A stretch of DNA of 64,000 nucleotides from Leuctra nigra (lineage: Eukaryota > Arthropoda > Insecta > Plecoptera > Leuctridae): positions 155,882-219,881 of the forward strand of contig CAKOGZ010000076.1 in NCBI GenBank assembly GCA_934045905.1, in the 5' to 3' direction. This document shows, one piece after another, positions 1 to 64,000 of this stretch. Position 1 is the first letter of the stretch. Every line of letters starts with the position of its first letter. The notes beneath the pieces are model-generated. The model was not told where the DNA came from. It saw only the letters and a program-made list of their open reading frames with translations, and ran no database searches. The translations under genes and the position numbers were made by a program.

Positions 1-96
1 GTAATTTAAGTCTGGCTTAAGCCTTAATGGTGGGATTAACTTTTTATGGCTTGGAAAATACTGGTATTTATCACTCTGATAACGTAATCTTTGGGC

Positions 97-330
97 TTAT
101 TTGAACACGTCAGAGCTTAATGGGATCATGGGCTTGTGAGACAATCGTATCTATGGATTAGGATCATAGGCTTGTGAGACAATCGTATCTTGGATTAGAT
201 ACTGAGTGATAGCGGCTCAAGTGCTTGTGGAACAATGGTATCTATGGATTATAGACGATCGATCGCTGGATCATGGGCTTGTGGAACAATAGTATCTATG
301 GATTATAGCTGATCGATCGCTGGCTTTACC
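97..330. repeat. Dispersed repeat family H, four direct copies
   Basis: Four imperfect direct copies of a unit of about 50-60 bases built on GGATCATGGGCTTGTG, then ACAATCGTATC, then TATGGATTA. Related units occur in the opposite orientation near 4.9-5.04 kb and 24.18-24.28 kb. The rest of 1-668 is A/T-rich sequence, then a TATA/initiator cassette and a leader. No gene is seen in 1-668 on either strand. The repeats may be enhancer or origin elements; that is inference. Confidence 0.7.
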
Positions 331-383
331 ATCCATTGTATTGTTATCGCTGGTGTTTCCAAGTGCAAGACCCATTGTTCTCT

Positions 384-422
384 CCAAGTATATAGTACTC
401 TAGCGCAGAGATATCGTCAGTC
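384..422 (+). promoter_or_regulatory. Early-type promoter: TATATAG with TCAGT initiator
   Basis: CCAAGTATATAG is followed by CTCTAGCG and then GTCAGTC. From the first T of the TATA box (389) to the A of TCAGT (419) is 30 bases. TATA plus CAGT at this spacing is the known arrangement of baculovirus early promoters and matches the arthropod initiator. It precedes the RING gene at 669. The same cassette recurs before three related genes (near 3313, 4191 and 5076). Confidence 0.7.
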
Positions 423-668
423 TTGTCTCTCGAGCCCGACTACCTGCTAGTCTCTTGAGCATACACAGTTACCAGTGACAGTATCAGTGACCAGTGCCTA
501 CGTCAGAGCTACGTCAGAGCTACACCTGCGAGTCTTCATACTCTGCATCATCACCTTCACACTCTACCTGTTGGTTGTCCCCACACTTGAGTAGTCGGTG
601 AGTTGTTGTACCCTTCACGGGCTAGTAACATTCGATTTCCAAACCTTGTTCTTCTACCACCTGTGATC

Positions 669-2834
669 ATGATTGTGATTCACGATGGACGTATTGTCCC
701 CATTAGAGTAAACGTCACGGTCACTGTGGACCGCGTTGGACGTCATTTGATTATCAATAGCTCCCTGAATAAACGAGCCTTGTACTTTCATTCTAGTAAA
801 CCCGTCAATCGAATTACTCGATGTGGTGGTTTACCCTTTTGTGAAATTGAGATTGAGTTTGTACCCGGAGACGTTTTCTGTGTGGGTGAACATTCAATAC
901 CTAGTTCACACAGTTCCGAGTTCACTCACCGTATCAACACTAGCGATAATACTACTGCTAGGTATGGTACAGTGGGTAGATACTCTTCCTACATCATGTC
1001 AGACAGTGGACCCGTTTGTGCAAGCTGTGGCACGGGTACTCCTACAATTGGGTACGCCGTGATGAGCTGTTGTCGTTTTCCTCATTCTCCCCTCGCTGTT
1101 GCAAGACCCCATGCAGATTGTAGTGCGCTCTTGCACTCGGGACAGAGCCCCACAGAGGCTTTTATCATGAGCCCTCGTATGTTTACAGTGCAAGCTAATG
1201 AGGCTAAACCTCTATCGATTCTGAATGCTTTCTCTTGGGATGATTCGATTGATATATCTAGTGATGACGACTCGATGGATGATGAGTCTGACGATGAGGC
1301 CTTTATGCGTCGTATCGAGAGGGATGACGTTGACACGATCATCATTCCCGACGATGACGAAGAGGAGTCCGTTCCACTAGGATCAGTTTTAGACATGGAG
1401 TTGCTGGTTGAAACTATGAATGAGTTTACCACCATTAGGAACATTCGTGCTGCTATCAATAGATCAATGATACCACGTGTGGATACACCCAACAGTATCT
1501 ATACTTCTGTGTCAGAATGTGGGGTATGTTTCGAATCCAAACGGTGTTATAGCATTGCCTATTGCCCTCACTTGTTTTGCCTGGAGTGCATCTCTCGATT
1601 GGAACCCAAGTGTCCGGGTTGCCGAGCACCAGCACGCCGTGACGTGTGGACTTCATTGCGTAACCTCTATGGTGGCAGTGGAGTTATTGGGTCCCTCTCT
1701 ACAACCGTGGTGTCTAACCCTGAGCATGCTCCTGCTACAGCGATCGCTCCTCTACAAACTGCTACAGCGATCGCTACACCCCCACAAGCTGCCAGCAATG
1801 CTACGCCAACTCCACGAGACGTCACGACCCAGGCTCCAGCTCCTGCTACGCCAACTCCACGAGACGCGACGACGAGCCATGCTACAGCTACTCCGCGAGA
1901 GGTGAGCCATACGCGAGACGTCACGATGACGACCCAGGCTCTTGCTACCCCACGAGACGTCACGAGCCATGCTCCTGCTACACCTCCTACCCCTCCTGCT
2001 ACGCCAACTCCACGAGACGTCACGACATCTAGCCATGCTCCTGCTACACCACGAGACGTCACGAGCCATGCTACCCCAATTCCACCCGTTTATGAAGCCG
2101 AATACGGGGACGCTAGTTGGCGAGACCCACCTGTTTTGAGACACGCATACACTCATCGACGTGTGCGAGAGGTGACAACTCGAGAGGAGACACCTATTCG
2201 GCGAGAGGTTGTTCGCCGAGAGGTGACACCTCCTCCTAATCGCCGACGTGACGTGACACCAACTCGAGAAGTGACGACACCTAATCGCCGACGTGACGTG
2301 ACACCACCTCCTAATCGCCGACGTGACGTGACACCTACGACACCTAGATCTACTGTGATTCAACGTGTCACACCTAGGTCCGATAGGGACCGTAGACCAG
2401 CTCGTGTACCTACACCAACACCAAGCCAAGCTCCTGTCCCAACACCAAGCGGAACTCCTGTGTATTTATTCGTACCAACACCAAACCCAGCTCCAACACC
2501 AAGCCCAGCTCGTCCCACACCAAGCCCAGCTCCTATGCGACCGAGTAGTCGTCATGTGAGTTTCTCTACAGCTCAACATACCCCTGGACAGGTACGTCAC
2601 ACTGACGAACTACATACAACCGAGGCTCAACGAAGGAGGATGCTACGACGAAGTAACGCTGTTCCCTATAATCCATACAACGCCCGTAACATGGTTAATG
2701 CGATGATACGAGCACCCGGGATGTCAACCGAAGGACACCCAGCCGAGTGTCATTGCGAACCCTGTCTGATTAATCGCCTCCGAGTTGCACATCGCGAGTT
2801 GCAAGAAACGATCGTGGCCAGAACGAGACGATGA
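669..2834 (+). CDS. RING-finger protein with Pro/Thr-rich repeat tail
   Basis: 721 residues. The first ATG of the frame is at 669; the frame opens earlier with TTG, but alignment with the paralogue at 5410 supports 669. Residues 1-170 form a Cys-containing domain shared with that paralogue (RITRCGGLPFC; CGTGTPTIGYAV). An acidic stretch follows, then a segment shared with the gene at 3434 (DMELLVE.MNEFTT, SMIPRVDTP). A C3HC4 RING (CGVC, CPHLFCLEC, CPGC) lies at about 282-320. The rest is low-complexity: repeated RDVT units at about 380-560, then PTPS/PAPTPSP runs, then a short C-terminal part with a Cys pair. RING domains usually act as E3 ubiquitin ligases, so a role in host-protein turnover is inferred. 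An AATAAA lies at 2963. RING identity is firm; partners are unknown. Confidence 0.85.
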   Translation: MIVIHDGRIVPIRVNVTVTVDRVGRHLIINSSLNKRALYFHSSKPVNRITRCGGLPFCEIEIEFVPGDVFCVGEHSIPSSHSSEFTHRINTSDNTTARYGTVGRYSSYIMSDSGPVCASCGTGTPTIGYAVMSCCRFPHSPLAVARPHADCSALLHSGQSPTEAFIMSPRMFTVQANEAKPLSILNAFSWDDSIDISSDDDSMDDESDDEAFMRRIERDDVDTIIIPDDDEEESVPLGSVLDMELLVETMNEFTTIRNIRAAINRSMIPRVDTPNSIYTSVSECGVCFESKRCYSIAYCPHLFCLECISRLEPKCPGCRAPARRDVWTSLRNLYGGSGVIGSLSTTVVSNPEHAPATAIAPLQTATAIATPPQAASNATPTPRDVTTQAPAPATPTPRDATTSHATATPREVSHTRDVTMTTQALATPRDVTSHAPATPPTPPATPTPRDVTTSSHAPATPRDVTSHATPIPPVYEAEYGDASWRDPPVLRHAYTHRRVREVTTREETPIRREVVRREVTPPPNRRRDVTPTREVTTPNRRRDVTPPPNRRRDVTPTTPRSTVIQRVTPRSDRDRRPARVPTPTPSQAPVPTPSGTPVYLFVPTPNPAPTPSPARPTPSPAPMRPSSRHVSFSTAQHTPGQVRHTDELHTTEAQRRRMLRRSNAVPYNPYNARNMVNAMIRAPGMSTEGHPAECHCEPCLINRLRVAHRELQETIVARTRR
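1795..2345 (+). repeat. Coding tandem repeat with GACGTCACG core
   Basis: Imperfect tandem units of about 40 bases (ATGCTCCTGCTAC followed by CCACGAGACGTCACGA) encode repeated PRDVT. The GACGTCA core is the same word that fills intergenic arrays elsewhere. Related units reappear in the short paralogues at 3434 and 4315. Confidence 0.75.
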
Positions 2835-3433
2835 GAGAATACCCTATTGTAACTTACTATGTACTATTGCTATATAACTTACTATTGTAACTTAACTTAC
2901 TGTCTACTTGCTATATAACTTGCTGTATATAAATTCATGTGGTGTATGGATGATGTATAAATAATAAACCTATTAAACCTATTACATATACCTTGTTATG
3001 ACGCTTTACCCCATGCTAGAATATTTTCCTAGTCTCCCAATCCACATACAAATCACAAGTCCTTAGAGACAACCAATAGCGTACGTCATTAGAGACAGTA
3101 CGTCACATTAACAGAGTCAGTCTATAGCTTACACTATGTTACTAGACGAGTCAAGACGTCATTAGAGACTGTACGTCACATTAACCACGTTACTTAGATG
3201 ACGTGTAGCTTAGGACAGTCAATGGGATGTAACAATCATCTGGTAAATCCAGACCCACAAACATGATCCGATACGGATAACTATAAAAGCTATTTCCAAG
3301 TGTTAGACCAAGTATATAGACCTCTAGCGTAGTGCTATCATCAGTCGTGGCTCGACACAGAGTTTGTCTTTGCCGAGTACCTGCAGAGCTATACCTGTGA
3401 GTCTTCGAGTCTGTACCTGAGCTACAACGAGTC
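2835..3433. other. Intergenic region with poly(A) signals and promoter cassette
   Basis: No gene seen. It holds the AATAAA of the RING gene (2963-2968), repeated phrases (ACGTCATTAGAGAC, GTACGTCACATTAACC) that recur in the next intergenic region and near 33.2 kb, and a promoter with TATATAG at 3313 and TCAGT at 3341 (30 bases from T to A). Confidence 0.7.
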
Positions 3434-3934
3434 ATGAACTTTGTGCGTCGCCTGCTCGGAGCTGAAGCTGTCGCGAATCACTCAACTGATGCCAGTATAC
3501 ACAGTGGCGAGAAGATCGATGACTCAATAGGATCACTTGTAGACATGGAGTTGCTCGTTGAAAATATGAACGAGTTTACCACTGTTGATAACATCCGTGC
3601 TGTTATACTTAAATCTATGATACCACGTGTGGATACACCCGCTACACGAGAGGTTACTCGAGACGTCACGACATCAAACGTGGTGTGTGCTCCTGCTACA
3701 CGAGAGGTTACTCCACGAGACGTCACGACATCCTATAAATATTTTGTGTGGATGAAGCCATACATCACTCCATTCAGGCGTAGCAGGAGCATGCCGCGAG
3801 ACGTCACAGTCGATGACGATGACGATGATGAGGACGGGCCCGGTACTTGGACAGACACGTATGGAGAGGTACACGAGATGGTCACGCAAAGCGAGCTGAG
3901 ACGATGGATGAAGCTGATGAGAAACGATGATTAA
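3434..3934 (+). CDS. Short paralogue of the RING protein, RING absent
   Basis: 166 residues beginning MNFVRR. Residues about 35-70 match the pre-RING segment of the gene at 669 (LVDMELLVENMNEFTT, SMIPRVDTP), but at the point where the RING would begin the sequence jumps straight to repeated ATREVT/RDVTT units. An acidic run (DDDDDDED) and a short C-terminal module (DTYGEVHEMV, ELRRWMKLMRND) follow; that module is shared with the gene at 4315. There is no zinc-binding motif left, so ligase activity is not expected. It has its own TATA/TCAGT cassette and an AATAAA at 3980. It is likely a deletion derivative of the RING gene that is still expressed. Function unknown; a dominant-negative or decoy role is only speculation. 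Confidence 0.65.
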   Translation: MNFVRRLLGAEAVANHSTDASIHSGEKIDDSIGSLVDMELLVENMNEFTTVDNIRAVILKSMIPRVDTPATREVTRDVTTSNVVCAPATREVTPRDVTTSYKYFVWMKPYITPFRRSRSMPRDVTVDDDDDDEDGPGTWTDTYGEVHEMVTQSELRRWMKLMRNDD

Positions 3935-4314
3935 CTTACTGTGTACTATTGCTATATAATGTGGTGTATGGATTGTGTAAATAAACCTATTACATATACC
4001 CTTGTGTTCTGACTACCCAATCCATCATACAAATCATACTTTGGATCCTGCTACGTTACGCAGAGTGTATAGCTTACGTTACTAGAGATGACATCTGATC
4101 AGAAGGGTACGTCATTAGAGACTGTACGACGTCACATTAACCGTATCGGATCAATCGTATACCAGCCATTGTTTCAAGTGTGAGACCAAGTATATAGCCC
4201 TCTAGCGTACACAGAGTTTTACCAGTGCCGAGTATCAAGAGTGAACCTGCGAGTCTCTCGAGTCAATACCAGTGACGAGTATCAGTACCTACGTCAGAGC
4301 TACACCTGCGAGTC
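3935..4314. other. Intergenic region duplicating the preceding one
   Basis: No gene seen. It repeats the order of 2835-3433 in shortened form: a poly(A) signal, GTACGTCATTAGAGAC-type phrases, then CCAAGTATATAG (TATA at 4191) and CTCTAGCG. The initiator is ACCAGT at 4221 and is a few bases further from the TATA box than in the sister copies. This indicates that gene and control region were duplicated together. Confidence 0.65.
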
Positions 4315-4539
4315 ATGAACTTTGTGCGTCGTATTGTCGCGATGGTGTTTACTCCTGCTACACGAGAGGTTACTCCGCTAGACGCGATTGTATCTAGCGA
4401 TGCTCCTGCTACGCCAACTCCACGATACGTCACACCTCCCATAGACATCCCAACTTATAGAGACACATACGGAGTGGTACACCCGATGGTCACGAGAACC
4501 GAGATGAGACGATGGATGAGGATGATGAGAAACGATTAA
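4315..4539 (+). CDS. Minimal paralogue of the RING family
   Basis: 74 residues, beginning MNFVRR as in the gene at 3434 and ending with the same C-terminal module (DTYGVVHPMV, EMRRWMRMMRND). Only a short stretch with ATREVT and ATPTPR units remains between them, so the DMELLVE segment, the acidic run and the RING are all missing. The reading frame, promoter cassette and AATAAA signals (4574, 4581) are intact, which argues that it is or was recently expressed. It is the smallest member of a graded series and may be a decaying copy. Function unknown. Confidence 0.5.
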   Translation: MNFVRRIVAMVFTPATREVTPLDAIVSSDAPATPTPRYVTPPIDIPTYRDTYGVVHPMVTRTEMRRWMRMMRND

Positions 4540-5409
4540 CTTACTGTGTACTATTGCTATATAATGTATGGAAAATAAAGAATAAACCTATTACATATAC
4601 CCTTGTGTTCTGAATACCCAATCATACTTTGGATCCGCACCGTTACTGACGCAGAGTGTATAGCTTAGCCCTGCTAACGTTACGGATGACGTGTGGGTGA
4701 CACAACTGTAATCCTATGTAATGTCGCTAAGCCGATAACGAACATCGGTAAACCCACACGATAACGTTGGTCGCTAAGCCGGTAAACCCATACGATTACG
4801 AAGCTTATGTTTGATCGAGTGGTTTATTATCGAGTGGTAGAGAACAATAGTTAGGTAAACCCATACGATTACGCCGATCCGATACGGATGATCGATGAGT
4901 TTATAATCCAAGATACGATTGTTCCCACAAGCCTATGATCCGATACGGGAAGTAATCAATCAGCCTATGATCCGATAGAAGTGATCGATCAGTCATAATC
5001 CATAGATACGATTGTTCTCTACACAAGCCTATGATCCCTGGGGTTTCCAAAGTGTGAGCATTGTTCTCTCCAAGTATATAGACATCTAGCGCGGAGGTAT
5101 CGTCAGTCTTGTCTTGAACTTGCACGTCAGTCAGTCAGTGTCTGAACTTGCACGTCAGTCAGTCAGTGTCTCAGAGTTGTTCACAGTTGTGAAAAGTTTC
5201 ACGTCACGTCTATCAGTTGTCAAGTTTACTGTGGTCCATGGTGGTTAGGTCACTTCTTCAAGTCAGTCCTCTAGCTACGTCATTTTTACTGTGGTCGGTT
5301 ACCTTCTTGGTTATCTTACCTCTAACGTCACTTCTAGTAGCCATTCGCTATACTCGCACGTCACGTCTATCCTTTATCCTTTGGTGCTATACTCTACTCG
5401 TTCTGAGCT
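4540..5409. repeat. Intergenic region with inverted H-family repeats and promoter
   Basis: No gene seen. Between about 4840 and 5040 are copies of the H repeat in the opposite orientation to those at 97-330 (CACAAGCCTATGATCCGATA, GATACGATTGTTC). A TATA/initiator cassette follows (TATATAG at 5076, TCAGT at 5104; T-to-A distance 30 bases), then short direct repeats (ACTTGCACGTCAGTCAGTCAG, twice) that could lie in the leader of the gene at 5410. Confidence 0.65.
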
Positions 5410-6357
5410 ATGCATCTAACTCTCGAGGGACGTATTTGGGTGCCGATTAAGTTGGATGTTCCGTTCACTGTCAAACAACGCTCGGGTCGTTATTCGATTG
5501 TGAATGACGACTTGGAGAAAACAGCTTTGTACTTTTACTGTGATAAACCTATCACACGTATCACTAGATGTGGCGGTTTACCCTTTTGTGTGATTGAGAT
5601 TGAGTTGTGTATGGGAGACACATTCTGTGTGGCGACAGAGTATCATCAAAGTGTTAGACCTGGTGTCAATACGAGTGATGGTACTCCAGTTACCGATCCT
5701 AGTACCGTGGGACAGTATTCTTCATACCTCATGTCAGACACGGGTCCTATTTGTTCAACGTGTGGAACAGGTACTCCTACCATTGGGTACGCTGTAGTGA
5801 GTTGTTGTGCCAATCCTACTTCTCCTGGAGCTGTTGTAAAAGCCGATCCAAATTGTAAAGCCTACTCGATTTGGGGAGAGAGTAACAATTACCCGGGTAA
5901 ATTTCACGAGTCGTTGGCTGTCGATGAGTGTAAACCTCGTTCATCGGTGATCACACCGATGAGTTCTGAGACTGATACCGAGTCTGAGACCGATTCCGAT
6001 ACGGATTCTGGTGACGAGCACGTGGTGGCCAAGTGTGACGCGGCAGCCGAATTGGTTTGGAAAGAAGTTCTGGGACAGTTCCCTTCAACATCCCAGTTGG
6101 CGGACCTGCTTGACGTACCTGAATCTATATACGAAATCATCAACACTCTACCCGAGGCGCCAACTTGGACTCCAACTGCACGTCAGCGTCGTCAAGAGAG
6201 GAGGGAACGTATTCGAGCTGTTCGACCATTTGTGAGGAGGTCTACAAATCCGTCAGGATACAACTCTTTATTGGATTGTGTTCGTAATGGTATAGAAGAC
6301 GTATACGGTGAAGATAGTGAACAAATGTTGCACTGGGACGAGACTCAAAGAGAATAA
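5410..6357 (+). CDS. Paralogue of the RING protein N-terminal domain
   Basis: 315 residues. Residues 1-150 align with the N-terminal domain of the RING protein at 669, with the shared landmarks RITRCGGLPFC, SSYLMSDTGPIC and CGTGTPTIGYAVVSCC. Conserved Cys pairs suggest a small metal- or disulfide-stabilised fold of unknown type. The middle is acidic (SETDTESETDSDTDSGDEH), and the C-terminal part is an Arg-rich helix-forming region (ARQRRQERRERIR). There is no RING and no RDVT repeat. It has its own TATA/TCAGT promoter. The Cys-rich domain may be the substrate-binding part of the family, with this member acting without the ligase; that is inference. Confidence 0.75.
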   Translation: MHLTLEGRIWVPIKLDVPFTVKQRSGRYSIVNDDLEKTALYFYCDKPITRITRCGGLPFCVIEIELCMGDTFCVATEYHQSVRPGVNTSDGTPVTDPSTVGQYSSYLMSDTGPICSTCGTGTPTIGYAVVSCCANPTSPGAVVKADPNCKAYSIWGESNNYPGKFHESLAVDECKPRSSVITPMSSETDTESETDSDTDSGDEHVVAKCDAAAELVWKEVLGQFPSTSQLADLLDVPESIYEIINTLPEAPTWTPTARQRRQERRERIRAVRPFVRRSTNPSGYNSLLDCVRNGIEDVYGEDSEQMLHWDETQRE

Positions 6358-6397
6358 TTTGTATAACTTCACATTACTCACAATACATGTATAAATT

Positions 6398-6605
6398 GTT
6401 TAATCTTGGAACTATGGATGTATAATTCGGTGTTGGAACTATAATAAACCTGTTAAGTAAAAAACATTGTATTCCTCATTCTATTCCCTCACCTCACTAC
6501 CCAACATACTAATTGACTTGTATTGTTTTAATCTTGGAACTATGGATGTATAATGGTGTTGGAACTATGGAATAATCCTCACTACCCAACATACTAATTG
6601 ACTTG
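6398..6605. repeat. Tandem duplication downstream of the 5410 gene
   Basis: The phrase TAATCTTGGAACTATGGATG and the following GGTGTTGGAACTAT, then CCTCACTACCCAACATACTAATTGACTTG, each occur twice. The first copy carries AATAAA (about 6440) for the gene at 5410. The second copy abuts the tRNA gene. Confidence 0.65.
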
Positions 6606-6616
6606 TCATACGTGAC

Positions 6617-6687
6617 GGTTCTGTGGTGTAGTGGTATCACGTCTGCTTTACACGCAGAAGGTCTCCGGTTCGATCCCGGGCAGAACC
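6617..6687 (+). tRNA. tRNA-Val (anticodon UAC)
   Basis: A complete 71-base cloverleaf. The acceptor GGTTCTG pairs with CAGAACC. The anticodon stem TCTGC/GCAGA encloses a 7-base loop with TAC at positions 34-36, U33 and A37. The T arm TCCGG/CCGGG encloses TTCGATC. Pol III box A (TGGTGTAGTGG) and box B (GGTTCGATCCC) are present, and a TTTTT terminator follows at about 6693. No CCA is encoded, as in eukaryotic tRNA genes, and the body is very close to animal tRNA-Val. It was probably captured from a host and could be transcribed by host Pol III. Confidence 0.92.
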
Positions 6688-6715
6688 TGCCCCTTTTTAT
6701 TTTACCAGTATGGAC

Positions 6716-6840
6716 GTCACTGTACACGAGGGTTAGTTCTCACATCGTACACGAGGGCGTCACTGTACACGTGGGTTAGTACGGTCTCACATTGTACAGG
6801 TTTAGTACGGACGTCACTGTCGACGGGGGTAGTAGTGTAG
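6716..6840. repeat. Repeat family I (ACGTCACTGT ... CGAGGGTTAGT)
   Basis: Four imperfect units of about 30 bases, built from GGACGTCACTGTACACGAGGG and TTAGTACGGTCTCACAT. Related units occur near 43.0-43.2 kb, 61.07-61.21 kb (twice) and 62.55 kb, upstream of p74 and the 266-residue gene. Confidence 0.65.
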
Positions 6841-6936
6841 TGTATTAGTGTATCAGGTACCTACGTAGTAGGTGTACCTAAGGTATACCTAATGAGTCCG
6901 GTCGGGGCAGGTCGACCCTGGTCTACCTACCTACCA

Positions 6937-7363
6937 GTCACGTGACCGAGTCTATACATCTCGCTCTCAATGCTGGACTCCCCCGGACCGGGTAGGGGGG
7001 TAAATCAGACCGAGATCGAGTCGTATACATCTCCTAAGATTCGCTCTATGAGTCATAGATCCATCTACGTCACAGCATACAGCGAGCGAGTCGACTGTAC
7101 CATCCGCTCTATGTCATACATCCATACGTCACATCATACAGCGAGCGAGTCGACTGTACCATCCGCTCTATGTCATACATCCATACGTCACATCATACAG
7201 CGAGCGAGTCGACTGTACCATCCGCTCTATGTCATACATCCATCTACGTCACATAATACATTCACCGAGTCGCTAGCCTCCCTAGCCTTCTAGTGCTAGG
7301 TGTCACGTGACCGAGTCTATACATCTCTCTCTCAGTGTTGGACTCCCCCGGACCGGGTAGGGG
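6937..7363. repeat. Pair of long direct repeats around a GC-rich palindrome
   Basis: A segment of about 60 bases beginning GTCACGTGACCGAGTCTATA and ending in CCCCCGGACCGGGTAGGGG occurs at 6937-6999 and again at 7302-7363. Each carries a CACGTG palindrome and a GC-rich inverted repeat that could form a hairpin. They bracket the 59-base tandem repeats. A role as an hr/origin element is inference. Confidence 0.7.
7074..7258. repeat. Three tandem copies of a 59-base unit
   Basis: AGCGAGCGAGTCGACTGTAC recurs at 7081, 7140 and 7199, an exact 59-base period. Each unit includes CATACATCCATACGTCACAT with the ACGTCA core. The segment is open in one frame for 107 codons, but this is a by-product of the period. 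Closely similar sequence encodes the stalk of the LRR protein near 13.25-13.52 kb. Confidence 0.85.
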
Positions 7364-8050
7364 TCTGAGACCGAGTCAAGTTCGCTCCGATTGAATTCAG
7401 TTGAACACTTAGCACATTGGCAGACCTACGAGATTCGCTCTATGAGTCATACATCCATATGCTCGTAGCTCTACGTCACACAGCGAGCGAGTCGACTGTA
7501 CCGTTTACGTCACACCATACATCTCTCTAGTCGTCCTACCCTTCCAAGTGCTGGACTCCGCTCAGATTCATACGTCAGAGGTCCATACGTCATAGGGTGG
7601 GAGTGTATGAGATTCAGACCCTACAGACCGAGTCTTGATCGCTCTGCTCGAGCTTGATCGCTTAAACTCATCCTGTCTCAAATTCCTGACCATCTCCAAA
7701 GCTCAGATTCAGATACTACTACGTCAGAGGTCCATACGTCAGACGGAGATTCAGACCCTACGTCAGAGGTACAATAGCTCGAGTGTGTAGACCATACGTC
7801 AGACTACGTCAGAGGTCCATACGTCAGAGGGGTGGGAGTTATGAGATTCAGACACCTAAGATCGCTCTAGCTCGAGCTTGATCGAGCTCAGATTCGATAC
7901 ACTACGTCAGAGCTACTAGGTAATACCCAAACACGTGACGAGATACAGGAGCGTCATCAGAGTCGGATTATACCCGAGTAACAATCATATCTTCAGAGTC
8001 GGATTATACCCGAGAACAATCGTATCTTCAGAGTGGGATTATACCCGCAA
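7364..8050. repeat. hr-like repeat zone, family A
   Basis: No gene seen. It has many copies of TACGTCAGAGG, CATACGTCAGA, GCTCGAGCTTGATCG and GAGATTCAGAC in mixed order. The stretch at about 7768-7803 (CTACGTCAGAGGTACAATAG, then CTCGAG, then GTGTAGACCATACGTCAGA) matches 39.38-39.44 kb, and its reverse complement matches 45.31-45.37 kb. Near 7970-8045 are three copies of CAGAGTCGGATTATACCCG just upstream of the promoter at 8052. Confidence 0.75.
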
Positions 8051-8051
8051 G

Positions 8052-8084
8052 TATATAACGCACCTACGTGAGATATCCGTTAGT
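8052..8084 (+). promoter_or_regulatory. Early-type promoter of the HAD-like gene
   Basis: TATATAA at 8052-8058 is followed by TTAGT with its A at 8082, 30 bases from the first T of the TATA box. This is the spacing of the RING-family promoters, with C changed to T in the initiator. The leader to the ATG at 8173 is about 90 bases. Confidence 0.6.
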
Positions 8085-8172
8085 TTCCGACTGGGTATAC
8101 CTGTGAAGTTACGAGACTCTGATCCAAGGCACACATCAACCCGCATTATACAGTCTACCATCTGACACTACG

Positions 8173-9435
8173 ATGGCTTACAACACTCGGTGTAGAATGC
8201 GTAGTCGAGTGGAACAGGCGTGTTTCTTTTTCGACCTGGACAACACACTTGCGATCTACCATGTACCATCTCTACAAGCATGTTTGATGAGCGCTACTCT
8301 TCGTACGCTTGGGGATGTCCACGGAACTGTTACGCTAGACACGACGCTCAATGGAATCGGAGTGATTATCGACCGTAGAAGGGGTGAGATCATCAAACCA
8401 ACCTCGAACAAGCCACTGTCGTCAGTTAAAGAGACGAGTTCATTTAGTGGTGAGAACTCGGGTTCCCAACTGTGTTCCGACGTCATCTCTTCATACTCGA
8501 AGTTTGATCGTTATTCATACGAGAAGATGATGACTCTGGATGATATACTTAGGGTCATTAACAGTTTCATCATTGCACCTAGCCGATACGTGAATGATGT
8601 ATTTATTACGTGTGACAACTTTGATGCTATCCTACCTGCCATATACATGGCTTGCCTCAAGGCACAAAAGGATCGAGCTGCATTAGTACCCGAGTTCAAA
8701 TCGCAACATCCAGAGGTGGTGTTTGCAGATGTGCTGGCTGCGTTTCAATTATCGCTCAAGAAGCTGTGGGATTGTGAGGATATCGGCGAGTTCGTGCACC
8801 CCACTACACCGGCTCTACGTGAAAAGTTGTACCAACTGCGACAGATGCATACGCTTGGGATCATTACCAGTTCACCGAAAGAGTATGCCAAAAAGGTGTT
8901 GGATTATACCTTTCCTGAATGGAAGACGCTGTTCACACTTGTCATTACGAATACCGACAAGACGATGTTCTTTTACAATCGCTACCATGGAGAACATATG
9001 AAGATGGTGGATGACGGACCGATGTACACTGGTGGTGATTGGAACACGTATAAAACAACGTTTGAGCTCCCACACATGGTCTACACGGGCGATCATCCCT
9101 CTCAAGATGTGTATTGTCCGAAACATGACGCTGCGGGGATTGTGACGTATGGTATTACATACGGGGACCATGATCTTGTGAGTGGTGCCATGGCTGTACA
9201 TGCTCAGGGTATGGAAACGAGTGTTGAGAATATCGATTACGATCGCTCATTGTACAAGTACTATAGTGGACTGAATCTTTCTCTAGTGTATATTTCGTAT
9301 CCGGGTAAAACTGGTTGTTTGACGTGTAACAAGTTGCCACCTAATATGAAATGTCAATATTGTTGTGACACCCTTCTGGGGAATGAGCAAATGTTTGATC
9401 GACTCTTGAGAAAAAGCAGGCTCCCTAAAATATAA
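8173..9435 (+). CDS. HAD-superfamily phosphatase-like protein, possible 38K homologue
   Basis: 420 residues. HAD motif I is intact near the N-terminus (FFFDLDNTLAIY, D21 and D23), motif II is probably the IITSS segment in the second half, and a motif IV-like GD is seen in YTGDHPSQDVY followed by AAGIVTYGITYG. HAD enzymes form a phospho-aspartate on the first Asp. Baculovirus/nudivirus 38K is a HAD-type phosphatase of about this size that acts on the basic core protein during nucleocapsid assembly, so 38K is a reasonable but unproved candidate. The C-terminus adds a four-Cys zinc-binding-like segment (CLTC, CQYCC) missing from the paralogue at 10752. A TATA/initiator lies about 120 bases upstream. 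Confidence 0.75.
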   Translation: MAYNTRCRMRSRVEQACFFFDLDNTLAIYHVPSLQACLMSATLRTLGDVHGTVTLDTTLNGIGVIIDRRRGEIIKPTSNKPLSSVKETSSFSGENSGSQLCSDVISSYSKFDRYSYEKMMTLDDILRVINSFIIAPSRYVNDVFITCDNFDAILPAIYMACLKAQKDRAALVPEFKSQHPEVVFADVLAAFQLSLKKLWDCEDIGEFVHPTTPALREKLYQLRQMHTLGIITSSPKEYAKKVLDYTFPEWKTLFTLVITNTDKTMFFYNRYHGEHMKMVDDGPMYTGGDWNTYKTTFELPHMVYTGDHPSQDVYCPKHDAAGIVTYGITYGDHDLVSGAMAVHAQGMETSVENIDYDRSLYKYYSGLNLSLVYISYPGKTGCLTCNKLPPNMKCQYCCDTLLGNEQMFDRLLRKSRLPKI

Positions 9436-9768
9436 ATGTTTAATATTTACAAGGTCAAAGTACAGTTACACACTGTATAAATGACAATGATGTCGCACGC
9501 ATTTAGACGGCTCGCTTATCAATGCGTTACACAGAGCGTTTAAAGGTGTGGTGTATAATATACGGTGTATGTATGGAGCCTATGTATGTATAATCCAGGT
9601 ATGGAGCCTTGTATAATAACCATGTAATAAACCAACTTACTCGACGCGTGTCTTACACTTTACCCATCTTCCAATCCCATTCCTCCTCGCAAGGTACAAC
9701 GTCATGCGCCACAACCATGGATCGTACACGTCATATGTAAGATATCCAGTCTTAACCCAACCCTCATT
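9436..9768. other. Intergenic region, no gene seen
   Basis: It contains a duplicated phrase (GTATGGAGCC, then GTATAATAA/GTATAATCC) and an AATAAA near 9626 that would end the transcript of the HAD-like gene. No convincing small gene is visible. Confidence 0.6.
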
Positions 9769-10494
9769 ATGAGTTGTACTATTGATTTCGAGACGGTGGC
9801 TGATGGGGACGATAGTCGTGTTGTGAAGGAAATTGCCGTTGTTGACAACGTAACCAAAAAAACAAAGCAGTGGATTTTAGAAAATGACTCGTACGGTGAA
9901 CGAAGTCCGTCGATTCTAGTCTTTGATGACGCTAGTGACACTAAGTTTACTGGTTTCACGTACGCAAACTGTAGAGCTAGAGATGAAGCATTAAAAAGCA
10001 TGGTGTTCACTCACTGTATGGATTATAAACTAAAATACACCAGAGGCAGAGCAAATGTGAAATATTTGGACACCATTTTCTGGAACGTCATTGATTTGAA
10101 TGAGTTCGAGTATGACTCGTCACCATCATTTCCATACGAGGAGATAAAGTGTTACGTACATGGTGTGCATATTGGTTTTGCGGGTGAAATGTGCTCTCTG
10201 AAAAGTGCAATGAAGCTGTCACGGTGGTGTGTTGCAAACAGTGAAAAAACCGACATGTTGCAACTGGAACCAAGATTGAAATCATTTGCATCGTTCCCGA
10301 ATGACAACGTCACCGCACGCGACTTGGCCGAGGCTGGGTTTTATTACACGTTTCAAGACGACAAAGTTGCCTGTCCATCATGCGGTATCGTGATGCATAA
10401 ATGGTTGCCTCAAGACTTCCCGTTTTACGAACATAAACACTGGAGTCCTGATTGCATGTTCATTCGCGATACTCAATTGCGAACGTCTCTGTGA
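9769..10494 (+). CDS. Exonuclease-like N-terminus fused to a C-terminal BIR domain
   Basis: 241 residues. The last 75 residues are a complete BIR domain: the RLKSFASFP entry, DLAEAGFYYTFQDDKVACPSC, then W, EH and C. The zinc ligands C202, C205, H222 and C229 fit CX2CX16HX6C exactly. The first 160 residues begin with IDFETV and EIAVVD, which resembles the first motif (DxE) of DEDD-type exonucleases; the later acidic motifs are not clear, so this part is tentative. There is no RING, unlike baculovirus IAPs. BIR proteins usually block caspases or adaptor signalling, so an anti-apoptotic or immune role is inferred. It sits between the two HAD-like paralogues. Confidence 0.8.
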   Translation: MSCTIDFETVADGDDSRVVKEIAVVDNVTKKTKQWILENDSYGERSPSILVFDDASDTKFTGFTYANCRARDEALKSMVFTHCMDYKLKYTRGRANVKYLDTIFWNVIDLNEFEYDSSPSFPYEEIKCYVHGVHIGFAGEMCSLKSAMKLSRWCVANSEKTDMLQLEPRLKSFASFPNDNVTARDLAEAGFYYTFQDDKVACPSCGIVMHKWLPQDFPFYEHKHWSPDCMFIRDTQLRTSL

Positions 10495-10693
10495 GGTCTG
10501 ATCTTTGCTCTGACGTAGGTTGCTCGTGGAAATACCCAGCGTGTGACGAGAGCCAGTTAATCGCTCGGCTTAACGCGTCAGGGAGGTGATAACATACATC
10601 GTTCGAACCTGTAAGCTCATGCATGTTTGACGTGGGATTATAGATTCCTATGTGACGTGCTGGTTTGACGTAGGATTACAAGTACTTTGCGAG

Positions 10694-10727
10694 TATATAA
10701 ACCATCCCACCACCACCACACACTAGT
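10694..10727 (+). promoter_or_regulatory. Early-type promoter of the second HAD-like gene
   Basis: GAGTATATAA (TATA at 10694) is followed by CTAGT with its A at 10725, 31 bases from the first T, and a short leader to the ATG at 10752. Confidence 0.55.
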
Positions 10728-10751
10728 GAGATTTTACTGTCTTCACGTAAC

Positions 10752-11702
10752 ATGCCGAGTTCATCTCCTACTTCAAGTAACATACCGCCTACTTCAAGTA
10801 ACATGTCGAGTTATATGTCTCTACCGACGGCTGATACGGGTTTCAAGTGTTTAATATTCGAGTTGGAACACACGATTGCGATCTACAAGAAGAGACCTAT
10901 ACAAACACTCTTGACGACCACCATTCTTGGGAAGCTTTACCATCTCTACGGAGCTGTTACATCACACACCTCGGATCATGAAGTTGGTCGCGTCATTGAC
11001 TACGAAAGGGGCGTCGTTGTGGAACCTACCGGATGGGTTGTTGGGTTTTCACAACAGGGTCCTGGCATAAAGGAGTTTCTCTACACGGGTGTCCAACCGA
11101 AGGGTATGTTCGTTACCTGCGACATATTTGAGGCTATCCTACCTGGCATCTATATGGGTTGCCTAGAAGCACAAAGGAATAATATCGAACTGGCCGACCA
11201 CACACCAAAGGACGTGTATGAAGATGTGATGTTGGCGTTTCAAGAATCGTTCAAGAAGCTGTGGGAGTGTGAGAATTTTGCCGATTACTTGTACCCCACT
11301 ACACCGAGTCTACGCGCAAATTTGGGTGCACTGCGAGACACACATATGATTGGTATCATTACGAGTCCATCAAAACTAGCACTCTTCAAGCATCCAGATC
11401 TCGCGTTTGAGCGGCACAGGAAGTATTGCGACAAGGTGTTGGATCATCTCTTTCCCGAGTGGCGTACGTTTTTCCATTTTGTCGTTACGAACGAGGGAGA
11501 CCGTCCAGTCGTCATACCCAAGGAGAACGAGCTGTCTGTCATCTACACGGGTAGTTGCGTGAAGCGACCTGCTACCGTCAAGTATTATATTACTGGTGAC
11601 GACTCTGATAATCTTGTACGTCGGTCCATGTCCAAGCTTGGTTTCGAGGTCCGGGAGCGTGTTGAAGATATCAATTATAATAATGCATTGTATGACGTGT
11701 AA
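10752..11702 (+). CDS. HAD-like paralogue with catalytic aspartates replaced
   Basis: 316 residues. It is collinear with the protein at 8173 over most of its length (TCD.FEAILPG/AIYM, FKKLWECE, LYPTTPSLRANL, IGIITS, YITGDDSDNLV), so the two are duplicates. In motif I, where the partner has DLDNT, this copy has ELEHT: both aspartates are glutamate and the usual Asn is His. It should therefore not form the normal phospho-aspartate. The Ser/Thr-rich N-terminus is different, and the C-terminal four-Cys segment is missing. The duplicated gene is kept open with its own TATA promoter, which suggests a non-catalytic role such as binding or regulation; this is inference. Confidence 0.75.
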   Translation: MPSSSPTSSNIPPTSSNMSSYMSLPTADTGFKCLIFELEHTIAIYKKRPIQTLLTTTILGKLYHLYGAVTSHTSDHEVGRVIDYERGVVVEPTGWVVGFSQQGPGIKEFLYTGVQPKGMFVTCDIFEAILPGIYMGCLEAQRNNIELADHTPKDVYEDVMLAFQESFKKLWECENFADYLYPTTPSLRANLGALRDTHMIGIITSPSKLALFKHPDLAFERHRKYCDKVLDHLFPEWRTFFHFVVTNEGDRPVVIPKENELSVIYTGSCVKRPATVKYYITGDDSDNLVRRSMSKLGFEVRERVEDINYNNALYDV

Positions 11703-12085
11703 CTTGTTCAGTCTGATGACGTGTAATATACTTGGTGATGCTTGTGGTAGTAACTGTATATTTGGTGCCTAGGGTACCTAGTGTAATGACGTGAATATGT
11801 ATTGTACGTTAACCTGTAATGAAGAGCATTGGATATTTGTATCCCGAGCATTAACGCTCGTCTGATATACAATAAACACACTTGAACTTAATCATGTATT
11901 CTTAACCTCGATCCTGTGCAATCCATAGTCTCGGTATAGAGTCACATGTGCAATCCTAGACCGTGAGATGTGTGTGAGTCTATCTGACTTGATCGCCATG
12001 TGACGTAGACTATCCACTGAACGTAGTTCCGATATTCTCTACTAGAGTGAGCACTGAACGCGAGAGAGAGTGACAACAGTAGACG

Positions 12086-12278
12086 TATATTGTCATGTGA
12101 CGTAGACTGTATATTGATTTAAAAAAAGAAGGACTCCTGAGGTTTGAACTCGGAGACAAGAGGCCGGTATAAGTCGCCTTGTAACATACTCCAAAAGTCC
12201 TTCTGGTAGATGGTCAGATTTAAACAATCAATATACAGTCTACATCACAATATACAGTCTACGTCACATGACAATATA
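12086..12278. repeat. Perfect 30-base inverted repeat around a tRNA-like sequence
   Basis: 12086-12115 is the exact reverse complement of 12249-12278 (TATATTGTCATGTGACGTAG and onward). A second, slightly diverged right arm lies at 12224-12246. The loop contains the tRNA-like sequence on the minus strand. Each arm carries the TGACGTA word. Confidence 0.85.
12128..12203 (-). other. tRNA-like sequence, probably degenerate
   Basis: Read on the minus strand, GAAGGAC and GTCCTTC pair as a 7-base acceptor. A T-arm-like hairpin contains GTTCAAACC, close to Pol III box B. The T stem has a bulge, box A is poor and the anticodon arm does not fold cleanly, so it is probably a tRNA relic or a tRNA-derived element and not a working tRNA. 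No amino acid is assigned. Confidence 0.45.
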
Positions 12279-12588
12279 ACGTCACAGCAAGCGAAAGGAA
12301 CGCTAGAGTCATTTTGGAAGAAAAAAACATCAGTTGTTGACTTCAGTCAAATTGTAATTAGAGAGAGTTGTATGTAGCAAGTCTGTGGTGTCAAGGAAAG
12401 CGAGGAGGTATAGGAACGCGAGAGAGAGTCACAACAGTCTACGTCACACGGATAGTCTACGTACAGTCTACGTCACATGGCGACATACAGTCTAGTAAGA
12501 TAACAGGTGGGATATAAAGACGGTCTCAGACATTCAACAGTAGTGTTATATCTCACAGTCTGACATACGATCTATACTCTGTGGAACA

Positions 12589-13968
12589 ATGTTACTGTTT
12601 AAACCGAGTATTGTTTTGATGTGCGTGTGTATATTCGGAGGTATAGCGTTTGCTATGGGTTCAGATGAACCACCAGTGTTACCTTCAAAGTGTGAGCGGA
12701 TTAAAGGAGGCAGCGTAGCGTGTCATAGAAATCCGTACTCGCACGAGCTCCATGTTGCGTCACGAGGAGAGTTACCTTTCTCGGTCCCTCCTTTGACGAC
12801 GAGCTTGACTATCCTAACGGGGACCCTAACTGAAACCTCATCCCGAGTTTGGCTCACCACCATTCGATCCCTCATACTGTACAATCCCAAGGTATTGAAC
12901 GGGACTGTGCTCAATACGATTCCCAACCTTAGAGAACTGGTGGTCTATGAGAACGAGATGGTTTCGTTTACGTGGATCAACCACACACGTATACACGATA
13001 TATCTCTGAAGAATGGACTCCTCTCGTATATCGTTCTAAACCTACCTCGTTTGAAAACCCTACAGTTGGACAATAACAACCTGGTGACTGTGGGTGAGAT
13101 TATAGCACCGAGACTTAAACTCCTCACGTTGACGGGAAATCCTATTACCGCCCTGGACGCAACCTTGTTTAGCGTACCAACCGTGACGTATTCTTGTATG
13201 AACCCACTGTTGATTCGATTTACGAGGGATGAAACTGTACCCACTACGTCGAGTCTATCTACGTCACACCATACAACGAGTCTGTCTACGTCACACCAAC
13301 CCAACGATACAACGAGTCTATCTACCTCACACCCAACGAGGGAGGCGAGTCCATCACACTCAACGAGCGAGGAAACGAGTCCATCACACCCAACGAGCGA
13401 GGAAACGAGTCCATCTACGTCACAAGATACAGCGAGCGAGGAGGAAACGAGTCCATCATCACAGCATACAAGCGAGGAGGAAACTGTACCATCTACGTCA
13501 CACCATACAACTGTACCATCTACGTTGTATAGACCCAAGCGGTATAACCACGAATGGGACGAGGAGGAGGAAGATCATGAGAGTGAGCAAAACGAGTACA
13601 CAAAATCACCCTACTGTACTGTAGGTTGGAAAAGTCAACCTAATGTTCCCGTGTGTGAGGATCCTCGTCTGATAAATGTAGTGTTTTACTGTGACGAGTT
13701 TCCCAATGCTCGCAAGAGTGAGTATGACTATATCAAGATTAAAGGCGAGATGTATCGGATCGATTATGACGAGGTTTCATACCAAAATGCGACACTCGGT
13801 GTGGTTGGATTTATAGTTGTTGGCTCGATCAGTGTAATTACGATGACGCTAGTAACTCTCCATCGGGACTACATCAAGCGGAGAGCGAACAAGACACCGA
13901 GTCGACTAGACAGTGAACAAGGGATCGAGTTGGAACCGCTGACTGAACCTAGCTCTGACGTGGTGTAA
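12589..13968 (+). CDS. Leucine-rich-repeat type I membrane protein with mucin-like stalk
   Basis: 459 residues. An N-terminal signal peptide (hydrophobic run to about residue 22) is followed by leucine-rich repeats at about 85-205 (IPNLRELVVYENEM, LPRLKTLQLDNNNL, APRLKLLTLTGNPI), which match the LxxLxLxxN consensus. Residues about 218-310 are a Ser/Thr/Glu-rich, STSHH/SEETSP repeat stalk likely to be O-glycosylated. A Cys-containing membrane-proximal domain, a single membrane span near 405-427 and a basic cytosolic tail follow. NGT and NHT are N-glycosylation sites. Viral LRR receptors are unusual; a host-derived cell-surface decoy or adhesion glycoprotein is the best inference. A TATA box lies at 12513. 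Confidence 0.8.
   Translation: MLLFKPSIVLMCVCIFGGIAFAMGSDEPPVLPSKCERIKGGSVACHRNPYSHELHVASRGELPFSVPPLTTSLTILTGTLTETSSRVWLTTIRSLILYNPKVLNGTVLNTIPNLRELVVYENEMVSFTWINHTRIHDISLKNGLLSYIVLNLPRLKTLQLDNNNLVTVGEIIAPRLKLLTLTGNPITALDATLFSVPTVTYSCMNPLLIRFTRDETVPTTSSLSTSHHTTSLSTSHQPNDTTSLSTSHPTREASPSHSTSEETSPSHPTSEETSPSTSQDTASEEETSPSSQHTSEEETVPSTSHHTTVPSTLYRPKRYNHEWDEEEEDHESEQNEYTKSPYCTVGWKSQPNVPVCEDPRLINVVFYCDEFPNARKSEYDYIKIKGEMYRIDYDEVSYQNATLGVVGFIVVGSISVITMTLVTLHRDYIKRRANKTPSRLDSEQGIELEPLTEPSSDVV
13245..13525 (+). repeat. Coding repeat homologous to non-coding repeats at 7.05-7.26 kb
   Basis: Blocks such as CTACGTCACACCATACAAC, ATACAGCGAGCGAG and AACTGTACCATCTACGTCACA form the Ser/Thr stalk of the LRR protein. 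The same phrases (ACAGCGAGCGAG, GACTGTACCATC, CATCTACGTCACA) occur in the 59-base array. Confidence 0.7.
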
Positions 13969-14050
13969 CGTGCATTATGCGTCACCTTTCGTCACGTATT
14001 GTGTATTTACATGTATAACTTACTATGGTTGTGGATTAAGGTTGTGGGTT

Positions 14051-14087
14051 AATAAAATCATTGTATTGGATATATTTGTTATTTATT
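14051..14087. terminator. Face-to-face poly(A) signals
   Basis: AATAAA at 14051-14056 serves the LRR gene. TTTATT at 14082-14087 is AATAAA on the minus strand, for the gene ending at 14234. About 100 bases of GTACAGAGTATTGATACCTC-type repeats with ACGTCA words follow. Confidence 0.65.
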
Positions 14088-14233
14088 AATACCTATCCTC
14101 GTACAGAGTATTGATACCTCTCATACAGAGTATTAGCTACGTCACAGTACGAGGTACGTCAGACTCTACAGAGTTGATACCTCGTACAGAGTATTGATCC
14201 TACAGACATCTCTTGTGCCCACCATACCTGTCG

Positions 14234-16429
14234 CTAGTGACGACAGTGACGAGATTTATGGCACCTACACGGTGTATGACAACAGCGGGGACAACCTCTT
14301 GACGGTCCACCGCGTCGACAACATACAGAGATCCAACATCTCTTACACCGATCGTAGTAACACTTCTTGCTGCGACAATACCGTTTACGCTCGGCGTCTG
14401 GTCTCAGCGAGTCTAGGCTAACCAACTCGCGGATCGGTGTAATACTCTTGGCCCATTTAATGAGATCCTCTACGTTAAAGAATGAGGCGAGTTGGTCGCG
14501 GATCTGGATCGCCTTGTCCGTGGGGATGTTCACCATGAGACCATGCATAACGAGATTTGGTACAAGTGTCAACAGAGAGAGATCGTTCACGTCATAAACG
14601 AGACGAGTGGTCGCAGAGGACGAGAATAGGGGTGACACCATTGTTAGATCGTTACCGCTTGCTGACGTAGTGAGTGGGATGCTCACATACATCGGTTCTT
14701 GGAGCGACCCATCATGGACATACCCATTCAAGTGAGGGAGACTCGTAAACTTGTATGCGTACTGAGCCTCTCCGGGTAGTTCATCTCTAAAATCGTTAAA
14801 CTCGGTGATGACGGTGGCAATTTTCCTAAACTTGGTATCGTTATGTGTGCTGGAACCGATGATGAAAACTAGTATGTCCACCTTTGCGTAGAGAGCCGAG
14901 AGGAGCGCATAGTCAACCTCGCCCGTACCGATTCGAACAAAGAGCCCCAGAATCTTGTTCTCGGACTTGTCGGGAAATACAAACGCAGAGAGTTGCGTCT
15001 TGACATTACCCACAGTGATGTAATCATAGTCGGAATCCAAAGTGCCTAGCATGACGGTGTTGTAGTTTGTAATTGCGGACCTAGCCTCGGTTTGATTCCC
15101 GTGGCAACCCATGAGAGCCATTCGCGGGTGCGTGTTCACGTTCCACTTTGTGTAACAAACGTCATGGTAGACGGGATGACAATGCTTCATACCGAAACAG
15201 AAACAGTGAGGATGGATGGGGCGACACTTGCGCTCGTTACCGAAAGTCTCGGGGTACGCGAGTTCAATCGTAACCTGGGAATTCAAAAGGTAGATGGAAA
15301 TCGGACGAACATTCTCGCTCTCCTCGTTCAAGACGGGTGTATACGTGAGAGAGTCGAGTGTAAATTCACCGAGGGGAGCTTGAAACTTGTGTGAACCGCG
15401 ACCACCCACAGTGATCTCGTAATCGACCTCGGTGGATTTCAATTGAAGATGGACCTGATTCACACCAGCGGGGATACCAGAGAGGGTGAATTCGACAGAC
15501 GGCATGATGGGTGTATACGCCACAGTGACGTAGACATCCCGAGTCTGGCCGCTAACCATGGTGCCGTCGACGCTGATTGTAAAGTAGGGATTCGCTGGGA
15601 ACGAGAACTCGAGATAATTCGAACCGTGCTCGTGAATCGGCACGCTAACAGCCTCGTTGAACTTTCCCATAGCCACATCCTCGCCGTTATTACGAATGAC
15701 GACGGGAGTGGCACCCACGACCTTTTGATAATACTCGAAATAGTCTGAACGTCCCCCGCTCTGGGTAACGTTAAATCTGAGAAGAACATCGTGTGACTCT
15801 ACGATTGCGTCACCAAAGTTAATGTCCAAAACATCGTTAATTACGTTGCGCATGTCAACGGAAAACTCGCGAACCAACATGCGGGTGTGAGAGATTTTCT
15901 GGGCTGGAAACGTGATGCGACTCGGTTTTGCGTTGGGACGGATCGGGACGGTCATCACGCGGGTGTGTAGAACACTGTTATTGATGACGCATTGATCGTT
16001 CAAATCGGTCAATCCATTGATGATGAGTCCATCCTCGTTACCAATGTTGCCGCGGATATTGACGGCAACTTGCATCGTGGCGGTTACTTGATTGATCAAA
16101 TTTAAATCTTCAATCAGTTGATCGAGCGCGATTTGCACGTTGTTAAATTCCCCCACGTCATTAGATAGGGATTTGACGTAGGGATAGAAATCGTTTGTAA
16201 ACATAATCTGTTGGTGTTGGTTAAAGCTATTCAAACCGATTGCCTCGTATACAGTTTTCGAGCTCGTGTTTGCTTCGGTGACGTTCTTGACTGTGACGGT
16301 GGTATCTTCGCAAACAAGATTAAAGATCGCGTTGGCGAGCATATGGAAACGAAGGGTGTCGACGGCGGGCACCTCTTCGATCCATATCTTGATCTCGTTA
16401 TCTTTCTGATACCTCCCGTGGAACTTCAT
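14234..16429 (-). CDS. Large beta-rich protein with Cys/Arg-rich tail, function unknown
   Basis: 731 residues from the ATG at 16429. The body has the alternating hydrophobic pattern of a beta-rich, possibly multi-domain structural protein and has no signal peptide or membrane span. The last 48 residues are exceptional: about a dozen Cys with many Arg/Lys/His (CRSKKC, CKRCWISVCCRR, CPRCCHTPCRCHK). This could bind metal or nucleic acid or form disulfides. It is divergent from helicase 2 across a 170-base gap with TTTATATAAA palindromes. A capsid or virion role is possible from size and composition, but I do not recognise the family. Confidence 0.8.
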   Translation of the reverse strand: MKFHGRYQKDNEIKIWIEEVPAVDTLRFHMLANAIFNLVCEDTTVTVKNVTEANTSSKTVYEAIGLNSFNQHQQIMFTNDFYPYVKSLSNDVGEFNNVQIALDQLIEDLNLINQVTATMQVAVNIRGNIGNEDGLIINGLTDLNDQCVINNSVLHTRVMTVPIRPNAKPSRITFPAQKISHTRMLVREFSVDMRNVINDVLDINFGDAIVESHDVLLRFNVTQSGGRSDYFEYYQKVVGATPVVIRNNGEDVAMGKFNEAVSVPIHEHGSNYLEFSFPANPYFTISVDGTMVSGQTRDVYVTVAYTPIMPSVEFTLSGIPAGVNQVHLQLKSTEVDYEITVGGRGSHKFQAPLGEFTLDSLTYTPVLNEESENVRPISIYLLNSQVTIELAYPETFGNERKCRPIHPHCFCFGMKHCHPVYHDVCYTKWNVNTHPRMALMGCHGNQTEARSAITNYNTVMLGTLDSDYDYITVGNVKTQLSAFVFPDKSENKILGLFVRIGTGEVDYALLSALYAKVDILVFIIGSSTHNDTKFRKIATVITEFNDFRDELPGEAQYAYKFTSLPHLNGYVHDGSLQEPMYVSIPLTTSASGNDLTMVSPLFSSSATTRLVYDVNDLSLLTLVPNLVMHGLMVNIPTDKAIQIRDQLASFFNVEDLIKWAKSITPIRELVSLDSLRPDAERKRYCRSKKCYYDRCKRCWISVCCRRGGPSRGCPRCCHTPCRCHKSRHCRH

Positions 16430-16599
16430 GGTGGTTTATATAAACGTTAGCTAGACTCGTGTTTATAAACGTTATTGCGACCCTTTCGTGAGGTTACAGA
16501 GAGACCGTGGGACGACTTACTATAGGTCCCATACGTACGCTACGATTTTAAATAGTGTGTTAACGCTCGAATTTTCATTGGTGAGTGCGATACAGTGCT

Positions 16600-17883
16600 A
16601 TGGCAAGCTTAAAAGAGCGTATTGTGACGCAACAAGAGGCTGCTACGAAATTTCTAAGAAAGCATTATCGGGAGCAAACCCCCGCGTGTTATGTGGACGG
16701 TCCACCGGGAGCGGGCAAGACGTACATTGGCAAGACGTTGGGTGCACGTTTCGTCGCTTATACCAACGAGATTGCTATAAACAATGGGGGTGATACCATT
16801 CACAGTACGCTCATGACTGGTCTCGGTTTGAAATACGTTGAACTACAATTGATGATTGTAATATTTTCAAACGATTTGCAGACTCAAGCGCTTGTGGATT
16901 TGATCAAGTTACCCAAGGGATCGGTGGTTGGTGCCGATGGAGAAGTAGTGAAGAAAAAGCATCGATCTACTCTATTGGTTGACGAGTTGTCTATGATATC
17001 ACTGGGGTTGTATCGGGTTCTGTGTTTGATGGCTCAAGCGTACGATATGTTTCTAGTTTTTTTCGGGGATATTTACCAAATACCTCCAGTGCAAGACAAG
17101 TCTGTCTATGACGTGAATGGTAAACTAGACATTCCCACGTTTTCGCTGACGGAGAGTTTTCGCTATACAGAAGAGTATGCGGCCAAGATTGCGTGGTGTC
17201 GCGATGAGAAGAATCGCAACATGAGCGACGAGAGTCTACGAGCGCGGATTCAACAAACGTTTCCCGATCTCATGAAGCGCGTCGTTCCCGAGGGGGACTA
17301 TTTTCCCATTGGTGTTTTCTACACGAAAAGAGAGTGTGCTCTGTATTGTAGCTTTGCGGCTGCAAAGGCGCCGTATCGTATGGACGTGGTTACTTATCCG
17401 TGTCCTGTACATGGTATAGTTACTCTGGTCAACAGGTCTAGAACTTGTGTTGTGTTGCAGAGCGTTCCATGGTCCATGGACAAGAAGAGGTATAAATGTC
17501 CCCAAAATTATACCCTTTCATGTGATTGTGCCTCCACGCCCCCGTTCTATAATGGTCCAATGTTCCAGCGGTACGCCATGACTGGGCACGCTTGTGTCGG
17601 CAAGACTCTGGAGTGTAACATCGTCTTTGGGTTACACCTCGTCACTATGGCTTGGTTTTACGAGGTAGTAAGCAGAGTGAAATCCGAGGCGCAGATTAAG
17701 TCGATTGTTCCATTTCTCAACACGGCCAACTTTGAAGCAATCTTCCCAGCATACCACACTTGTAAAGTCAAGACAACGTTCGACTACTTGGTTCGGGAAC
17801 GTGAACTACGTAAACACGATGACGCGATCACAAGCCCGTCGAGCTCGAAGAGAGCGAAAATCACAGACTCCTCAACCGAGTGA
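16600..17883 (+). CDS. hel-2: Helicase 2, SF1 (PIF1/RecD-like) DNA helicase
   Basis: 427 residues. The ATG at 16600 is chosen over an upstream GTG. Walker A is DGPPGAGKT (about 34-41), Walker B is LLVDELSM, and motif III is FGDIYQIPPV, followed by LTESFRY. This order is that of small superfamily 1 helicases. Nudiviruses carry such a second helicase besides the large replicative one, so a role in replication or recombination of viral DNA is expected. A Cys-containing segment at about 270-320 (CPQNYTLSCDC) may be a zinc-binding insertion. The Lys/Ser-rich C-terminus overlaps the start of a small frame at 17819. Confidence 0.85.
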   Translation: MASLKERIVTQQEAATKFLRKHYREQTPACYVDGPPGAGKTYIGKTLGARFVAYTNEIAINNGGDTIHSTLMTGLGLKYVELQLMIVIFSNDLQTQALVDLIKLPKGSVVGADGEVVKKKHRSTLLVDELSMISLGLYRVLCLMAQAYDMFLVFFGDIYQIPPVQDKSVYDVNGKLDIPTFSLTESFRYTEEYAAKIAWCRDEKNRNMSDESLRARIQQTFPDLMKRVVPEGDYFPIGVFYTKRECALYCSFAAAKAPYRMDVVTYPCPVHGIVTLVNRSRTCVVLQSVPWSMDKKRYKCPQNYTLSCDCASTPPFYNGPMFQRYAMTGHACVGKTLECNIVFGLHLVTMAWFYEVVSRVKSEAQIKSIVPFLNTANFEAIFPAYHTCKVKTTFDYLVRERELRKHDDAITSPSSSKRAKITDSSTE

Positions 17884-18049
17884 GGAAAGTGAAGGAACGT
17901 ATGCACACCTCAAAAGTGTTGGATTCAGGGATACGTGGATGAGGGAGGTGGAGGTTCGGGTTCAGTCGGATGACACAATGTTAGATGTGTCGAGTGATGG
18001 TAACAGTGTTCAAGTGACTGACCAATGTGAAGAATTAAATATAACGTGA
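17819..18049 (+). CDS. Small basic-acidic protein overlapping helicase 2
   Basis: 76 residues, beginning with a very basic stretch (RSQARRARRERK) and continuing with an acidic half. It overlaps the helicase end by 65 bases in another frame. It fills the space up to a pair of interleaved poly(A) signals (AATAAA at 18080; TTTATT at 18060 for the opposite gene), which is the normal gene spacing here. It may be real, for example a small DNA-associated protein, but it could be a chance frame. Unrecognised. Confidence 0.4.
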   Translation: MTRSQARRARRERKSQTPQPSEESEGTYAHLKSVGFRDTWMREVEVRVQSDDTMLDVSSDGNSVQVTDQCEELNIT

Positions 18050-18059
18050 TTAAAACTTG

Positions 18060-18085
18060 TTTATTGATTATACAGATTGAATAAA
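18060..18085. terminator. Interleaved convergent poly(A) signals
   Basis: TTTATT at 18060-18065 (AATAAA on the minus strand) serves the gene ending at 18131, and AATAAA at 18080-18085 serves the plus-strand transcript. The two transcripts would overlap by about 20-40 bases. Confidence 0.65.
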
Positions 18086-18130
18086 ATCTTATGCGAACAC
18101 AAAGCCTAATGCAATTGTAGTATCCTGAAC

Positions 18131-19261
18131 TCACAGTCCATCATCCGCTAAATACCTCGTTCCTATATTCCACACAGTCAACAGACAATGGGTTAACGTA
18201 AATAGCTTCGTGGTTAAACCACATCTATAGCGCAGAGTCTCAAACACTCGCACAAGAAACTCCAACGGAACTCTGACGTAGCTCTGACGTAGTCTAGCAA
18301 GTACTGGTGACGTAACTCGTGTATCAACGCTAGTTTCGGTCGCTGGCACCGATTCAATCTCTCTCAACATGCCACTGGTACTTGCTCGAGACGTCGAATC
18401 GATCCCTGCTACGTTGCTCGACACGGATGCTCGAGGTGATACACGAGCAGACAACGTAGCGAGTACTGGTGACGTAACTAGTGTAGAATCTCGAGTGAGG
18501 ACTGGTGGGGTTGTAATTTCACAGAGTACTGGTGACGTACCCTCACTTGGCTGAATGTTTACACACTGTGTATTTTTTAACCTCCCCTTGTCGTCTCGCG
18601 CATCATTCTTTTTAATTACTCTCGTACGATCGCTCTCACACTTTCTCGTTTGATCTTGTTGTACCACGTTGTTGAAATAATCATTCTCCCATAGGTTTAT
18701 CAAATAGGTACGTTCACCTTCGAGCCATTCTGCTTCGCGAGACCAGAAGATGGGTTTAGGTAACCGGTATTGAGGACTGTATTTCGTATGATCCCGTAGA
18801 CGTATGATGGAATCTCCGACCAATCCACAGGTATTCCATTTGTTGGTCCATCGCGGGGTGTAGGGACCCGGTTGGCGAATCCGCGTTCGTTGATACATGT
18901 GTAGTTCTAGGCGGTGGATCCACATCCTCATAACACGGTGAGATATGACTCTACACTCGTGCAAGTACTCGAAAACCAAGTAGACGATATTCTTTACAAG
19001 AACAGCACCATACTCGTGATGAAGACTCGTCGCATCGATAATCTCCACGTGTTTTGCGTCGACGCAATGTTTTAGTATCTCGTGACGTAGGTGTTTAGTG
19101 ATGAGGTGCTTGTATGCCGGTAGGACGGCTATTACGAGATCTGGATTTTCAATGTTGAAGCATACCCATGGACAAACGTTTTGTAATACTCGGACAGCGT
19201 GTTCAATATACGGTCGATAGACGAGCGGTGTTATGAAGCTGATGCTTGTCGGGTCCCTCAT
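18131..19261 (-). CDS. Unknown protein with TSPVLA repeats
   Basis: 376 residues. The N-terminal 215 residues look globular and rich in His/Arg/Tyr with no known motif. About 215-330 is low-complexity, with repeated TSPVLA/TSPVLC and SRAS units whose DNA carries the TTACGTCACCAGTACT phrase. The C-terminal 45 residues are again globular and hydrophobic. No signal peptide. The repeat tract looks like an insertion between two folded parts. Function unknown. Confidence 0.75.
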   Translation of the reverse strand: MRDPTSISFITPLVYRPYIEHAVRVLQNVCPWVCFNIENPDLVIAVLPAYKHLITKHLRHEILKHCVDAKHVEIIDATSLHHEYGAVLVKNIVYLVFEYLHECRVISHRVMRMWIHRLELHMYQRTRIRQPGPYTPRWTNKWNTCGLVGDSIIRLRDHTKYSPQYRLPKPIFWSREAEWLEGERTYLINLWENDYFNNVVQQDQTRKCESDRTRVIKKNDARDDKGRLKNTQCVNIQPSEGTSPVLCEITTPPVLTRDSTLVTSPVLATLSARVSPRASVSSNVAGIDSTSRASTSGMLREIESVPATETSVDTRVTSPVLARLRQSYVRVPLEFLVRVFETLRYRCGLTTKLFTLTHCLLTVWNIGTRYLADDGL

Positions 19262-19573
19262 AGTAGAGTACTAGCAACGTATCAAGTTTCGACTAAGCGT
19301 CACTACGGGTATATTGGTGTCCCTGAACGAATGAAACACAACTTGTGGCGTCACGAGCGAGCAACGTCACTCCTTGGCCATGACTGACAGACCCTAACGT
19401 TTAGGTCCTACGTCAAGTTTCGACTAAGCGTCACTAGGTCCTACGTCACGAACGATCAACGTCACAGTGCATCCTACGACACGAGTGAGCAAAGCAGGTC
19501 CTACGTCACGAGCGAGGAACCAAGTCGATTAAGCGTCACGAGGCTCGTCGAGAAGTAAGATCGCACTTTGACT
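19262..19573. repeat. Intergenic repeats with GGTCCTACGTCACGA units
   Basis: No gene seen. GTCCTACGTCA occurs with AGTTTCGACTAAGCGTCAC and CACGAGCGAG(C/G)AAC in several alternating copies at about 19280-19555. All copies carry ACGTCA or GCGTCAC. The ATG of the next gene follows at 19574. Confidence 0.7.
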
Positions 19574-21076
19574 ATGAAGCGACAGTTGATTGTACAAGGT
19601 GGAAGTGTTAAGCGAAGACGTCCAACATCCTCGGATTCATCGAACAAAACAGTAAGGGTTCATCCCACAAGTATCCCATCCCATGGCATTGTCCACGCAA
19701 TCCTATCTGACGCGGGTGAAAATGTCGCTACGTCGGGTTATCGTACGCTCGCTACGTCGGGTTATCCCACAGTCGCTACGTCCGGTGATCCTACCCACGC
19801 TACGTCGGTTGATCCTCCGCTCCCTACGTCACCTAATCCTAGCTCTACGTCAAAACAATTTGATGGTGTTGTTACGAGCGACGCTCCGATCGCTTCACAT
19901 CCTAATCAATTGGAAATCATACGTAATGAAACGTTGATCACAAGTGAACCTATGGACGAGTCTAGCGAGGGCGAGGAAGAGGAAGAGATTATGCCTGAGG
20001 GAAACGCGACATCCAACTCTAGACCCGATTCATCTCTCTGCTTGGGTACGCCTAGCGATGCTACGTCAGAGCCTACGTTGAGTAATACGTCAGAGCCTGA
20101 TGCTACGTCAGAGCTTACCGATGCTACATTCGAACGTGAGCTTGAAGGTGGAGGTACGCCTAGCGATGCTACGTCAGAGCCTACATTCGAACGTGAGATT
20201 GAAGGTGGACCCGATTCATCTCTCTGCTTGGGTACGCTTAGTGATGTTCCGTCAGAGCCTACGTTGAGTAATACGTCAGAGCCTGATGCTACGTCAGAGC
20301 CTACCGATGCTACATTCCCTAGCGATGCTACGTCAGAGCCTACATTCGAACGTGAGCTTGAAGGTGGACCCGATTCATCTCTCTCGAACATTGCTTTAGA
20401 CTTGGGTACGCCTAGTGATGCTACGTCAGAGCCAGACCCTACAGGTGTTGGAAATACTGAAGAGCTGGGTGGACAAGAGCCTACACCTTCAGAGCCTAGC
20501 GATGCTACGTCAGAGCCTACTCCTTCGGAGCCTAGCGATGCTACGTCAGAGCCTACAACGTGCGAGCCTAGCGATGCTACGTCAGAGCCTAGCGATGCTA
20601 CGTCAGAGCCTACAACGTGCGAGCCTAGCGATGCTACGTCAGAGCCTAGCGATGCTACGTCAGAGCCTACAACGTGCGAGCCTAGCGATGCTACGTCAGA
20701 GCCTACAACGTGCGAGCCTAGCGATGCTACGTCAGAGCCTACACCATCCTATCCTACACCGGTGCAAAAACCATATGACACAATGAATGTCTTTCCCGTC
20801 TCTATCCCACGAGAATTTATTCTCGAGAGTCACACCATGCAACGTATAGAAGTTCCATCACCAGTGAACAGCGCCTTTCTGATGACGATGTTTGTACCGA
20901 CGCGGGAATTGGCAGCTCTACCCATACACCATACGGAAATCGTAAGAAATCAGAAGATTGAGTTCTACATGCATAACCTAGGGGACCAAGACTACATGTT
21001 TCGTCAAAAGGATCCACTAGGGTTTATTTACTTTGTCCCGTCCGTCACGTTCACAAGAATACCCAATAGTACATAA
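19574..21076 (+). CDS. Repeat-rich acidic protein with conserved-looking C-terminal domain
   Basis: 500 residues. The frame opens with TTG at 19568, and the ATG at 19574 is preferred. A basic, NLS-like start (KRRRP) is followed by about 390 residues of low-complexity repeats: ATSGYPT units, then EPSDATSEPT units, the latter encoded by GATGCTACGTCAGAGCCTAC. The last 105 residues form a distinct non-repetitive beta-like domain (FPVSIPREF, MTMFVPTRELAAL, KDPLGFIYFVPS). The repeat array is acidic and likely disordered. The frame is kept open despite an unstable repeat array, so the C-terminal domain is probably functional. Family not recognised. Confidence 0.75.
   Translation: MKRQLIVQGGSVKRRRPTSSDSSNKTVRVHPTSIPSHGIVHAILSDAGENVATSGYRTLATSGYPTVATSGDPTHATSVDPPLPTSPNPSSTSKQFDGVVTSDAPIASHPNQLEIIRNETLITSEPMDESSEGEEEEEIMPEGNATSNSRPDSSLCLGTPSDATSEPTLSNTSEPDATSELTDATFERELEGGGTPSDATSEPTFEREIEGGPDSSLCLGTLSDVPSEPTLSNTSEPDATSEPTDATFPSDATSEPTFERELEGGPDSSLSNIALDLGTPSDATSEPDPTGVGNTEELGGQEPTPSEPSDATSEPTPSEPSDATSEPTTCEPSDATSEPSDATSEPTTCEPSDATSEPSDATSEPTTCEPSDATSEPTTCEPSDATSEPTPSYPTPVQKPYDTMNVFPVSIPREFILESHTMQRIEVPSPVNSAFLMTMFVPTRELAALPIHHTEIVRNQKIEFYMHNLGDQDYMFRQKDPLGFIYFVPSVTFTRIPNST
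19725..20750 (+). repeat. Coding tandem repeats with GCTACGTCAGAGCCT units
   Basis: A first set of CGCTACGTCGGGT-type units (19728-19850) is followed by a long array of 15- to 30-base units built on CCTAGCGATGCTACGTCAGAG. Larger blocks of about 170 bases, including ACATTCGAACGTGAG and GACCCGATTCATCTCTC, are repeated two or three times. Confidence 0.85.
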
Positions 21077-21293
21077 TATAACACAAGGTGCATGGTACTA
21101 CAACTACTATGTAATGATGGGACGTGGTATGGTAAAGGAATAAATACAAATGTGGATTATACATGTATACGTTTATTGTGTTTCAACCCTACATACATCA
21201 TACATCAATCAACTCCATCTAAGGCTAAATAATCATAGTAACTCATCTCGCCTCGGTGCTCAACTCGCCTTCTCAGTAACGCAGCAACTCAAA

Positions 21294-21863
21294 CTATGCA
21301 GCTAAAGCCTGGTGACCTCCTCTGCGGTATTGTATCCGTTTGAGTGCTAGCGATCTAATATCTTTGAGTATGTTACACTGTTGGATTCTCGCATTGTACC
21401 CTCGCGAGACGAATTCTTCGTACATCGCCCTTAGTTCGGGACGCGAATCTCGAAAGTAGAGTTCACGTGAGAGTCCTTCGATAGGGAGACCTACTAGTAT
21501 TCCACGTGTGACGACGACGATAGGTGTACCAGTACGTATACGCGCATCCACTCGAAAATCAAATCCCACAGTACCAGTAGTGGGCACAGTGTAGAAACAA
21601 TAATGTTCGTCGTCGATCGACACTGTATATACATGAGAGCCATACGTATAGTTGGTGGCGGTCACAGCGATCCGCGTAAACATATTGTTGAGTATCTCAC
21701 TGGGTACGGCTAAACCTAGAGCGGAAGAATCGGAGATTTCTCCCACGGATTTGACGATGATTCCTTGTCCATGTTTGATACCCGGACAATCGGTAGAGTT
21801 GTACCATTCGAACGACCCACCCGTTACCATCGATTCGTACACGGTGATGGCTGTTTGAAACAT
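21294..21863 (-). CDS. Unknown globular protein
   Basis: 189 residues from the first ATG (21863); the frame extends upstream only to a GTG at 21890. The sequence looks like a compact mixed alpha/beta domain (IAVTATNYTYGSHVYTVSIDDE, then VGFDFRVDARI), with a basic C-terminal helix (RSLALKRIQYRRGG). No signal peptide, span or known motif is seen. Its upstream region (21864-22102) is shared with the divergent gene at 22103 and is full of TGACG words. Function unknown. Confidence 0.7.
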   Translation of the reverse strand: MFQTAITVYESMVTGGSFEWYNSTDCPGIKHGQGIIVKSVGEISDSSALGLAVPSEILNNMFTRIAVTATNYTYGSHVYTVSIDDEHYCFYTVPTTGTVGFDFRVDARIRTGTPIVVVTRGILVGLPIEGLSRELYFRDSRPELRAMYEEFVSRGYNARIQQCNILKDIRSLALKRIQYRRGGHQALAA

Positions 21864-21889
21864 TCTGATGTTTCTCGCTCGTTCACTCA

Positions 21890-22102
21890 CAGTATGACGT
21901 TGTTCACAGGAGGCTCACTCACATATGACGCTCATACCCTCGTTCACATGACGTACAGTGACAAAGGTGTGACGTACGCGTGAGATAACAGAGGTGTGAC
22001 GTTCAGCGTTCGTACAACGTGGTGAATTCATACTTGCGATAACATAGACGTGATATAAACACACATTCCCATTCATCGCGCAGTTCAGTTGCCGTTTCCA
22101 AC
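21890..22102. promoter_or_regulatory. Divergent promoter region with TGACGT repeats
   Basis: Imperfect repeats GTTCACATGACGTACAGTGA, AGGTGTGACGTACGCGTGAGATAAC and GGTGTGACGTTCAGCG lie between two divergent genes. On the plus side TATAAAC at 22054 is followed by GCAGTTCAGT at 22080-22089. Confidence 0.6.
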
Positions 22103-22813
22103 ATGATTTCTCAGTCTAACCAAATGAACCTAGCCAACGATGAACCTACGGCGTTTGTGGTCGTGGTGGTGGGCGAGAGTGGATACGTGATTGACACTAT
22201 ACGTCAGACGATCGACACTATACGCGAGACGATCGACGATGAAAACTGTGATCAAGATCATGACGTGGTTCTTCGGTCGGATACATGTACGGAGGGTGAC
22301 TTGGTGATTATTGTGGGTGATCCAGCCAAGTATTTAAACAGTTGCCACACCGCTAAATTTGTCGTTGTGGTTCCCAATAACATGCACGGATCCGAAGAAG
22401 CTGTTTGGTTTTACTACCGACATCTGTTTGAGCGTGATTTGATTAACCTGTATGGGGACGACGGAGACCTACAGAAGATGACGTTGGTGGAATTCAAGTT
22501 GCCTCGCCACAAGATGTGTTTCTCATCAGGCGCATGGATGGGGGTCCACTGTGTCGTGGATCGCGGTTTGACGTATTTTGAAGATGGCGGTTCAACGTTT
22601 GTATGGGTCCCCCGGACGAAGAAGGGGCCACCAATGGAACAGCTAGTTTACACACAGGCGACGACAGATATTTGGCTCTATCCAGAGATGGGGATGGAGA
22701 GTGACGTACTAGGATCTCCGTTCTGCGAGCACAAGATTGCCGGCGGTGGTCTATACAATACGAGATTTAAAGTATTGACTGGTAAAGATGACGTAGCATA
22801 TTGGATTAACTAA
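22103..22813 (+). CDS. Unknown cytosolic protein
   Basis: 236 residues. It starts with an alpha/beta-looking segment (TAFVVVVVGESGYVID, then DLVIIVGDPAKYL, then KFVVVVPNN), reminiscent of a Rossmann-type core but without a P-loop. A C-terminal half rich in Trp, Gly and Tyr follows. A short internal duplication is seen (TIRQTIDTIRETIDD). It has a TATA box at 22054 and AATAAA at about 22890. Not recognised. Confidence 0.75.
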   Translation: MISQSNQMNLANDEPTAFVVVVVGESGYVIDTIRQTIDTIRETIDDENCDQDHDVVLRSDTCTEGDLVIIVGDPAKYLNSCHTAKFVVVVPNNMHGSEEAVWFYYRHLFERDLINLYGDDGDLQKMTLVEFKLPRHKMCFSSGAWMGVHCVVDRGLTYFEDGGSTFVWVPRTKKGPPMEQLVYTQATTDIWLYPEMGMESDVLGSPFCEHKIAGGGLYNTRFKVLTGKDDVAYWIN

Positions 22814-23016
22814 TGTGAAACGCTCTGTAGTAATTGGGGACTTGTATGTAATACCATGTATGGTGAGAGGCTTAAAGTGCAGAAACATAAATAAAATGTG
22901 TAACAGACCAATGTGTACTTTCTCATCCTATACCACAGTGTCCTAGTCCGAGCATGGTATCGATGCACGAACCTCTGACGTAGGTAGTAGAGCGAGCTGC
23001 AATCCTATGTTAGATG

Positions 23017-23550
23017 CTACATTTCTACCAAGTTTGTATTTAGTCTCAACGTTGCGGTATCTACGCAATGAGGAATAATACCATGTGGTGTCGTAGTAGA
23101 GACGCGTATTAGGTCGGAGGGACAATCACAGTATTTCGCTCCAGGTCCCCTATAGGTACCTCCTTCGCACGAGTACGTGTGTTCACCAGAATCGTCATAC
23201 AAATATCTATGTAGAGAGACGCAAGCTGTATACGCCACTCCAAACTGAGTAGAGCCAAATAGGAGAGGAAGTATCTCTAGTGACGTATCACACTTTCCCG
23301 TGAAGGGTATATTATCTTGCTTGACGCACATCTCGTCGACACAACCATACGCGCTCTTTGACGTATTTTGTTGAGCACAGTCGTGAGTGGTGAAACAGGG
23401 TGTTTTCTCAATATTTATAGACTGTTTCATGAGAACGTCCCGCAGTTGAGCGTTGAAAGGAAGCGGCTCAGGTTCGATTACATAGTATATAGCGAGGATG
23501 AGTACCAACGTAAATAGTATTCCCCACGAGAGATTCGCTGTGAATCGCAT
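23017..23550 (-). CDS. pif-3: PIF-3, per os infectivity factor
   Basis: 177 residues. An N-terminal membrane anchor (about 9-26) is followed by a Cys-rich ectodomain. The length and the Cys pattern fit PIF-3 of baculoviruses and nudiviruses: DC near 58, a YGC...MC pair, CD...LEILP, TAC, YSCEGG, YCDC, then PHC near the end. PIF-3 is part of the virion-envelope complex needed for oral infection of midgut cells. The start codon lies inside the first codons of the divergent gene at 23498 (53-base head-to-head overlap). I am fairly sure of the assignment from length, topology and Cys spacing. Confidence 0.75.
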   Translation of the reverse strand: MRFTANLSWGILFTLVLILAIYYVIEPEPLPFNAQLRDVLMKQSINIEKTPCFTTHDCAQQNTSKSAYGCVDEMCVKQDNIPFTGKCDTSLEILPLLFGSTQFGVAYTACVSLHRYLYDDSGEHTYSCEGGTYRGPGAKYCDCPSDLIRVSTTTPHGIIPHCVDTATLRLNTNLVEM

Positions 23551-24058
23551 AGTTATACTCGAGCAAGTACAATCACCATTGATTGTGGGTATTCTTCACC
23601 AGCACGGGATCCTGTTGGTGTCAAAACTTGAATCGTGGATGCAAGAGTATTACAACGAGGATGGGTCTAGACTTGAACGTGTCGTCACTGAATGGGTTGT
23701 ACCCTCTTGTGCTTATTGTATATACGAGTACACACCAGTGTCTGAGATTGTTCGACTGATGGGGAAGAATAGTACGCGAGGGGTCTTTTCTTTGGTTGCC
23801 CACTGGTTGAACGTGCCACTCGCAAATGTCTTTGACCGAGTCATCGTGGGTAAAACTACAACGGCGAAACCGAGTTACATTTCTCTATGCGCCTATACAC
23901 CGATCAACGTCACGAGCGAATTCATCCAGGCACGAGACCAACATTCTTACGTCGATAGATCAAGGTGTACCCGTCACTTGGTGACGTCGACGACGACAAG
24001 TATGAAGAGGATGATGGATGACGAGGAGTGTCAGAGAAAGAAAATACGATCATCGTGA
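23498..24058 (+). CDS. Unknown protein divergent from pif-3
   Basis: 186 residues. It starts inside pif-3 on the opposite strand; there is no other ATG until codon 48, so the overlapping start is used. The middle is hydrophobic and Cys-containing (VVPSCAYCIYEYTPVSEIV), and the C-terminus is basic and polar with an NLS-like end (MKRMMDDEECQRKKIRSS). No known motif. Function unknown. Confidence 0.65.
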   Translation: MSTNVNSIPHERFAVNRIVILEQVQSPLIVGILHQHGILLVSKLESWMQEYYNEDGSRLERVVTEWVVPSCAYCIYEYTPVSEIVRLMGKNSTRGVFSLVAHWLNVPLANVFDRVIVGKTTTAKPSYISLCAYTPINVTSEFIQARDQHSYVDRSRCTRHLVTSTTTSMKRMMDDEECQRKKIRSS

Positions 24059-24361
24059 TAAATCATTTATTGTACAATAGGTTTAGCTGGAAATACCAAG
24101 CGCGTCACGAGTGTAGGTTAACAATGTTATCAATAGTTATCTTGGTTACAGGCTTAAACTTGACATTGGGCTATGGATTAGAGTGATACGTGTTACAACA
24201 CAAGCCTATGATCCGATAGATCGATCAGTCTATAATCCTAGATACGATTGTCCCGCCACAAGCCTATGATCCTTTGATTAAGCTCTGACGTGTATATCTG
24301 ATAAATATAATTTGCTGTATAGTTACGAAATAAACTGTTTGTATTGGAGCGAATAAACTGT
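24059..24361. repeat. Intergenic region with an H-family repeat pair
   Basis: No gene seen. At about 24190-24275, CACAAGCCTATGATCC occurs twice around ATCGATCAGTCTATAATCC and AGATACGATTGTC. This is the orientation seen at 4.9 kb and opposite to 0.1-0.33 kb. Confidence 0.65.
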
Positions 24362-25615
24362 TTACTGATCAATATAATGTACATACAACTTTGGTACTCC
24401 ATCTGGACATACATCACCTACCCAACCAAGTGGACAACACTCTCCCGTTTTCCCATCCGGATCCATCCGAAAGTTTACATGATTGATACCAAAGTTGCTC
24501 TGGTATTCAAACGAGAACGTGTTTGGTGATACACCCACCCTACCCGTCTCTGCGTACGTGATGACTCCGTTGCGATACGTAGCTGTACGCGTATTGTCAC
24601 TGTTGGTAAATTTAAACCCAGACGCTCGTTCGATACCACGTACCCATGGACACGGTTCTACAGGGGGTTCTTGTGTCGACTGGAGGGAATGTTCACTCAC
24701 TAGGCGATAGTCGTCATAGTACGTGGTCTGACCTCCGCCCTCTGTGAGTTTATACCTTCCTCTTCGCGAGCCAGGGACTACTACGTTACCCGATAGTTCC
24801 GATGGGACTACTTCACCCGTAGTGGGATCCAGGGTGCGCCCATCAAAATTGATTGTAACTTTATTGGCACAGTCGTAAAGTTTACTGTCGCCCATATACA
24901 ACATGTTTGTCTCGCCGGGGTAGCATGGATCTGTACCGTTGACTCTAACGAGCAGGCCGTGCAACAATGTGCTCCATCCGTCATTGTCGGGTGGAACGGC
25001 GCGTCGTCGTCGGGACAGGATTCCACCTTCTGGACTTACCACATGTAGTGTTGCGGTTTGTGGGATATCGGTGTATCGAAGCTCTCGTACGCCGTATCTC
25101 GTGGGGGCGAGACGACCTGTATATATATTATCGTTCATGTTCACGTGAGCCGGAAGTATCGTGTAATACCATCTGCCGATTTGTGGGTCGTCTGTCGTCA
25201 TCGTACCAACTTCTATTATTCGAGCGTTTTTTGTCACTGTACCAAATTCTACCGTTTCCAATTCGCCCCCGCTACACTGTACCACCACAGGGGTATTGTT
25301 TTCTCGTGGTAAGATCTGCAGACTATCTTCACCACACGTGCGACATTTGGGAAACACATCAGACGTCCCCTCGGTACAGTGATGACGTATATAGTATGGT
25401 TGTGTTGTATCCTCGTCTACATGACACGTTATGTATTCGTTGCTATTGATACGTAACCCTTGCTGGGTCACACATGTGTTGAACGCTGCAGGTAGATGTT
25501 CGATAGGGAATGGGTTGCGAACTTCCTCTTGTTCTCTCGGGTATAAATAGTAGAGTATGATTAAACATAGAACTAGGAACCCAAGGAACCCAAACACCAA
25601 CAGACCAGCTTTCAT
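24362..25615 (-). CDS. Type II membrane protein, paralogue 1 of 3
   Basis: 417 residues. A short cytosolic start and a strong N-terminal span (LLVFGFLGFLVLCLIILYYLY) are followed by a long, Cys-containing ectodomain ending with PCPWVRGIERASGFKF, FSFEYQSNFGINHVNF and CCPLGWVGDVCP. It is a close tandem duplicate of the next gene at 25709 and a distant one of the gene at 27209. The N-anchored, Cys-rich layout is that of occlusion-derived-virus envelope (PIF-type) proteins, so a virion-surface role is inferred, but I cannot match it to a named PIF. Confidence 0.8.
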   Translation of the reverse strand: MKAGLLVFGFLGFLVLCLIILYYLYPREQEEVRNPFPIEHLPAAFNTCVTQQGLRINSNEYITCHVDEDTTQPYYIRHHCTEGTSDVFPKCRTCGEDSLQILPRENNTPVVVQCSGGELETVEFGTVTKNARIIEVGTMTTDDPQIGRWYYTILPAHVNMNDNIYTGRLAPTRYGVRELRYTDIPQTATLHVVSPEGGILSRRRRAVPPDNDGWSTLLHGLLVRVNGTDPCYPGETNMLYMGDSKLYDCANKVTINFDGRTLDPTTGEVVPSELSGNVVVPGSRRGRYKLTEGGGQTTYYDDYRLVSEHSLQSTQEPPVEPCPWVRGIERASGFKFTNSDNTRTATYRNGVITYAETGRVGVSPNTFSFEYQSNFGINHVNFRMDPDGKTGECCPLGWVGDVCPDGVPKLYVHYIDQ

Positions 25616-25708
25616 GGTTACACGTGGTGACGTATACCGAGATGATGGGTAACTCTTACGTACGAGCGAATCTTATTGGTGAGAGAGTCGCGCGTTAGAA
25701 GAAACTGT

Positions 25709-27016
25709 TTACTGATCAATATATTGTATATACGCATTTGGTACTACGTCTGGACATGTATCACCTACCCAACCACGTGGACAACACTCTCCAGTTTTCC
25801 CGTCCGCATCCACCCTAAAGTTTACATGATTGATACCAAAGTTGCTCTGGGTTTCAAACGAGAATGTGTTTGGTGAGACACCCACCCTACCCGTCTCTTC
25901 GTACGTGACGATTCCGTCGCTATACGTAGCTGTACGCGTATTGTCGCTGTTGGTAAATTTATACCCAGACGCTCGCTCAATACCACGTACCCATGGGCAC
26001 GGTTCTGGAGGCGCTGGTTGTATCAACTCGAGGGAATATTCACTCAGTAGGCGGTAATCGTCAAAGTACGTGGTCACACCTCCCCTCTCTGTGACTTTAT
26101 ACTTTCCTCTATTCTCGCCAGGGACGACTACTTCACCTGATAGATTCGATGGTAGTACTTCACCCGTAGTGGGATCCAGTGTCCGCCCGTCAAAACCGAT
26201 TGTAACTTTATTGGCACAGTCCCAAAGTTTACCGTTGCCCATATACAATATGTTTGTCTCTTCGGGGTAGCATGGGTCTGTACCGTTGACGTGAATGAGA
26301 CCACCGTGCACCAATTCGGTCGATCCGTCCACGTGAATGACGTTTCTTCGACGTGAGAGGATTCCACCTTCATGACGTAACACATATAGTGGAAACATTA
26401 CTCGTGGGATATCGACGAAGCGAACCTCTCGGACGCCGTATTCCGTTGGGGCGAGACGAGCTGTATATACATTATCGTTCATGTTTACGTGACCCGGAAT
26501 CACCGCGTAATACTCGTTGTCGAAATATATGGCGTCTTTCGTACCAAATTCGACTTGTGGGACGTCTGTTGTCATCGTACCAACTTCGACTCGTCGGGCG
26601 TTTTTTGTCACTGTACCAAATTCTACCGTTTCCAATTCGCCCCCGCTACACTGTATCAACAAAGGGACAGTGTTGTATCGTGGTACGATCTGCACACTAT
26701 CTTCACCACACGTGCGACATTTGGGAAACAAATCAGACGTACCCTCGGAACAGTGATGACGTATATAGTATGGTTGTGTTGTATCCTCGTCTACATGACA
26801 CGTTATGTATTCGTTGCTATTGATACGTAACCCTTGCTGGGTCACACATGTGTTGAACGCTGCAGTTAGATGTTCGATAGGGAATGGGTTGCGAACTTCC
26901 TCTTGTTCTCTCGGGTATAAATAGTAGAGTATGATTAAACATAAAACTAGGAACCCAAACACCAACAGGCCATGCTTGCGTTCGAGCGCTACATCGTCAT
27001 CGTCAAGCCCTTTCAT
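25709..27016 (-). CDS. Type II membrane protein, paralogue 2 of 3
   Basis: 435 residues, nearly the same as the protein at 24362 over the whole ectodomain and identical over long stretches near the anchor (YPREQEEVRNPFPIEHL). It has an extra acidic/basic cytosolic start (MKGLDDDDVALERKH) and a small insertion (VEFGTKDAIYFDN). Divergence is concentrated in the middle of the ectodomain, as expected for a surface protein that has duplicated and diversified. The upstream regions of the two copies share CACGTGACGTATACC-type phrases, so the promoter was duplicated too. Confidence 0.8.
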   Translation of the reverse strand: MKGLDDDDVALERKHGLLVFGFLVLCLIILYYLYPREQEEVRNPFPIEHLTAAFNTCVTQQGLRINSNEYITCHVDEDTTQPYYIRHHCSEGTSDLFPKCRTCGEDSVQIVPRYNTVPLLIQCSGGELETVEFGTVTKNARRVEVGTMTTDVPQVEFGTKDAIYFDNEYYAVIPGHVNMNDNVYTARLAPTEYGVREVRFVDIPRVMFPLYVLRHEGGILSRRRNVIHVDGSTELVHGGLIHVNGTDPCYPEETNILYMGNGKLWDCANKVTIGFDGRTLDPTTGEVLPSNLSGEVVVPGENRGKYKVTERGGVTTYFDDYRLLSEYSLELIQPAPPEPCPWVRGIERASGYKFTNSDNTRTATYSDGIVTYEETGRVGVSPNTFSFETQSNFGINHVNFRVDADGKTGECCPRGWVGDTCPDVVPNAYIQYIDQ

Positions 27017-27208
27017 GTTTGGTTACACGTCACGTGACGTATACCAGATGGACAGGGACGTGACGTATACCGAGATAGGTCTTACGTATCGACCAAAGAA
27101 AAACCACATCCAAACTCTTGTGTTCAGTTACTCGACTCTAAGATCCAACAAGCAGTGTTCACTGTGTGTACTGATCATCAGTATACGTAGCATTACGTGT
27201 GACGTAGC

Positions 27209-28381
27209 TCATACGGTTAAAGGGTATACCTTGTCGAGATAGTCGCGCGTGAGAAGAAACTGTCCGCTCTGATTGGGTTCGAAGCGAGCTAGATCTTCAT
27301 TGTAGAACATGACGGAACTGTCCAATACTCCGAGATGGTTTTGGTGTTCAAAGACAAATCCAGGATAGGGATACGATCCCTCGTGAATGGTATACGTAGT
27401 ACCGTCTGAGATGACGTACTCTGTGTTTGTCGGATTGTAAAACTTGAACCCGACTAGATTGTTTATACCGTACACCCACGGTGGTTCATCATCTTCAACC
27501 GGTACACTAGTTGGGGATAGCTGGGTGGCTGAAGCAAACGGATACCCCCCACGACACTGGTACAAACCTTCTGTGACGTCAGAGTCGACATTACAATAGA
27601 ACGCTGATCGGGGTAATACAGCGTTATTGACAAGTGATAGTCGATCATGACCCATGAAGATGTATTGCCCATCTCGTGTATATACCCCATCGCCTAAGTA
27701 TGAGAGTCTTTGGTCCTCGTGAATAACGTGTTGTCCCTCCCACGTTCCCATACCATAGCCTCGTATGCGGATCTCATCCAACGGAGTGTATTGTGGTTGA
27801 AAGTAATAGGTGGGGTGTCGATAACTATTCTCGTCCACGAGACGGCACATCTTCGCGTCACGATCGTAACCATAGGGGACGGGACGATCACCCCCGTAGC
27901 CGGGCAAAGGAGGTAGATCGACGGGGTTTAGTTTCGAACATTGATGCACGACGAGTTGTCCATCTCGACACTCGAGCCCATCGCTGGGAATCCAGTATTC
28001 TGAATTGGGGTTCAGGGCGGACGTGACCTTTTTATAGAATGTGTAATCTTCGCATAGGTCAGCTGGTACGTCAATATTATGTACGTCAATATTATGTACG
28101 TCAGCTTTATAACCTGGACGCTCCAACGCTTTTCTCGCTCGGGTATCTCTCACGTCACGTAAAGACTCATCATTAGGACGGATGAATAGTATATAGAGAA
28201 AGACGAGACACAACAACACCGCGGTAACCACAAGTGCTGTGCCCATTCTCTGCCCCAATCGTGATGTATAAGTTGATTCGGGTTGCGGTGGAGAATCTTC
28301 CATTGTGCTTATACTCGGTGTACTGTGGTTCGTTTGCTCAAGCTCTGACGTACTGCTCTGACGTTTCTGTCCTACTGTCAT
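27209..28381 (-). CDS. Type II membrane protein, distant paralogue 3 of 3
   Basis: 390 residues from the ATG at 28381. A Ser/Thr/Glu-rich cytosolic start, a membrane span near 36-55 (VVTAVLLCLVFLYILFI), then an ectodomain that shares layout and landmarks with the two preceding proteins (PPWVYGINNLVGFKFYN; GFVFEHQNHLG). It carries a small duplication VHNIDVHNIDV. It is probably the older member of the family. The region upstream is a dense TGACGT array shared with the patatin-like gene. Confidence 0.75.
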   Translation of the reverse strand: MTVGQKRQSSTSELEQTNHSTPSISTMEDSPPQPESTYTSRLGQRMGTALVVTAVLLCLVFLYILFIRPNDESLRDVRDTRARKALERPGYKADVHNIDVHNIDVPADLCEDYTFYKKVTSALNPNSEYWIPSDGLECRDGQLVVHQCSKLNPVDLPPLPGYGGDRPVPYGYDRDAKMCRLVDENSYRHPTYYFQPQYTPLDEIRIRGYGMGTWEGQHVIHEDQRLSYLGDGVYTRDGQYIFMGHDRLSLVNNAVLPRSAFYCNVDSDVTEGLYQCRGGYPFASATQLSPTSVPVEDDEPPWVYGINNLVGFKFYNPTNTEYVISDGTTYTIHEGSYPYPGFVFEHQNHLGVLDSSVMFYNEDLARFEPNQSGQFLLTRDYLDKVYPLTV

Positions 28382-28454
28382 CAACCAACTTTGTTACAGC
28401 TTTTCTCATTTGTTACTTCTTAGAACTCTTCCAAGACCACCAATGTAACTAAGA

Positions 28455-28591
28455 ACTGTAGCTCTGACGTGGTCTGACGTACTAGTCCCACTAACACGTC
28501 TGACGTAGGTACTACTCTGACGTACTCCAAAGCGTCTGACGTGGTACTACGTACTCCAAAGCGTCTGACGTAGGTACTACTCTGACGTACT
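28455..28591. repeat. TGACGT array between divergent genes
   Basis: Seven copies of TGACGT in about 125 bases, as CTCTGACGTACTCCAAAGCG and GTCTGACGTAGGTACTACT units. The array runs to the base before the ATG of the patatin-like gene, so the last copy is in its leader or immediate promoter. Confidence 0.85.
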
Positions 28592-29188
28592 ATGACAAGA
28601 GTGGCAGTCTTTTCGAGCGGTGGTCTTAGTGGGCTTCAGAAACTTTTAGAGCTCGTCGATTGTACCCTGGTTTATGACGTGACGTACGGCGCTAGTGCTG
28701 GAAGCGTGTTGGCTCTACTATACACGTTGAAACGAATAGGTGTGAATACGCGACCCTATGTGGATATTATTACAGGTGCTCGGTTACGGACGACGGTACG
28801 CCAAGGGCTCCTCAACCAACTCATACACGACAAGCTAGACACGCTCACGTTTATCGAAGCGTATAGGAGGTCTGGTGTGAACCTAAACGTTATTACATCT
28901 AGAGGACTCGTATGGGCAGAGGAGTTTATGTTTAATCATACAAATACCCCAGACGCGCGTCTCTTTAAAGCAATTGAGATTAGTGTGAGTTATGGTCGTT
29001 TCATAGACTTGTTCCTCTACGACGGAGCTTTCGTACAGGGAGCTTGTATTAAACAGCTAGCCGAACAATATCAACACGTCGATCTCTACCTAGTGACGTA
29101 TATTAAACCTATGATGACGCTTCCTCCGAATGTGTCTATACGTCGTCACAGTTCGAAACCTATGATTCCATACCCGGACAAGAATTGA
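28592..29188 (+). CDS. Patatin-like phospholipase
   Basis: 198 residues. A glycine-rich oxyanion motif (SSGGLSGLQ) opens the protein, the nucleophile elbow GASAG has S35 as the catalytic Ser, and YDGAF supplies the dyad Asp (about 144). These three elements in this order define patatin-like lipases. At under 200 residues it is a minimal catalytic domain with no signal peptide or span. Patatin-like genes occur in some nudiviruses. Membrane remodelling, virus entry or escape, or lipid signalling are possible roles; substrate unknown. Confidence 0.85.
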   Translation: MTRVAVFSSGGLSGLQKLLELVDCTLVYDVTYGASAGSVLALLYTLKRIGVNTRPYVDIITGARLRTTVRQGLLNQLIHDKLDTLTFIEAYRRSGVNLNVITSRGLVWAEEFMFNHTNTPDARLFKAIEISVSYGRFIDLFLYDGAFVQGACIKQLAEQYQHVDLYLVTYIKPMMTLPPNVSIRRHSSKPMIPYPDKN

Positions 29189-29405
29189 CTTGGGGAGGGT
29201 TATGTCTCGTATACTGTGACGTAGCTCGTAGCTCGTACCCACTAGCTCTGACTCTAAGTACCTGGTTACATTCATAACATTGTGCGTTATACTGCTACAT
29301 TATCCTCTGAGTATTGAGCTTCAAGAGTTGTTGACATATTACTGAAATCGTACCAGAGCATTGCTAGGAAGCAGTAAGCGAATCGAACCGGCCCGCCAAG
29401 ACAGT

Positions 29406-29666
29406 ATGGAACATTACACAGATACGTGGACCATCATTGGTGTGTGGTACATTATATTCGTTATCACTATGGGACTCGCAACTATGATTGTATTTTATAA
29501 ACTCAAGGATGGAGTAGAGAGTAAACTGGCACACATTGATACGAACATACAATTCTATATACAAGAGTTACGGGAACTAGGCTATATACAAGAGTTGCGG
29601 GAACGAGGCTATATACAAGAGTTACGGGAACTAGGATTGAATCAAACTCGTACATTCAAACAGTAA
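29406..29666 (+). CDS. Small membrane protein with tandem YIQELRELG repeats
   Basis: 86 residues. The ATG at 29406 is used; the frame extends upstream only by TTG. An N-terminal span (IIGVWYIIFVITMGLATMIVF) is followed by a charged coil with three copies of a 9-residue YIQELRELG-like repeat (27-base units, 29555-29635). It resembles small coiled-coil membrane proteins, but I do not recognise it. A TTAATTAA and a run of ten A follow the gene. Confidence 0.55.
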   Translation: MEHYTDTWTIIGVWYIIFVITMGLATMIVFYKLKDGVESKLAHIDTNIQFYIQELRELGYIQELRERGYIQELRELGLNQTRTFKQ

Positions 29667-29872
29667 CCATTTATTTGTTCTTAATTAACAAAATTTCAAG
29701 AAAAAAAAAATTGAAACATGTACCATGCAAGTGGGAAGGCATGTGTACTATATAGACAACATACAGGCATTTTTCTTTTGCTATTCAAACTCTACGACAC
29801 ATTCAGGTTCTATTGAGCGTGACGTATCTCCTCATCTGTGAGCGGCTATTGGGTTAGTTTAGGCGTGACGTA

Positions 29873-31273
29873 TCATTCGAGAAGCTGACGTAATACTAGT
29901 AGATCGTTATTGTTCAACGTTTGTCGTATGTGGAGATCGGTGTTTGCCGTGTATCGATCGTGTCGCGCATGTTGTACGTTGACAATGTCAGAGTGGGGTG
30001 TCACCTCACACGTGTAGATGACATCAGTCTCGAGGTGCTTGACGTCACTATGGGGTGACGCTCTAAAGCTTACACCATCGCTCGTTTCCAAGTGTGTGGG
30101 TGAGGTTGCACGCAGTTCGAACGTTTGAGACCACTTGAGTCGATACTGATTGTTGTCCACCACCATGATGATCCCATCGTTTTGCTCGTCCAGGTTGAGG
30201 AGCGTTGGATGTGGTGTAAAGTATTGGATACGTAGGAATTCATTGGTCCCTACGTCATTGGAACTCGTCACTGTACCCGATGACGTTACTATAGCTGACG
30301 TACCCGATGAGGTCGCTTTAGCATTAGGTTCCATGGTTAGAGTATCACAGTCACGTTCTCTATGCACCACACCCATGTATTCACAGGTTTGAAAATGATG
30401 CATCAACCATCGTGTGGATTCAGCAACGCTTGGTGTAAAGATATGCCCGCCCAGTACTAGTCCGAGTAGATTCACAATGAACCAGCTCTCTTCCTCCTTG
30501 ACGTACTCGAGTTGAAAAATGTACTCTACGTTCACTCCATAGTAGTGAGCGTCTGGGATATCGACTTTGAGTGTACGTACGTCACCAGCATCAGACATGA
30601 TTACCAACTTGTTGAGCATGGGAAACCATTTACCGCGAAAACGAACACCGTCTCTCTTGAGGGCAAAGAGAGCCTGTTCTCGTCCCACACTCCATGTGCC
30701 GTCGTCTTGCTGACCCAACGAGGGAATCACACATTGAAACGGGGGCACTGTGAATGTTTCTAGATGCACGTATGAGGGAGGTTGTGTCAGGTTATGACGT
30801 GCCAAGAGTTGTACGAGTTTGAGAAACAATGGTGACGGCACGGGGTTCTCATCTTCGATTATAAACTCTATAGACACAAGATCCGTGACGGAACCCACTC
30901 TAGTCTGGAAATACCACTTTACTAGACCTACGGATGCCTCCCACCTAACGTATAGCTTTGGCTCTCCATACTTGAAACGTGCAATGTGTACGTCATCCAC
31001 TTCACAAGATTCGTATCGAACGATGGGAAAGTTTACCATGTTATCACCTCTCCCTGACGCGTTAAGCCGAGAGATTGGGACAAAGTGAAGCCCCTCGCGC
31101 ACGTGGGTTTTCAGCTGATACGTACGCGAATCCAAGTAGTATCGAAGTCCAGTGTCGTAAACCTCTATCTCATATCGCTCATAAAAGGCAGTTGTGAGCT
31201 GATCCAAATCAGTCTTGAAACCAGCATCTCGAGCTATACGACCACGTACTCTATACTCGCACTCTTCAACCAT
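29873..31273 (-). CDS. lef-4: LEF-4, RNA polymerase subunit / mRNA capping enzyme
   Basis: 466 residues, the usual size of LEF-4. The N-terminus has EECEYRVR, an ExExR motif of the metal-dependent RNA triphosphatase fold, with a later acidic strand (SIEFIIEDE). FALKRDGVRFRG (K206) is the KxDG guanylyltransferase motif that carries the GMP adduct. LEF-4 is part of the viral late RNA polymerase and caps its transcripts. At about 315-345 there is a low-complexity insertion (ATSSGTSAIVTSSGTVTSS) whose DNA is nearly identical to a repeat in the gene at 61733. It is placed between the transferase core and the C-terminal part. Confidence 0.78.
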   Translation of the reverse strand: MVEECEYRVRGRIARDAGFKTDLDQLTTAFYERYEIEVYDTGLRYYLDSRTYQLKTHVREGLHFVPISRLNASGRGDNMVNFPIVRYESCEVDDVHIARFKYGEPKLYVRWEASVGLVKWYFQTRVGSVTDLVSIEFIIEDENPVPSPLFLKLVQLLARHNLTQPPSYVHLETFTVPPFQCVIPSLGQQDDGTWSVGREQALFALKRDGVRFRGKWFPMLNKLVIMSDAGDVRTLKVDIPDAHYYGVNVEYIFQLEYVKEEESWFIVNLLGLVLGGHIFTPSVAESTRWLMHHFQTCEYMGVVHRERDCDTLTMEPNAKATSSGTSAIVTSSGTVTSSNDVGTNEFLRIQYFTPHPTLLNLDEQNDGIIMVVDNNQYRLKWSQTFELRATSPTHLETSDGVSFRASPHSDVKHLETDVIYTCEVTPHSDIVNVQHARHDRYTANTDLHIRQTLNNNDLLVLRQLLE

Positions 31274-31611
31274 TCTGGTGAAAGTTTGGTTTTCTCAGCG
31301 GATATTTTCAAGAACTCAGTCTCTTGCGGTTACTCTTGCGCTTTGATACTCGATTGTCTACACTGGTACTCTACTGACGTGTATCACTCTGACGTGACGT
31401 GTATCTCTGCTCTCGCACTCTACTCGGGCGTCCACTCTGACGTGACGTGTATCTCTACTCGGAGTTTCAACTTTGCGCATCGACATACACAGGTTCGTTA
31501 TACGGACGTGACGTGTATTCTCTACTCGGGCGTCTACTCTGTACCTTGTGACGTACGAAGCTCTGACGTTAGTACCTTGTGACGTACTACCACTTGCTAA
31601 CAAGAAGTACG
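31274..31611. repeat. Intergenic TGACGTGACGTGTATCTC repeats
   Basis: Between lef-4 and a divergent gene. CTCTGACGTGACGTGTATC and ACTCTACTCGGGCGTC alternate three or four times at about 31375-31560, ending with TACCTTGTGACGTAC twice. No gene seen. Confidence 0.75.
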
Positions 31612-32562
31612 ATGGCTACACCTCGTGAACCCGTACACAAGCAGATATCTCTAACGGCACTCAGGGCTGCCAAAGAGTCGGTGCTTGAAGATGATCCGAA
31701 TAATATATTGATCTTTACCAAAAACTATCAAGCCATCTTGGACGATCAAATCAAGTCCATTTCACCACAAGAAATTGAAGCATTTTACGGGCCATCGGTG
31801 CGGGGACGAAAGGATCTATCACGACGTTACATTGCTGACATACTTCTGCTTTTGAATGCACCCAGTAATACCTACTCGTGCATATCAAAGATTGCACTCG
31901 GGTCCGCATTGTTCAACTTTAATCAAACACACAGCAAACCAGCTGTCGGTGAGCCCGCCGGGAAAGCGTATATTGATACAAGGGATAAACCCCACCTCTT
32001 GCTCCGCCTAACCATGTCGGTGAGCGCAGCATTTAACCAACGTTGTTTTACACCTGTTGGTGGGTTTGGTGATATTCTGACTGCAGCCTTTCCCACCGTC
32101 AAGTACTTTCGCATAGCGATGAAGAAGGAGGTGACGAACAATGTACTACAGACCGTCTACTCTCGGGAGGAAAATGAGACTCGCGTCGCGACTACGGACA
32201 TGAACCACTGTGTGAAGGGTGTGGAATATCGTGGATGGGGACTCGTTACACTCACCGGCTTCAAGTCTACGCAAGATGATTTGTTTTGGTCTGGTATCAT
32301 TCAGGGGTATCTTGCATTGCCCAACATTCAACGAATGATGACCATTTCTATTCCACCTCCACAACCCGAGCCGGGTGTGAAAATACGTACTCTGGCCGAC
32401 GATGACGACAGTGACGACACGGATTGTGACGAGCCTCAAGCGATCCCTACAGCACGGGCTAGCGGTTCTGATTCCCAAGTCAACGGTAAACGACCTGCTA
32501 GTGTACTCGATGACGAGGACGAGGATGAGGACGAGGCGGTGAAGAAACTATGCGTTGTGTGA
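31612..32562 (+). CDS. Unknown protein with acidic NLS-like C-terminus
   Basis: 316 residues from the ATG at 31612; the frame has only a GTG upstream. Residues 1-255 look like a folded, mostly helical domain with conserved-looking motifs (RKDLSRRYIADILLLLN; LLRLTMSVSAAFNQRCF). Residues 255-316 are acidic and disordered with a probable nuclear signal (NGKRPASVLDDEDEDED, VKKL). A nuclear nucleic-acid-binding or virion protein would fit, but the family is not recognised. It converges with the next gene; the two stops are about 10 bases apart. Confidence 0.75.
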   Translation: MATPREPVHKQISLTALRAAKESVLEDDPNNILIFTKNYQAILDDQIKSISPQEIEAFYGPSVRGRKDLSRRYIADILLLLNAPSNTYSCISKIALGSALFNFNQTHSKPAVGEPAGKAYIDTRDKPHLLLRLTMSVSAAFNQRCFTPVGGFGDILTAAFPTVKYFRIAMKKEVTNNVLQTVYSREENETRVATTDMNHCVKGVEYRGWGLVTLTGFKSTQDDLFWSGIIQGYLALPNIQRMMTISIPPPQPEPGVKIRTLADDDDSDDTDCDEPQAIPTARASGSDSQVNGKRPASVLDDEDEDEDEAVKKLCVV

Positions 32563-32572
32563 TTAATATGGT

Positions 32573-33139
32573 TTATTTAACAAGCATATAATGAGAGCAT
32601 TGGGTGTCTAGTTCATACATTATCCCTAGATGTGGTTGTAGTATAATTAACATTAACGAACATAGTAACATGAATATTGGTATTGAGGGAAAGTCTTGGT
32701 CAAATGTACAGATTGATAATGGGAACATGTATGTAAAGATATCACGTTGATTGTACAAGAGGGTACGATCAAGTAGGGTGGAGGTTATTTGTTCACAGTT
32801 TGTATCTAGTATTGCAAATGTATCATTGTAATCCCATACTGTGTCTAATATTTTCAATAAACATGTAGAGCATAAACGGTGTGTTACGAGTCTGTGATGT
32901 TTGACCTCTTCCTCTTTCCTATACGGTACTCCGTACTCACTCGATCCTGGATGTATAGCGAGCGCGTGAGAGCTGCTTTCAATCAGGAGGTAATAGTGAT
33001 AGTATACTGGAGAGAAACGATAGCATAGAGTGACGGTAAACTGCTTTTCCCTATCGAGCCACGTATAGATCGACTCGCCAAGTTTAAAAGCTAGGGTACG
33101 ATAGACCACACCTGGTCCGTCTACCCATTTGAGACTCAT
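32573..33139 (-). CDS. ac81: Ac81-like protein
   Basis: 188 residues from the ATG at 33139. It has a hydrophobic YYHYYLLIE strand, then AIHPGSSEYGVPYRKEEEVKHHR, a Cys pair CSTCLL, an NCEQIT segment, and a C-terminal hydrophobic stretch (SIPIFMLLCSLMLIILQ). The HPG motif, the Cys pair, the NC element and the terminal span in this order match my understanding of the conserved Ac81 family, which helps envelope occlusion-derived virions. This is a pattern judgement, so the assignment is moderate. Its stop codon overlaps TTTATT, an AATAAA on the minus strand. Confidence 0.5.
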   Translation of the reverse strand: MSLKWVDGPGVVYRTLAFKLGESIYTWLDREKQFTVTLCYRFSPVYYHYYLLIESSSHALAIHPGSSEYGVPYRKEEEVKHHRLVTHRLCSTCLLKILDTVWDYNDTFAILDTNCEQITSTLLDRTLLYNQRDIFTYMFPLSICTFDQDFPSIPIFMLLCSLMLIILQPHLGIMYELDTQCSHYMLVK

Positions 33140-33305
33140 CAACACTGTAGTTCCTAATGCACCAAGTTACTTGGAATGACGTCTGATCGTAGGATACGTC
33201 ACATTAACCAGAGACGTGTAGCTTAGTGATGTTGCTGTGAGACTGTACGACGTCACATTAACCGGATCAATCGTGTCTATGGATTTACCAACTAATTCTA
33301 GAGCT

Positions 33306-33725
33306 TCACCACTTGTTGATAACCCTTTGCCCAACGTTAGATGTTCCCGCCACGGTTTGACTTGTTTGTTGTTGCGGCTGCTGAATTGGGACCTGTTGGG
33401 TTTGCGGCTGTAGCGGGGTTTGCTGTGACTGTAGATAGTGTTGCTGCATGGGTTGCGGTTGCGAGTCTGTATACATGGGCTGCTCGTTGTAGACTTGCAC
33501 GGGGAGCGACCGGTTGTTAGTCGGTCGGCGCCAAAATGGGGTTGCGTTTGTACGCGTAAATGGGTTTCCCATACGCGTCGGTGCTTCAACCGCGGGTATG
33601 GACGAGTTACCACTTATCCAATAAATAATGAATAAAGCGACCAACACAATGACGCCAAGTATGATAAACTTCATCGTGTTGTTCTTCTTCTCGGGGACGG
33701 GCGTGGGATTAACTTCATCTGCCAT
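33306..33725 (-). CDS. Single-span protein with Gln-rich tail and NNRSLPV motif
   Basis: 139 residues. A short cytosolic N-terminus, a span (FIILGVIVLVALFIIYWI, about 19-37), then PFWRRPTNNRSLPVQVYNE, then a long Gln/Pro-rich tail. The RRxxNNRxLPVxV element also occurs in the protein at 62582, which suggests a shared binding motif or family. It directly follows the gene at 33725 on the same strand with stop and start overlapping in TAATG, so the two are probably co-expressed. A virion membrane protein is likely. Confidence 0.7.
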   Translation of the reverse strand: MADEVNPTPVPEKKNNTMKFIILGVIVLVALFIIYWISGNSSIPAVEAPTRMGNPFTRTNATPFWRRPTNNRSLPVQVYNEQPMYTDSQPQPMQQHYLQSQQTPLQPQTQQVPIQQPQQQTSQTVAGTSNVGQRVINKW

Positions 33726-34960
33726 TATATGCGCGGAGTAGGTAGGATTGTAGTAGTAGCTTTAAACTTTTGCTCGTACTGACACTCGCCAACACTCTGT
33801 ATTGCTTTCTCGCGGGTTTTGAGCCGGAGATAAACGGATCCTACGTCGAACTGAACCTCGTAAATTCGTCTGTACGGAGCTGCAAACTTGCAATTTCCTG
33901 GTATGCTCACTAGCTCTGTTACTGGACAAGTAATCTCTTGTGTACACACCTTACGTTTTAGAAACACGAGCGGGAGATCGGCTACTATTTCAGCGTATAT
34001 GTCAGCTCCTTCATAAACGAACGAAACCACAGGTATACCCCTTACTTGACCGATCAACGTCACACTCGGGATACATAATCTGTTGCTCGAGGATGGCGTT
34101 ACCCCGTACGCTGCCAAGAGGGTTTTTGTTGGGTTATTGATTGTGCATAGATAGTTTCCGAAAGGAATAACCATCAGACTTTCGGTCTGTACAGTGTCGG
34201 GCTCGTGGAACCTTCTCACGTGACACAGTTCAAATCGTCCTCGATGATGACTTGTATGAGCCAATAACGTCTTGGTCATCATCGATTCTAGGTCGGCGCG
34301 ATCCCAATTGAGTTTCACGAGACCAAAGAACTGTATGAGATGGATGGATCCTACGTCATCGGGTATAACACAGTCCCTCGATTTGTGCACGTCATAGTTC
34401 AGGATGGGTTTTGGATGTTTGATGATTTGATAGTTTAGCCCTCGGTACGCGGGTCTACACAAGAGGTTATCCTCGAGCTCCTCGTTGAGCTGTAGGATCA
34501 TTTTAAATAGTTGGTCCTCTGTACGCGATTGGTTGATGAAGAACGTGACGCGGTACTCGATGTCATTCTCGGGGGGTTTATAATCTTTACATACATAGAC
34601 CAACGGATGATAGACCCCCAACGGTGTGAATATAACACCCCAGGTTTGGAATACGGCCCACAATTCGCCCGACTCTACCAGTCTACGAGACTCTTGTCCA
34701 CACCACGTATTGATTGCCCTCACCGGGTCATGTGTATACAGAAACGTGTTGATGACGGATATCATGTTCCCGTCCAAACTCAACCGCCTGAGAATATTCA
34801 TCCAGAATGGTAGCTGAAGAGTGTTTCTGAACAGCATCACCTGTACGCTGGTCGCGAGAAACGCTTGCACCGATCTACTCGAAATTACTTGTTTCGTATC
34901 GCAATACTTGCTATACTCTTCGATAGAACTCCCCGTGAGAATTTGCTTCACGTCGTGCAT
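33725..34960 (-). CDS. Unknown 411-residue protein
   Basis: 411 residues from the ATG at 34960; only a TTG lies upstream. A globular protein of mixed structure with several Cys and His (HTSHHRGRFELCHVRRFHEPD) and beta-rich later parts (CIPSVTLIGQVRGIPVVSFVYEGADIY). No signal or span. Length is in the range of the late-polymerase subunit P47, but I see no motif that proves this. It is translationally coupled to the next gene through a TAATG overlap. Confidence 0.75.
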   Translation of the reverse strand: MHDVKQILTGSSIEEYSKYCDTKQVISSRSVQAFLATSVQVMLFRNTLQLPFWMNILRRLSLDGNMISVINTFLYTHDPVRAINTWCGQESRRLVESGELWAVFQTWGVIFTPLGVYHPLVYVCKDYKPPENDIEYRVTFFINQSRTEDQLFKMILQLNEELEDNLLCRPAYRGLNYQIIKHPKPILNYDVHKSRDCVIPDDVGSIHLIQFFGLVKLNWDRADLESMMTKTLLAHTSHHRGRFELCHVRRFHEPDTVQTESLMVIPFGNYLCTINNPTKTLLAAYGVTPSSSNRLCIPSVTLIGQVRGIPVVSFVYEGADIYAEIVADLPLVFLKRKVCTQEITCPVTELVSIPGNCKFAAPYRRIYEVQFDVGSVYLRLKTREKAIQSVGECQYEQKFKATTTILPTPRI

Positions 34961-34974
34961 GATGCTGTGCAAAT

Positions 34975-35135
34975 TGCAAATCTATGTGACGTGACGTAGG
35001 TTACTCTAGGTACTCTGTGACGTAGGTTACTTAGTAACTCTCTGTGACGTAGGTTACTCAGGTACTGTAACTCTCTGCGTAGGTTACTTTGGTAACGTGA
35101 CGTAGGTTACTCTGTGCGACGTTCACGCAAAGGAC
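34975..35135. repeat. GTGACGTAGGTTACT repeat array
   Basis: Five or more copies of CTGTGACGTAGGTTACT with short spacers between the divergent genes at 34960 and 35166. It is part of the TGACGTA-cored intergenic class, with a spacer unique to this locus. Confidence 0.8.
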
Positions 35136-35165
35136 CAGTACATTTGTGACGTCGCGAGCGTCACT

Positions 35166-36443
35166 ATGGGTTTGACGAGCGCTGTTAAACTCTTGTTCAA
35201 TCACCCGCAATGCGCCGTGTATCCAAGCGTCAAAACGGTGTATCTGGATCTTGCGTCACAAGTCTACTCTGTCTTGATTCATATTCGACGAGACAATGAA
35301 AGTGGTAATATAGTAGATCTTCTGACGTATTACTTGGCGTGTCGAATTCGATCGTTCATAGACGGTATGAGTGGAATTCACCTTATTATAGGGCTCGAGG
35401 GACGTCCACTACCCGCCAAGTACTATGAGTCGAGGAAAAGACGTGTAGCAAAGGTACCTGTGCAACCGCTAGCCTACAACATGCGGGAAATACGACGTGA
35501 CGTGTACAGGGTTGTGGGAGAGGAGGCATTTCATACTTTGCTGTGTACCCGCATTCTCGGTATATGCCAGAGTATGGTGCACAAGGTGACGTTGCTGCGA
35601 GGCGAGGGTGAAGGGGAACATAAACTCATCCACCATGCGAGTACCGAGTGTGGTGGGACGAGCATCATGATTAGCAACGACTACGATACGCAACTCATGG
35701 GGGAACATCTCGGTCTTCGTCACGTTTCGTTTGGCCTCAAGTTTGACAACAACGTACGTCAGATTACAGACCGACTGACGTCACCTATAAACATATTTGT
35801 GTTCTTGGCGCTGTTTGGTTGCGACTATAGTAAAGGTCTCTTCTCTGGGACGGAACTACAAATGGATCGGTTCAAGGCGTGGCTCGCTGGTGACAACTCA
35901 CAAGCGAGCAGTCCCGAGGAACATGACACTAAAGCGATGGCTCCGTGTGACGTAGACAAGAGTTTGTCTGATGATCCGAAAGCGATCGCTCCAACGCCTG
36001 ACGTCAGAAATCAAGAGTTTGATACCTATCCCCAATATCTTATGGCGTGTATCTCGGCGCTGAGTACGGCATTAGAACATATCCAACCCACACCTAAAAA
36101 GAACAAGTCCAAATGCGTCAATCGAGTACTCTACACGAAATGGTTAGCCAACGTGGCTCTGAGTGCGCGCATTTTAACTGACGTACACTACACGTGCGAT
36201 ACCAGTCGGCTCGTCCATCACCAGATACCAATGAAGTTGAATATGGCGTATGTGGACCTCGAGAGATTCAATCACGGAGTGAAACTATTGTTCGAGGGGG
36301 ACGGCATTCAAACTCTCACCACGTCCGTGTATGCTGAACTCAATGCTCACCACACACCCCGTGAACTCATGTGTAAGTGTGGTGAGGATAGGTTAGTTTT
36401 CGTACAACATCATGGCTACCTCAACAAGTACCTCGGTGAATAA
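35166..36443 (+). CDS. fen-1: FEN-1/XRN-type 5' nuclease
   Basis: 425 residues. The N-terminal nuclease motif VYLDLASQVYSVL (D28), a GLEGRPLPAKYYESRKRR segment, RGEGEGEHKL (about 146-154), ISNDYDTQL and FGCDYSKG (about 218-224) follow the order of XPG/RAD2 flap endonucleases. GEGEHK itself is typical of XRN-like members. Nudiviruses encode a FEN-like protein thought to process Okazaki flaps. After the nuclease core there is a low-complexity insertion (about 245-295) rich in Asp/Pro/Ala, with KAMAP/KAIAP units and GTGACGTAGAC and CTGACGTCAG words in its DNA. The end overlaps the next gene by 32 bases. Confidence 0.8.
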   Translation: MGLTSAVKLLFNHPQCAVYPSVKTVYLDLASQVYSVLIHIRRDNESGNIVDLLTYYLACRIRSFIDGMSGIHLIIGLEGRPLPAKYYESRKRRVAKVPVQPLAYNMREIRRDVYRVVGEEAFHTLLCTRILGICQSMVHKVTLLRGEGEGEHKLIHHASTECGGTSIMISNDYDTQLMGEHLGLRHVSFGLKFDNNVRQITDRLTSPINIFVFLALFGCDYSKGLFSGTELQMDRFKAWLAGDNSQASSPEEHDTKAMAPCDVDKSLSDDPKAIAPTPDVRNQEFDTYPQYLMACISALSTALEHIQPTPKKNKSKCVNRVLYTKWLANVALSARILTDVHYTCDTSRLVHHQIPMKLNMAYVDLERFNHGVKLLFEGDGIQTLTTSVYAELNAHHTPRELMCKCGEDRLVFVQHHGYLNKYLGE

Positions 36444-36714
36444 CCTGATGGGTATTAAAGCTCAAGACAGCGAGGATGTCGTACAGCTAAAGTGGCAACG
36501 GAGTGAATATTTTGTGACGTCAATCCTGATCGTTTTTCTCGTTATACTAATCATCGTAGATATAGCAATCAATAGTAATCCCGGGCTCCAAATCGCCATG
36601 GTTACTGTAGCGGGATGCGTGCTCGGCTTGAATATCTACCGATGGGGAAAGACTACAAACAAGTTGGCCGCAAGGAACAGGGACGGGGATACAACCACAG
36701 ACAAGAATGCTTAG
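36412..36714 (+). CDS. Small two-span membrane protein
   Basis: 100 residues. Two adjacent hydrophobic segments (SILIVFLVILIIVDIAI and LQIAMVTVAGCVLGLNIY) form a hairpin; both ends are polar and the tail is Lys/Arg/Asp-rich. It overlaps the nuclease gene by 32 bases and is probably translated from the same or a nested transcript. A virion-envelope or membrane-remodelling role is possible. Not recognised. Confidence 0.65.
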   Translation: MATSTSTSVNNLMGIKAQDSEDVVQLKWQRSEYFVTSILIVFLVILIIVDIAINSNPGLQIAMVTVAGCVLGLNIYRWGKTTNKLAARNRDGDTTTDKNA

Positions 36715-36928
36715 ACAGTAATGTTTGTAATACCCTTTATTGTATCTCATGTTCCTACACCTGAAAATTGTAATTCATACACCATAATAAACTTGTAACA
36801 TAGCAATACATTTGTTGAAGTTACATAATAATTCTTTACAATATCAATTCCTTCACCAGACTATACCCTATCCATGTAGCGGCTCAGACATGGTTACGAT
36901 ACGTCACAGAGTAACCTACGTCACATGG

Positions 36929-38206
36929 TTACGCCAACCCAGTTGTGCGACAGTCGAGCTCCTTTTGTCCATCCTCGTTCCACTGTTCATACCTGGCCAA
37001 AATAGCGTTGACTTTGTCATAGTCGGCCACTCTTCGTACGGTGGATGTTTTAAAGACGAGTTTGACGTCACTAAAACAGTATTTCCCTCCCAGCTTTGAC
37101 AACTCGGTTCCCAGACCAAGAGCGAGAATTTCAAACACACAGTTTTGGTTGAGTGTGTAAAACTCGAGGTTGTAGCCCATGTTGGTGTCAAAGTATTGCC
37201 GCTCGGCCAAGACGCGAGCGCGGGTAGGAGCATCGTCATCGACACACACACACAACTCGAGATTCTCGGGCATGTCGAGCACAATGAGGCACTGGTAGAA
37301 CGTAATCAAGTCGGCACGAGCAGATGCGAGAAATCGTTTGGGTGACACCTTGCCGCCATTGTGTGCAAAGATGATGTGGTACACAACGTTGCTATACACG
37401 GTACGATCTTGTAGGCCTTCCATGTTCACCATCTGTTTCATACACACATACGCTTGGTATCCCAATTCTTCAACGATCGAGTTACTCTTAAACGCCCAAG
37501 TAGGAACGTCTCCCGTGAGTTGTTTGAAATCGAGAAACGCGCTCGGGTTTGTCGTCTGCTTGCCGACATAGTATGATTTTCCTCCTCCCGCAACCCCCTC
37601 GAGAACCTTGGTGCGAGGTTGAGCCAAACGCTTTAGTCCCTTGGGCAAGAGATGTTTAAACTGGGGTAGGAAATCACTAGCGTATCCACCCTTGACGTCA
37701 ATCAGCATACAACCAAACTCTTCAGCCATGATTGTAAACAGATAGTTTTGCGCGTCGACATACACACGTCCGTTGTACGCCGTGTCAAACTTTCCACGCA
37801 TCTCCATAGATTCAACCCGCTTCTCTACATTGGTATCGATAAAGATCACCATGTTGTCAGCCGGACGCCAAACAGCTCGAAGATTCTGACATACTTGGCG
37901 AAACGTGGCCAATTCAGACTGTACACTGGTTCGAAACGCCGCGTCATGTTGTCCTCCGTGTTTAATCAACAGGTGGTAGAGAATGTTGGAAAAGAACGAT
38001 CTATCGTAGACGCAACCATCGTATATGGTTCGTAGACCAATATACACGCTGTACATGAGCTCTATGATGTTATGCTCAGCCTTGCGTAGAAAAATCGGAT
38101 GATCCTGTGACGCGTTCCCATAGTCGTTGTGGATCCCACGATCCGCAAACTTCTTGATAATGGTCGTCTTGCCCACACATCCCGTTCCTTCCAATATGAG
38201 AGACAT
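36929..38206 (-). CDS. tk: Double P-loop deoxynucleoside/thymidine-kinase-like protein
   Basis: 425 residues in two homologous halves. The N-half has P-loop EGTGCVGKTT (6-15), CVYDRSFFSNILYHLL (DRS at 68-70) and IFIDTNVEKRVESMEMRG. The C-half has P-loop EGVAGGGKSYY (203-213), LQDRTVYSNVVYHIIF (DRT at 267-269) and VDDDAPTRARVLAERQ. These are the P-loop, DRS and LID-type Arg motifs of deoxynucleoside kinases. Nudiviruses carry several tk-like genes; here two kinase units are joined in one chain, both with intact P-loops. It would supply nucleotides for viral DNA synthesis. Substrates cannot be told from sequence alone. Confidence 0.75.
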   Translation of the reverse strand: MSLILEGTGCVGKTTIIKKFADRGIHNDYGNASQDHPIFLRKAEHNIIELMYSVYIGLRTIYDGCVYDRSFFSNILYHLLIKHGGQHDAAFRTSVQSELATFRQVCQNLRAVWRPADNMVIFIDTNVEKRVESMEMRGKFDTAYNGRVYVDAQNYLFTIMAEEFGCMLIDVKGGYASDFLPQFKHLLPKGLKRLAQPRTKVLEGVAGGGKSYYVGKQTTNPSAFLDFKQLTGDVPTWAFKSNSIVEELGYQAYVCMKQMVNMEGLQDRTVYSNVVYHIIFAHNGGKVSPKRFLASARADLITFYQCLIVLDMPENLELCVCVDDDAPTRARVLAERQYFDTNMGYNLEFYTLNQNCVFEILALGLGTELSKLGGKYCFSDVKLVFKTSTVRRVADYDKVNAILARYEQWNEDGQKELDCRTTGLA

Positions 38207-38398
38207 GGTGCTATGCTGCGTGACGTAGAGTATGTTATTGTAACGTTGAACTGGAGACGATACGTAACGTAGAGTTTGCTGCTACTGTAAACTGTGCTCG
38301 TAGTTATAAGTCTTTGCCCCTATACCCAGCTATGACGATCGATTTATAAGTTAAAGTCTATAACTTTTACTCGTAACGGTCCAGCGCAAAAGTACCCA

Positions 38399-39151
38399 AT
38401 GTTTGAGCGAATTTCGAGTAAACGTGTCACTGCAACGACAATGTTGGTTTCTCTAGTCTTCTCGATACTAGCATTGTATTTCTTTCTTGTAGTCCTATTT
38501 GTACCCCTTCGGACAGACCGCGTCATAGCTGATCGACTACGTCACGATTACCTTCAAGGAGTGAGAGGCGTGTATGGTGAGGGGGAACTGATTAACCCAC
38601 TCTACGTAGGTAAACTGATTGACGGGCGCGTCACGCTCTATACTCTCGATAGCGAAGATAACCTCACGCCAACTGACGCGGTCGGGTATCGATATGACTT
38701 TATACGTCAGGAGTTACATGACGAGATCCCCGAGATCCCCATTCTAGACTGTGACGAAGACCACGAGTTGTTGGGAGATGTATGCGTTCGTAAAACACCG
38801 TGTCCTAGCGAGGGAGACTATCCACTCACCACCGAAGCGTATCGTCTAGTGTACAATACAAAACCAGCAGTACGTGACATGCAGATAAAGAAACACTACA
38901 TTCACTGTACAGAGTCCTCACACGAGGTTCGTAGTTGTGATCCGGGGAAAACATTTGAGGGTACAGCATGTGCCCCGTCTGATGCATGTTACAATCAACC
39001 TGACAATACGTCACACAACTATCCCGTGGACATGGAGGATACCTGGCCCAACGATCCACGAAACTATTACAGATGTATGGATCTTGTGAGCTCGCAGGCT
39101 CAATGTCCCCCTCCAGAAGTATATGACATCATACGTAGACGGTGTCATTAG
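38399..39151 (+). CDS. Type II membrane protein with two peritrophin-like Cys modules
   Basis: 250 residues. An N-terminal span (MLVSLVFSILALYFFLVVLFV, about 14-35) is followed by a linker and two Cys-rich modules at about 118-200 and 200-250, each ending with the chitin-binding type 2 signature (Y.HC...SCDPGKTFEGTAC; YYRCM...CPPPEVYDIIRRRC). Such modules occur in the envelope/nucleocapsid protein VP91 (PIF-8) and in the 11K proteins of baculoviruses and nudiviruses, which contact chitin-rich gut linings. It is much shorter than VP91, so it is either an 11K-type protein or a VP91 N-terminal-like copy. Confidence 0.65.
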   Translation: MFERISSKRVTATTMLVSLVFSILALYFFLVVLFVPLRTDRVIADRLRHDYLQGVRGVYGEGELINPLYVGKLIDGRVTLYTLDSEDNLTPTDAVGYRYDFIRQELHDEIPEIPILDCDEDHELLGDVCVRKTPCPSEGDYPLTTEAYRLVYNTKPAVRDMQIKKHYIHCTESSHEVRSCDPGKTFEGTACAPSDACYNQPDNTSHNYPVDMEDTWPNDPRNYYRCMDLVSSQAQCPPPEVYDIIRRRCH

Positions 39152-39164
39152 GTAGTACCTAGGT

Positions 39165-39475
39165 TATTCAGTACTACCAAAGAGTCTACGTAGCCTAGGT
39201 TCAGTACATAGCCCTAGAACGACATCACAGTCCATGTGACGTAGACTGTCCGTGTGACGTAGACTGTATATCGCTCCAACACACGTATGACTTGGATAGC
39301 TCGAGCTTGATCGGTCTACCAGCTTTAGGTTTGTTATCAACACCATACTACAGTAGCTCGAGCAGTGTATGAGATTGAGATACTACTACGTCAGAGGTAC
39401 AATAGCTCGAGCGGTGTAGACCATACGTCAGAGCTTCGTATCGTGCCTACGTCACACTACATCGACCCATACAAC
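39165..39475. repeat. hr-like repeat, family A
   Basis: No gene seen in 39152-39553. It contains GCTCGAGCTTGATCGG, then ATACTACTACGTCAGAGG, TACAATAGCTCGAGC, and CCATACGTCAGAGCTTCGTA. The stretch of about 75 bases from 39380 is the reverse complement of 45300-45375 with very few changes. GTGACGTAGACTGT at 39236-39270 is also repeated and matches the arms of the 12.1 kb inverted repeat. Confidence 0.8.
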
Positions 39476-39553
39476 GATCTCCTAAGCATCAGTAGTTGGA
39501 CATAATATAAGTAACGTTCTGAACGATCGTCATAAGCATCCCAGCTAGCAAAC

Positions 39554-40096
39554 ATGGAAAGCGTCTCTGCATACACCGAGAAACCGTGCGACGTCGAATC
39601 GTGCGAGTGTGAGGAACCGACACCCGACTCTGAACATAACGAGCCCTGTGACGTCGACTCGATCTCGGCCGAAGCTAATACCAGCCAACAGTTGGAAGAA
39701 AAATATATCGAGAATGCCAACCAAAAAGCTTTTGGTCACTTCGCCAAGAAGATTACAGATTGTTTCGAAGTTATCGATGCGCTCAGAAACATAAACGCAG
39801 TTGCTAGTGTTTTCGTGCTTGAGCCCGAGACCGAACCCTGTGACGTCGAATCGTGCCAGTGTGAGAAGACCGAGTCTGAACATGACGAACCCTGTGACGT
39901 CGACTCGATCTCAACCGAGACCGAGCATGAGCACGAGACCGAGTCTGATCATGACGAACCCTGTGACGTCGACTCGACCGACTCTGAGTCTGACGATGAC
40001 GACGATGACGACTATGTTCCATCTGACGATGACGAGGATGAATCATCCGACTCGGGGTGTGAAGATGAAGACGTTGTGTTTGAAGACGATAAATGA
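39554..40096 (+). CDS. Acidic CDVDS-repeat protein
   Basis: 180 residues, strongly acidic. PCDVESCECEE and EPCDVDS units recur five times on both sides of a short non-repetitive helical segment (about 55-95: NQKAFGHFAKKITDCFEV). The repeated codons come from CCCTGTGACGTCGACTCG, so the TGACGTCGA palindrome-like word is the DNA repeat. The C-terminal 50 residues are almost all Asp/Glu/Ser. It is likely disordered; it might mimic nucleic acid or buffer histones or the basic core protein, but nothing proves this. TATAAG at 39506 precedes it; AATAAA is near 40128. Confidence 0.7.
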   Translation: MESVSAYTEKPCDVESCECEEPTPDSEHNEPCDVDSISAEANTSQQLEEKYIENANQKAFGHFAKKITDCFEVIDALRNINAVASVFVLEPETEPCDVESCQCEKTESEHDEPCDVDSISTETEHEHETESDHDEPCDVDSTDSESDDDDDDDYVPSDDDEDESSDSGCEDEDVVFEDDK

Positions 40097-40203
40097 GAAC
40101 ATGGCTCATTGTATTGTACTCGAATCTAATAAATAATTGTGTAGCATACTCTGTGTTTAATTCCCATTCTAATCCACCAGCATGTATTCCATAAACCCAA
40201 ACA

Positions 40204-40407
40204 TCACCCCGTTTCTGCCTTTACAGCTTTTACAGGCCACGGTTTCTCTGTATACAAACGAAATATCTCGTATAGACCCATTTGCGAAGGATACCTACGT
40301 GTACGTCCATAGGCAGTGATGAGGTCACGTTGTACGAGTAATTGGGTATACCACACGTATAAAGTTAGGATAAGTAGACTGAGAAACACAAACCAAAGCA
40401 ACGACAT
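40204..40407 (-). CDS. Small single-span membrane protein
   Basis: 67 residues. It has an immediate N-terminal span (LLWFVFLSLLILTLYVWYTQLL) followed by a basic, Tyr-containing tail. Its start codon and that of the divergent gene at 40406 are the two strands of one CATG (40405-40408). N-anchored proteins of 50-90 residues are common in the PIF complex and the virion envelope of this group, and the space is otherwise empty, so it is probably real. Family not assigned. Confidence 0.55.
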   Translation of the reverse strand: MSLLWFVFLSLLILTLYVWYTQLLVQRDLITAYGRTRRYPSQMGLYEIFRLYTEKPWPVKAVKAETG

Positions 40408-41728
40408 GTCACAGTCTTACATTTACCAGGGTATGGTATGTGATGGTGATAAACGAGTACCCGTCGATCCAAACCTACGAATCATCACGTCAAAGATTGC
40501 ACACTCTTTCGTTGATGGATCGTTAAAGGTTCTAGACCAACCAGTCAACATTTACATTACATCCGAACGGTATTTGAACTATGTGACATTTTGTAGATTC
40601 ATATTAAAGGATCGACTCGTCACACCTGCACCCTCTCTTGATGAAGTATTGCACATCATACGTCATGCACCGTTGACGAATACCGAGGGTGAATACAGCA
40701 CACAGTGGGTCGGTGCAATAGCCATGTTTTTATCGAACGGTGAGGGATTAACCGCTCTCGCCAAGCTTCTCGAAGCAGAGACCTATCTCGGTCAGTTTAG
40801 ACCCATGATGTTTGTGTCTGAACCACCAGCACGTATTGAAAATGACGAGGTACACTACTTTCAAGACATCCCCAGTCTCATGGGTATACTCATGAGAACC
40901 GACGAGCCAGAAGGGTATATTGGAGGAGGAGCCGGGTTACTGATTCTATTTGCACAAATCATGCTCATAAACTATGCAGCGCATTTGACATTCACCGAAG
41001 TACCCACCACCCCCAACGAGAGATTGGTACAGGAACGTAACGGACCGATCGAAACTATACTCGATCGTGGGACAATGGAGAATAACATGTGTTTAAACGT
41101 TCTCAAACAAATGGTCCATCCCACCCAACTCGGTTTGGATCGAGTCATGAAGTGTTGGCCCATGAGCCAGCGCGCAGTACTCGATGAGCTCAAACTAACC
41201 TGGCCCTCGACCAACACGAGCGAAGGGTTGAGCATTCTCATTAAAGCTATACGTAACCAGGGCCAACAACACGAACGGCTAAAGGTTATTGAATGTGCAA
41301 ACAGGTTGAACAACTTGTTTGATCGTCTAGGTTCGCTCGAGGACCCTAGACAACCGCTACGTGATGACGTAAAGGAATTAATCATGAGCTACATCATGCC
41401 ATTTTACCAGATTCAGCGCGCCGATTACACTGCTCGCCTCGCCGCGGGTGTGACGCTCAAAATGGCTATTGCGCAGGTCTGTAAATGTGACGTCTGTGAG
41501 CGCGGCGATACGTGTCAAGATGTAAGGAGTGGGGATAAATCCATCAACCAACAGCTCAAGTTTTATGACGACGTACACAACTTTCTAGACCAGTGCCAGA
41601 CCTGTGTCGACGCAAGCGAGTTGCTCACTTCGGAGCTCTTTATAAGGCTGCTCTATTCGCTGCACGACATTATCCCCAAGGAAGTCTATAAGAGTGTACA
41701 TGAGTTTATTGGACATGGAGCCCGTTAA
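40406..41728 (+). CDS. Unknown 440-residue helical protein
   Basis: 440 residues. The ATG at 40406 (MSQSYIYQG) is preferred over an upstream GTG. Mostly helical, with one Cys cluster near 360-380 (CKCDVCERGDTC) and conserved-looking helices (LLILFAQIMLINYAAHLTF). No signal or clear span. TATAAAG (about 40360) and GGATAAGTAG (about 40366), a baculovirus-type late (A/G/T)TAAG element, lie just upstream. It overlaps the next gene by 29 bases, so the pair is probably co-transcribed. A structural role is possible but unproved. Confidence 0.75.
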   Translation: MSQSYIYQGMVCDGDKRVPVDPNLRIITSKIAHSFVDGSLKVLDQPVNIYITSERYLNYVTFCRFILKDRLVTPAPSLDEVLHIIRHAPLTNTEGEYSTQWVGAIAMFLSNGEGLTALAKLLEAETYLGQFRPMMFVSEPPARIENDEVHYFQDIPSLMGILMRTDEPEGYIGGGAGLLILFAQIMLINYAAHLTFTEVPTTPNERLVQERNGPIETILDRGTMENNMCLNVLKQMVHPTQLGLDRVMKCWPMSQRAVLDELKLTWPSTNTSEGLSILIKAIRNQGQQHERLKVIECANRLNNLFDRLGSLEDPRQPLRDDVKELIMSYIMPFYQIQRADYTARLAAGVTLKMAIAQVCKCDVCERGDTCQDVRSGDKSINQQLKFYDDVHNFLDQCQTCVDASELLTSELFIRLLYSLHDIIPKEVYKSVHEFIGHGAR

Positions 41729-42680
41729 CACAAGCACAGTTCAAGCGAGGAAAAGGAAGCGAAAGTTGCCAGCTGCTCAGGAATTGTCTACCGATGAGTA
41801 CGTTTGTGACGAGGAACAAGGTGCACACGAATCGGAGCAAGAAACTTATCGTGACGACGAGCCTGAAGAATTAGCACCCGCACCCACAACCAAGAAGAAT
41901 CCGTACATTTCCGTCATTACGTTTCTCTCATGGTGCGAGTGGCTACCGAGCGAGTTTTTCAATGCAACCGACTGCACCGAGGTGACGATTGAAGACGTGG
42001 TGTATCCCATCCATCCTCGACCGCTCAATACCCAGACGGTGGACGAGAAATGGGCCATGAATTACCTTGCGCTATACCCACTCATTAGTAATAATACTGA
42101 ATTCCCTTCGACAAGTTTACACAAGACATGGAATACCGAGTTGAAGGCTCGTTTCTACGGCAAGTGTACGAGTATGTGCGAAGCGGAGAGATTGGGTGCG
42201 CTCGTGATTCCCGAGTTTAAGTTTAATATTCAATCGTTGCTCAACTTTAATCCTCCTCCCGATTGGACCCATCTTGGAGTATCGTCATCGCTGTATCAAA
42301 ACATCGTCAAGGCTTACCCTGAAATGTATGGTCGTGACATCTCAGGTATTCGCGCCATCATTGTTGGAGTGAAACCCGAACCGACAAAAGTACCTGGCGA
42401 GGTGAAGAATATGGCCAAGCGCAAGAAGAAGGATGTGTCGTGTGGTAAACTGACTGATCTCGTCCAACTCAAGGTGCCGGCAAACTGTCCCGACGACTTG
42501 TACCGTCTTGGTCTACTCGTCATCAATCGTGGAAACGTCATTGCAAAGAAACAACACCGGTTGGGAATTCCATACCACACAATTCAGCTCACGGGAGACG
42601 TGAGCGCTGCGGTGGATGAGGTTTTGAGACCGTTGCAATGGTCATTGAATCATTATAGACCTAGTTGTATGTATAATTAA
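41700..42680 (+). CDS. Unknown protein with basic start and folded C-terminus
   Basis: 326 residues from the ATG at 41700 (a GTG lies just before it; MEPV at 41715 is another option). A basic NLS-like stretch (ARKRKRKLPAA) is followed by an acidic one (DEEQGAHESEQETYRDDEPEE), then a folded domain with Trp-rich motifs (FLSWCEWLPSEFF; NPPPDWTHLG) and a Lys-rich patch (MAKRKKKDVSCGKL). The layout suggests a nuclear or DNA-associated viral protein. It starts inside the preceding gene. Not recognised. Confidence 0.75.
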   Translation: MSLLDMEPVNTSTVQARKRKRKLPAAQELSTDEYVCDEEQGAHESEQETYRDDEPEELAPAPTTKKNPYISVITFLSWCEWLPSEFFNATDCTEVTIEDVVYPIHPRPLNTQTVDEKWAMNYLALYPLISNNTEFPSTSLHKTWNTELKARFYGKCTSMCEAERLGALVIPEFKFNIQSLLNFNPPPDWTHLGVSSSLYQNIVKAYPEMYGRDISGIRAIIVGVKPEPTKVPGEVKNMAKRKKKDVSCGKLTDLVQLKVPANCPDDLYRLGLLVINRGNVIAKKQHRLGIPYHTIQLTGDVSAAVDEVLRPLQWSLNHYRPSCMYN

Positions 42681-43401
42681 GCTTGTATGTAATTATTTCT
42701 TTAGATTGTCTTGTCCATTATAAATAAACAAACCTAACACTATACACGCTGTATTTCTCTCCCAACAACTCCACTTGAGGTTAGAACCTATACACGAGTC
42801 TCATGAGGTTAGAACCTATACACGAGTCTCATGAGGTTAGAACCTATGAGTCTCATGACGTCATACGGATGTTTGATGAGACATGGTATTACATTGTCTG
42901 TGTGACTTGATGTGGGTCTGTGAGTCCTACCAGCCAGCCGTCTGCACTAGTTTGAGAGATCGATAGAACCTAGTCTCTGTGAGGTACGGCTATTAGCTAC
43001 GTCATACGAGGGTTCAAGCCTACGAGCTACGAGCTACGTCACAGTATACGAGACTATAACCCAACTCACGTTCCCTATGTGTACAGGTAGCATAGATGCA
43101 TACACTCTCACACAACTGAAGTTCCATGTGAAAACACCGTCTCTTCAGGGTAAATTCCAACATATACGAGGGTTAGTACTGTCTACGTCATACAACGTCA
43201 CACTGTGACTGTTGGATACACGAGTCTGTGTGACGTCAGGAAAGGACTGTGACGAGTTTCCCAAGACTCCCAAGAGTTGTTGGAGCCATGTGGTAAAAGA
43301 GTAGCATGAAAAGAGTAGCATGTAATTTTAAACACGTTATTTATTGGTAATCATATACAGGGTATTGGTATAGTTAGACATTGGTACGGGTATTGGTATA
43401 G
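42681..43401. repeat. Long intergenic region with 28-base tandem repeats
   Basis: No gene seen in 721 bases. AATAAA lies near 42723. GAGGTTAGAACCTATACACG + AGTCTCAT is repeated two and a half times at 42778-42858; GGTTAGAACC contains a GGTT..AACC inverted repeat. Family I words (ACGAGGGTTAGTACTGTCTACGTCA) follow at 43005-43200. Near 43370-43410 TGGTATAGTTAGACATTGGTAC is duplicated at the end of the next gene. Confidence 0.7.
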
Positions 43402-44406
43402 TTAGACATTGGTACAATGCATAGATATAGTTTCACTAGACATGTTTGGCAAATCGAGCAATTGTCCCAGCTTCACGTTATCAATAGGTTTCCAGCTAGA
43501 CGTGAGCTTTCCCAGATGGTTTAAACTCCCTTCACCAATCAATAGCGACAGTGGATTGGATCCGTATCGGGTAATGACGTTATTCAAAGAGGTTTGTCCA
43601 AGCGAAGAGACCGTGTTCTCGTTTGACGCCATAATCGATTGAAGCTCCACAAGCATAGCGATTTGGGAAAACTCTTCGAGCGACTCGATCGTGCTACCTG
43701 GCGCAAACACTTCGTGATTCACACACCACAGTTGGACGAGGCGATGATGTTTGAGCGTAGACCCCGAATAGTAGTGGAGTAAAAGCGGTGTATACGAATT
43801 GAGCGTCTTCCAGATACACTCCAACGCTTGGGGTTCCTTCCATAAATACTCGAGCGGTAACACAAGCTTGTAGGCACGATTACTCACTCGATGTAGTATC
43901 AACAAGTTGTCGTGTACCTTGTTCAATTCACCCACCCATCGCTCGACCAGGTCGGGAATGTTTTCTTCTGTCGTAAAGTAAATGTGGGTCTGTGTTTGGG
44001 GTTTCGAGTTTTCAATCACATCCTTGATGGAAGCTCCACGTGTCAAGTCGGCCACGTTGATACGTTCATCGATAGTATCGTGTTGCCCAGAGACCCCCAC
44101 CTTCACGTCGAGCGACGATTGTACGAGGTGAGCAGTGAGCTGAGCCGATCGACGTATCATAAAGTTGTCATCGTAGTCGGTCCAGCGTCGTCGATAATGG
44201 TCCCAGCTCTTGTTATGAATCTGTACCATTTCTTCCTTGTTGGGTAGCGGTAGGTTGAGACTTTTACATCCATACCACGTGTGTAGAGCGAGCGCCTTGG
44301 CGTAACGTTCCATATACGGTCCCACGCCATTGATAGCTTCTAGGTATTGCTTTGCCAAACCAGTGAGCTCAGGATTAAAGTTCCACAACATTGTACAGTC
44401 TGCCAT
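43402..44406 (-). CDS. Unknown 334-residue protein
   Basis: 334 residues from the ATG at 44406; the frame reaches a GTG at 44457 through DNA that is part of a TGACGT repeat, so the later start is preferred. A mostly helical globular protein with an aromatic N-terminus (MLWNFNPELTGLAKQYLEAI; WDHYRRRWTDYDDNFMIRR) and several His/Trp-containing helices. No motif, signal or span. Function unknown. Confidence 0.75.
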   Translation of the reverse strand: MADCTMLWNFNPELTGLAKQYLEAINGVGPYMERYAKALALHTWYGCKSLNLPLPNKEEMVQIHNKSWDHYRRRWTDYDDNFMIRRSAQLTAHLVQSSLDVKVGVSGQHDTIDERINVADLTRGASIKDVIENSKPQTQTHIYFTTEENIPDLVERWVGELNKVHDNLLILHRVSNRAYKLVLPLEYLWKEPQALECIWKTLNSYTPLLLHYYSGSTLKHHRLVQLWCVNHEVFAPGSTIESLEEFSQIAMLVELQSIMASNENTVSSLGQTSLNNVITRYGSNPLSLLIGEGSLNHLGKLTSSWKPIDNVKLGQLLDLPNMSSETISMHCTNV

Positions 44407-44553
44407 ACTCGACGAGTTATTGTACCTCTGACGTAGTAGTATCTCAATCTCATACACTACTCGTACTACTGAACTAAAGGCCCGATGAGACAGTGTGAGG
44501 TATTATGCACGTCGTCGTCTATGGCTGTGGGTTTTAGTTGTATGAATGTACTA

Positions 44554-44997
44554 CTATTTCGAAAAGATAAGCTCGTCAGTGTGTACGTGGTTAGGATTCG
44601 TCGTCGTGTATGTCCCCGTTACCATAGTCTGACCAGTCCGTGTATTCGTAGCCCGATCCACTGTTATAGTACTTTTATAACTTCCCAGGTTCATAGCGTT
44701 ATGGATCGCCCCACATAAAGCTACAGCCGAAAGATCTTCGTCACGATCAGAGGTGGAAACCGATGGTTGTTCAGGTTGTTGATATCGTAGTAGGTTGCTA
44801 TACGTCACTCCGTTAAACATTACTCGAAAGACTTGAGGCGCGTCGACGGATGGTTCCTCCCCGCTCGTAGTAGTAGTTTCCCCGCTCGTAGTAGTTTCCA
44901 TAGGTTCTGGATACTCGGGTATGTACGTGTAATGTCTACTCGAGCTATCCTCCGCGTTTGTAACCATATAACAGCTCTTGTCTTTCCCAGTAGACAT
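44554..44997 (-). CDS. Unknown Thr/Ser-rich small protein
   Basis: 147 residues. The N-terminal half is polar (ETTTSGETTTTSGEEPS, a short tandem repeat). The second half looks folded (VFRVMFNGVTYSNLLRYQQ; AVALCGAIHNAMNLGSYKS), with a Thr-rich beta-like end. No signal or span. It lies between two repeat zones. Function unknown; codon use and frame length suggest a real gene. Confidence 0.6.
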   Translation of the reverse strand: MSTGKDKSCYMVTNAEDSSSRHYTYIPEYPEPMETTTSGETTTTSGEEPSVDAPQVFRVMFNGVTYSNLLRYQQPEQPSVSTSDRDEDLSAVALCGAIHNAMNLGSYKSTITVDRATNTRTGQTMVTGTYTTTNPNHVHTDELIFSK

Positions 44998-45603
44998 TAC
45001 GTGTGACGTAGTACCTGTATGCTGACTGTGTACTCGTGTTGCCCTTGTATCGCTGATACTCTACTGTGTAAACCTTGTGAGCGTGTGAATATATAGCATA
45101 CACTCCCACCCTCTGACGTATGGTCTACTGCTCGACCTATTGTACCTCTGACGTAGTAGTATCTGAATCTCCTACACTGCTCGAGACCGATCAAGCTCGA
45201 GCTAGAGCGATCAAGATGAGGTCTACACTGCTCGAGCTATTGTACCTCTGACGTAGTAGTAACTCCCACCCTCTGACGTATGGTCTGCTCGAGCTCCTCT
45301 GACGTAGGCACGATACGAAGCTCTGACGTATGGTCTACACTGCTCGAGCTATTGTACCTCTGACGTAGCCACGATACGAAGCTCTGACGTAGTAGTATCT
45401 GAATCTCCTACACTGCTCGAGACCGATCAAGCTCAGGAGAGCGATCAAGACGCTACGTCAGAGCTTCGTAATCGTGCCTACGTCAGAGCTTCGTATCGTT
45501 GGATCAACAGGATGAGGGAATGGTACTGGTTGAAAGCGACAAGATGATGAGTTTGTTATACAAGTTTATTCATAGCTTTAATAACGGTACACATTAAACA
45601 TAA
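44998..45603. repeat. hr-like repeat zone, family A, inverted orientation
   Basis: No gene seen. CTACACTGCTCGAGCTATTG + TACCTCTGACGTAGTAGTAT occurs repeatedly, with GAAGCTCTGACGTATGGTCT and GACCGATCAAGCTC. It is the reverse complement of the arrays at 39.2-39.47 kb and 7.55-7.92 kb. Within the zone there are also short opposite-strand copies at the right end (CTACGTCAGAGCTTCGTA, twice, 45472-45500), giving an internal inverted repeat. Confidence 0.8.
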
Positions 45604-45993
45604 CTAGGTACTATGTGAACGGCTCTGTTTATTATGTACTAGGTCTAACATGAGGGCTGTATATGCACTCTTAAGCGGCGCGGGTAGATCGTCATCAGAT
45701 TTGAGAGCCGCCATAGTAACTCTCAGGCGGTTACTCGTCCCCCTCGTGTGTTGTATCTGATACGCCGTCCATACCTGGTCGGTGGTGATCAACGCGTCGA
45801 TATGTTGCCAGAGGGGATTACTTGCAATCTCCTCGCGTGTGTAGTTTGGATCACGTTCCAAATCTTTCAACGTCTTCTCGATCGTTGCCAAGCTCGTAAA
45901 CCCAATAGCGAGTAGCCAGTGTTCTTCGTACAAGGCTTGAATCTCGGGTAGGATATACTTCACGAGCATCGAACCATTTTGCACTTTAGACAT
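45604..45993 (-). CDS. Unknown small protein downstream of lef-5
   Basis: 129 residues. A helical protein (LVKYILPEIQALYEEHWLLAIGFTSL; LPAPLKSAYTALMLDLVH) without motif, signal or span. It begins 34 bases inside the lef-5 gene on the same strand, so both are probably read from one late transcript. Not recognised. Confidence 0.65.
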   Translation of the reverse strand: MSKVQNGSMLVKYILPEIQALYEEHWLLAIGFTSLATIEKTLKDLERDPNYTREEIASNPLWQHIDALITTDQVWTAYQIQHTRGTSNRLRVTMAALKSDDDLPAPLKSAYTALMLDLVHNKQSRSHST

Positions 45994-46763
45994 GTTCTTA
46001 CCACCGTTTCACCTTCGTCCGCTGAGCGTGTCGTCACTAGACTATAGTCCCAATCGTGAATACACTCGCCAGGTAATGTAGCTCTCTGATCGACTACAAT
46101 AGGCAACCTGACAACTTCCCTTTTACGCGTCAGGGGAAATAGTGATCGTCGCACGCACTCGACAGCAGCCTTTAACACGTTCCCGTCAAAGTATTTACCG
46201 TTGATCTTAAACACACAACCGCCTAGAGTTCCAACAAACAAATGTTTGATCTGTGCGAGTATTTCACAGGGGCATTCGACTGTTCCTAAATCATGTATTA
46301 TACACTTGTCACGATGTTCCATACTCTCGAGCGGTTCCATGGCGCGTAGATTCCGGTATACCTCGCGGCGGTATTGTCCTTTTTGGATTTGTGCTTGCTG
46401 TACGACGTGATTATCGACGAGTTTCGTACCTATACCAAATATCGGATGATAGGTGTGTGATTTGTAGATCGTGTCATACATATAGGTACTACCCTTCTGA
46501 CGCGGTTTTTCATTCTTTAAACGGAGAAACAATTTGATGACATCCGCCTCTATGTCAGCCTCGTTGCCTTCGGGAACAGTCATATTTTCAAATAATCCCT
46601 TGTGCGGCGTGGTGAGCTTTGGAGATGACACGGAGGTGATTGTTCGTATGTTCTCTTCATACCGTGGTGGTGGTGGTGGTGGTGGTGGTGGTGGTGGTGG
46701 GTGTTCAACCTTTCGACGTTTAACTTGTGTTAAAGGTGCACCGTTTGTAGATACTCGAATCAT
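45960..46763 (-). CDS. lef-5: LEF-5, late transcription factor
   Basis: 267 residues, the normal LEF-5 size. The C-terminal 35 residues form a TFIIS-type zinc ribbon: C234/H236, then the diagnostic TRSADEGET loop, then TCLKC (C258, C261). LEF-5 is an initiation or elongation factor for the viral late RNA polymerase. The N-terminus has an NLS-like KRRKVE followed by 12 consecutive prolines, encoded by a pure CCA repeat (GGT on the plus strand), which is unusual for the family. The ribbon with its TRSADE signature makes the assignment strong. Confidence 0.8.
   Translation of the reverse strand: MIRVSTNGAPLTQVKRRKVEHPPPPPPPPPPPPRYEENIRTITSVSSPKLTTPHKGLFENMTVPEGNEADIEADVIKLFLRLKNEKPRQKGSTYMYDTIYKSHTYHPIFGIGTKLVDNHVVQQAQIQKGQYRREVYRNLRAMEPLESMEHRDKCIIHDLGTVECPCEILAQIKHLFVGTLGGCVFKINGKYFDGNVLKAAVECVRRSLFPLTRKREVVRLPIVVDQRATLPGECIHDWDYSLVTTRSADEGETVVRTCLKCKMVRCS
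46666..46702. repeat. Trinucleotide GGT microsatellite in lef-5
   Basis: Twelve uninterrupted GGT units on the plus strand give the poly-proline run of LEF-5. All codons are identical, which points to recent slippage expansion. Confidence 0.9.
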
Positions 46764-47088
46764 GGTATAAATCCCCCAATCGTATACCCTTTCAACAACT
46801 GTAACCCTCCCTGTACCAACTGTAACCCTCGCTCTGACGTAGTACCTTGTCAGGTAGTACGTTGTGACGTACTGTAACCCTCGCTCTGACGTATTTACTG
46901 TAACCCAACTCGAGTCCTTGTGACGTAGTACCCTGTGACGTAGTACCCTGTGACGTACGAAGCTCTGACGTAGTACCCTGTGACGTAGTACCCTGTGACG
47001 TACGAACTGACGTTGTACCCTGTGACGTTGTACCCTGTGACGTACGAACTCGTAGTACCTTGTGACGTACTGTAACCCAACGATGTTC
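46764..47088. repeat. TGACGTA array between lef-5 and pif-2
   Basis: No gene seen. I count 13 TGACGT words in about 250 bases (46835-47080), mainly as GTACCCTGTGACGTA and GCTCTGACGTA units. It is the densest non-coding array in the window. Confidence 0.85.
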
Positions 47089-48168
47089 CTACATTGATGT
47101 ATGGACCTGATGATAGTACTTTAGAGAGCCATACGTTTGATAGATTCCATACTCGGTATAATTTTTGAAACACGTTGCCAATGCACTCACGTACCGGTCG
47201 TATCCACATTGTGGTCGTTCTACAGTAGAAAGAGGGTCAATCGCTCGAGTACAGTTTACACCGTATTGTAATACTCGAAGGGTGGGATCGATATCCCCAT
47301 ATATTCTTTCACGTGTAATACAACCCGTGCACGGTGAATAGACATCACCCTCCACAGCATTACCAAGGTTACCGAGCGGGGACTCACAGGTACAGCCTTG
47401 TGACGTTTGTACAACACCGTCATTTGCAAAGGGAATCAACGACTTGCATACGTCCTGTTGACAGAGGAGCGAGTCGACAGAGTCGGGTATGAGACGATTC
47501 CCGTCAACGTCTATACCGTTACACACACACACATACCTCGGACTCCCATTTAACAATTCACGTGGGTTAACGTCACGAGAGATGGACGTCATATCCAAAT
47601 AACCCCCGTACATACGATCGAAAACTTTATTCTTGACGAGTTCGCTAGGTGACGTATTAGAAGCCCAACAAGCTACCGATTCTCCATCTTGTATCAGTTC
47701 GGGATACCGCGAGAAACATTGTACACCGTTTAGGGTATACATGGCGTATTCGGTAGCAGCGCATGTGTTCACTCGAGCGCCCCGACAATAGTTTCCCAAC
47801 TTGAGCTGTTGCCCGTTGAAGAACTCGGGTTCGGAAATAGTGTGTAGATTCGCATCTTCGTGGTTACAAACGACTGTACAATCGGGGGTATGCTCTCCAA
47901 CGTATAGACCTGGCATTTTACACTGTTCGTTGGACATTTCGGGTATTTCCCCCGTGAGTTTCAGTTCGGGTAGAGCGTCCAAGTTTAATGCTGCCCTAAG
48001 TGTTCCCCATGCTTTGTCTATGTCTTTGACGCGACCAAAACGTAACCGACGCCAAAACTGAAGAGGTATCAATATGACAAACACGAGTATTAGGATGAGG
48101 GGATAGACCCACGAACGCCCCGCAAGCAGTCTACGAGGTGGTGGTGTCGAGTCGGGTTTCGGATCCAT
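47089..48168 (-). CDS. pif-2: PIF-2, per os infectivity factor
   Basis: 359 residues. An N-terminal anchor (VYPLILILVFVILIPLQFW, about 20-38) is followed by a long ectodomain with many Cys. The landmarks NTCAATEYAMYTLNGVQCFS + RYPELIQDGESVACW, CNGIDVDGN and LLCQQDVCKSL, and the size, fit PIF-2, a core component of the oral-entry complex. PIF-1 shares a similar Cys/RYP layout but is longer, so PIF-2 is favoured. Its C-terminus is at the edge of the TGACGTA array. Confidence 0.72.
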   Translation of the reverse strand: MDPKPDSTPPPRRLLAGRSWVYPLILILVFVILIPLQFWRRLRFGRVKDIDKAWGTLRAALNLDALPELKLTGEIPEMSNEQCKMPGLYVGEHTPDCTVVCNHEDANLHTISEPEFFNGQQLKLGNYCRGARVNTCAATEYAMYTLNGVQCFSRYPELIQDGESVACWASNTSPSELVKNKVFDRMYGGYLDMTSISRDVNPRELLNGSPRYVCVCNGIDVDGNRLIPDSVDSLLCQQDVCKSLIPFANDGVVQTSQGCTCESPLGNLGNAVEGDVYSPCTGCITRERIYGDIDPTLRVLQYGVNCTRAIDPLSTVERPQCGYDRYVSALATCFKNYTEYGIYQTYGSLKYYHQVHTSM

Positions 48169-48270
48169 TGTCCTAGCACAGTGACGTCAAGTTATCGACG
48201 CGCTCTGTGACGTCGCGTATACTAGCACAGTGACGTCAATAAAGGTCTTACAAACCTGTGGTATTCAGTT

Positions 48271-51200
48271 TTAATCGATTGTTACCACCCGAGAAAGTAT
48301 TGTAATATCTGGTAGGCTTCTTAACAGGGCTGTAGAAATATGTTTTACTTTCCCGGGACGATACGGTGTGAGGATAGTCACGTCACCCAAGGCATCCTCT
48401 CTGTAGCTATACCCAACCATATTGTTTGCTGTCTCCCCGCATGCCCACGCGAGATTTGGGTTACGGATTAGCACTTGTAGCGGCAGCGTGTGATCGGCTA
48501 CAGGAAACAATTTTTCAAGCTCGGCAATATCATACACGTTCGAACGACAGGTCGCAACATTGGTATCGGCCACCTCAATACCCTCCAGGGATGGTATAGT
48601 AACGGGTGTTTCGGGTATGATGAAGCAATCGTCCCACTTGAAAAATTCACCATTGGTCGGCGGGCGGTCTTGTACAAAGATCCTCGCTTTATCGTCCAAA
48701 TTAAGCTTGCCTCCTTGTGGTAGAGCTAGGGTATTCCCCACTTTGATGGCAGACCAACGACCGTTCGTGTACAGGTCGCTGTGGAGTTTGTGATAATTGT
48801 GCATGGGTGGTGTTTGGATATTTGATACATCACGTTCTGGGAGACCCATTAGCGCGAATACGTAGGGTACATTGTCTGTGAATATATAGCTATTGTATGT
48901 TTTAATAACTTTGAAGATTCCCGCTATCTTGGTCGCTTCGGTAATGTGTTCCTTGATCAGATCGTTCACGTTCATCGTTGCCGGTACTCCTCGAGAGCCC
49001 GACGAAGTCGTCGGTTCGTCATCTTGCATCTCGTTCATACTATTGTCGATTCTATCGTTTAGTCGACTAATCTTTTCTTGTTCCCTAGAGTCCGGTGCCT
49101 CCCTAACACGTTCTTTGCGTAATACTCTTTCTACCAACAACGGGAGAGGTATATGTTCCGAGGGACCGCTTTTGGTTTGATTGCGAAATACGGCTAGTGC
49201 TCGTAATAAAAGCAACGAATCACCCTGGTTCAACCTGAGCTTTAACGAGGTGGCGAGGGTGGTGCTCAGTGAGGTGGCGAGGGCTTTAAAGTGTAGATCC
49301 GGAGCCACCAAGTCGCGAACGTCCTCCTCTTCGAGTTTGGTCAGAATATTATTCATCTCCTTCCTGAGCTCGTCTGCGTGCGCTCGCTTCTTCTTGAACG
49401 CGATATAGCGCGGCTCGATTAACTCCAACTCTCTGTTCGTAAACAGTTTCTTTAGGGGCACAATCACCTCTGTGAGGATCACCTTCTCTGGGTCTACCCT
49501 TTGCCGTTTAATGCCTACCATTACCTTTCCTATAATATAGGACCCGGGGCGTATCCCTGGTTGTTTACATTGGTCTTGGAATCTCGAGACGGCATCTTTG
49601 ACGATTTCTAGCGCCTGGTCTATATTCTCTGGCATACCATACTCTTTGAGCGTCAGAGGTTGTGCGATTAGGAGGAGCGTCTTGATGATTTTATCAGACG
49701 AGAACGTCAAGAGATCTACTGCGTGTTGCATATCCCTCGGTTCTTCTTTAGGTATGACAAACATGGTTATGAGAAGGTCCACAACGTGGTCTATCTCATC
49801 CATCGCTTGCTGGATCTGGGCTTCTCTCGCTTTGTTATAGTCTGATAGCTTGTGCTTAAGCTCTATATAATTGCTCTTCCTCTCAGCTTTAAGTTTCGAC
49901 AACTGCGTATATGCCTCCTGATATCGTTCTTCGGCTTTGGTTTCAGTGTTGTCTGTAGTTTGTGATTTGATAAATGCAAGCTCGTAGGCGTGTCGGGTAT
50001 TGAGAGTTGTAATGTCAGTAGTATGATCCTCTTTGAGGTCTTTAATATCACCCTCATACTGATCTCTGAGTTGAGCAATTTTACCTTCGTTCTCCTCGGT
50101 GAGCTTGGTGAGTTGCTCGTCGAGATTAATTTTGAGGTCTATTATTTCATGATTGAGAGATGCCACCTCGGCTTCAGCATAGACAAGTTTTCTAGACGTT
50201 TGATCGAGATCCCCCTTGAGTTGTGTTAATTTCGCTTCTTCCTCATTCTTTGACAATTGATATTCTTGAGCCTCATCCTCCTGCTCAGGAATGTATTTGA
50301 TGACGTTCTCAATCGCATTCACGTAGCTTTCTACACCGCGCAAGAGATCCGTATGCGTCACGGCGAGACCACCCGTCAACGGTACGAGCCTGGCATACGG
50401 TTTTAACAAATTGTCGATATATGCCCCAGAGTTGTTCAAGAAGGGCAACACGTCATTCGTCAACTTTGCAATGCGGGCCTCGTGATCCTTCCTCTCGTCG
50501 ACTATGGTTCTCGTCCGCTGCACAATTATGGAAATCACATGAGCGTGGAGATCCAGTAAACGTTTCACGGGACTTTCATTCTTTACTTTTATTAGGTTGT
50601 ACAGCGGATCAGCCACCTCCAAGAGTTCTTGGATATGTTTTACAAAGTCTAGCGTATAGCGGTTGAGCTCATCAAGCGTGATTGTATGCTGTTCCTTCTT
50701 TACAGTCAACAGAGCTGGTGGTCTCGATTCCAACTCGATAGTCAACTCCGAAATTCTTCCATCTTTCTCGCGTATTTGTTTGGTAATTTCACTGAGATCA
50801 TCCTTGTACGCCAGATCGGCGCTCTTCGCTGCTTGTAATCTATCGTCTTCGCCTACGTTCAACATTTTCTTGTGCGCCTCAAGAATCACCTTCATCACTT
50901 CTAATGGGTTGAGGTTTGGTACATCAGCGCGATGTAGGATAGCGTAAACCTCGATGTGATTCGTTATGGTCCTCAAGTACGCTATATGATTGGTCATCAT
51001 TTCTTTCAACAGGGTGTCGTATCCGGCTCGAGCTTGTAGCTCTACCCGTAATTCATCGATATGCCTACTGAACTGAGGATTGTTTTTCGTTCGGAGGATG
51101 TATTCGATAGCAGTTAGAATACTTTTAGGTATACCAGAGCTTAGCGCGTCATCAACTCCAGGTTCATTATCATATAGGTAATAACCCGCAATCTTGAGGA

Positions 51201-52224
51201 CCAGTTCTTTTACATCAGCCAGCTCCGTTTCAATAATCTCACGTGTGAGACCACATTTCGATATCTTATTGTTCAACTTTTCTATATATTCAAGATACTC
51301 CGCGATAGATCTTTCATGTGTGAAAATCAGCCCTTGCTGTTCCTGAATTGTACTCTTGTACGCTTCTATCTCGTGGCGCGCGTCTTCTTTCACCCTGGCT
51401 ACCTCTCCTACAGCATTCGCATTTATTTCGTCGATTGTCTGTTTACCCTCTCTACGTAATGCTATGTTTTCGGCTCGGAGATTCGCCACCACGGCCACTT
51501 CTTGTTCTAGGTGTGCCCTTACCGCGTAGTAACTAGCCTGAAGGTCCACTAGCTCAGATAGACTCGCTTTATCATCGGTGAAAGTGTTGTCTCGGGGTGT
51601 ATCATCCACTATTCTATTCATCCCCATGTCGTCATCGCCAGCGTCATCAGGTGGAGTCTCTGATTTGATATTCGTCTGTGGGGGTGGTTTAGGACCACAA
51701 CATACGTCACATTTGTCACAACATTGGTACAGCGATGATCGTTTGTTCAGCGTGACTTTGTCTTTACCTAAGGCATGGGACTTACGATCACATTCCTCTC
51801 TACAAGCCCACAGCTCGCGTTCGAGAGTTTTGTTTTTACTTGTGCAGACTTCCAAGTCAAGCCGACACCGTTCCAACTCGGTACTGAGATTAGTATTCGT
51901 GGCGTTCAAGTCGCTAATAGTAGCGTCTCGATCACGAATAATAGCGTCTCGAGCAACTTTATCGTTAAATACTTGTTGAAGCCGAACCAAGGTGGACCGC
52001 CTCTCTTCCTCGGCATTCTCACCCACCATCTCTTTCATAAACTGGGCATAATCCGCCCTCGTTTTACATATAGCATTGTATAATTGAGCAGCGTATCTAT
52101 TAAACTCAAACCCTTCGGCACGGATTTGGTTGACGACTTCCCGTGTTAGTTCTTCGTTTGATATATTAAGTACAGTTTTAATATACGTCACCCCGTCCCA
52201 CATTATGTTCGCGGGAGAGTCCAT
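48271..52224 (-). CDS. Very large coiled-coil protein
   Basis: 1317 residues. Two ATGs (52224 and 52203) are possible; 52224 is used, and the frame continues upstream only to a GTG. Long heptad-rich stretches at about 95-160, 220-330 and 640-800 (LERCRLDLEVCTSKNKTLER; LNHEIIDLKINLDEQLTKL) indicate extended coiled coils. A Cys cluster (CCDKCDVCCGPKPPP, about 165-180) may bind metal. The last 230 residues are non-coiled and look globular. Probably a structural or tegument-like scaffold; the largest protein here. Family not recognised. Its start overlaps that of the divergent gene at 52205. Confidence 0.85.
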   Translation of the reverse strand: MDSPANIMWDGVTYIKTVLNISNEELTREVVNQIRAEGFEFNRYAAQLYNAICKTRADYAQFMKEMVGENAEEERRSTLVRLQQVFNDKVARDAIIRDRDATISDLNATNTNLSTELERCRLDLEVCTSKNKTLERELWACREECDRKSHALGKDKVTLNKRSSLYQCCDKCDVCCGPKPPPQTNIKSETPPDDAGDDDMGMNRIVDDTPRDNTFTDDKASLSELVDLQASYYAVRAHLEQEVAVVANLRAENIALRREGKQTIDEINANAVGEVARVKEDARHEIEAYKSTIQEQQGLIFTHERSIAEYLEYIEKLNNKISKCGLTREIIETELADVKELVLKIAGYYLYDNEPGVDDALSSGIPKSILTAIEYILRTKNNPQFSRHIDELRVELQARAGYDTLLKEMMTNHIAYLRTITNHIEVYAILHRADVPNLNPLEVMKVILEAHKKMLNVGEDDRLQAAKSADLAYKDDLSEITKQIREKDGRISELTIELESRPPALLTVKKEQHTITLDELNRYTLDFVKHIQELLEVADPLYNLIKVKNESPVKRLLDLHAHVISIIVQRTRTIVDERKDHEARIAKLTNDVLPFLNNSGAYIDNLLKPYARLVPLTGGLAVTHTDLLRGVESYVNAIENVIKYIPEQEDEAQEYQLSKNEEEAKLTQLKGDLDQTSRKLVYAEAEVASLNHEIIDLKINLDEQLTKLTEENEGKIAQLRDQYEGDIKDLKEDHTTDITTLNTRHAYELAFIKSQTTDNTETKAEERYQEAYTQLSKLKAERKSNYIELKHKLSDYNKAREAQIQQAMDEIDHVVDLLITMFVIPKEEPRDMQHAVDLLTFSSDKIIKTLLLIAQPLTLKEYGMPENIDQALEIVKDAVSRFQDQCKQPGIRPGSYIIGKVMVGIKRQRVDPEKVILTEVIVPLKKLFTNRELELIEPRYIAFKKKRAHADELRKEMNNILTKLEEEDVRDLVAPDLHFKALATSLSTTLATSLKLRLNQGDSLLLLRALAVFRNQTKSGPSEHIPLPLLVERVLRKERVREAPDSREQEKISRLNDRIDNSMNEMQDDEPTTSSGSRGVPATMNVNDLIKEHITEATKIAGIFKVIKTYNSYIFTDNVPYVFALMGLPERDVSNIQTPPMHNYHKLHSDLYTNGRWSAIKVGNTLALPQGGKLNLDDKARIFVQDRPPTNGEFFKWDDCFIIPETPVTIPSLEGIEVADTNVATCRSNVYDIAELEKLFPVADHTLPLQVLIRNPNLAWACGETANNMVGYSYREDALGDVTILTPYRPGKVKHISTALLRSLPDITILSRVVTID

Positions 52225-52504
52225 CACGAAGGCCAACGCGGCGCTACTCACTCTTAATGATAGATTAGTTCATGAAGAAGCAAGCAAAGCGGCGGTGCCG
52301 ACCCCCACCGTCGGTGCAACGACAGACTACGTACCGTACGCCAAAGCTGGCGTCATAGCCCTCGTTGCTGCTACAGCGTGTGCTACAAGCAAGGGATTTT
52401 GGCGTCTCATCACAATCTTCCTATCAATACTCGTGCTATGGGTTGTGTATCTAGACTATATACGTTCTCCAACTGTACGAATGGTGGAACTGGGATATAA
52501 ATGA
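52205..52504 (+). CDS. Small membrane protein with two hydrophobic segments
   Basis: 99 residues from the ATG at 52205. Amphipathic N-terminal helix, then AGVIALVAATACAT and WRLITIFLSILVLWVVYLDY as membrane segments, and a short tail. It shares about 20 bases head-to-head with the coiled-coil gene. Likely a virion or host-membrane protein; not recognised. AATAAA near 52554. Confidence 0.6.
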   Translation: MFAGESITKANAALLTLNDRLVHEEASKAAVPTPTVGATTDYVPYAKAGVIALVAATACATSKGFWRLITIFLSILVLWVVYLDYIRSPTVRMVELGYK

Positions 52505-52728
52505 ATCAAGGTGTATATGTATGTCAATAATTTCATGTATTAATCAGTGCCAAATAAAGGTTTTATTAAACAACAACAACGTCATACATTCCCACGTCAT
52601 ACATTCCAACACATACAATCCTTGTAACCAATGTTCGTTTGTCCATGTACGGAGCACCAGCCGAGAGCGAAATCGAGACGTTCCGATTCGAACGTTCGTT
52701 TGTTGACTCGTGATCGTATTCCCTACAT

Positions 52729-53091
52729 TTACTCGTCCTCGTCCATGGTATCCATATCCGACAAGAAGCGCGTCACTACCTTGTAGCTATCCAGAGTCAC
52801 AAAGAACTGAGAGTTGTCTAAAAGGAACTTGACCGTGGTGACGACAATGTCAGACTCTTCTTGTGTAGACACTCTATGAACCACTTCGCTCACATCCCAC
52901 GTCGGTATATAGTCTTTGGTATAACCCTCAAGGGGTTTGTACGGTTGGACCAGTATCAACAACTGTGGATGCGCAAAGATGTCTCGAATGGGTATACATT
53001 CAACCAGGTTCCCATCTTGTAGGTATTCGTTGAAATTCTGACGTCGTAGAGCGTAACTGGTATAAGCGAGGATTCTCTCGTACTCCAACAT
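52729..53091 (-). CDS. Unknown protein head-to-head with pif-5
   Basis: 120 residues if started at the ATG at 53091, which is the opposite strand of the pif-5 start (CATG, 53089-53092). An upstream in-frame ATG at 53247 would give 172 residues but would read antisense through the pif-5 N-terminus; it too lies in a CATG. The protein looks folded and helical (MLEYERILAYTSYALRRQNF; ILVQPYKPLEGYTKDYIPTW) with an acidic end. No motif. The start choice is uncertain. Confidence 0.65.
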   Translation of the reverse strand: MLEYERILAYTSYALRRQNFNEYLQDGNLVECIPIRDIFAHPQLLILVQPYKPLEGYTKDYIPTWDVSEVVHRVSTQEESDIVVTTVKFLLDNSQFFVTLDSYKVVTRFLSDMDTMDEDE

Positions 53092-54457
53092 GGTTGGTTT
53101 AAAGGTGACTGAGTTCCCGACGCACAGGGAACTGAGATTAAACTCTTTTATAACCGTTATATCTGATGAACAACTCGACTCGAGGGCGATACTCAAACAT
53201 TTATCGTTTCGTAGACTGACAAAGGTTTTCCCTAATCTACAAAGCATGTTCAACGGATGGAAGGCTCATCCACCGTCATCGGTTAAAAACTTTGATAACG
53301 CGCTGGGACGTAGTAAAAAGACGTTATCACCTAGTGGTGAGGCGCTCATCAATGACGTACCAGTGAAAAAAATCGACATCGATCTCCGCAGGGGTAATTA
53401 CGATAAAGTGATGGATGTGATCGATCCCAACACCAAACTATCAAAGACGGATAAATCAGTCATGGACACCCAAACGAATGCGTTCCCCGATCGTGACATT
53501 GCAGTTTCTATAAAGAAGAGCGATGGCGCCAAAGGTATCGTGGGGGACACACTCGAGGTCCCCACAACTAATCCACGTTTCAACCAGGGTGCTGCTAAGA
53601 TCAAAAAGGGGTTTCCGTATAAACAAGTCATTGGTGGTATCATAATTGGAGCGGTTGCCATCTCCATGTACAATTCGGGTAAAGATGCGAGCTTGGGATG
53701 TTATCTGATTACGAAAGTGGCAGGTAGCACAACCTCGTGTCTACTCTCTGGGCGCACGACCTGCGAATCGACGGCACCATCGTGTAACGCGGATCCGTTA
53801 CCCGCCATCAGTATCTACAACATGATTCAGAAAGAGTTCACCTTGCGACAGACGGTGCAACATCTTCAAGATCTCAACTACGAGCCCACCCAAAGCGAGA
53901 TGTCACTATTACACGCAAAAACAACGATAGAGGATGTACGCGAGATTCTCAACTACGCCCTCTACAGGATCCTCAGTGCGAATCCGACCATTGCGGACCA
54001 GTACTTTACCCATTACCGAATTGCTCCCTATACTCTTACACCCGCGTCACGGAACGCTACGTCAGCAGCTCTCGCCCCGTATACTTTTACCCGGTCAGAG
54101 TGTTGCAATGCTTGTAATCCCACGGCGGCGGTCGGTGATCCTGACTATGTCGACGCTAGCGAACTACCCGATAATATGTCCGTATACTGTAGAAACACGT
54201 ATACGGTGGGCGACTTTATGGGGAACCTCACTGAGGATCTGTGGGACTTGACACCCATCAGTCAATTGAATGGGCTCTCGGGTAACACGTCCGATTCCGT
54301 AAATACAATGTTGGGGTATTTGGTTGCCTTGTGCGTCTTGTTATTAATCATATTTGTGGTGGTTAAAGTGAACAAGATGTCGCCGGGTAAGAAGGAAGTC
54401 GTAGAACGTCCCGTAGAACGAGTCTATACAATCCCCACAAACCCCACACTCGGTTAG
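53090..54457 (+). CDS. pif-5: PIF-5 (ODV-E56)
   Basis: 455 residues. FRRLTKVFPN near residue 42-51 corresponds to the conserved N-terminal LRRxNKVYPN-type motif of PIF-5. A central hydrophobic segment (VIGGIIIGAVAISMY), a Cys-containing ectodomain (CCNACNP; MSVYCRNTY) and a C-terminal span (YLVALCVLLLIIFVVVKV) complete the family layout. PIF-5 is an envelope protein needed for oral infection. The only ATG before the motif is at 53090, which gives about 40 extra residues compared with relatives; the ATG at 53246 would lose the motif. Non-ATG initiation between the two cannot be excluded. Confidence 0.8.
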   Translation: MVGLKVTEFPTHRELRLNSFITVISDEQLDSRAILKHLSFRRLTKVFPNLQSMFNGWKAHPPSSVKNFDNALGRSKKTLSPSGEALINDVPVKKIDIDLRRGNYDKVMDVIDPNTKLSKTDKSVMDTQTNAFPDRDIAVSIKKSDGAKGIVGDTLEVPTTNPRFNQGAAKIKKGFPYKQVIGGIIIGAVAISMYNSGKDASLGCYLITKVAGSTTSCLLSGRTTCESTAPSCNADPLPAISIYNMIQKEFTLRQTVQHLQDLNYEPTQSEMSLLHAKTTIEDVREILNYALYRILSANPTIADQYFTHYRIAPYTLTPASRNATSAALAPYTFTRSECCNACNPTAAVGDPDYVDASELPDNMSVYCRNTYTVGDFMGNLTEDLWDLTPISQLNGLSGNTSDSVNTMLGYLVALCVLLLIIFVVVKVNKMSPGKKEVVERPVERVYTIPTNPTLG

Positions 54458-54503
54458 TAGTACCTAATTACGTCAAAGGTACCACGTCAAAGTCGTCAGA
54501 GCA

Positions 54504-54950
54504 ATGGGTGTTTTAGAGATACGTCTCAACCAGGGCCCTATGCAGGTCTATCACTATACAACGTTCGATGAGCACATACACCCGCGCCAGGTTATCGCAA
54601 GCCTCATATTTTACTTGGACACGCAGCTGATACAACGAGCCGAGGTGAACGAGAGTAAAGATACTGTGACGTTTATCGCGCAAACATTCACGCCCACTAA
54701 AGTGACGTTGGCGCTATTGAATAAAGCCGCCAACCTGAGACCTGGTAACGGTATAGAGATCGACTCCGAACGTAACATATCCATTCTCGCCGGGCGTCGA
54801 GCGTGTCGGGGGAAACGTCGACCGTTTATACGCACGGGTAAGAATCTCTACGTGTTTTGTAATACCAACATCGTCGTCGAGCTACCACCTTTCTGGACCA
54901 CCTCTGACGTATTATTCCAAGATGCCAAACGTACGGGACTTCGTTTATGA
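54504..54950 (+). CDS. Unknown 148-residue protein
   Basis: 148 residues. A compact, beta-rich basic protein (TVTFIAQTFTPTKVTLALLN; GRRACRGKRRPFIRTGKNLY). No signal or span. The end overlaps the next gene by 29 bases, so the two are likely co-expressed after pif-5. The upstream region has TACGTCAAAGG and CACGTCAAAGTCGTCAGAG words. Not recognised. Confidence 0.7.
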   Translation: MGVLEIRLNQGPMQVYHYTTFDEHIHPRQVIASLIFYLDTQLIQRAEVNESKDTVTFIAQTFTPTKVTLALLNKAANLRPGNGIEIDSERNISILAGRRACRGKRRPFIRTGKNLYVFCNTNIVVELPPFWTTSDVLFQDAKRTGLRL

Positions 54951-55395
54951 GGACAACATAGATCCAGACAATGGGGAGTGGAGACTTCAAAATGAAGCGA
55001 CCAACTGTAATCTACCGTCGTTCGATCCAACGACAAACCTTTACGTGACGTATACCCGACGACGAAGGATTAATGTTCGTTCGTCTAACCAAGAGATTGA
55101 CTTTACCTACAACTTTCAGAAACTGTACGATGTATGTACACGCCTTGCTGTTTCACACACTCTTGTCGAACGAGCGATTATACGGCGGGACGTGGAGCAC
55201 ATGTTTAAAAATCCCAATGGAGTTGCATGGATGATGGAAACTGAGTTTTATCCAGAGCATCTGTGGAAGCTCGCATTGGGTGGGGGATACTCGTCACGAA
55301 AACTCATCATGCAAGCATACTTTATAGCTTTTGTGGATGGATTCAAGGAAGCGTACCCCGACCAAGTTCTACACGTGCCGACTGAAGATCGGTAG
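54922..55395 (+). CDS. Unknown 157-residue protein
   Basis: 157 residues, starting inside the preceding gene. Acidic start (FVYEDNIDPDNGEWRLQNE), Arg-rich strand (VTYTRRRRINV), then a helical domain with Trp and aromatic residues (NPNGVAWMMETEFYPEHLWK; MQAYFIAFVDGFKEAYPDQV). No known motif. The tight coupling to its neighbour suggests a shared complex or shared late expression. Confidence 0.7.
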   Translation: MPNVRDFVYEDNIDPDNGEWRLQNEATNCNLPSFDPTTNLYVTYTRRRRINVRSSNQEIDFTYNFQKLYDVCTRLAVSHTLVERAIIRRDVEHMFKNPNGVAWMMETEFYPEHLWKLALGGGYSSRKLIMQAYFIAFVDGFKEAYPDQVLHVPTEDR

Positions 55396-55701
55396 ATGGA
55401 CATGAATAGCGAGTTGTTAACATCGTTACTGGTGTACCTGTGTACTTGACAATTAATGTTGTGTAGTAATGTAACCAAATAATAAATTCTTGTTACTCAA
55501 CCCATGATCATTATTTCTCACCCGTCTACCGTTCCCTACGTCATACTGTGTGTGAAGCTACGTCATACTGTGTCGAGCTGTGGTTACGTCAGGTTGCGTT
55601 GTGTGGATGTGTTGTGTGTGGCTGTATAGGTGTGTTGAAGCTATAAACTAGCTACGTCACACACTCTATTAGCGTTACATAGACTGGAACACACCATAAG
55701 G
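55396..55701. promoter_or_regulatory. Intergenic region: poly(A) signal, repeats and TATA box
   Basis: AATAAA near 55482 ends the preceding genes. GCTACGTCATACTGTGTG-type units occur twice, and GCTATAAAC at 55641 is a TATA box about 60 bases before the ATG at 55702. No gene seen. Confidence 0.6.
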
Positions 55702-57228
55702 ATGGATCTCATCCAACGCGCGTACGATCTTCTGCGAGGAGTCAATACACAAGATGTCGCTTTACCCCTTTACCAAGAGATGTCTGATTTGTATCAACAA
55801 GTCATTGTGTCGGAGGGTGTAGCTAAATATCCCCCGTTCAACAAGATGCTCACCCTAGCTTCGTATTCAAGTTATCGAACAAAGACCACCCGCAATATTG
55901 TTGGATCTAAAATGATTGTAAAGTTCCTATCCCTGTTCGTGTTAGACCGAGTAAACGCTAAAACCAACAACAAGGTTCTTGATCTAATGAAGGAAACAAT
56001 AACGGCTTACAATCCAGATATACCTGTGGGTAGCGAGGAGTATAACAATATATGCCGTCTAGCAAACGTTAAACAAGACCTAAGTTATAGAAACCCATAC
56101 TTGCTAGCCCTCCAAACTATGGGTGGTGATCTATTTACGAGCATGGCAGTGAGCGTTGTACAGACTCGGTTCCACGAGCCCATTGCCAACTTGAACCGTG
56201 TCTTACAACCGACACCCGTCATCCAAACACCTGTCTACACCGGTGGTCTATCGTCGTTACGTGTTGGGTCAGAACCTAAACCTACGTCAGAGGATCGTAC
56301 ATCAGAGCTTCGTACAGAGGTACCTACGTCAGAGGATCGTACGTCAGAGCTTCGTACGTCAGAGGTACCTACGTCAGAGGATCGTACGTCAGAGCTTCGC
56401 ACGTCAGAGGTACCTACGTCAGAGTATACCGATTCTATGGAGACCGACAAACTAGAGTCTTGTGAGAACTTGAGTACTGAGCCTCTCCCAGAGAGTGGGA
56501 AGTTCGAGAGCGATGAAACCCTCGCGCGAGCCGACAGTGTGGACCCTACGTCGCATTCAGGCGTCACCACCTCTACGTCACAATCAAGCGTCACCACAGT
56601 GTTTTCAAACCTCGCTACGATATACGAAGAGACACAGGAGGATACGTCATCACCCACACTTGGAGACGAGACATCTCCAAGAGATCGGTTTGCTGCAGGG
56701 AGTCGAAATCTTTTCACACAGAGTGTCACACACGATCACTCGTATGCAACACAGAACGAGGGATACGTCACAGAGCCTAGATACGTCACAGAGACTGAAC
56801 CCAGGGAACCTACAACACCCCGTCCCAGTGTATTTGCTACTCGGTCCATGTCCGAGCTCTTGGACGAGTTTAACCAAGATGAACTCGACAAAGACCTAGC
56901 GACACGTATGTTGGAAACATACACGTCACATTCGGATGAGGATCGAGACCTAGCGAAACGTTTGTTGGAAACGTACACGTCGGATGAGGATCGAGACCTA
57001 GCTACGTCACAATATGACGATGATCGAGAAGCGAAGTACACGTCACAATCGGATCCTAACCAACAGTGCTCCATGCAAGATATTGCACCCAACTCACAAG
57101 GAACTGAGGAGGACGATGACGATGACGATGATGACGAGTATGAGTATGAGACGGGAAGTGAGAGTGAGGATGATAGCGTGGCTCAACTGAAACGTAATAT
57201 AGAAGACAAATATAATAGGCTTGTATAG
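55702..57228 (+). CDS. Protein with folded N-terminus and hr-derived repeat tail
   Basis: 508 residues. Residues 1-185 look like a folded helical domain (YPPFNKMLTLASYSSYRTKT; IVKFLSLFVLDRV). From about 190 it is low-complexity: TSEDRTSELRTSEVP repeats (about 193-240), a Ser/Thr/Glu stretch, then repeats LATRMLETYTSHSDEDRDLA (about 395-445), and an acidic end (DDDDDDDEYEYE). The TSEDRTSEL tract is encoded by CTACGTCAGAGGATCGTACG-type DNA that is nearly the intergenic family A module (GTCAGAGCTTCGTATCG). The repeats are therefore probably captured intergenic DNA. Function unknown. Confidence 0.75.
   Translation: MDLIQRAYDLLRGVNTQDVALPLYQEMSDLYQQVIVSEGVAKYPPFNKMLTLASYSSYRTKTTRNIVGSKMIVKFLSLFVLDRVNAKTNNKVLDLMKETITAYNPDIPVGSEEYNNICRLANVKQDLSYRNPYLLALQTMGGDLFTSMAVSVVQTRFHEPIANLNRVLQPTPVIQTPVYTGGLSSLRVGSEPKPTSEDRTSELRTEVPTSEDRTSELRTSEVPTSEDRTSELRTSEVPTSEYTDSMETDKLESCENLSTEPLPESGKFESDETLARADSVDPTSHSGVTTSTSQSSVTTVFSNLATIYEETQEDTSSPTLGDETSPRDRFAAGSRNLFTQSVTHDHSYATQNEGYVTEPRYVTETEPREPTTPRPSVFATRSMSELLDEFNQDELDKDLATRMLETYTSHSDEDRDLAKRLLETYTSDEDRDLATSQYDDDREAKYTSQSDPNQQCSMQDIAPNSQGTEEDDDDDDDDEYEYETGSESEDDSVAQLKRNIEDKYNRLV
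56278..56425 (+). repeat. Coding copy of family A ACGTCAGAG repeats
   Basis: CCTACGTCAGAGGATCGTAC, GTCAGAGCTTCGTAC and GTCAGAGGTAC alternate three times. The same phrases form the non-coding arrays at 39.4 and 45.4 kb. Here they encode TSED/TSEL/TSEV. Confidence 0.8.
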
Positions 57229-57359
57229 TTTATTATCAACCGTCATACATTATCATGTCATATACATTTGTTACATCTCTGCATACCATAACATGTAGTA
57301 ACCTGTGTACTAACTCATGAGCGAGTTGCTTTTACTGTGATTAAATACGTTATACAACA

Positions 57360-57923
57360 CTATGTAAAGGTGAACATTTTTGAAACCCAACGAGAGCTTT
57401 CACCATCCTGAATCCCTATAGCGAGCGATTGAAGTTGTACGTCACAATACACCTTTGCGTATTCGAGGCTCATGTCTAGATCATCAAGCGTGAAATACCG
57501 CGTACCGAGTATTTCAATTGCCAACAATGTACGATGTTTAGGAAACGCAAGTCTCATGCGGTCAATGAGGATCTTCACACCCGTCTGATAGTATTCAGGT
57601 AGCTCTTTCCGTATACATTTGCTGAGAATGAGCGCCGAGAGAGAAGTCGAATGTTCCATGTTCCAGTTTTCCATCAGGGTAGTCCAATCGGGAAAGTTAT
57701 ACATCGCCGTGTATTGGATCACGTGGTCCGTAGCTAGATTCGATAGATGTGCGTGGATGTTTGCGAGTACAGTTTTATAGTTCGCTTTCTTCTTCCCACA
57801 AGGTGCCGAGATCCACCCCGCGTTGATATTCTCGATCGTCATCGCCGATACTTGGTCCGGGAGTAGGTGGGCGATACTCGGTTCGGCTAACGCTATTCGA
57901 AATAATTCTTGGGATAGCGCCAT
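57360..57923 (-). CDS. Unknown 187-residue protein overlapping the recombinase gene
   Basis: 187 residues. A helical protein (LAEPSIAHLLPDQVSAMTIE; HLSNLATDHVIQYTAMYNF; LIDRMRLAFPKHRTLLAIEI) without motif, signal or span. Its first 49 codons lie inside the recombinase gene on the same strand in another frame (149 bases). The overlapped region is the disordered end of the recombinase, so both can be real. Not recognised. Confidence 0.7.
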   Translation of the reverse strand: MALSQELFRIALAEPSIAHLLPDQVSAMTIENINAGWISAPCGKKKANYKTVLANIHAHLSNLATDHVIQYTAMYNFPDWTTLMENWNMEHSTSLSALILSKCIRKELPEYYQTGVKILIDRMRLAFPKHRTLLAIEILGTRYFTLDDLDMSLEYAKVYCDVQLQSLAIGIQDGESSRWVSKMFTFT

Positions 57924-59154
57924 ATGGAGCTACCGTGTCATACGGTCGAAGGCGAACACCAACCGCGTCAGTTCGATCACCATCAGACACTCGAAGGCGA
58001 TCACCTACACCATCAGACACTCGAAGGCGAACACCAACCGCGTCAGTTCGACCACCTACACCATCAGACGTTCGAAGGCGATCACCTACACCATCAGACA
58101 CTCGAAGGCGATCACCTTCAGACGCTCGAAGAGGTTCCCGATTGCGATTGAGATCGAAACGTACAGGTTCTATTGTGTCACCACTAGTCCATCTTGGTAT
58201 CGGTAAATCGGCTAACCGTTGAACAGTGTCAATACCCGGTCTACGTATGTAACGTAGCGTAGTCTTGAGATCTTTATGATTGAGTACAAATTGAGAATCG
58301 GTCGACGTTTGATACTGTTGCACGTTGGCGGCAATGTTACGTCGGATAGAGTGAAATCCAGCCCCAGTGTTGCGAACAAACGGATGAGGTAGCGCTTTGA
58401 GCACCGTGTCTATACGGTGTGTGGTGACGAGGGACTCTAGCTGGTTATTTATCATACATTGTCTCACCTGAGATAACACGTGTAAACCCGACGCGCCACC
58501 CAGGTACTTGAATTCGACGAGGCGATTACCTTTCACTTTGATAGTGGGGAGTACGTTGGGCGACTGAATCACCGCTGTGAGTAGGGGTATGGTGACGGTT
58601 TCGGCTTCGCTCACTCGTAAACCCGTCACTTGGATAATAGCAATGACGCAACATGTTCGTAAATAGTTTGGTCTACGTTTACGTCGTCCGTCTGTAATTT
58701 CGTACATGACAAACGAGAACAGCTGGTCTAGGTCCACTTGCGATATGAGACCGGCTGTGGGGAGAGCGATTTTCAGATACCTTTCCATGTTGTACGGGAT
58801 CTTGAAACCGGTAAACCCGTCGCGTTGCATATGTTCCACAATCTGTCTGACGTACGAGTAGGCATACATTTCACCCTTTGTATTTCGACATGCTCGAAAG
58901 AACCGATCGTTGATTTCAGGTGTGACGGGACCGTCCTCATAGCCGATATTACGGAGGATACGTTGATATGTTTTTTTACGACTCTTTGTCGTTTGGCGTG
59001 ACTTTTCAGTTTGATGTATTGAAGCTTTGAATAGGGTTCTACGCGTACCTCCACCACTCGTACTCGCGACACCAGCGTCGACGCTATTGGCACCACTCGT
59101 ACTCGCGACACTAGAGTCAACGTTATTGGGACTCCTGCCCAGGTTCCGATCCAT
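57775..59154 (-). CDS. vlf-1: Tyrosine recombinase, VLF-1-like
   Basis: 459 residues from the ATG at 59154; only a TTG precedes it. The catalytic set is complete: R180 (TGLRVSEAE), K208 (KVKGN), H268-x-x-R271 (HSIR), H293 (LNHKD) and Y302 (TLRYI). Nudiviruses and baculoviruses use VLF-1 of this family in very late transcription and in capsid/genome maturation; nudiviruses also have a second integrase, which cannot be excluded here. The N-terminus has a SVASTSGA/GVASTSGG repeat. The C-terminal 140 residues are repetitive (RLRVSDGVGDRLR units) and partly overlap the next gene. TTAAG immediately precedes the ATG. It overlaps the p74 end by 32 bases. Confidence 0.8.
   Translation of the reverse strand: MDRNLGRSPNNVDSSVASTSGANSVDAGVASTSGGGTRRTLFKASIHQTEKSRQTTKSRKKTYQRILRNIGYEDGPVTPEINDRFFRACRNTKGEMYAYSYVRQIVEHMQRDGFTGFKIPYNMERYLKIALPTAGLISQVDLDQLFSFVMYEITDGRRKRRPNYLRTCCVIAIIQVTGLRVSEAETVTIPLLTAVIQSPNVLPTIKVKGNRLVEFKYLGGASGLHVLSQVRQCMINNQLESLVTTHRIDTVLKALPHPFVRNTGAGFHSIRRNIAANVQQYQTSTDSQFVLNHKDLKTTLRYIRRPGIDTVQRLADLPIPRWTSGDTIEPVRFDLNRNREPLRASEGDRLRVSDGVGDRLRTSDGVGGRTDAVGVRLRVSDGVGDRLRVSDGDRTDAVGVRLRPYDTVAPYGAIPRIISNSVSRTEYRPPTPGPSIGDDDREYQRGVDLGTLWEEESEL
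57940..58140 (-). repeat. Coding repeats at the end of the recombinase gene
   Basis: Units of about 30 bases (CACTCGAAGGCGATCACCTA + CACCATCAGA, plus strand) alternate with AACACCAACCGCGTCAGTTC blocks. They encode the RLRVSDGVGD array. These lack the TACGTCA word, unlike most coding repeats here. Confidence 0.75.
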
Positions 59155-61045
59155 ACTTAACAATCATCGATAAATATAGGAGTCCACCACCGGAGAGGGC
59201 GATGACCGCCATTCCTATGAGCGTCAGAGGTAATATGTTTACCCATGAGAGAAATAGTGTAAAGCACACGAGAATTAATAATCCCATCAACAACGTCACT
59301 CTATGACGCACTATCGGGGTGATGGTCTCGGCAACAGTTTGGGGTTGAAAGAGATTCACCTGGACCGCAAGAAAGTCGCTGTAATACTCGTCACTCTCCA
59401 TACAGACCACACCGATTTCGTCCTCTGTGAAATAATCATGGAATGCGAGTCGTGAGCCCTCAGAGTTGACGGTGCGACTCGAGAGATACTCGTACAGATA
59501 GTCAAACGTTAAACCTATCTCGAATGTGGTTTCTTCTGACGTAGGTGTATCCGTCAGTACCCCCAACATACCCGGTGTTAGCTCTAGAACCTGGCTAAAC
59601 GTCGTATTGTATTCTGTACGGTAAAAGAGACCCATAGCTCTCAAGGATTCTGGATCAAACTCTTCACCGAACCCAAGGGGATCCCAAAACATGGATATTA
59701 GATCCATAATCGTTCCCACAATGGCTATCATCCCAATCACTGACGCGACTTGAGACGCTATTTTAGCCAGGGTGATCAACACCCTGCTCACTATTCTAAC
59801 CGCGAGACGTTGGAACGTCACCTTGAGCGATTGTCTAAAGACGAGCGACAAGAGTTTTTTACTCACACCCATTCGAATCTTCTCCAATAGTTTTTTGGTG
59901 AGCATGGGAATCGCTTCTTTAGCAAGTTTTTTCATAAGCTCAGAGAACGCGTCCATGGCCATGTCGATGCCGTAGTCCAATAAAAGGTCGGACAACACTT
60001 CAGTCGAGCATAGCGCTTTGAAAAACTCGAGCACCTTCTCGGGGGTGATATCGATCTCGGATAGGTCGGGTAGGTCGAATACAGGTTGTGGCGCATTACG
60101 GTGACGTGTAACGATGCTCGGTTCTGTGACGTATAGGTCTCCGTCACGCGAATAGAGAAACCGATCGGTGCGAGGTTGTCTCGGCTCCAGTACCCCACCC
60201 TCTCGCATCGGCCCAAAGACGAGTGAGTGTGACGTATCCACTTGAACGTCCATGTCATAGTCAATGGGGAGTTTGAGCGGTCCCTTCCTAGAGCGCCATT
60301 CATCCAAATCCAACAGGTGGTCGGTTGTTGGGACGGCTGGTGGGATCTTGTATGGCTTTTTACCCATTAGAACGTCGGTGAGGCGATCGAGTATCGCATA
60401 CATATACGAGCCAATAATTGTCGACGCAATTAAACTAAAAACGCTTTGTCGACATCTCATACCGTCAAAGGTTTTGCTATAGTAATCACAGTACTCTTTA
60501 TTGAATCGCATACCATACCCACCGCCTTCATACACGAGGGTAAACGGTGCGACGTTGGTGAGGCCAGGTTTAGCCTTCTCTGAACGTAATTTAGGTATCG
60601 CGGAAAACGCTAGTATAGACGAGTCCATAAACATGCACTTGCCACCAAAGGGGCGCACGTGAAAAGATTGCACGGATGGTTTGTCGGGATCATCTAAAGC
60701 CCCCATATTGAAACACGAGGGACCACAACTTGTCAACGTAATGTCGGGACCAGGGTTCCATACCTCGGGTTTTTTACTCGGAGTACACATGTCACCTGTA
60801 TTCCTAAACGGTAAACAATCTACCATACTACAACCTTCCTCGGTGAAAACCCACTCGACCACCAACGCTCTGTTAGCAAAGTCTGGCTCGTAGAGGTAAT
60901 CGTTTTGCGTCGCTCTCGATATACGTAATTCTGTACGGGTGTAGATGCCATTCTTTCGACCATACCGATTAATGTACACGAGTTGGAGACGAGACATTGT
61001 GTATCTCAGAGCCGAGTCGAAATCGATACCCGTAAACTCGGCCAT
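59123..61045 (-). CDS. p74: P74 (PIF-0), per os infectivity factor
   Basis: 640 residues, the normal P74 size. The Cys-containing N-terminal half has family landmarks (CSMVDCLPFRN, LTSCGPSCFN, HVRPFGGKCMF + MDSS, RFNKEYCDYY). Helical middle parts follow (LKVTFQRLAVRIVSRVLITL), and C-terminal spans (LLMGLLILVCFTLFLSW and LIGMAVIALSGGGLLYL) anchor it. P74 is a virion-envelope protein essential for oral infection; it is activated by proteolysis in relatives. ATAAG, a late-promoter motif, lies nine bases before the ATG. The start region is duplicated upstream (see the repeat at 61022). One of the surest assignments in the window. Confidence 0.88.
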   Translation of the reverse strand: MAEFTGIDFDSALRYTMSRLQLVYINRYGRKNGIYTRTELRISRATQNDYLYEPDFANRALVVEWVFTEEGCSMVDCLPFRNTGDMCTPSKKPEVWNPGPDITLTSCGPSCFNMGALDDPDKPSVQSFHVRPFGGKCMFMDSSILAFSAIPKLRSEKAKPGLTNVAPFTLVYEGGGYGMRFNKEYCDYYSKTFDGMRCRQSVFSLIASTIIGSYMYAILDRLTDVLMGKKPYKIPPAVPTTDHLLDLDEWRSRKGPLKLPIDYDMDVQVDTSHSLVFGPMREGGVLEPRQPRTDRFLYSRDGDLYVTEPSIVTRHRNAPQPVFDLPDLSEIDITPEKVLEFFKALCSTEVLSDLLLDYGIDMAMDAFSELMKKLAKEAIPMLTKKLLEKIRMGVSKKLLSLVFRQSLKVTFQRLAVRIVSRVLITLAKIASQVASVIGMIAIVGTIMDLISMFWDPLGFGEEFDPESLRAMGLFYRTEYNTTFSQVLELTPGMLGVLTDTPTSEETTFEIGLTFDYLYEYLSSRTVNSEGSRLAFHDYFTEDEIGVVCMESDEYYSDFLAVQVNLFQPQTVAETITPIVRHRVTLLMGLLILVCFTLFLSWVNILPLTLIGMAVIALSGGGLLYLSMIVKYGSEPGQESQ

Positions 61046-61215
61046 CTTGACTTATCTTTACGTCACAGTCGGTACTGTCTACGTCACTGTCTCTCATACA
61101 CGAGGGTTAGTAACGTCTCACACTGTCGATACGTGTAAACTCGCCCATCTTGACTTATCGTCTACGGTACTGTCTACGTCACTGTCTCTCATACACGAGG
61201 GTTGGGACTGTCTCA
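61022..61215. repeat. Tandem duplication of the p74 start region
   Basis: A block of about 100 bases occurs twice: CGTAAACTCGGCCATCTTGA + CTTATC, then CTGTCTACGTCACTGTCTCT, then CATACACGAGGGTT. The second copy keeps an ATAAG and an ATG (minus strand, 61148) followed by 13 codons and a stop. Confidence 0.85.
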
Positions 61216-61732
61216 CACAAAACCGGTCGACAGCGCTCGAGCCGTTTAAACTTATCACGTAGATTTACTAACGCTCGTGCAAATTACAGAGTCGAGAAAT
61301 TTCGTTATCTATCGAGATAAGTACGTGTTTTTTATTAAATCGTATCGCGCGAGTATAAGTTAATATACGTGATAATGCATAGCTGCTCACATACATCAGT
61401 TTACCCGTCTTTGACACGAGGCAAATGGCTATATTAGCGTGTATACCACGTCACAGTCGGTAGCTTCGATCTCAAACTGCCACGAAAGCCGGCGATCGAG
61501 CGATGGCTCCAACGGACACGAAAGCGATGGCTTTCTCAGTCTATACCGTGTGACGTGGACGTGGGAGAATGATAACATAGTACCACGTCACAGTCGGTAG
61601 GTTTATTCCCACAACGCATAATTCAGTGTTAGAGCTGATATACGAGAGGTTGTGTATGGTCTAGGACAAAGGTATGACGAGGTACACAAATAACACACAT
61701 TGTATTTCACAGATATTTATTACTCTGGAACG
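61216..61732. other. Intergenic region, no gene seen
   Basis: A/T-rich sequence without a supported gene. Noted: CTATCGAGATAAG near 61310, AAGCGATGGCT/GAGCGATGGCT duplicated at 61498-61532, ACCACGTCACAGTCGGTAG twice (61446, 61580), and TTTATT near 61717, the poly(A) signal of the minus-strand gene at 61733. Confidence 0.6.
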
Positions 61733-62533
61733 TTACAGTTTTACAGACAGACCCCAAAGTTTACTTTTCACCAGTTCAGGTTTCACGCAAGGAGGTCGAC
61801 CGTAGATTGATGCAAGACGTTTCTCACGAAGATGCTGCCAAGTGATGTTCAAAACAAGGAACATTGTGACGATGATGAGAATGATCAACATGGGACTAAA
61901 TTGAAGCGTCACGGCTAATCCGAGGATACCACCACATGCGAAAAGTAGATGTGTGATGCTACTATGTTCGTCCCGCAACAAGTCCAGTTGAACATCCCGC
62001 TCCGACCTTTCCACATTTTTCTTGAGTAAAGGTTTCATAAAAGCGAGCACATCCTCAATATCGGAATCACTATCGGAGTCTAGGTCTACGTCATGTTTTG
62101 CCACCTTTGGTCGCGGTGGACCCGTTGAAGCTGGTCTCGCTGACGTACCCGGACCCGAACTCGTCGCTTTAGCTGACGTACCCGATGACGTTGCTTTAGC
62201 TGACGTACCCGATGACGTCGCTTTAGCTGAACCCGGTGATGAACTCGCCGCTTTAGCTTTTCGTAGAGCTTCGTACCTCTCGTCCGGGTCCCTCAGATCC
62301 CGTTGTAACTTTCGTACTTGAGACAACAGCTCTGCTATTTCGTCGTTTTCCCCTTCGTCGTCACTCATGCTGTCCCCATCGTCCTCACTCATGCTGTCCC
62401 CATCGTCGTCACACGTATCTCGGACACGTTTGTTGTTCATGTTCGTCGTCTTGTCTTCCCTCTCTCGCGTCACCTCAACTTCTACTTGGGGTTCGTCCAC
62501 GTCCATCGTTGATTGATCGGTTTGTACGTCCAT
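61733..62533 (-). CDS. Acidic/repeat protein with two C-terminal membrane segments
   Basis: 266 residues. The N-terminal part is charged (DDDGDSMSEDDGDSMSDDEG, tandem repeat) with an NKRVRD NLS-like patch and a short coil (LLSQVRKLQRDLRD). Then KATSSGTSA is repeated three times; its DNA (TAGCTGACGTACCCGATGAC units) is nearly identical to the insertion in lef-4. After a second charged part two adjacent spans follow (LLFACGGILGLAVTLQF and MLIILIIVTMFLVLNI), with a basic tail. Probably a tail-anchored hairpin protein of virion or nuclear membranes. Unrecognised. Confidence 0.7.
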   Translation of the reverse strand: MDVQTDQSTMDVDEPQVEVEVTREREDKTTNMNNKRVRDTCDDDGDSMSEDDGDSMSDDEGENDEIAELLSQVRKLQRDLRDPDERYEALRKAKAASSSPGSAKATSSGTSAKATSSGTSAKATSSGPGTSARPASTGPPRPKVAKHDVDLDSDSDSDIEDVLAFMKPLLKKNVERSERDVQLDLLRDEHSSITHLLFACGGILGLAVTLQFSPMLIILIIVTMFLVLNITWQHLREKRLASIYGRPPCVKPELVKSKLWGLSVKL

Positions 62534-62581
62534 CGTGTTGGTTGTTGTCTACGTCACTGTCTCTCCACGAGGGTTATCTGT

Positions 62582-63286
62582 TTAATATAAACACTTACTA
62601 GTGCCCGTCTCGTGAGGTCCAATCTCGTATAGGACACCGTTACACTCGATTACGTCATCTTGTAGTATGGAAAACATGACGGGTTCCTTGGGTATGCATT
62701 CGATACCGGCAAAGAGACTCGTACTGAACCGTGACAACTCGTCCGCTTGGATCGAGCGCAACACCTGATCATACTGGTTAGACCCCAGGGACCAGTATTT
62801 AATACCCCGGTCTGTGATGGCAGCGATGAAAACGAGAAACGTGTACAGAGAGACACTTTCCGCGAGTTGTGGTATTATGTCATTCGTAATATTGACAACG
62901 TCAAGGATATTCTCGTTTGTAAACACTTTCACGGGAAGCGCGCGGTTATTGGTACGACGTAACATTCCCTTGCTATAGTCCAAAGGTTGACTACATTTCA
63001 AGGGAAAACCACCGCGCATTGTCGATTTCGATAAAACTTCTAGATTCATATGTATCACTTGCCCGTCACTTGAATGATATTCGTGGGTGGGTTCGAGCAT
63101 GATCCAGTTACCAATGAGGGGATGAGGAATTTGTTTTGGTATTAGAAACGTTGGTAGATCGTTTGGATTACCAATATTATACCGAAGTAAAGCGGGCCTC
63201 AGTTTAGCCCATTTGTCGGGGAAGATGTGAGTGTTGGTGTGCCAAAACTCGTTCTTGTTAGGCGCACTAGGGGTATTCACGTTCAT
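62582..63286 (-). CDS. Unknown protein with RRTNNRALPVKV motif
   Basis: 234 residues from the ATG at 63286; the frame has only a TTG upstream. A folded protein with hydrophobic helix VSLYTFLVFIAAITDRGIKYW and a beta-like C-terminus (FSILQDDVIECNGVLYEIG). The RRTNNRALPVKVFTNEN element resembles RRPTNNRSLPVQVYNE of the membrane protein at 33306. No signal peptide. Possibly a virion protein; family unknown. Confidence 0.7.
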   Translation of the reverse strand: MNVNTPSAPNKNEFWHTNTHIFPDKWAKLRPALLRYNIGNPNDLPTFLIPKQIPHPLIGNWIMLEPTHEYHSSDGQVIHMNLEVLSKSTMRGGFPLKCSQPLDYSKGMLRRTNNRALPVKVFTNENILDVVNITNDIIPQLAESVSLYTFLVFIAAITDRGIKYWSLGSNQYDQVLRSIQADELSRFSTSLFAGIECIPKEPVMFSILQDDVIECNGVLYEIGPHETGTSKCLY

Positions 63287-63339
63287 GTTTGGTACAAGTC
63301 TCACACTTGGGATATTCAAATCACGCGCGTTCCTTATGA

Positions 63340-63493
63340 CCTGTGTCTGACGTAGTACCTTGTGTAATCCCAGTATTGGCTGTAGCTCTGACGTAGGTAC
63401 TACGAACCGTCTGACGTACTGCTCTGACGTAGGTACTACGAACCGTCTGACGTACTGTAGCTCTGACGTAGGTACTCCTCTGACGTAGGTACC
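63340..63493. repeat. CTCTGACGTAGGTACTAC array
   Basis: Seven TGACGTA words in about 150 bases, as GCTCTGACGTAGGTACTACG + AACC and GTCTGACGTACTG units. The same unit then continues into the end of the next gene (two copies near 63600-63627), where it encodes PTSELPTSEQ. Confidence 0.85.
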
Positions 63494-64000
63494 CTAGGAA
63501 GCAAATCGTTTCGCTTGGACCATAGTATCGTTAAATTCCCCTCTACGTTTTAATCCTATCGGCGTATCCCGCAGTTGGCGTGTTGCTGCACCGTACTGCT
63601 CTGACGTAGGTAGCTCTGACGTAGGTACTGTAGGTTTGAACTGTGTATCGTCGTAGATCCGACTCGCCCGGGAGTGAGAGTTGGCGTATAACGGTGGGAA
63701 TGGGGTATGTTGAATATGGTCCATGTTGAACTCTTGATAGCCCCCGGGTTGGGAAACTAGATATACGGTGATGTCATCGATTTCGGGGTTCTTCGCATTG
63801 GGCTTGGTGTTTATAATCACACCGTTCGTAGTGCCCCTGTCGTCACAGTTTGTCGTGAGAACGTTTGGATTGATGATGAGAGATTCACGAAAATATTTCT
63901 CCTTCATTGGCTCTCCGTTACTTCCCTCCATATCCATTACAGCACACAATGGATACCCCGAGCTTTGTTGAGCATATTGATACGTGTCGTCGTCAAATAT
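63494..64000 (-). CDS. Unknown protein, 5' end beyond the window
   Basis: At least 168 residues. The frame is open without a stop to the right edge at 64000, so the true start may lie outside; the first ATG inside is at 63937. The visible part looks folded at first (ESLIINPNVLTTNCDDRGTT; DDITVYLVSQPGGYQEFN) and ends with a polar tail that contains PTSELPTSEQ, the coding form of the TACGTCAGAG repeat. The last residues are basic (IGLKRRGEFNDTMVQAKRF). Not recognised. Confidence 0.65.
   Translation of the reverse strand: MFDDDTYQYAQQSSGYPLCAVMDMEGSNGEPMKEKYFRESLIINPNVLTTNCDDRGTTNGVIINTKPNAKNPEIDDITVYLVSQPGGYQEFNMDHIQHTPFPPLYANSHSRASRIYDDTQFKPTVPTSELPTSEQYGAATRQLRDTPIGLKRRGEFNDTMVQAKRFAS

Follow-up and report, generated by a model that had tools for sequence, protein, structure and literature searches.

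Same-strand arrays of an exact, asymmetric TGACGT word in a putative nudivirus-like genome

How do nudiviruses organise their transcription and replication? This stands as a question because no homologous regions (hrs) were found in the nudiviruses HzNV-2, HgNV and PvNV, as far as the available excerpts of those papers report, and because nudivirus late motifs may differ from those of baculoviruses, again according to an excerpt. The locus described here raises the question in a narrow form: what does one six-base word, TGACGT, do at high density across a stretch of apparently viral DNA? A single exact word is countable and testable, and so gives a direct handle on nudivirus transcription and replication.

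The contig and its viral genes

The window, meaning the whole stretch of DNA analysed, comprised the final 64,000 bases of contig C71 (219,881 bp; assembly of 536 Mb in 144 contigs). When the whole assembly was searched with the p74 protein, three full-length copies with an open frame were returned, each of them on C71 (24,248, 119,943 and 215,007); therefore, C71 appears to consist of about 2.3 head-to-tail copies of a nudivirus-like genome unit of about 95 kb. The first 500 bases of C71 were identical to the window from 34,766 on, and the end of C71, which is the window end, fell within an ORF that continues in the first genome copy. Both ends of C71 are therefore viral, and no host flank was seen. 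C71 may represent a circular virus whose assembly ran on beyond the origin, or else a provirus in tandem copies.

Above the Pfam cut-offs, p74, PIF-2, PIF-3, PIF-5 (E56), LEF-4 and Ac81 were identified in the window, and Pfam also named an IAP and a helicase-like AAA protein. ORF 45960-46763(-) was lef-5-like: Pfam detected a TFIIS zinc ribbon in it, and LEF5_C matched under the cut-off. An integrase match was also under the Pfam cut-off and is of the VLF-1 type by our own reading. DNA polymerase B was named by Pfam in the adjoining piece (L150). These shared nudivirus/baculovirus core genes mark the virus as nudivirus-like, from either the nudiviruses or a related family. Its G+C content of 46.6% lies over the nudivirus range of 25.5-42.0% given in the available table rows of PMC6626001. 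No relatives of p74 and the helicase-2-like ORF were found in a set of 5.8 billion proteins, none of p74 among solved structures, and none of p74, PIF-2, PIF-5 and the VLF-1-type ORF in viral_contigs.

The gene model comprised 47 of the 70 ATG ORFs, picked by eye, with overlapping and antisense ORFs as well as 6970-7293 and 36412-36714 left out; one word count took 48 ORFs (the 47 plus 6970-7293). Gene starts are predicted and correspond to the ATG of the ORFs.

Enrichment, shape and arrangement of the word

TGACGT/ACGTCA occurred 346 times in the 64-kb window (171 forward, 175 reverse; 5.4 words per kb), compared with a mean of 66.95 (sd 8.98, maximum 87) in 100 dinucleotide shuffles. It also topped the enriched 6-mers under a second-order Markov model, with 346 words against the 73.7 expected. 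This enrichment is a real and strong feature, and the dense packing across the window described in the original prediction was confirmed, the count being unequal to the Markov expectation. The three clusters named there were exact as well, with 7 starts at 28465-28583, 7 at 63348-63481 and 13 at 46835-47063.

Non-coding DNA (47-ORF model) contained 166 words versus 17.5 ± 4.1 after dinucleotide shuffling. Among the 18 one-letter neighbours of the word in non-coding DNA, only TGACGC (14 vs 6.2, z 3.1) and TCACGT (27 vs 16.6, z 2.6) had z > 2, which is a weak excess. The shorter TGACG was found 194 times in non-coding DNA versus 42.6 expected, and 166 of those were TGACGT. At least 2 words were present in 24 of the 31 inter-ORF gaps of at least 150 bp. 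The predicted packing of intergenic regions therefore held for the gaps, but 184 of the 346 words (48-ORF count) were located inside ORFs. Spacers differed from array to array, as had been proposed, but the order in which spacers had been assigned to loci was wrong. Both copies of the ACTCCAAAGCG spacer were in the 28.5-kb array, 6 of the 7 copies of GTACCCTG in the 46.9-kb array, and 5 of the 8 same-strand copies of AGGTTACT in the 35.0-kb array; AGGTTACT was absent from the 63.3-kb and 46.9-kb arrays.

The preferred site was asymmetric, TSTGACGTAG, with T then C/G 5' of the core and A then G 3' of it. TGACGT was followed by AG in 107 of 346 cases (31%; model 5.9%) and by CA in 22 of 346 (6.4%; model 6.5%). 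The CRE palindrome TGACGTCA was present at 11 sites versus 2.25 by shuffling; since the CA rate was as modelled, this count is explained by the TGACGT half alone, and the palindrome was rejected as the favoured form. The AP-1/TRE site (TGASTCA) was rejected as the form, TGACTCA/TGAGTCA being depleted in the window (3 vs 12.8 expected). UPRE and PAR-bZIP sites were rejected as the main form by motif counts in the window. Imperfect palindromes of hr size (14-nt arms, at least 12 paired, loop 0-6) numbered 0 in the window versus a mean of 1.3 and at most 4 in 20 shuffles. Inverted pairs of at least 20 nt numbered 7, at two places, with 85-350 nt between the arms. The earlier proposal of a CRE-like word in a CRE/TRE-type hr is unsupported because TGACGTCA was at chance, the AP-1 site was rare and hr-like palindromes were absent; the site is directional. 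What survived of that proposal was one short exact core with differing spacers per locus, in place of one conserved long palindrome. TGACG is the half-site of ATF/CREB-type bZIP proteins. Literature matches exist for TGACGTAG together with ATF. No bZIP domain was among the Pfam matches of the 48 ORFs scanned in the window.

Successive non-palindromic words within 60 bp were on the same strand in 141 of 152 pairs, and direct repeats occurred at several loci of the window. Of all pitches up to 45 bp, 15 bp was the commonest; it recurred at 11 places, in 24 pairs that had 13 different spacers between them. Strand polarity was common to neighbouring clusters no more than by chance (P 0.28). The arrays and word groups were as follows:

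3083..3204, - strand: 5 words, 4 - and 1 +, upstream of ORF 3434-3934(+)
4109..5363, - strand: 11 words, 10 - and 1 +, upstream of ORF 5410-6357(+)
7067..7251, - strand: 4 words in a 59-bp tandem repeat, in small ORF 6970-7293, left out as a gene in most tests
7473..7909, - strand: 11-word array upstream of ORF 8173-9435(+)
11717..12475, both strands: 8 words, 4 + followed by 4 -; a perfect inverted repeat of 31 nt surrounds the switch of strand
19364..19508, - strand: 5-word array in divergent gap 19262-19573
21895..22002, + strand: 4-word array in divergent gap 21864-22102
28465..28588, + strand: 7-word array in divergent gap 28382-28591
31375..31585, + strand: 9-word array between two divergent genes, lef-4 29873-31273(-) and ORF 31612-32562(+)
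34987..35152, + strand: 6-word array with the AGGTTACT spacer in divergent gap 34961-35165
45004..45485, both strands: 11-word array, 9 + then 2 -, upstream of ORF 44554-44997(-)
46835..47068, + strand: 13-word array, often with 15-bp pitch, upstream of the lef-5-like ORF 45960-46763(-)
55538..55659, - strand: 4-word array with a TATA-like box at -60, upstream of ORF 55702-57228(+)
63348..63486, + strand: 7-word array upstream of ORF 62582-63286(-)

Words relative to genes and between genome copies

Word density depended on the type of gap. With palindromes left out, the 10 convergent (3'-3') gaps, 21 same-direction gaps and 7 divergent (5'-5') gaps contained 13 words in 3266 bp, 108 words in 9418 bp and 32 words in 1666 bp, or 4.0, 11.5 and 19.2 per kb, respectively. 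Tested by gap, convergent gaps differed from the others (9 vs 28, one 10-bp gap dropped; P 4e-4). The density was highest about 101-200 bp before the ATG, with words in divergent gaps assigned to each of the two adjoining genes. The gap before the lef-5-like ORF held 13 words and that before lef-4 held 9, and the helicase-2-like ORF 16600-17883 had 0 words in its 170-bp upstream gap. ACGTCA was on the sense strand of the gene in 14 same-direction gaps versus 5, with 1 tie (sign test P 0.064). By words, it was on the sense strand in 83 of the 108 in same-direction gaps and opposite in 25, although these words are not independent. With respect to the gene, the words only tend towards one direction. 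For ORFs 44554-44997, 22103-22813 and 12589-13968, a TATA-like box separated most of the array from the start; TATAWW was absent within 400 bp upstream in 10 of the 24 ORFs listed.

Words were enriched inside ORFs too. The 47 ORFs held 180 words versus 58.2 after synonymous-codon shuffling (maximum of 200 shuffles 73), and 147 words versus 48.4 remained without the two repeat-rich ORFs. The following ORFs and parts of ORFs were rich in words:

19826..20734, - strand: words in the repetitive portion of ORF 19574-21076, which contains 18 words in all; translated as DATSEP, with ACG TCA in frame
29873..31273, - strand: lef-4 ORF, 10 words versus 2.2 by synonymous shuffle
56284..57009, - strand: words in the repetitive portion of ORF 55702-57228, which contains 15 words in all; periods of 15 bp and 45 bp
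59123..61045, - strand: p74 ORF, 6 words versus 0.7 by synonymous shuffle

The words occurred in two frame contexts, with Thr-Ser written as ACGTCA in 59 of 177 cases and Val-Thr as C-GTC-AC in 35 of 119. They were evenly spread along the ORFs, with fewer in the first 150 bp, and were not near starts. Without the two repeat-rich ORFs, the two directions were nearly equal (70 vs 77). Since the excess was present in more than one frame and even along ORFs, it lies at the DNA level and is explained neither by a protein motif alone nor by promoters alone. Protein-level repeats as the sole cause of the ORF words were ruled out by the frame contexts and the synonymous shuffles.

Among repeats sharing a spacer, one-letter decay of the core was 3.7%, versus 21.6% for control 6-mers (block bootstrap interval of the ratio 0.07-0.56). 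This test took near-intact cases with a shared 8-base spacer, and 826 of its 1678 word pairs came from one 1.5-kb block at the 19.5-kb locus. Genome copies were compared block by block between pieces L152-L155 and the window; some blocks were identical, and in others the divergence reached about 9% over 2 kb. In the divergent stretches used (4001-10000 and 38001-60000, with a 1317-aa gene left out), non-coding words were intact in 130 of 138 cases, 2 being lost by substitution and 6 by indel. Control 6-mers near the words were intact in 2999 of 3603 cases, with 248 lost by substitution and 356 by indel (Fisher P 2e-4; both directions were taken, shared words were counted twice and controls overlapped). 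Non-coding words are constrained between the two copies. Words in ORFs showed no conservation beyond controls (92/98 vs 3803/4093, P 0.84). Sites that were core in either copy changed no differently from spacers (8/414 vs 48/2192), which limits the claim of core constraint. This count is tilted towards differences, as it takes in words that came to light by differing, and some of these look like alignment effects.

The copies also differed by repeat-length changes. The region 44791-45330 was largely rearranged between copies, with spacers inserted or lost, yet it held 8 versus 7 words; within the array at 45004..45485, the part 45004-45330 was rebuilt between the two genome copies. Tandem duplication appears to drive the growth and turnover of arrays, with the cores maintained by selection. 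The divergent copies offer a good case for homotypic enhancer evolution, in which a regulatory array turns over with an about constant site count.

Proposed role and comparison with known systems

The reading that we prefer, to which we give an about even chance, is that TGACGT forms the centre of an asymmetric site recognised by a protein and that the same-strand arrays are upstream activating sequences for many genes. The exact core, its asymmetry, the homotypic arrays, the bias by gap type and the constraint on non-coding words speak for such sites, as do the arrays in front of the lef-5-like ORF and lef-4. A sequence-specific factor would bind several TSTGACGTAG copies at once and recruit transcription, and the arrays would act as promoter-proximal enhancers. 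The factor would most likely be a bZIP protein reading the ATF/CREB half-site TGACG, either a host protein or a viral counterpart. A bZIP protein is the first candidate because TGACG is the ATF/CREB half-site and because host bZIP proteins are drawn to repeated TGACG-type sites of several pathogen promoters. We infer protein binding, activation, bZIP identity and host origin of the factor from the pattern of the words. The directional site is unexpected for a symmetric, palindrome-binding bZIP dimer, and a heterodimer or a non-bZIP factor fits as well. Roughly one word in two falls within an ORF, without conservation between copies, and this speaks against the activator reading. So do the either-copy count, the mere tendency in direction relative to the gene, the wordless gap before the helicase-2-like ORF and the 10 ORFs lacking an upstream TATAWW. 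A wider form of the proposal, which we regard as unlikely, is that the hr system has been replaced by a genome-wide one-word code. Its directional six-base core would be kept exact by selection and its arrays rebuilt by tandem duplication with a favoured 15-bp pitch. Most genes would depend on the code for their transcription, replication or maintenance might use it too, and it would have spread into tolerant coding sequence. Were the word read by an ATF/CREB-type protein of the host, a single host signalling pathway would govern the viral programme; HzNV-2, a related virus, is reported, in the excerpt available, to carry a gene best matching an insect adenylate cyclase.

Other explanations were weighed against upstream activation. 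A viral DNA-binding protein may recognise the word in order to coat or handle the entire genome, for the firing of origins, for packaging, for condensation or for maintenance of an episome; arrays would then stand wherever the sequence has room for them. The ORF enrichment after synonymous shuffling, lef-4 and p74 included, and the even spread of words along ORFs in two frame contexts favour such a protein, and on account of the even excess in ORFs, replication, packaging or maintenance stays in play as a role across the genome. We nevertheless consider it rather improbable, since convergent gaps are about three- to five-fold less dense than promoter-bearing gaps, ORF words are not conserved between copies, and neighbouring clusters share polarity no more than by chance. 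Neutral growth of tandem repeats, in which a fast-slipping genome multiplies any seed unit and TGACGTA happened to spread, is a doubtful explanation. It would account for arrays with their own spacers and tandem periods, for repeat-length changes between copies, for the many word-bearing repeats in low-complexity parts of proteins and for an either-copy count without constraint. However, the same exact 6-mer stands amid unrelated spacers, core decay products are scarce, non-coding words are conserved between copies, and ORFs besides the two repeat-rich ones are enriched.

That the arrays are a canonical baculovirus-like hr with CRE/TRE sites is very unlikely, although repeats are present at many loci and TGACGT is a CRE half. 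CRE sites are contained in baculovirus hrs, according to the part of PMC3230853 available. In the window, hr-type imperfect palindromes are absent, the CRE palindrome is not favoured and TRE is depleted; moreover, the nudivirus papers mentioned above report no hrs in the excerpts available. We find it hardly credible that the word works at the RNA level, where it would be a sense-strand UACGUCA carried by transcripts. The sense-strand majority of ACGTCA in same-direction gaps is what such an element would give, but the directions are nearly equal in ORFs outside the two repeat-rich ones, and the non-palindromic words of a 5'-5' gap share one direction and are hence antisense to one neighbour.

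The word was also compared with other sequence collections. In viral_contigs, array patterns matched at least 120 stretches for one pattern and 21 for another; among the matches listed, no locus exceeded the 5.4 words per kb of the window, and the highest densities were 4.83 per kb in L068 and 4.78 in the 1.3-kb L064. Five of eight 3-kb host loci (L142-L149) had more than 1.5 words per kb, and no match between these five and the window was found. Since L142-L149 were chosen by word pattern, they are uninformative on the host background. Many words of L149 are in a 22-bp tandem repeat; L143 and L144 overlap and look repetitive by word spacing. A literature search, mostly without subscription journals, found no published account of TGACGT words in nudiviruses.

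Repeated TGACG-type sites bound by host bZIP proteins are known from adenovirus and HTLV-1 ATF-site promoters, HCMV repeats and plant as-1/ocs elements. Such pathogen promoters carry a handful of copies in one or a few promoters, whereas hundreds are present here in 64 kb. The stoperators of mycobacteriophage L5 are asymmetric, exact, dispersed sites that are directional with respect to transcription and bound by a repressor. The TGACGT word is likewise asymmetric, exact, dispersed and directional, but L5 is an unrelated virus with single scattered repressor sites, and the sites here form tandem arrays. Baculovirus hrs reportedly contain CRE-like sites for which host bZIP recruitment was proposed (Landais 2006). 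They resemble the present arrays as multi-locus repeats of a related virus group with a CRE-type half-site and proposed host bZIP recruitment. Here, in contrast, the hr-type palindrome is absent, TRE is depleted, and the arrays are same-strand and located before many genes, with words also inside ORFs; the arrays were not filed as hrs because hr-type palindromes are absent and TRE sites are poor.

Among nudiviruses, the available excerpts of the HzNV-2, HgNV and PvNV papers list 6, 7 and 13 repeat regions, respectively, as direct repeats (drs). As far as these excerpts go, the drs are also tandem repeats without hr palindromes; unlike them, the arrays here are linked by one exact word. The HzNV-1 early promoter motif ATA[GC]G[GC]TAT, which the part of PMC11728702 available places before 34 genes and proposes to be bound by a host factor, is likewise short and upstream of nudivirus genes but different in sequence; its form ATAGGGTAT occurred 2 times in the window versus 0.7 expected. 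Homotypic regulatory repeats of large DNA viruses are already known, and the TGACGT arrays differ from them as a new form.

Viral units on contig C71 and the variable ORF

The viral units on contig C71, which contains the window at positions 155882-219881, show mosaic identity to one another. The distances from one copy of the core gene p74 to the next were 95,695 and 95,064 bp, so the tandem units are unequal in length. Sequence piece L156 was 100% identical to window positions 49184-59083, while the first C71 copy showed ~95% identity across most of this stretch. Two features were compared between genome copies:

48271-52224, minus strand, 1317-aa ORF
6617-6688, plus strand, tRNA-Val (TAC) gene

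Comparison of two genome copies revealed 260 substitutions in the 1317-aa ORF: 98, 85 and 77 at codon positions 1, 2 and 3, respectively. Despite these substitutions, a 1313-aa reading frame remained open. The ORF is a putative diversifying or recombinant gene. The other genome copy also carried tRNA-Val (TAC), as judged by eye, and its flanks there were strongly different. By eye, three sets of adjacent ORFs, 669/5410 (669-6357), 8173/10752 (8173-11702) and 24362/25709 (24362-27016), each resembled a paralogous pair.

Structures at the word arrays

Long inverted repeats with TGACGT/ACGTCA within their arms were located at 11992-12488 and 45310-45499, coinciding with two of the array-direction flips. 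A 104-aa open frame (46895-47209, minus strand) encoding Tyr-Val-Thr repeats spanned most of the 13-word array and is probably incidental.

Host repeats and other short words

Similar words were carried by tandem repeats in 3-kb host loci chosen by word pattern:

L149, 2308-2956, and the overlapping L143/L144: tandem repeats with TGACGTCA or TGACGTAG words

These repeats gave no blastn match to the window. Window-wide, TAAG occurred at half the expected count (152 vs. 320) and TGASTCA was depleted (3 vs. 12.8 expected). TGACGA was not enriched in the gaps; within ORFs across the window, TGACGA (85 vs. 48.5) and TGACGC (44 vs. 22.0) were both enriched.
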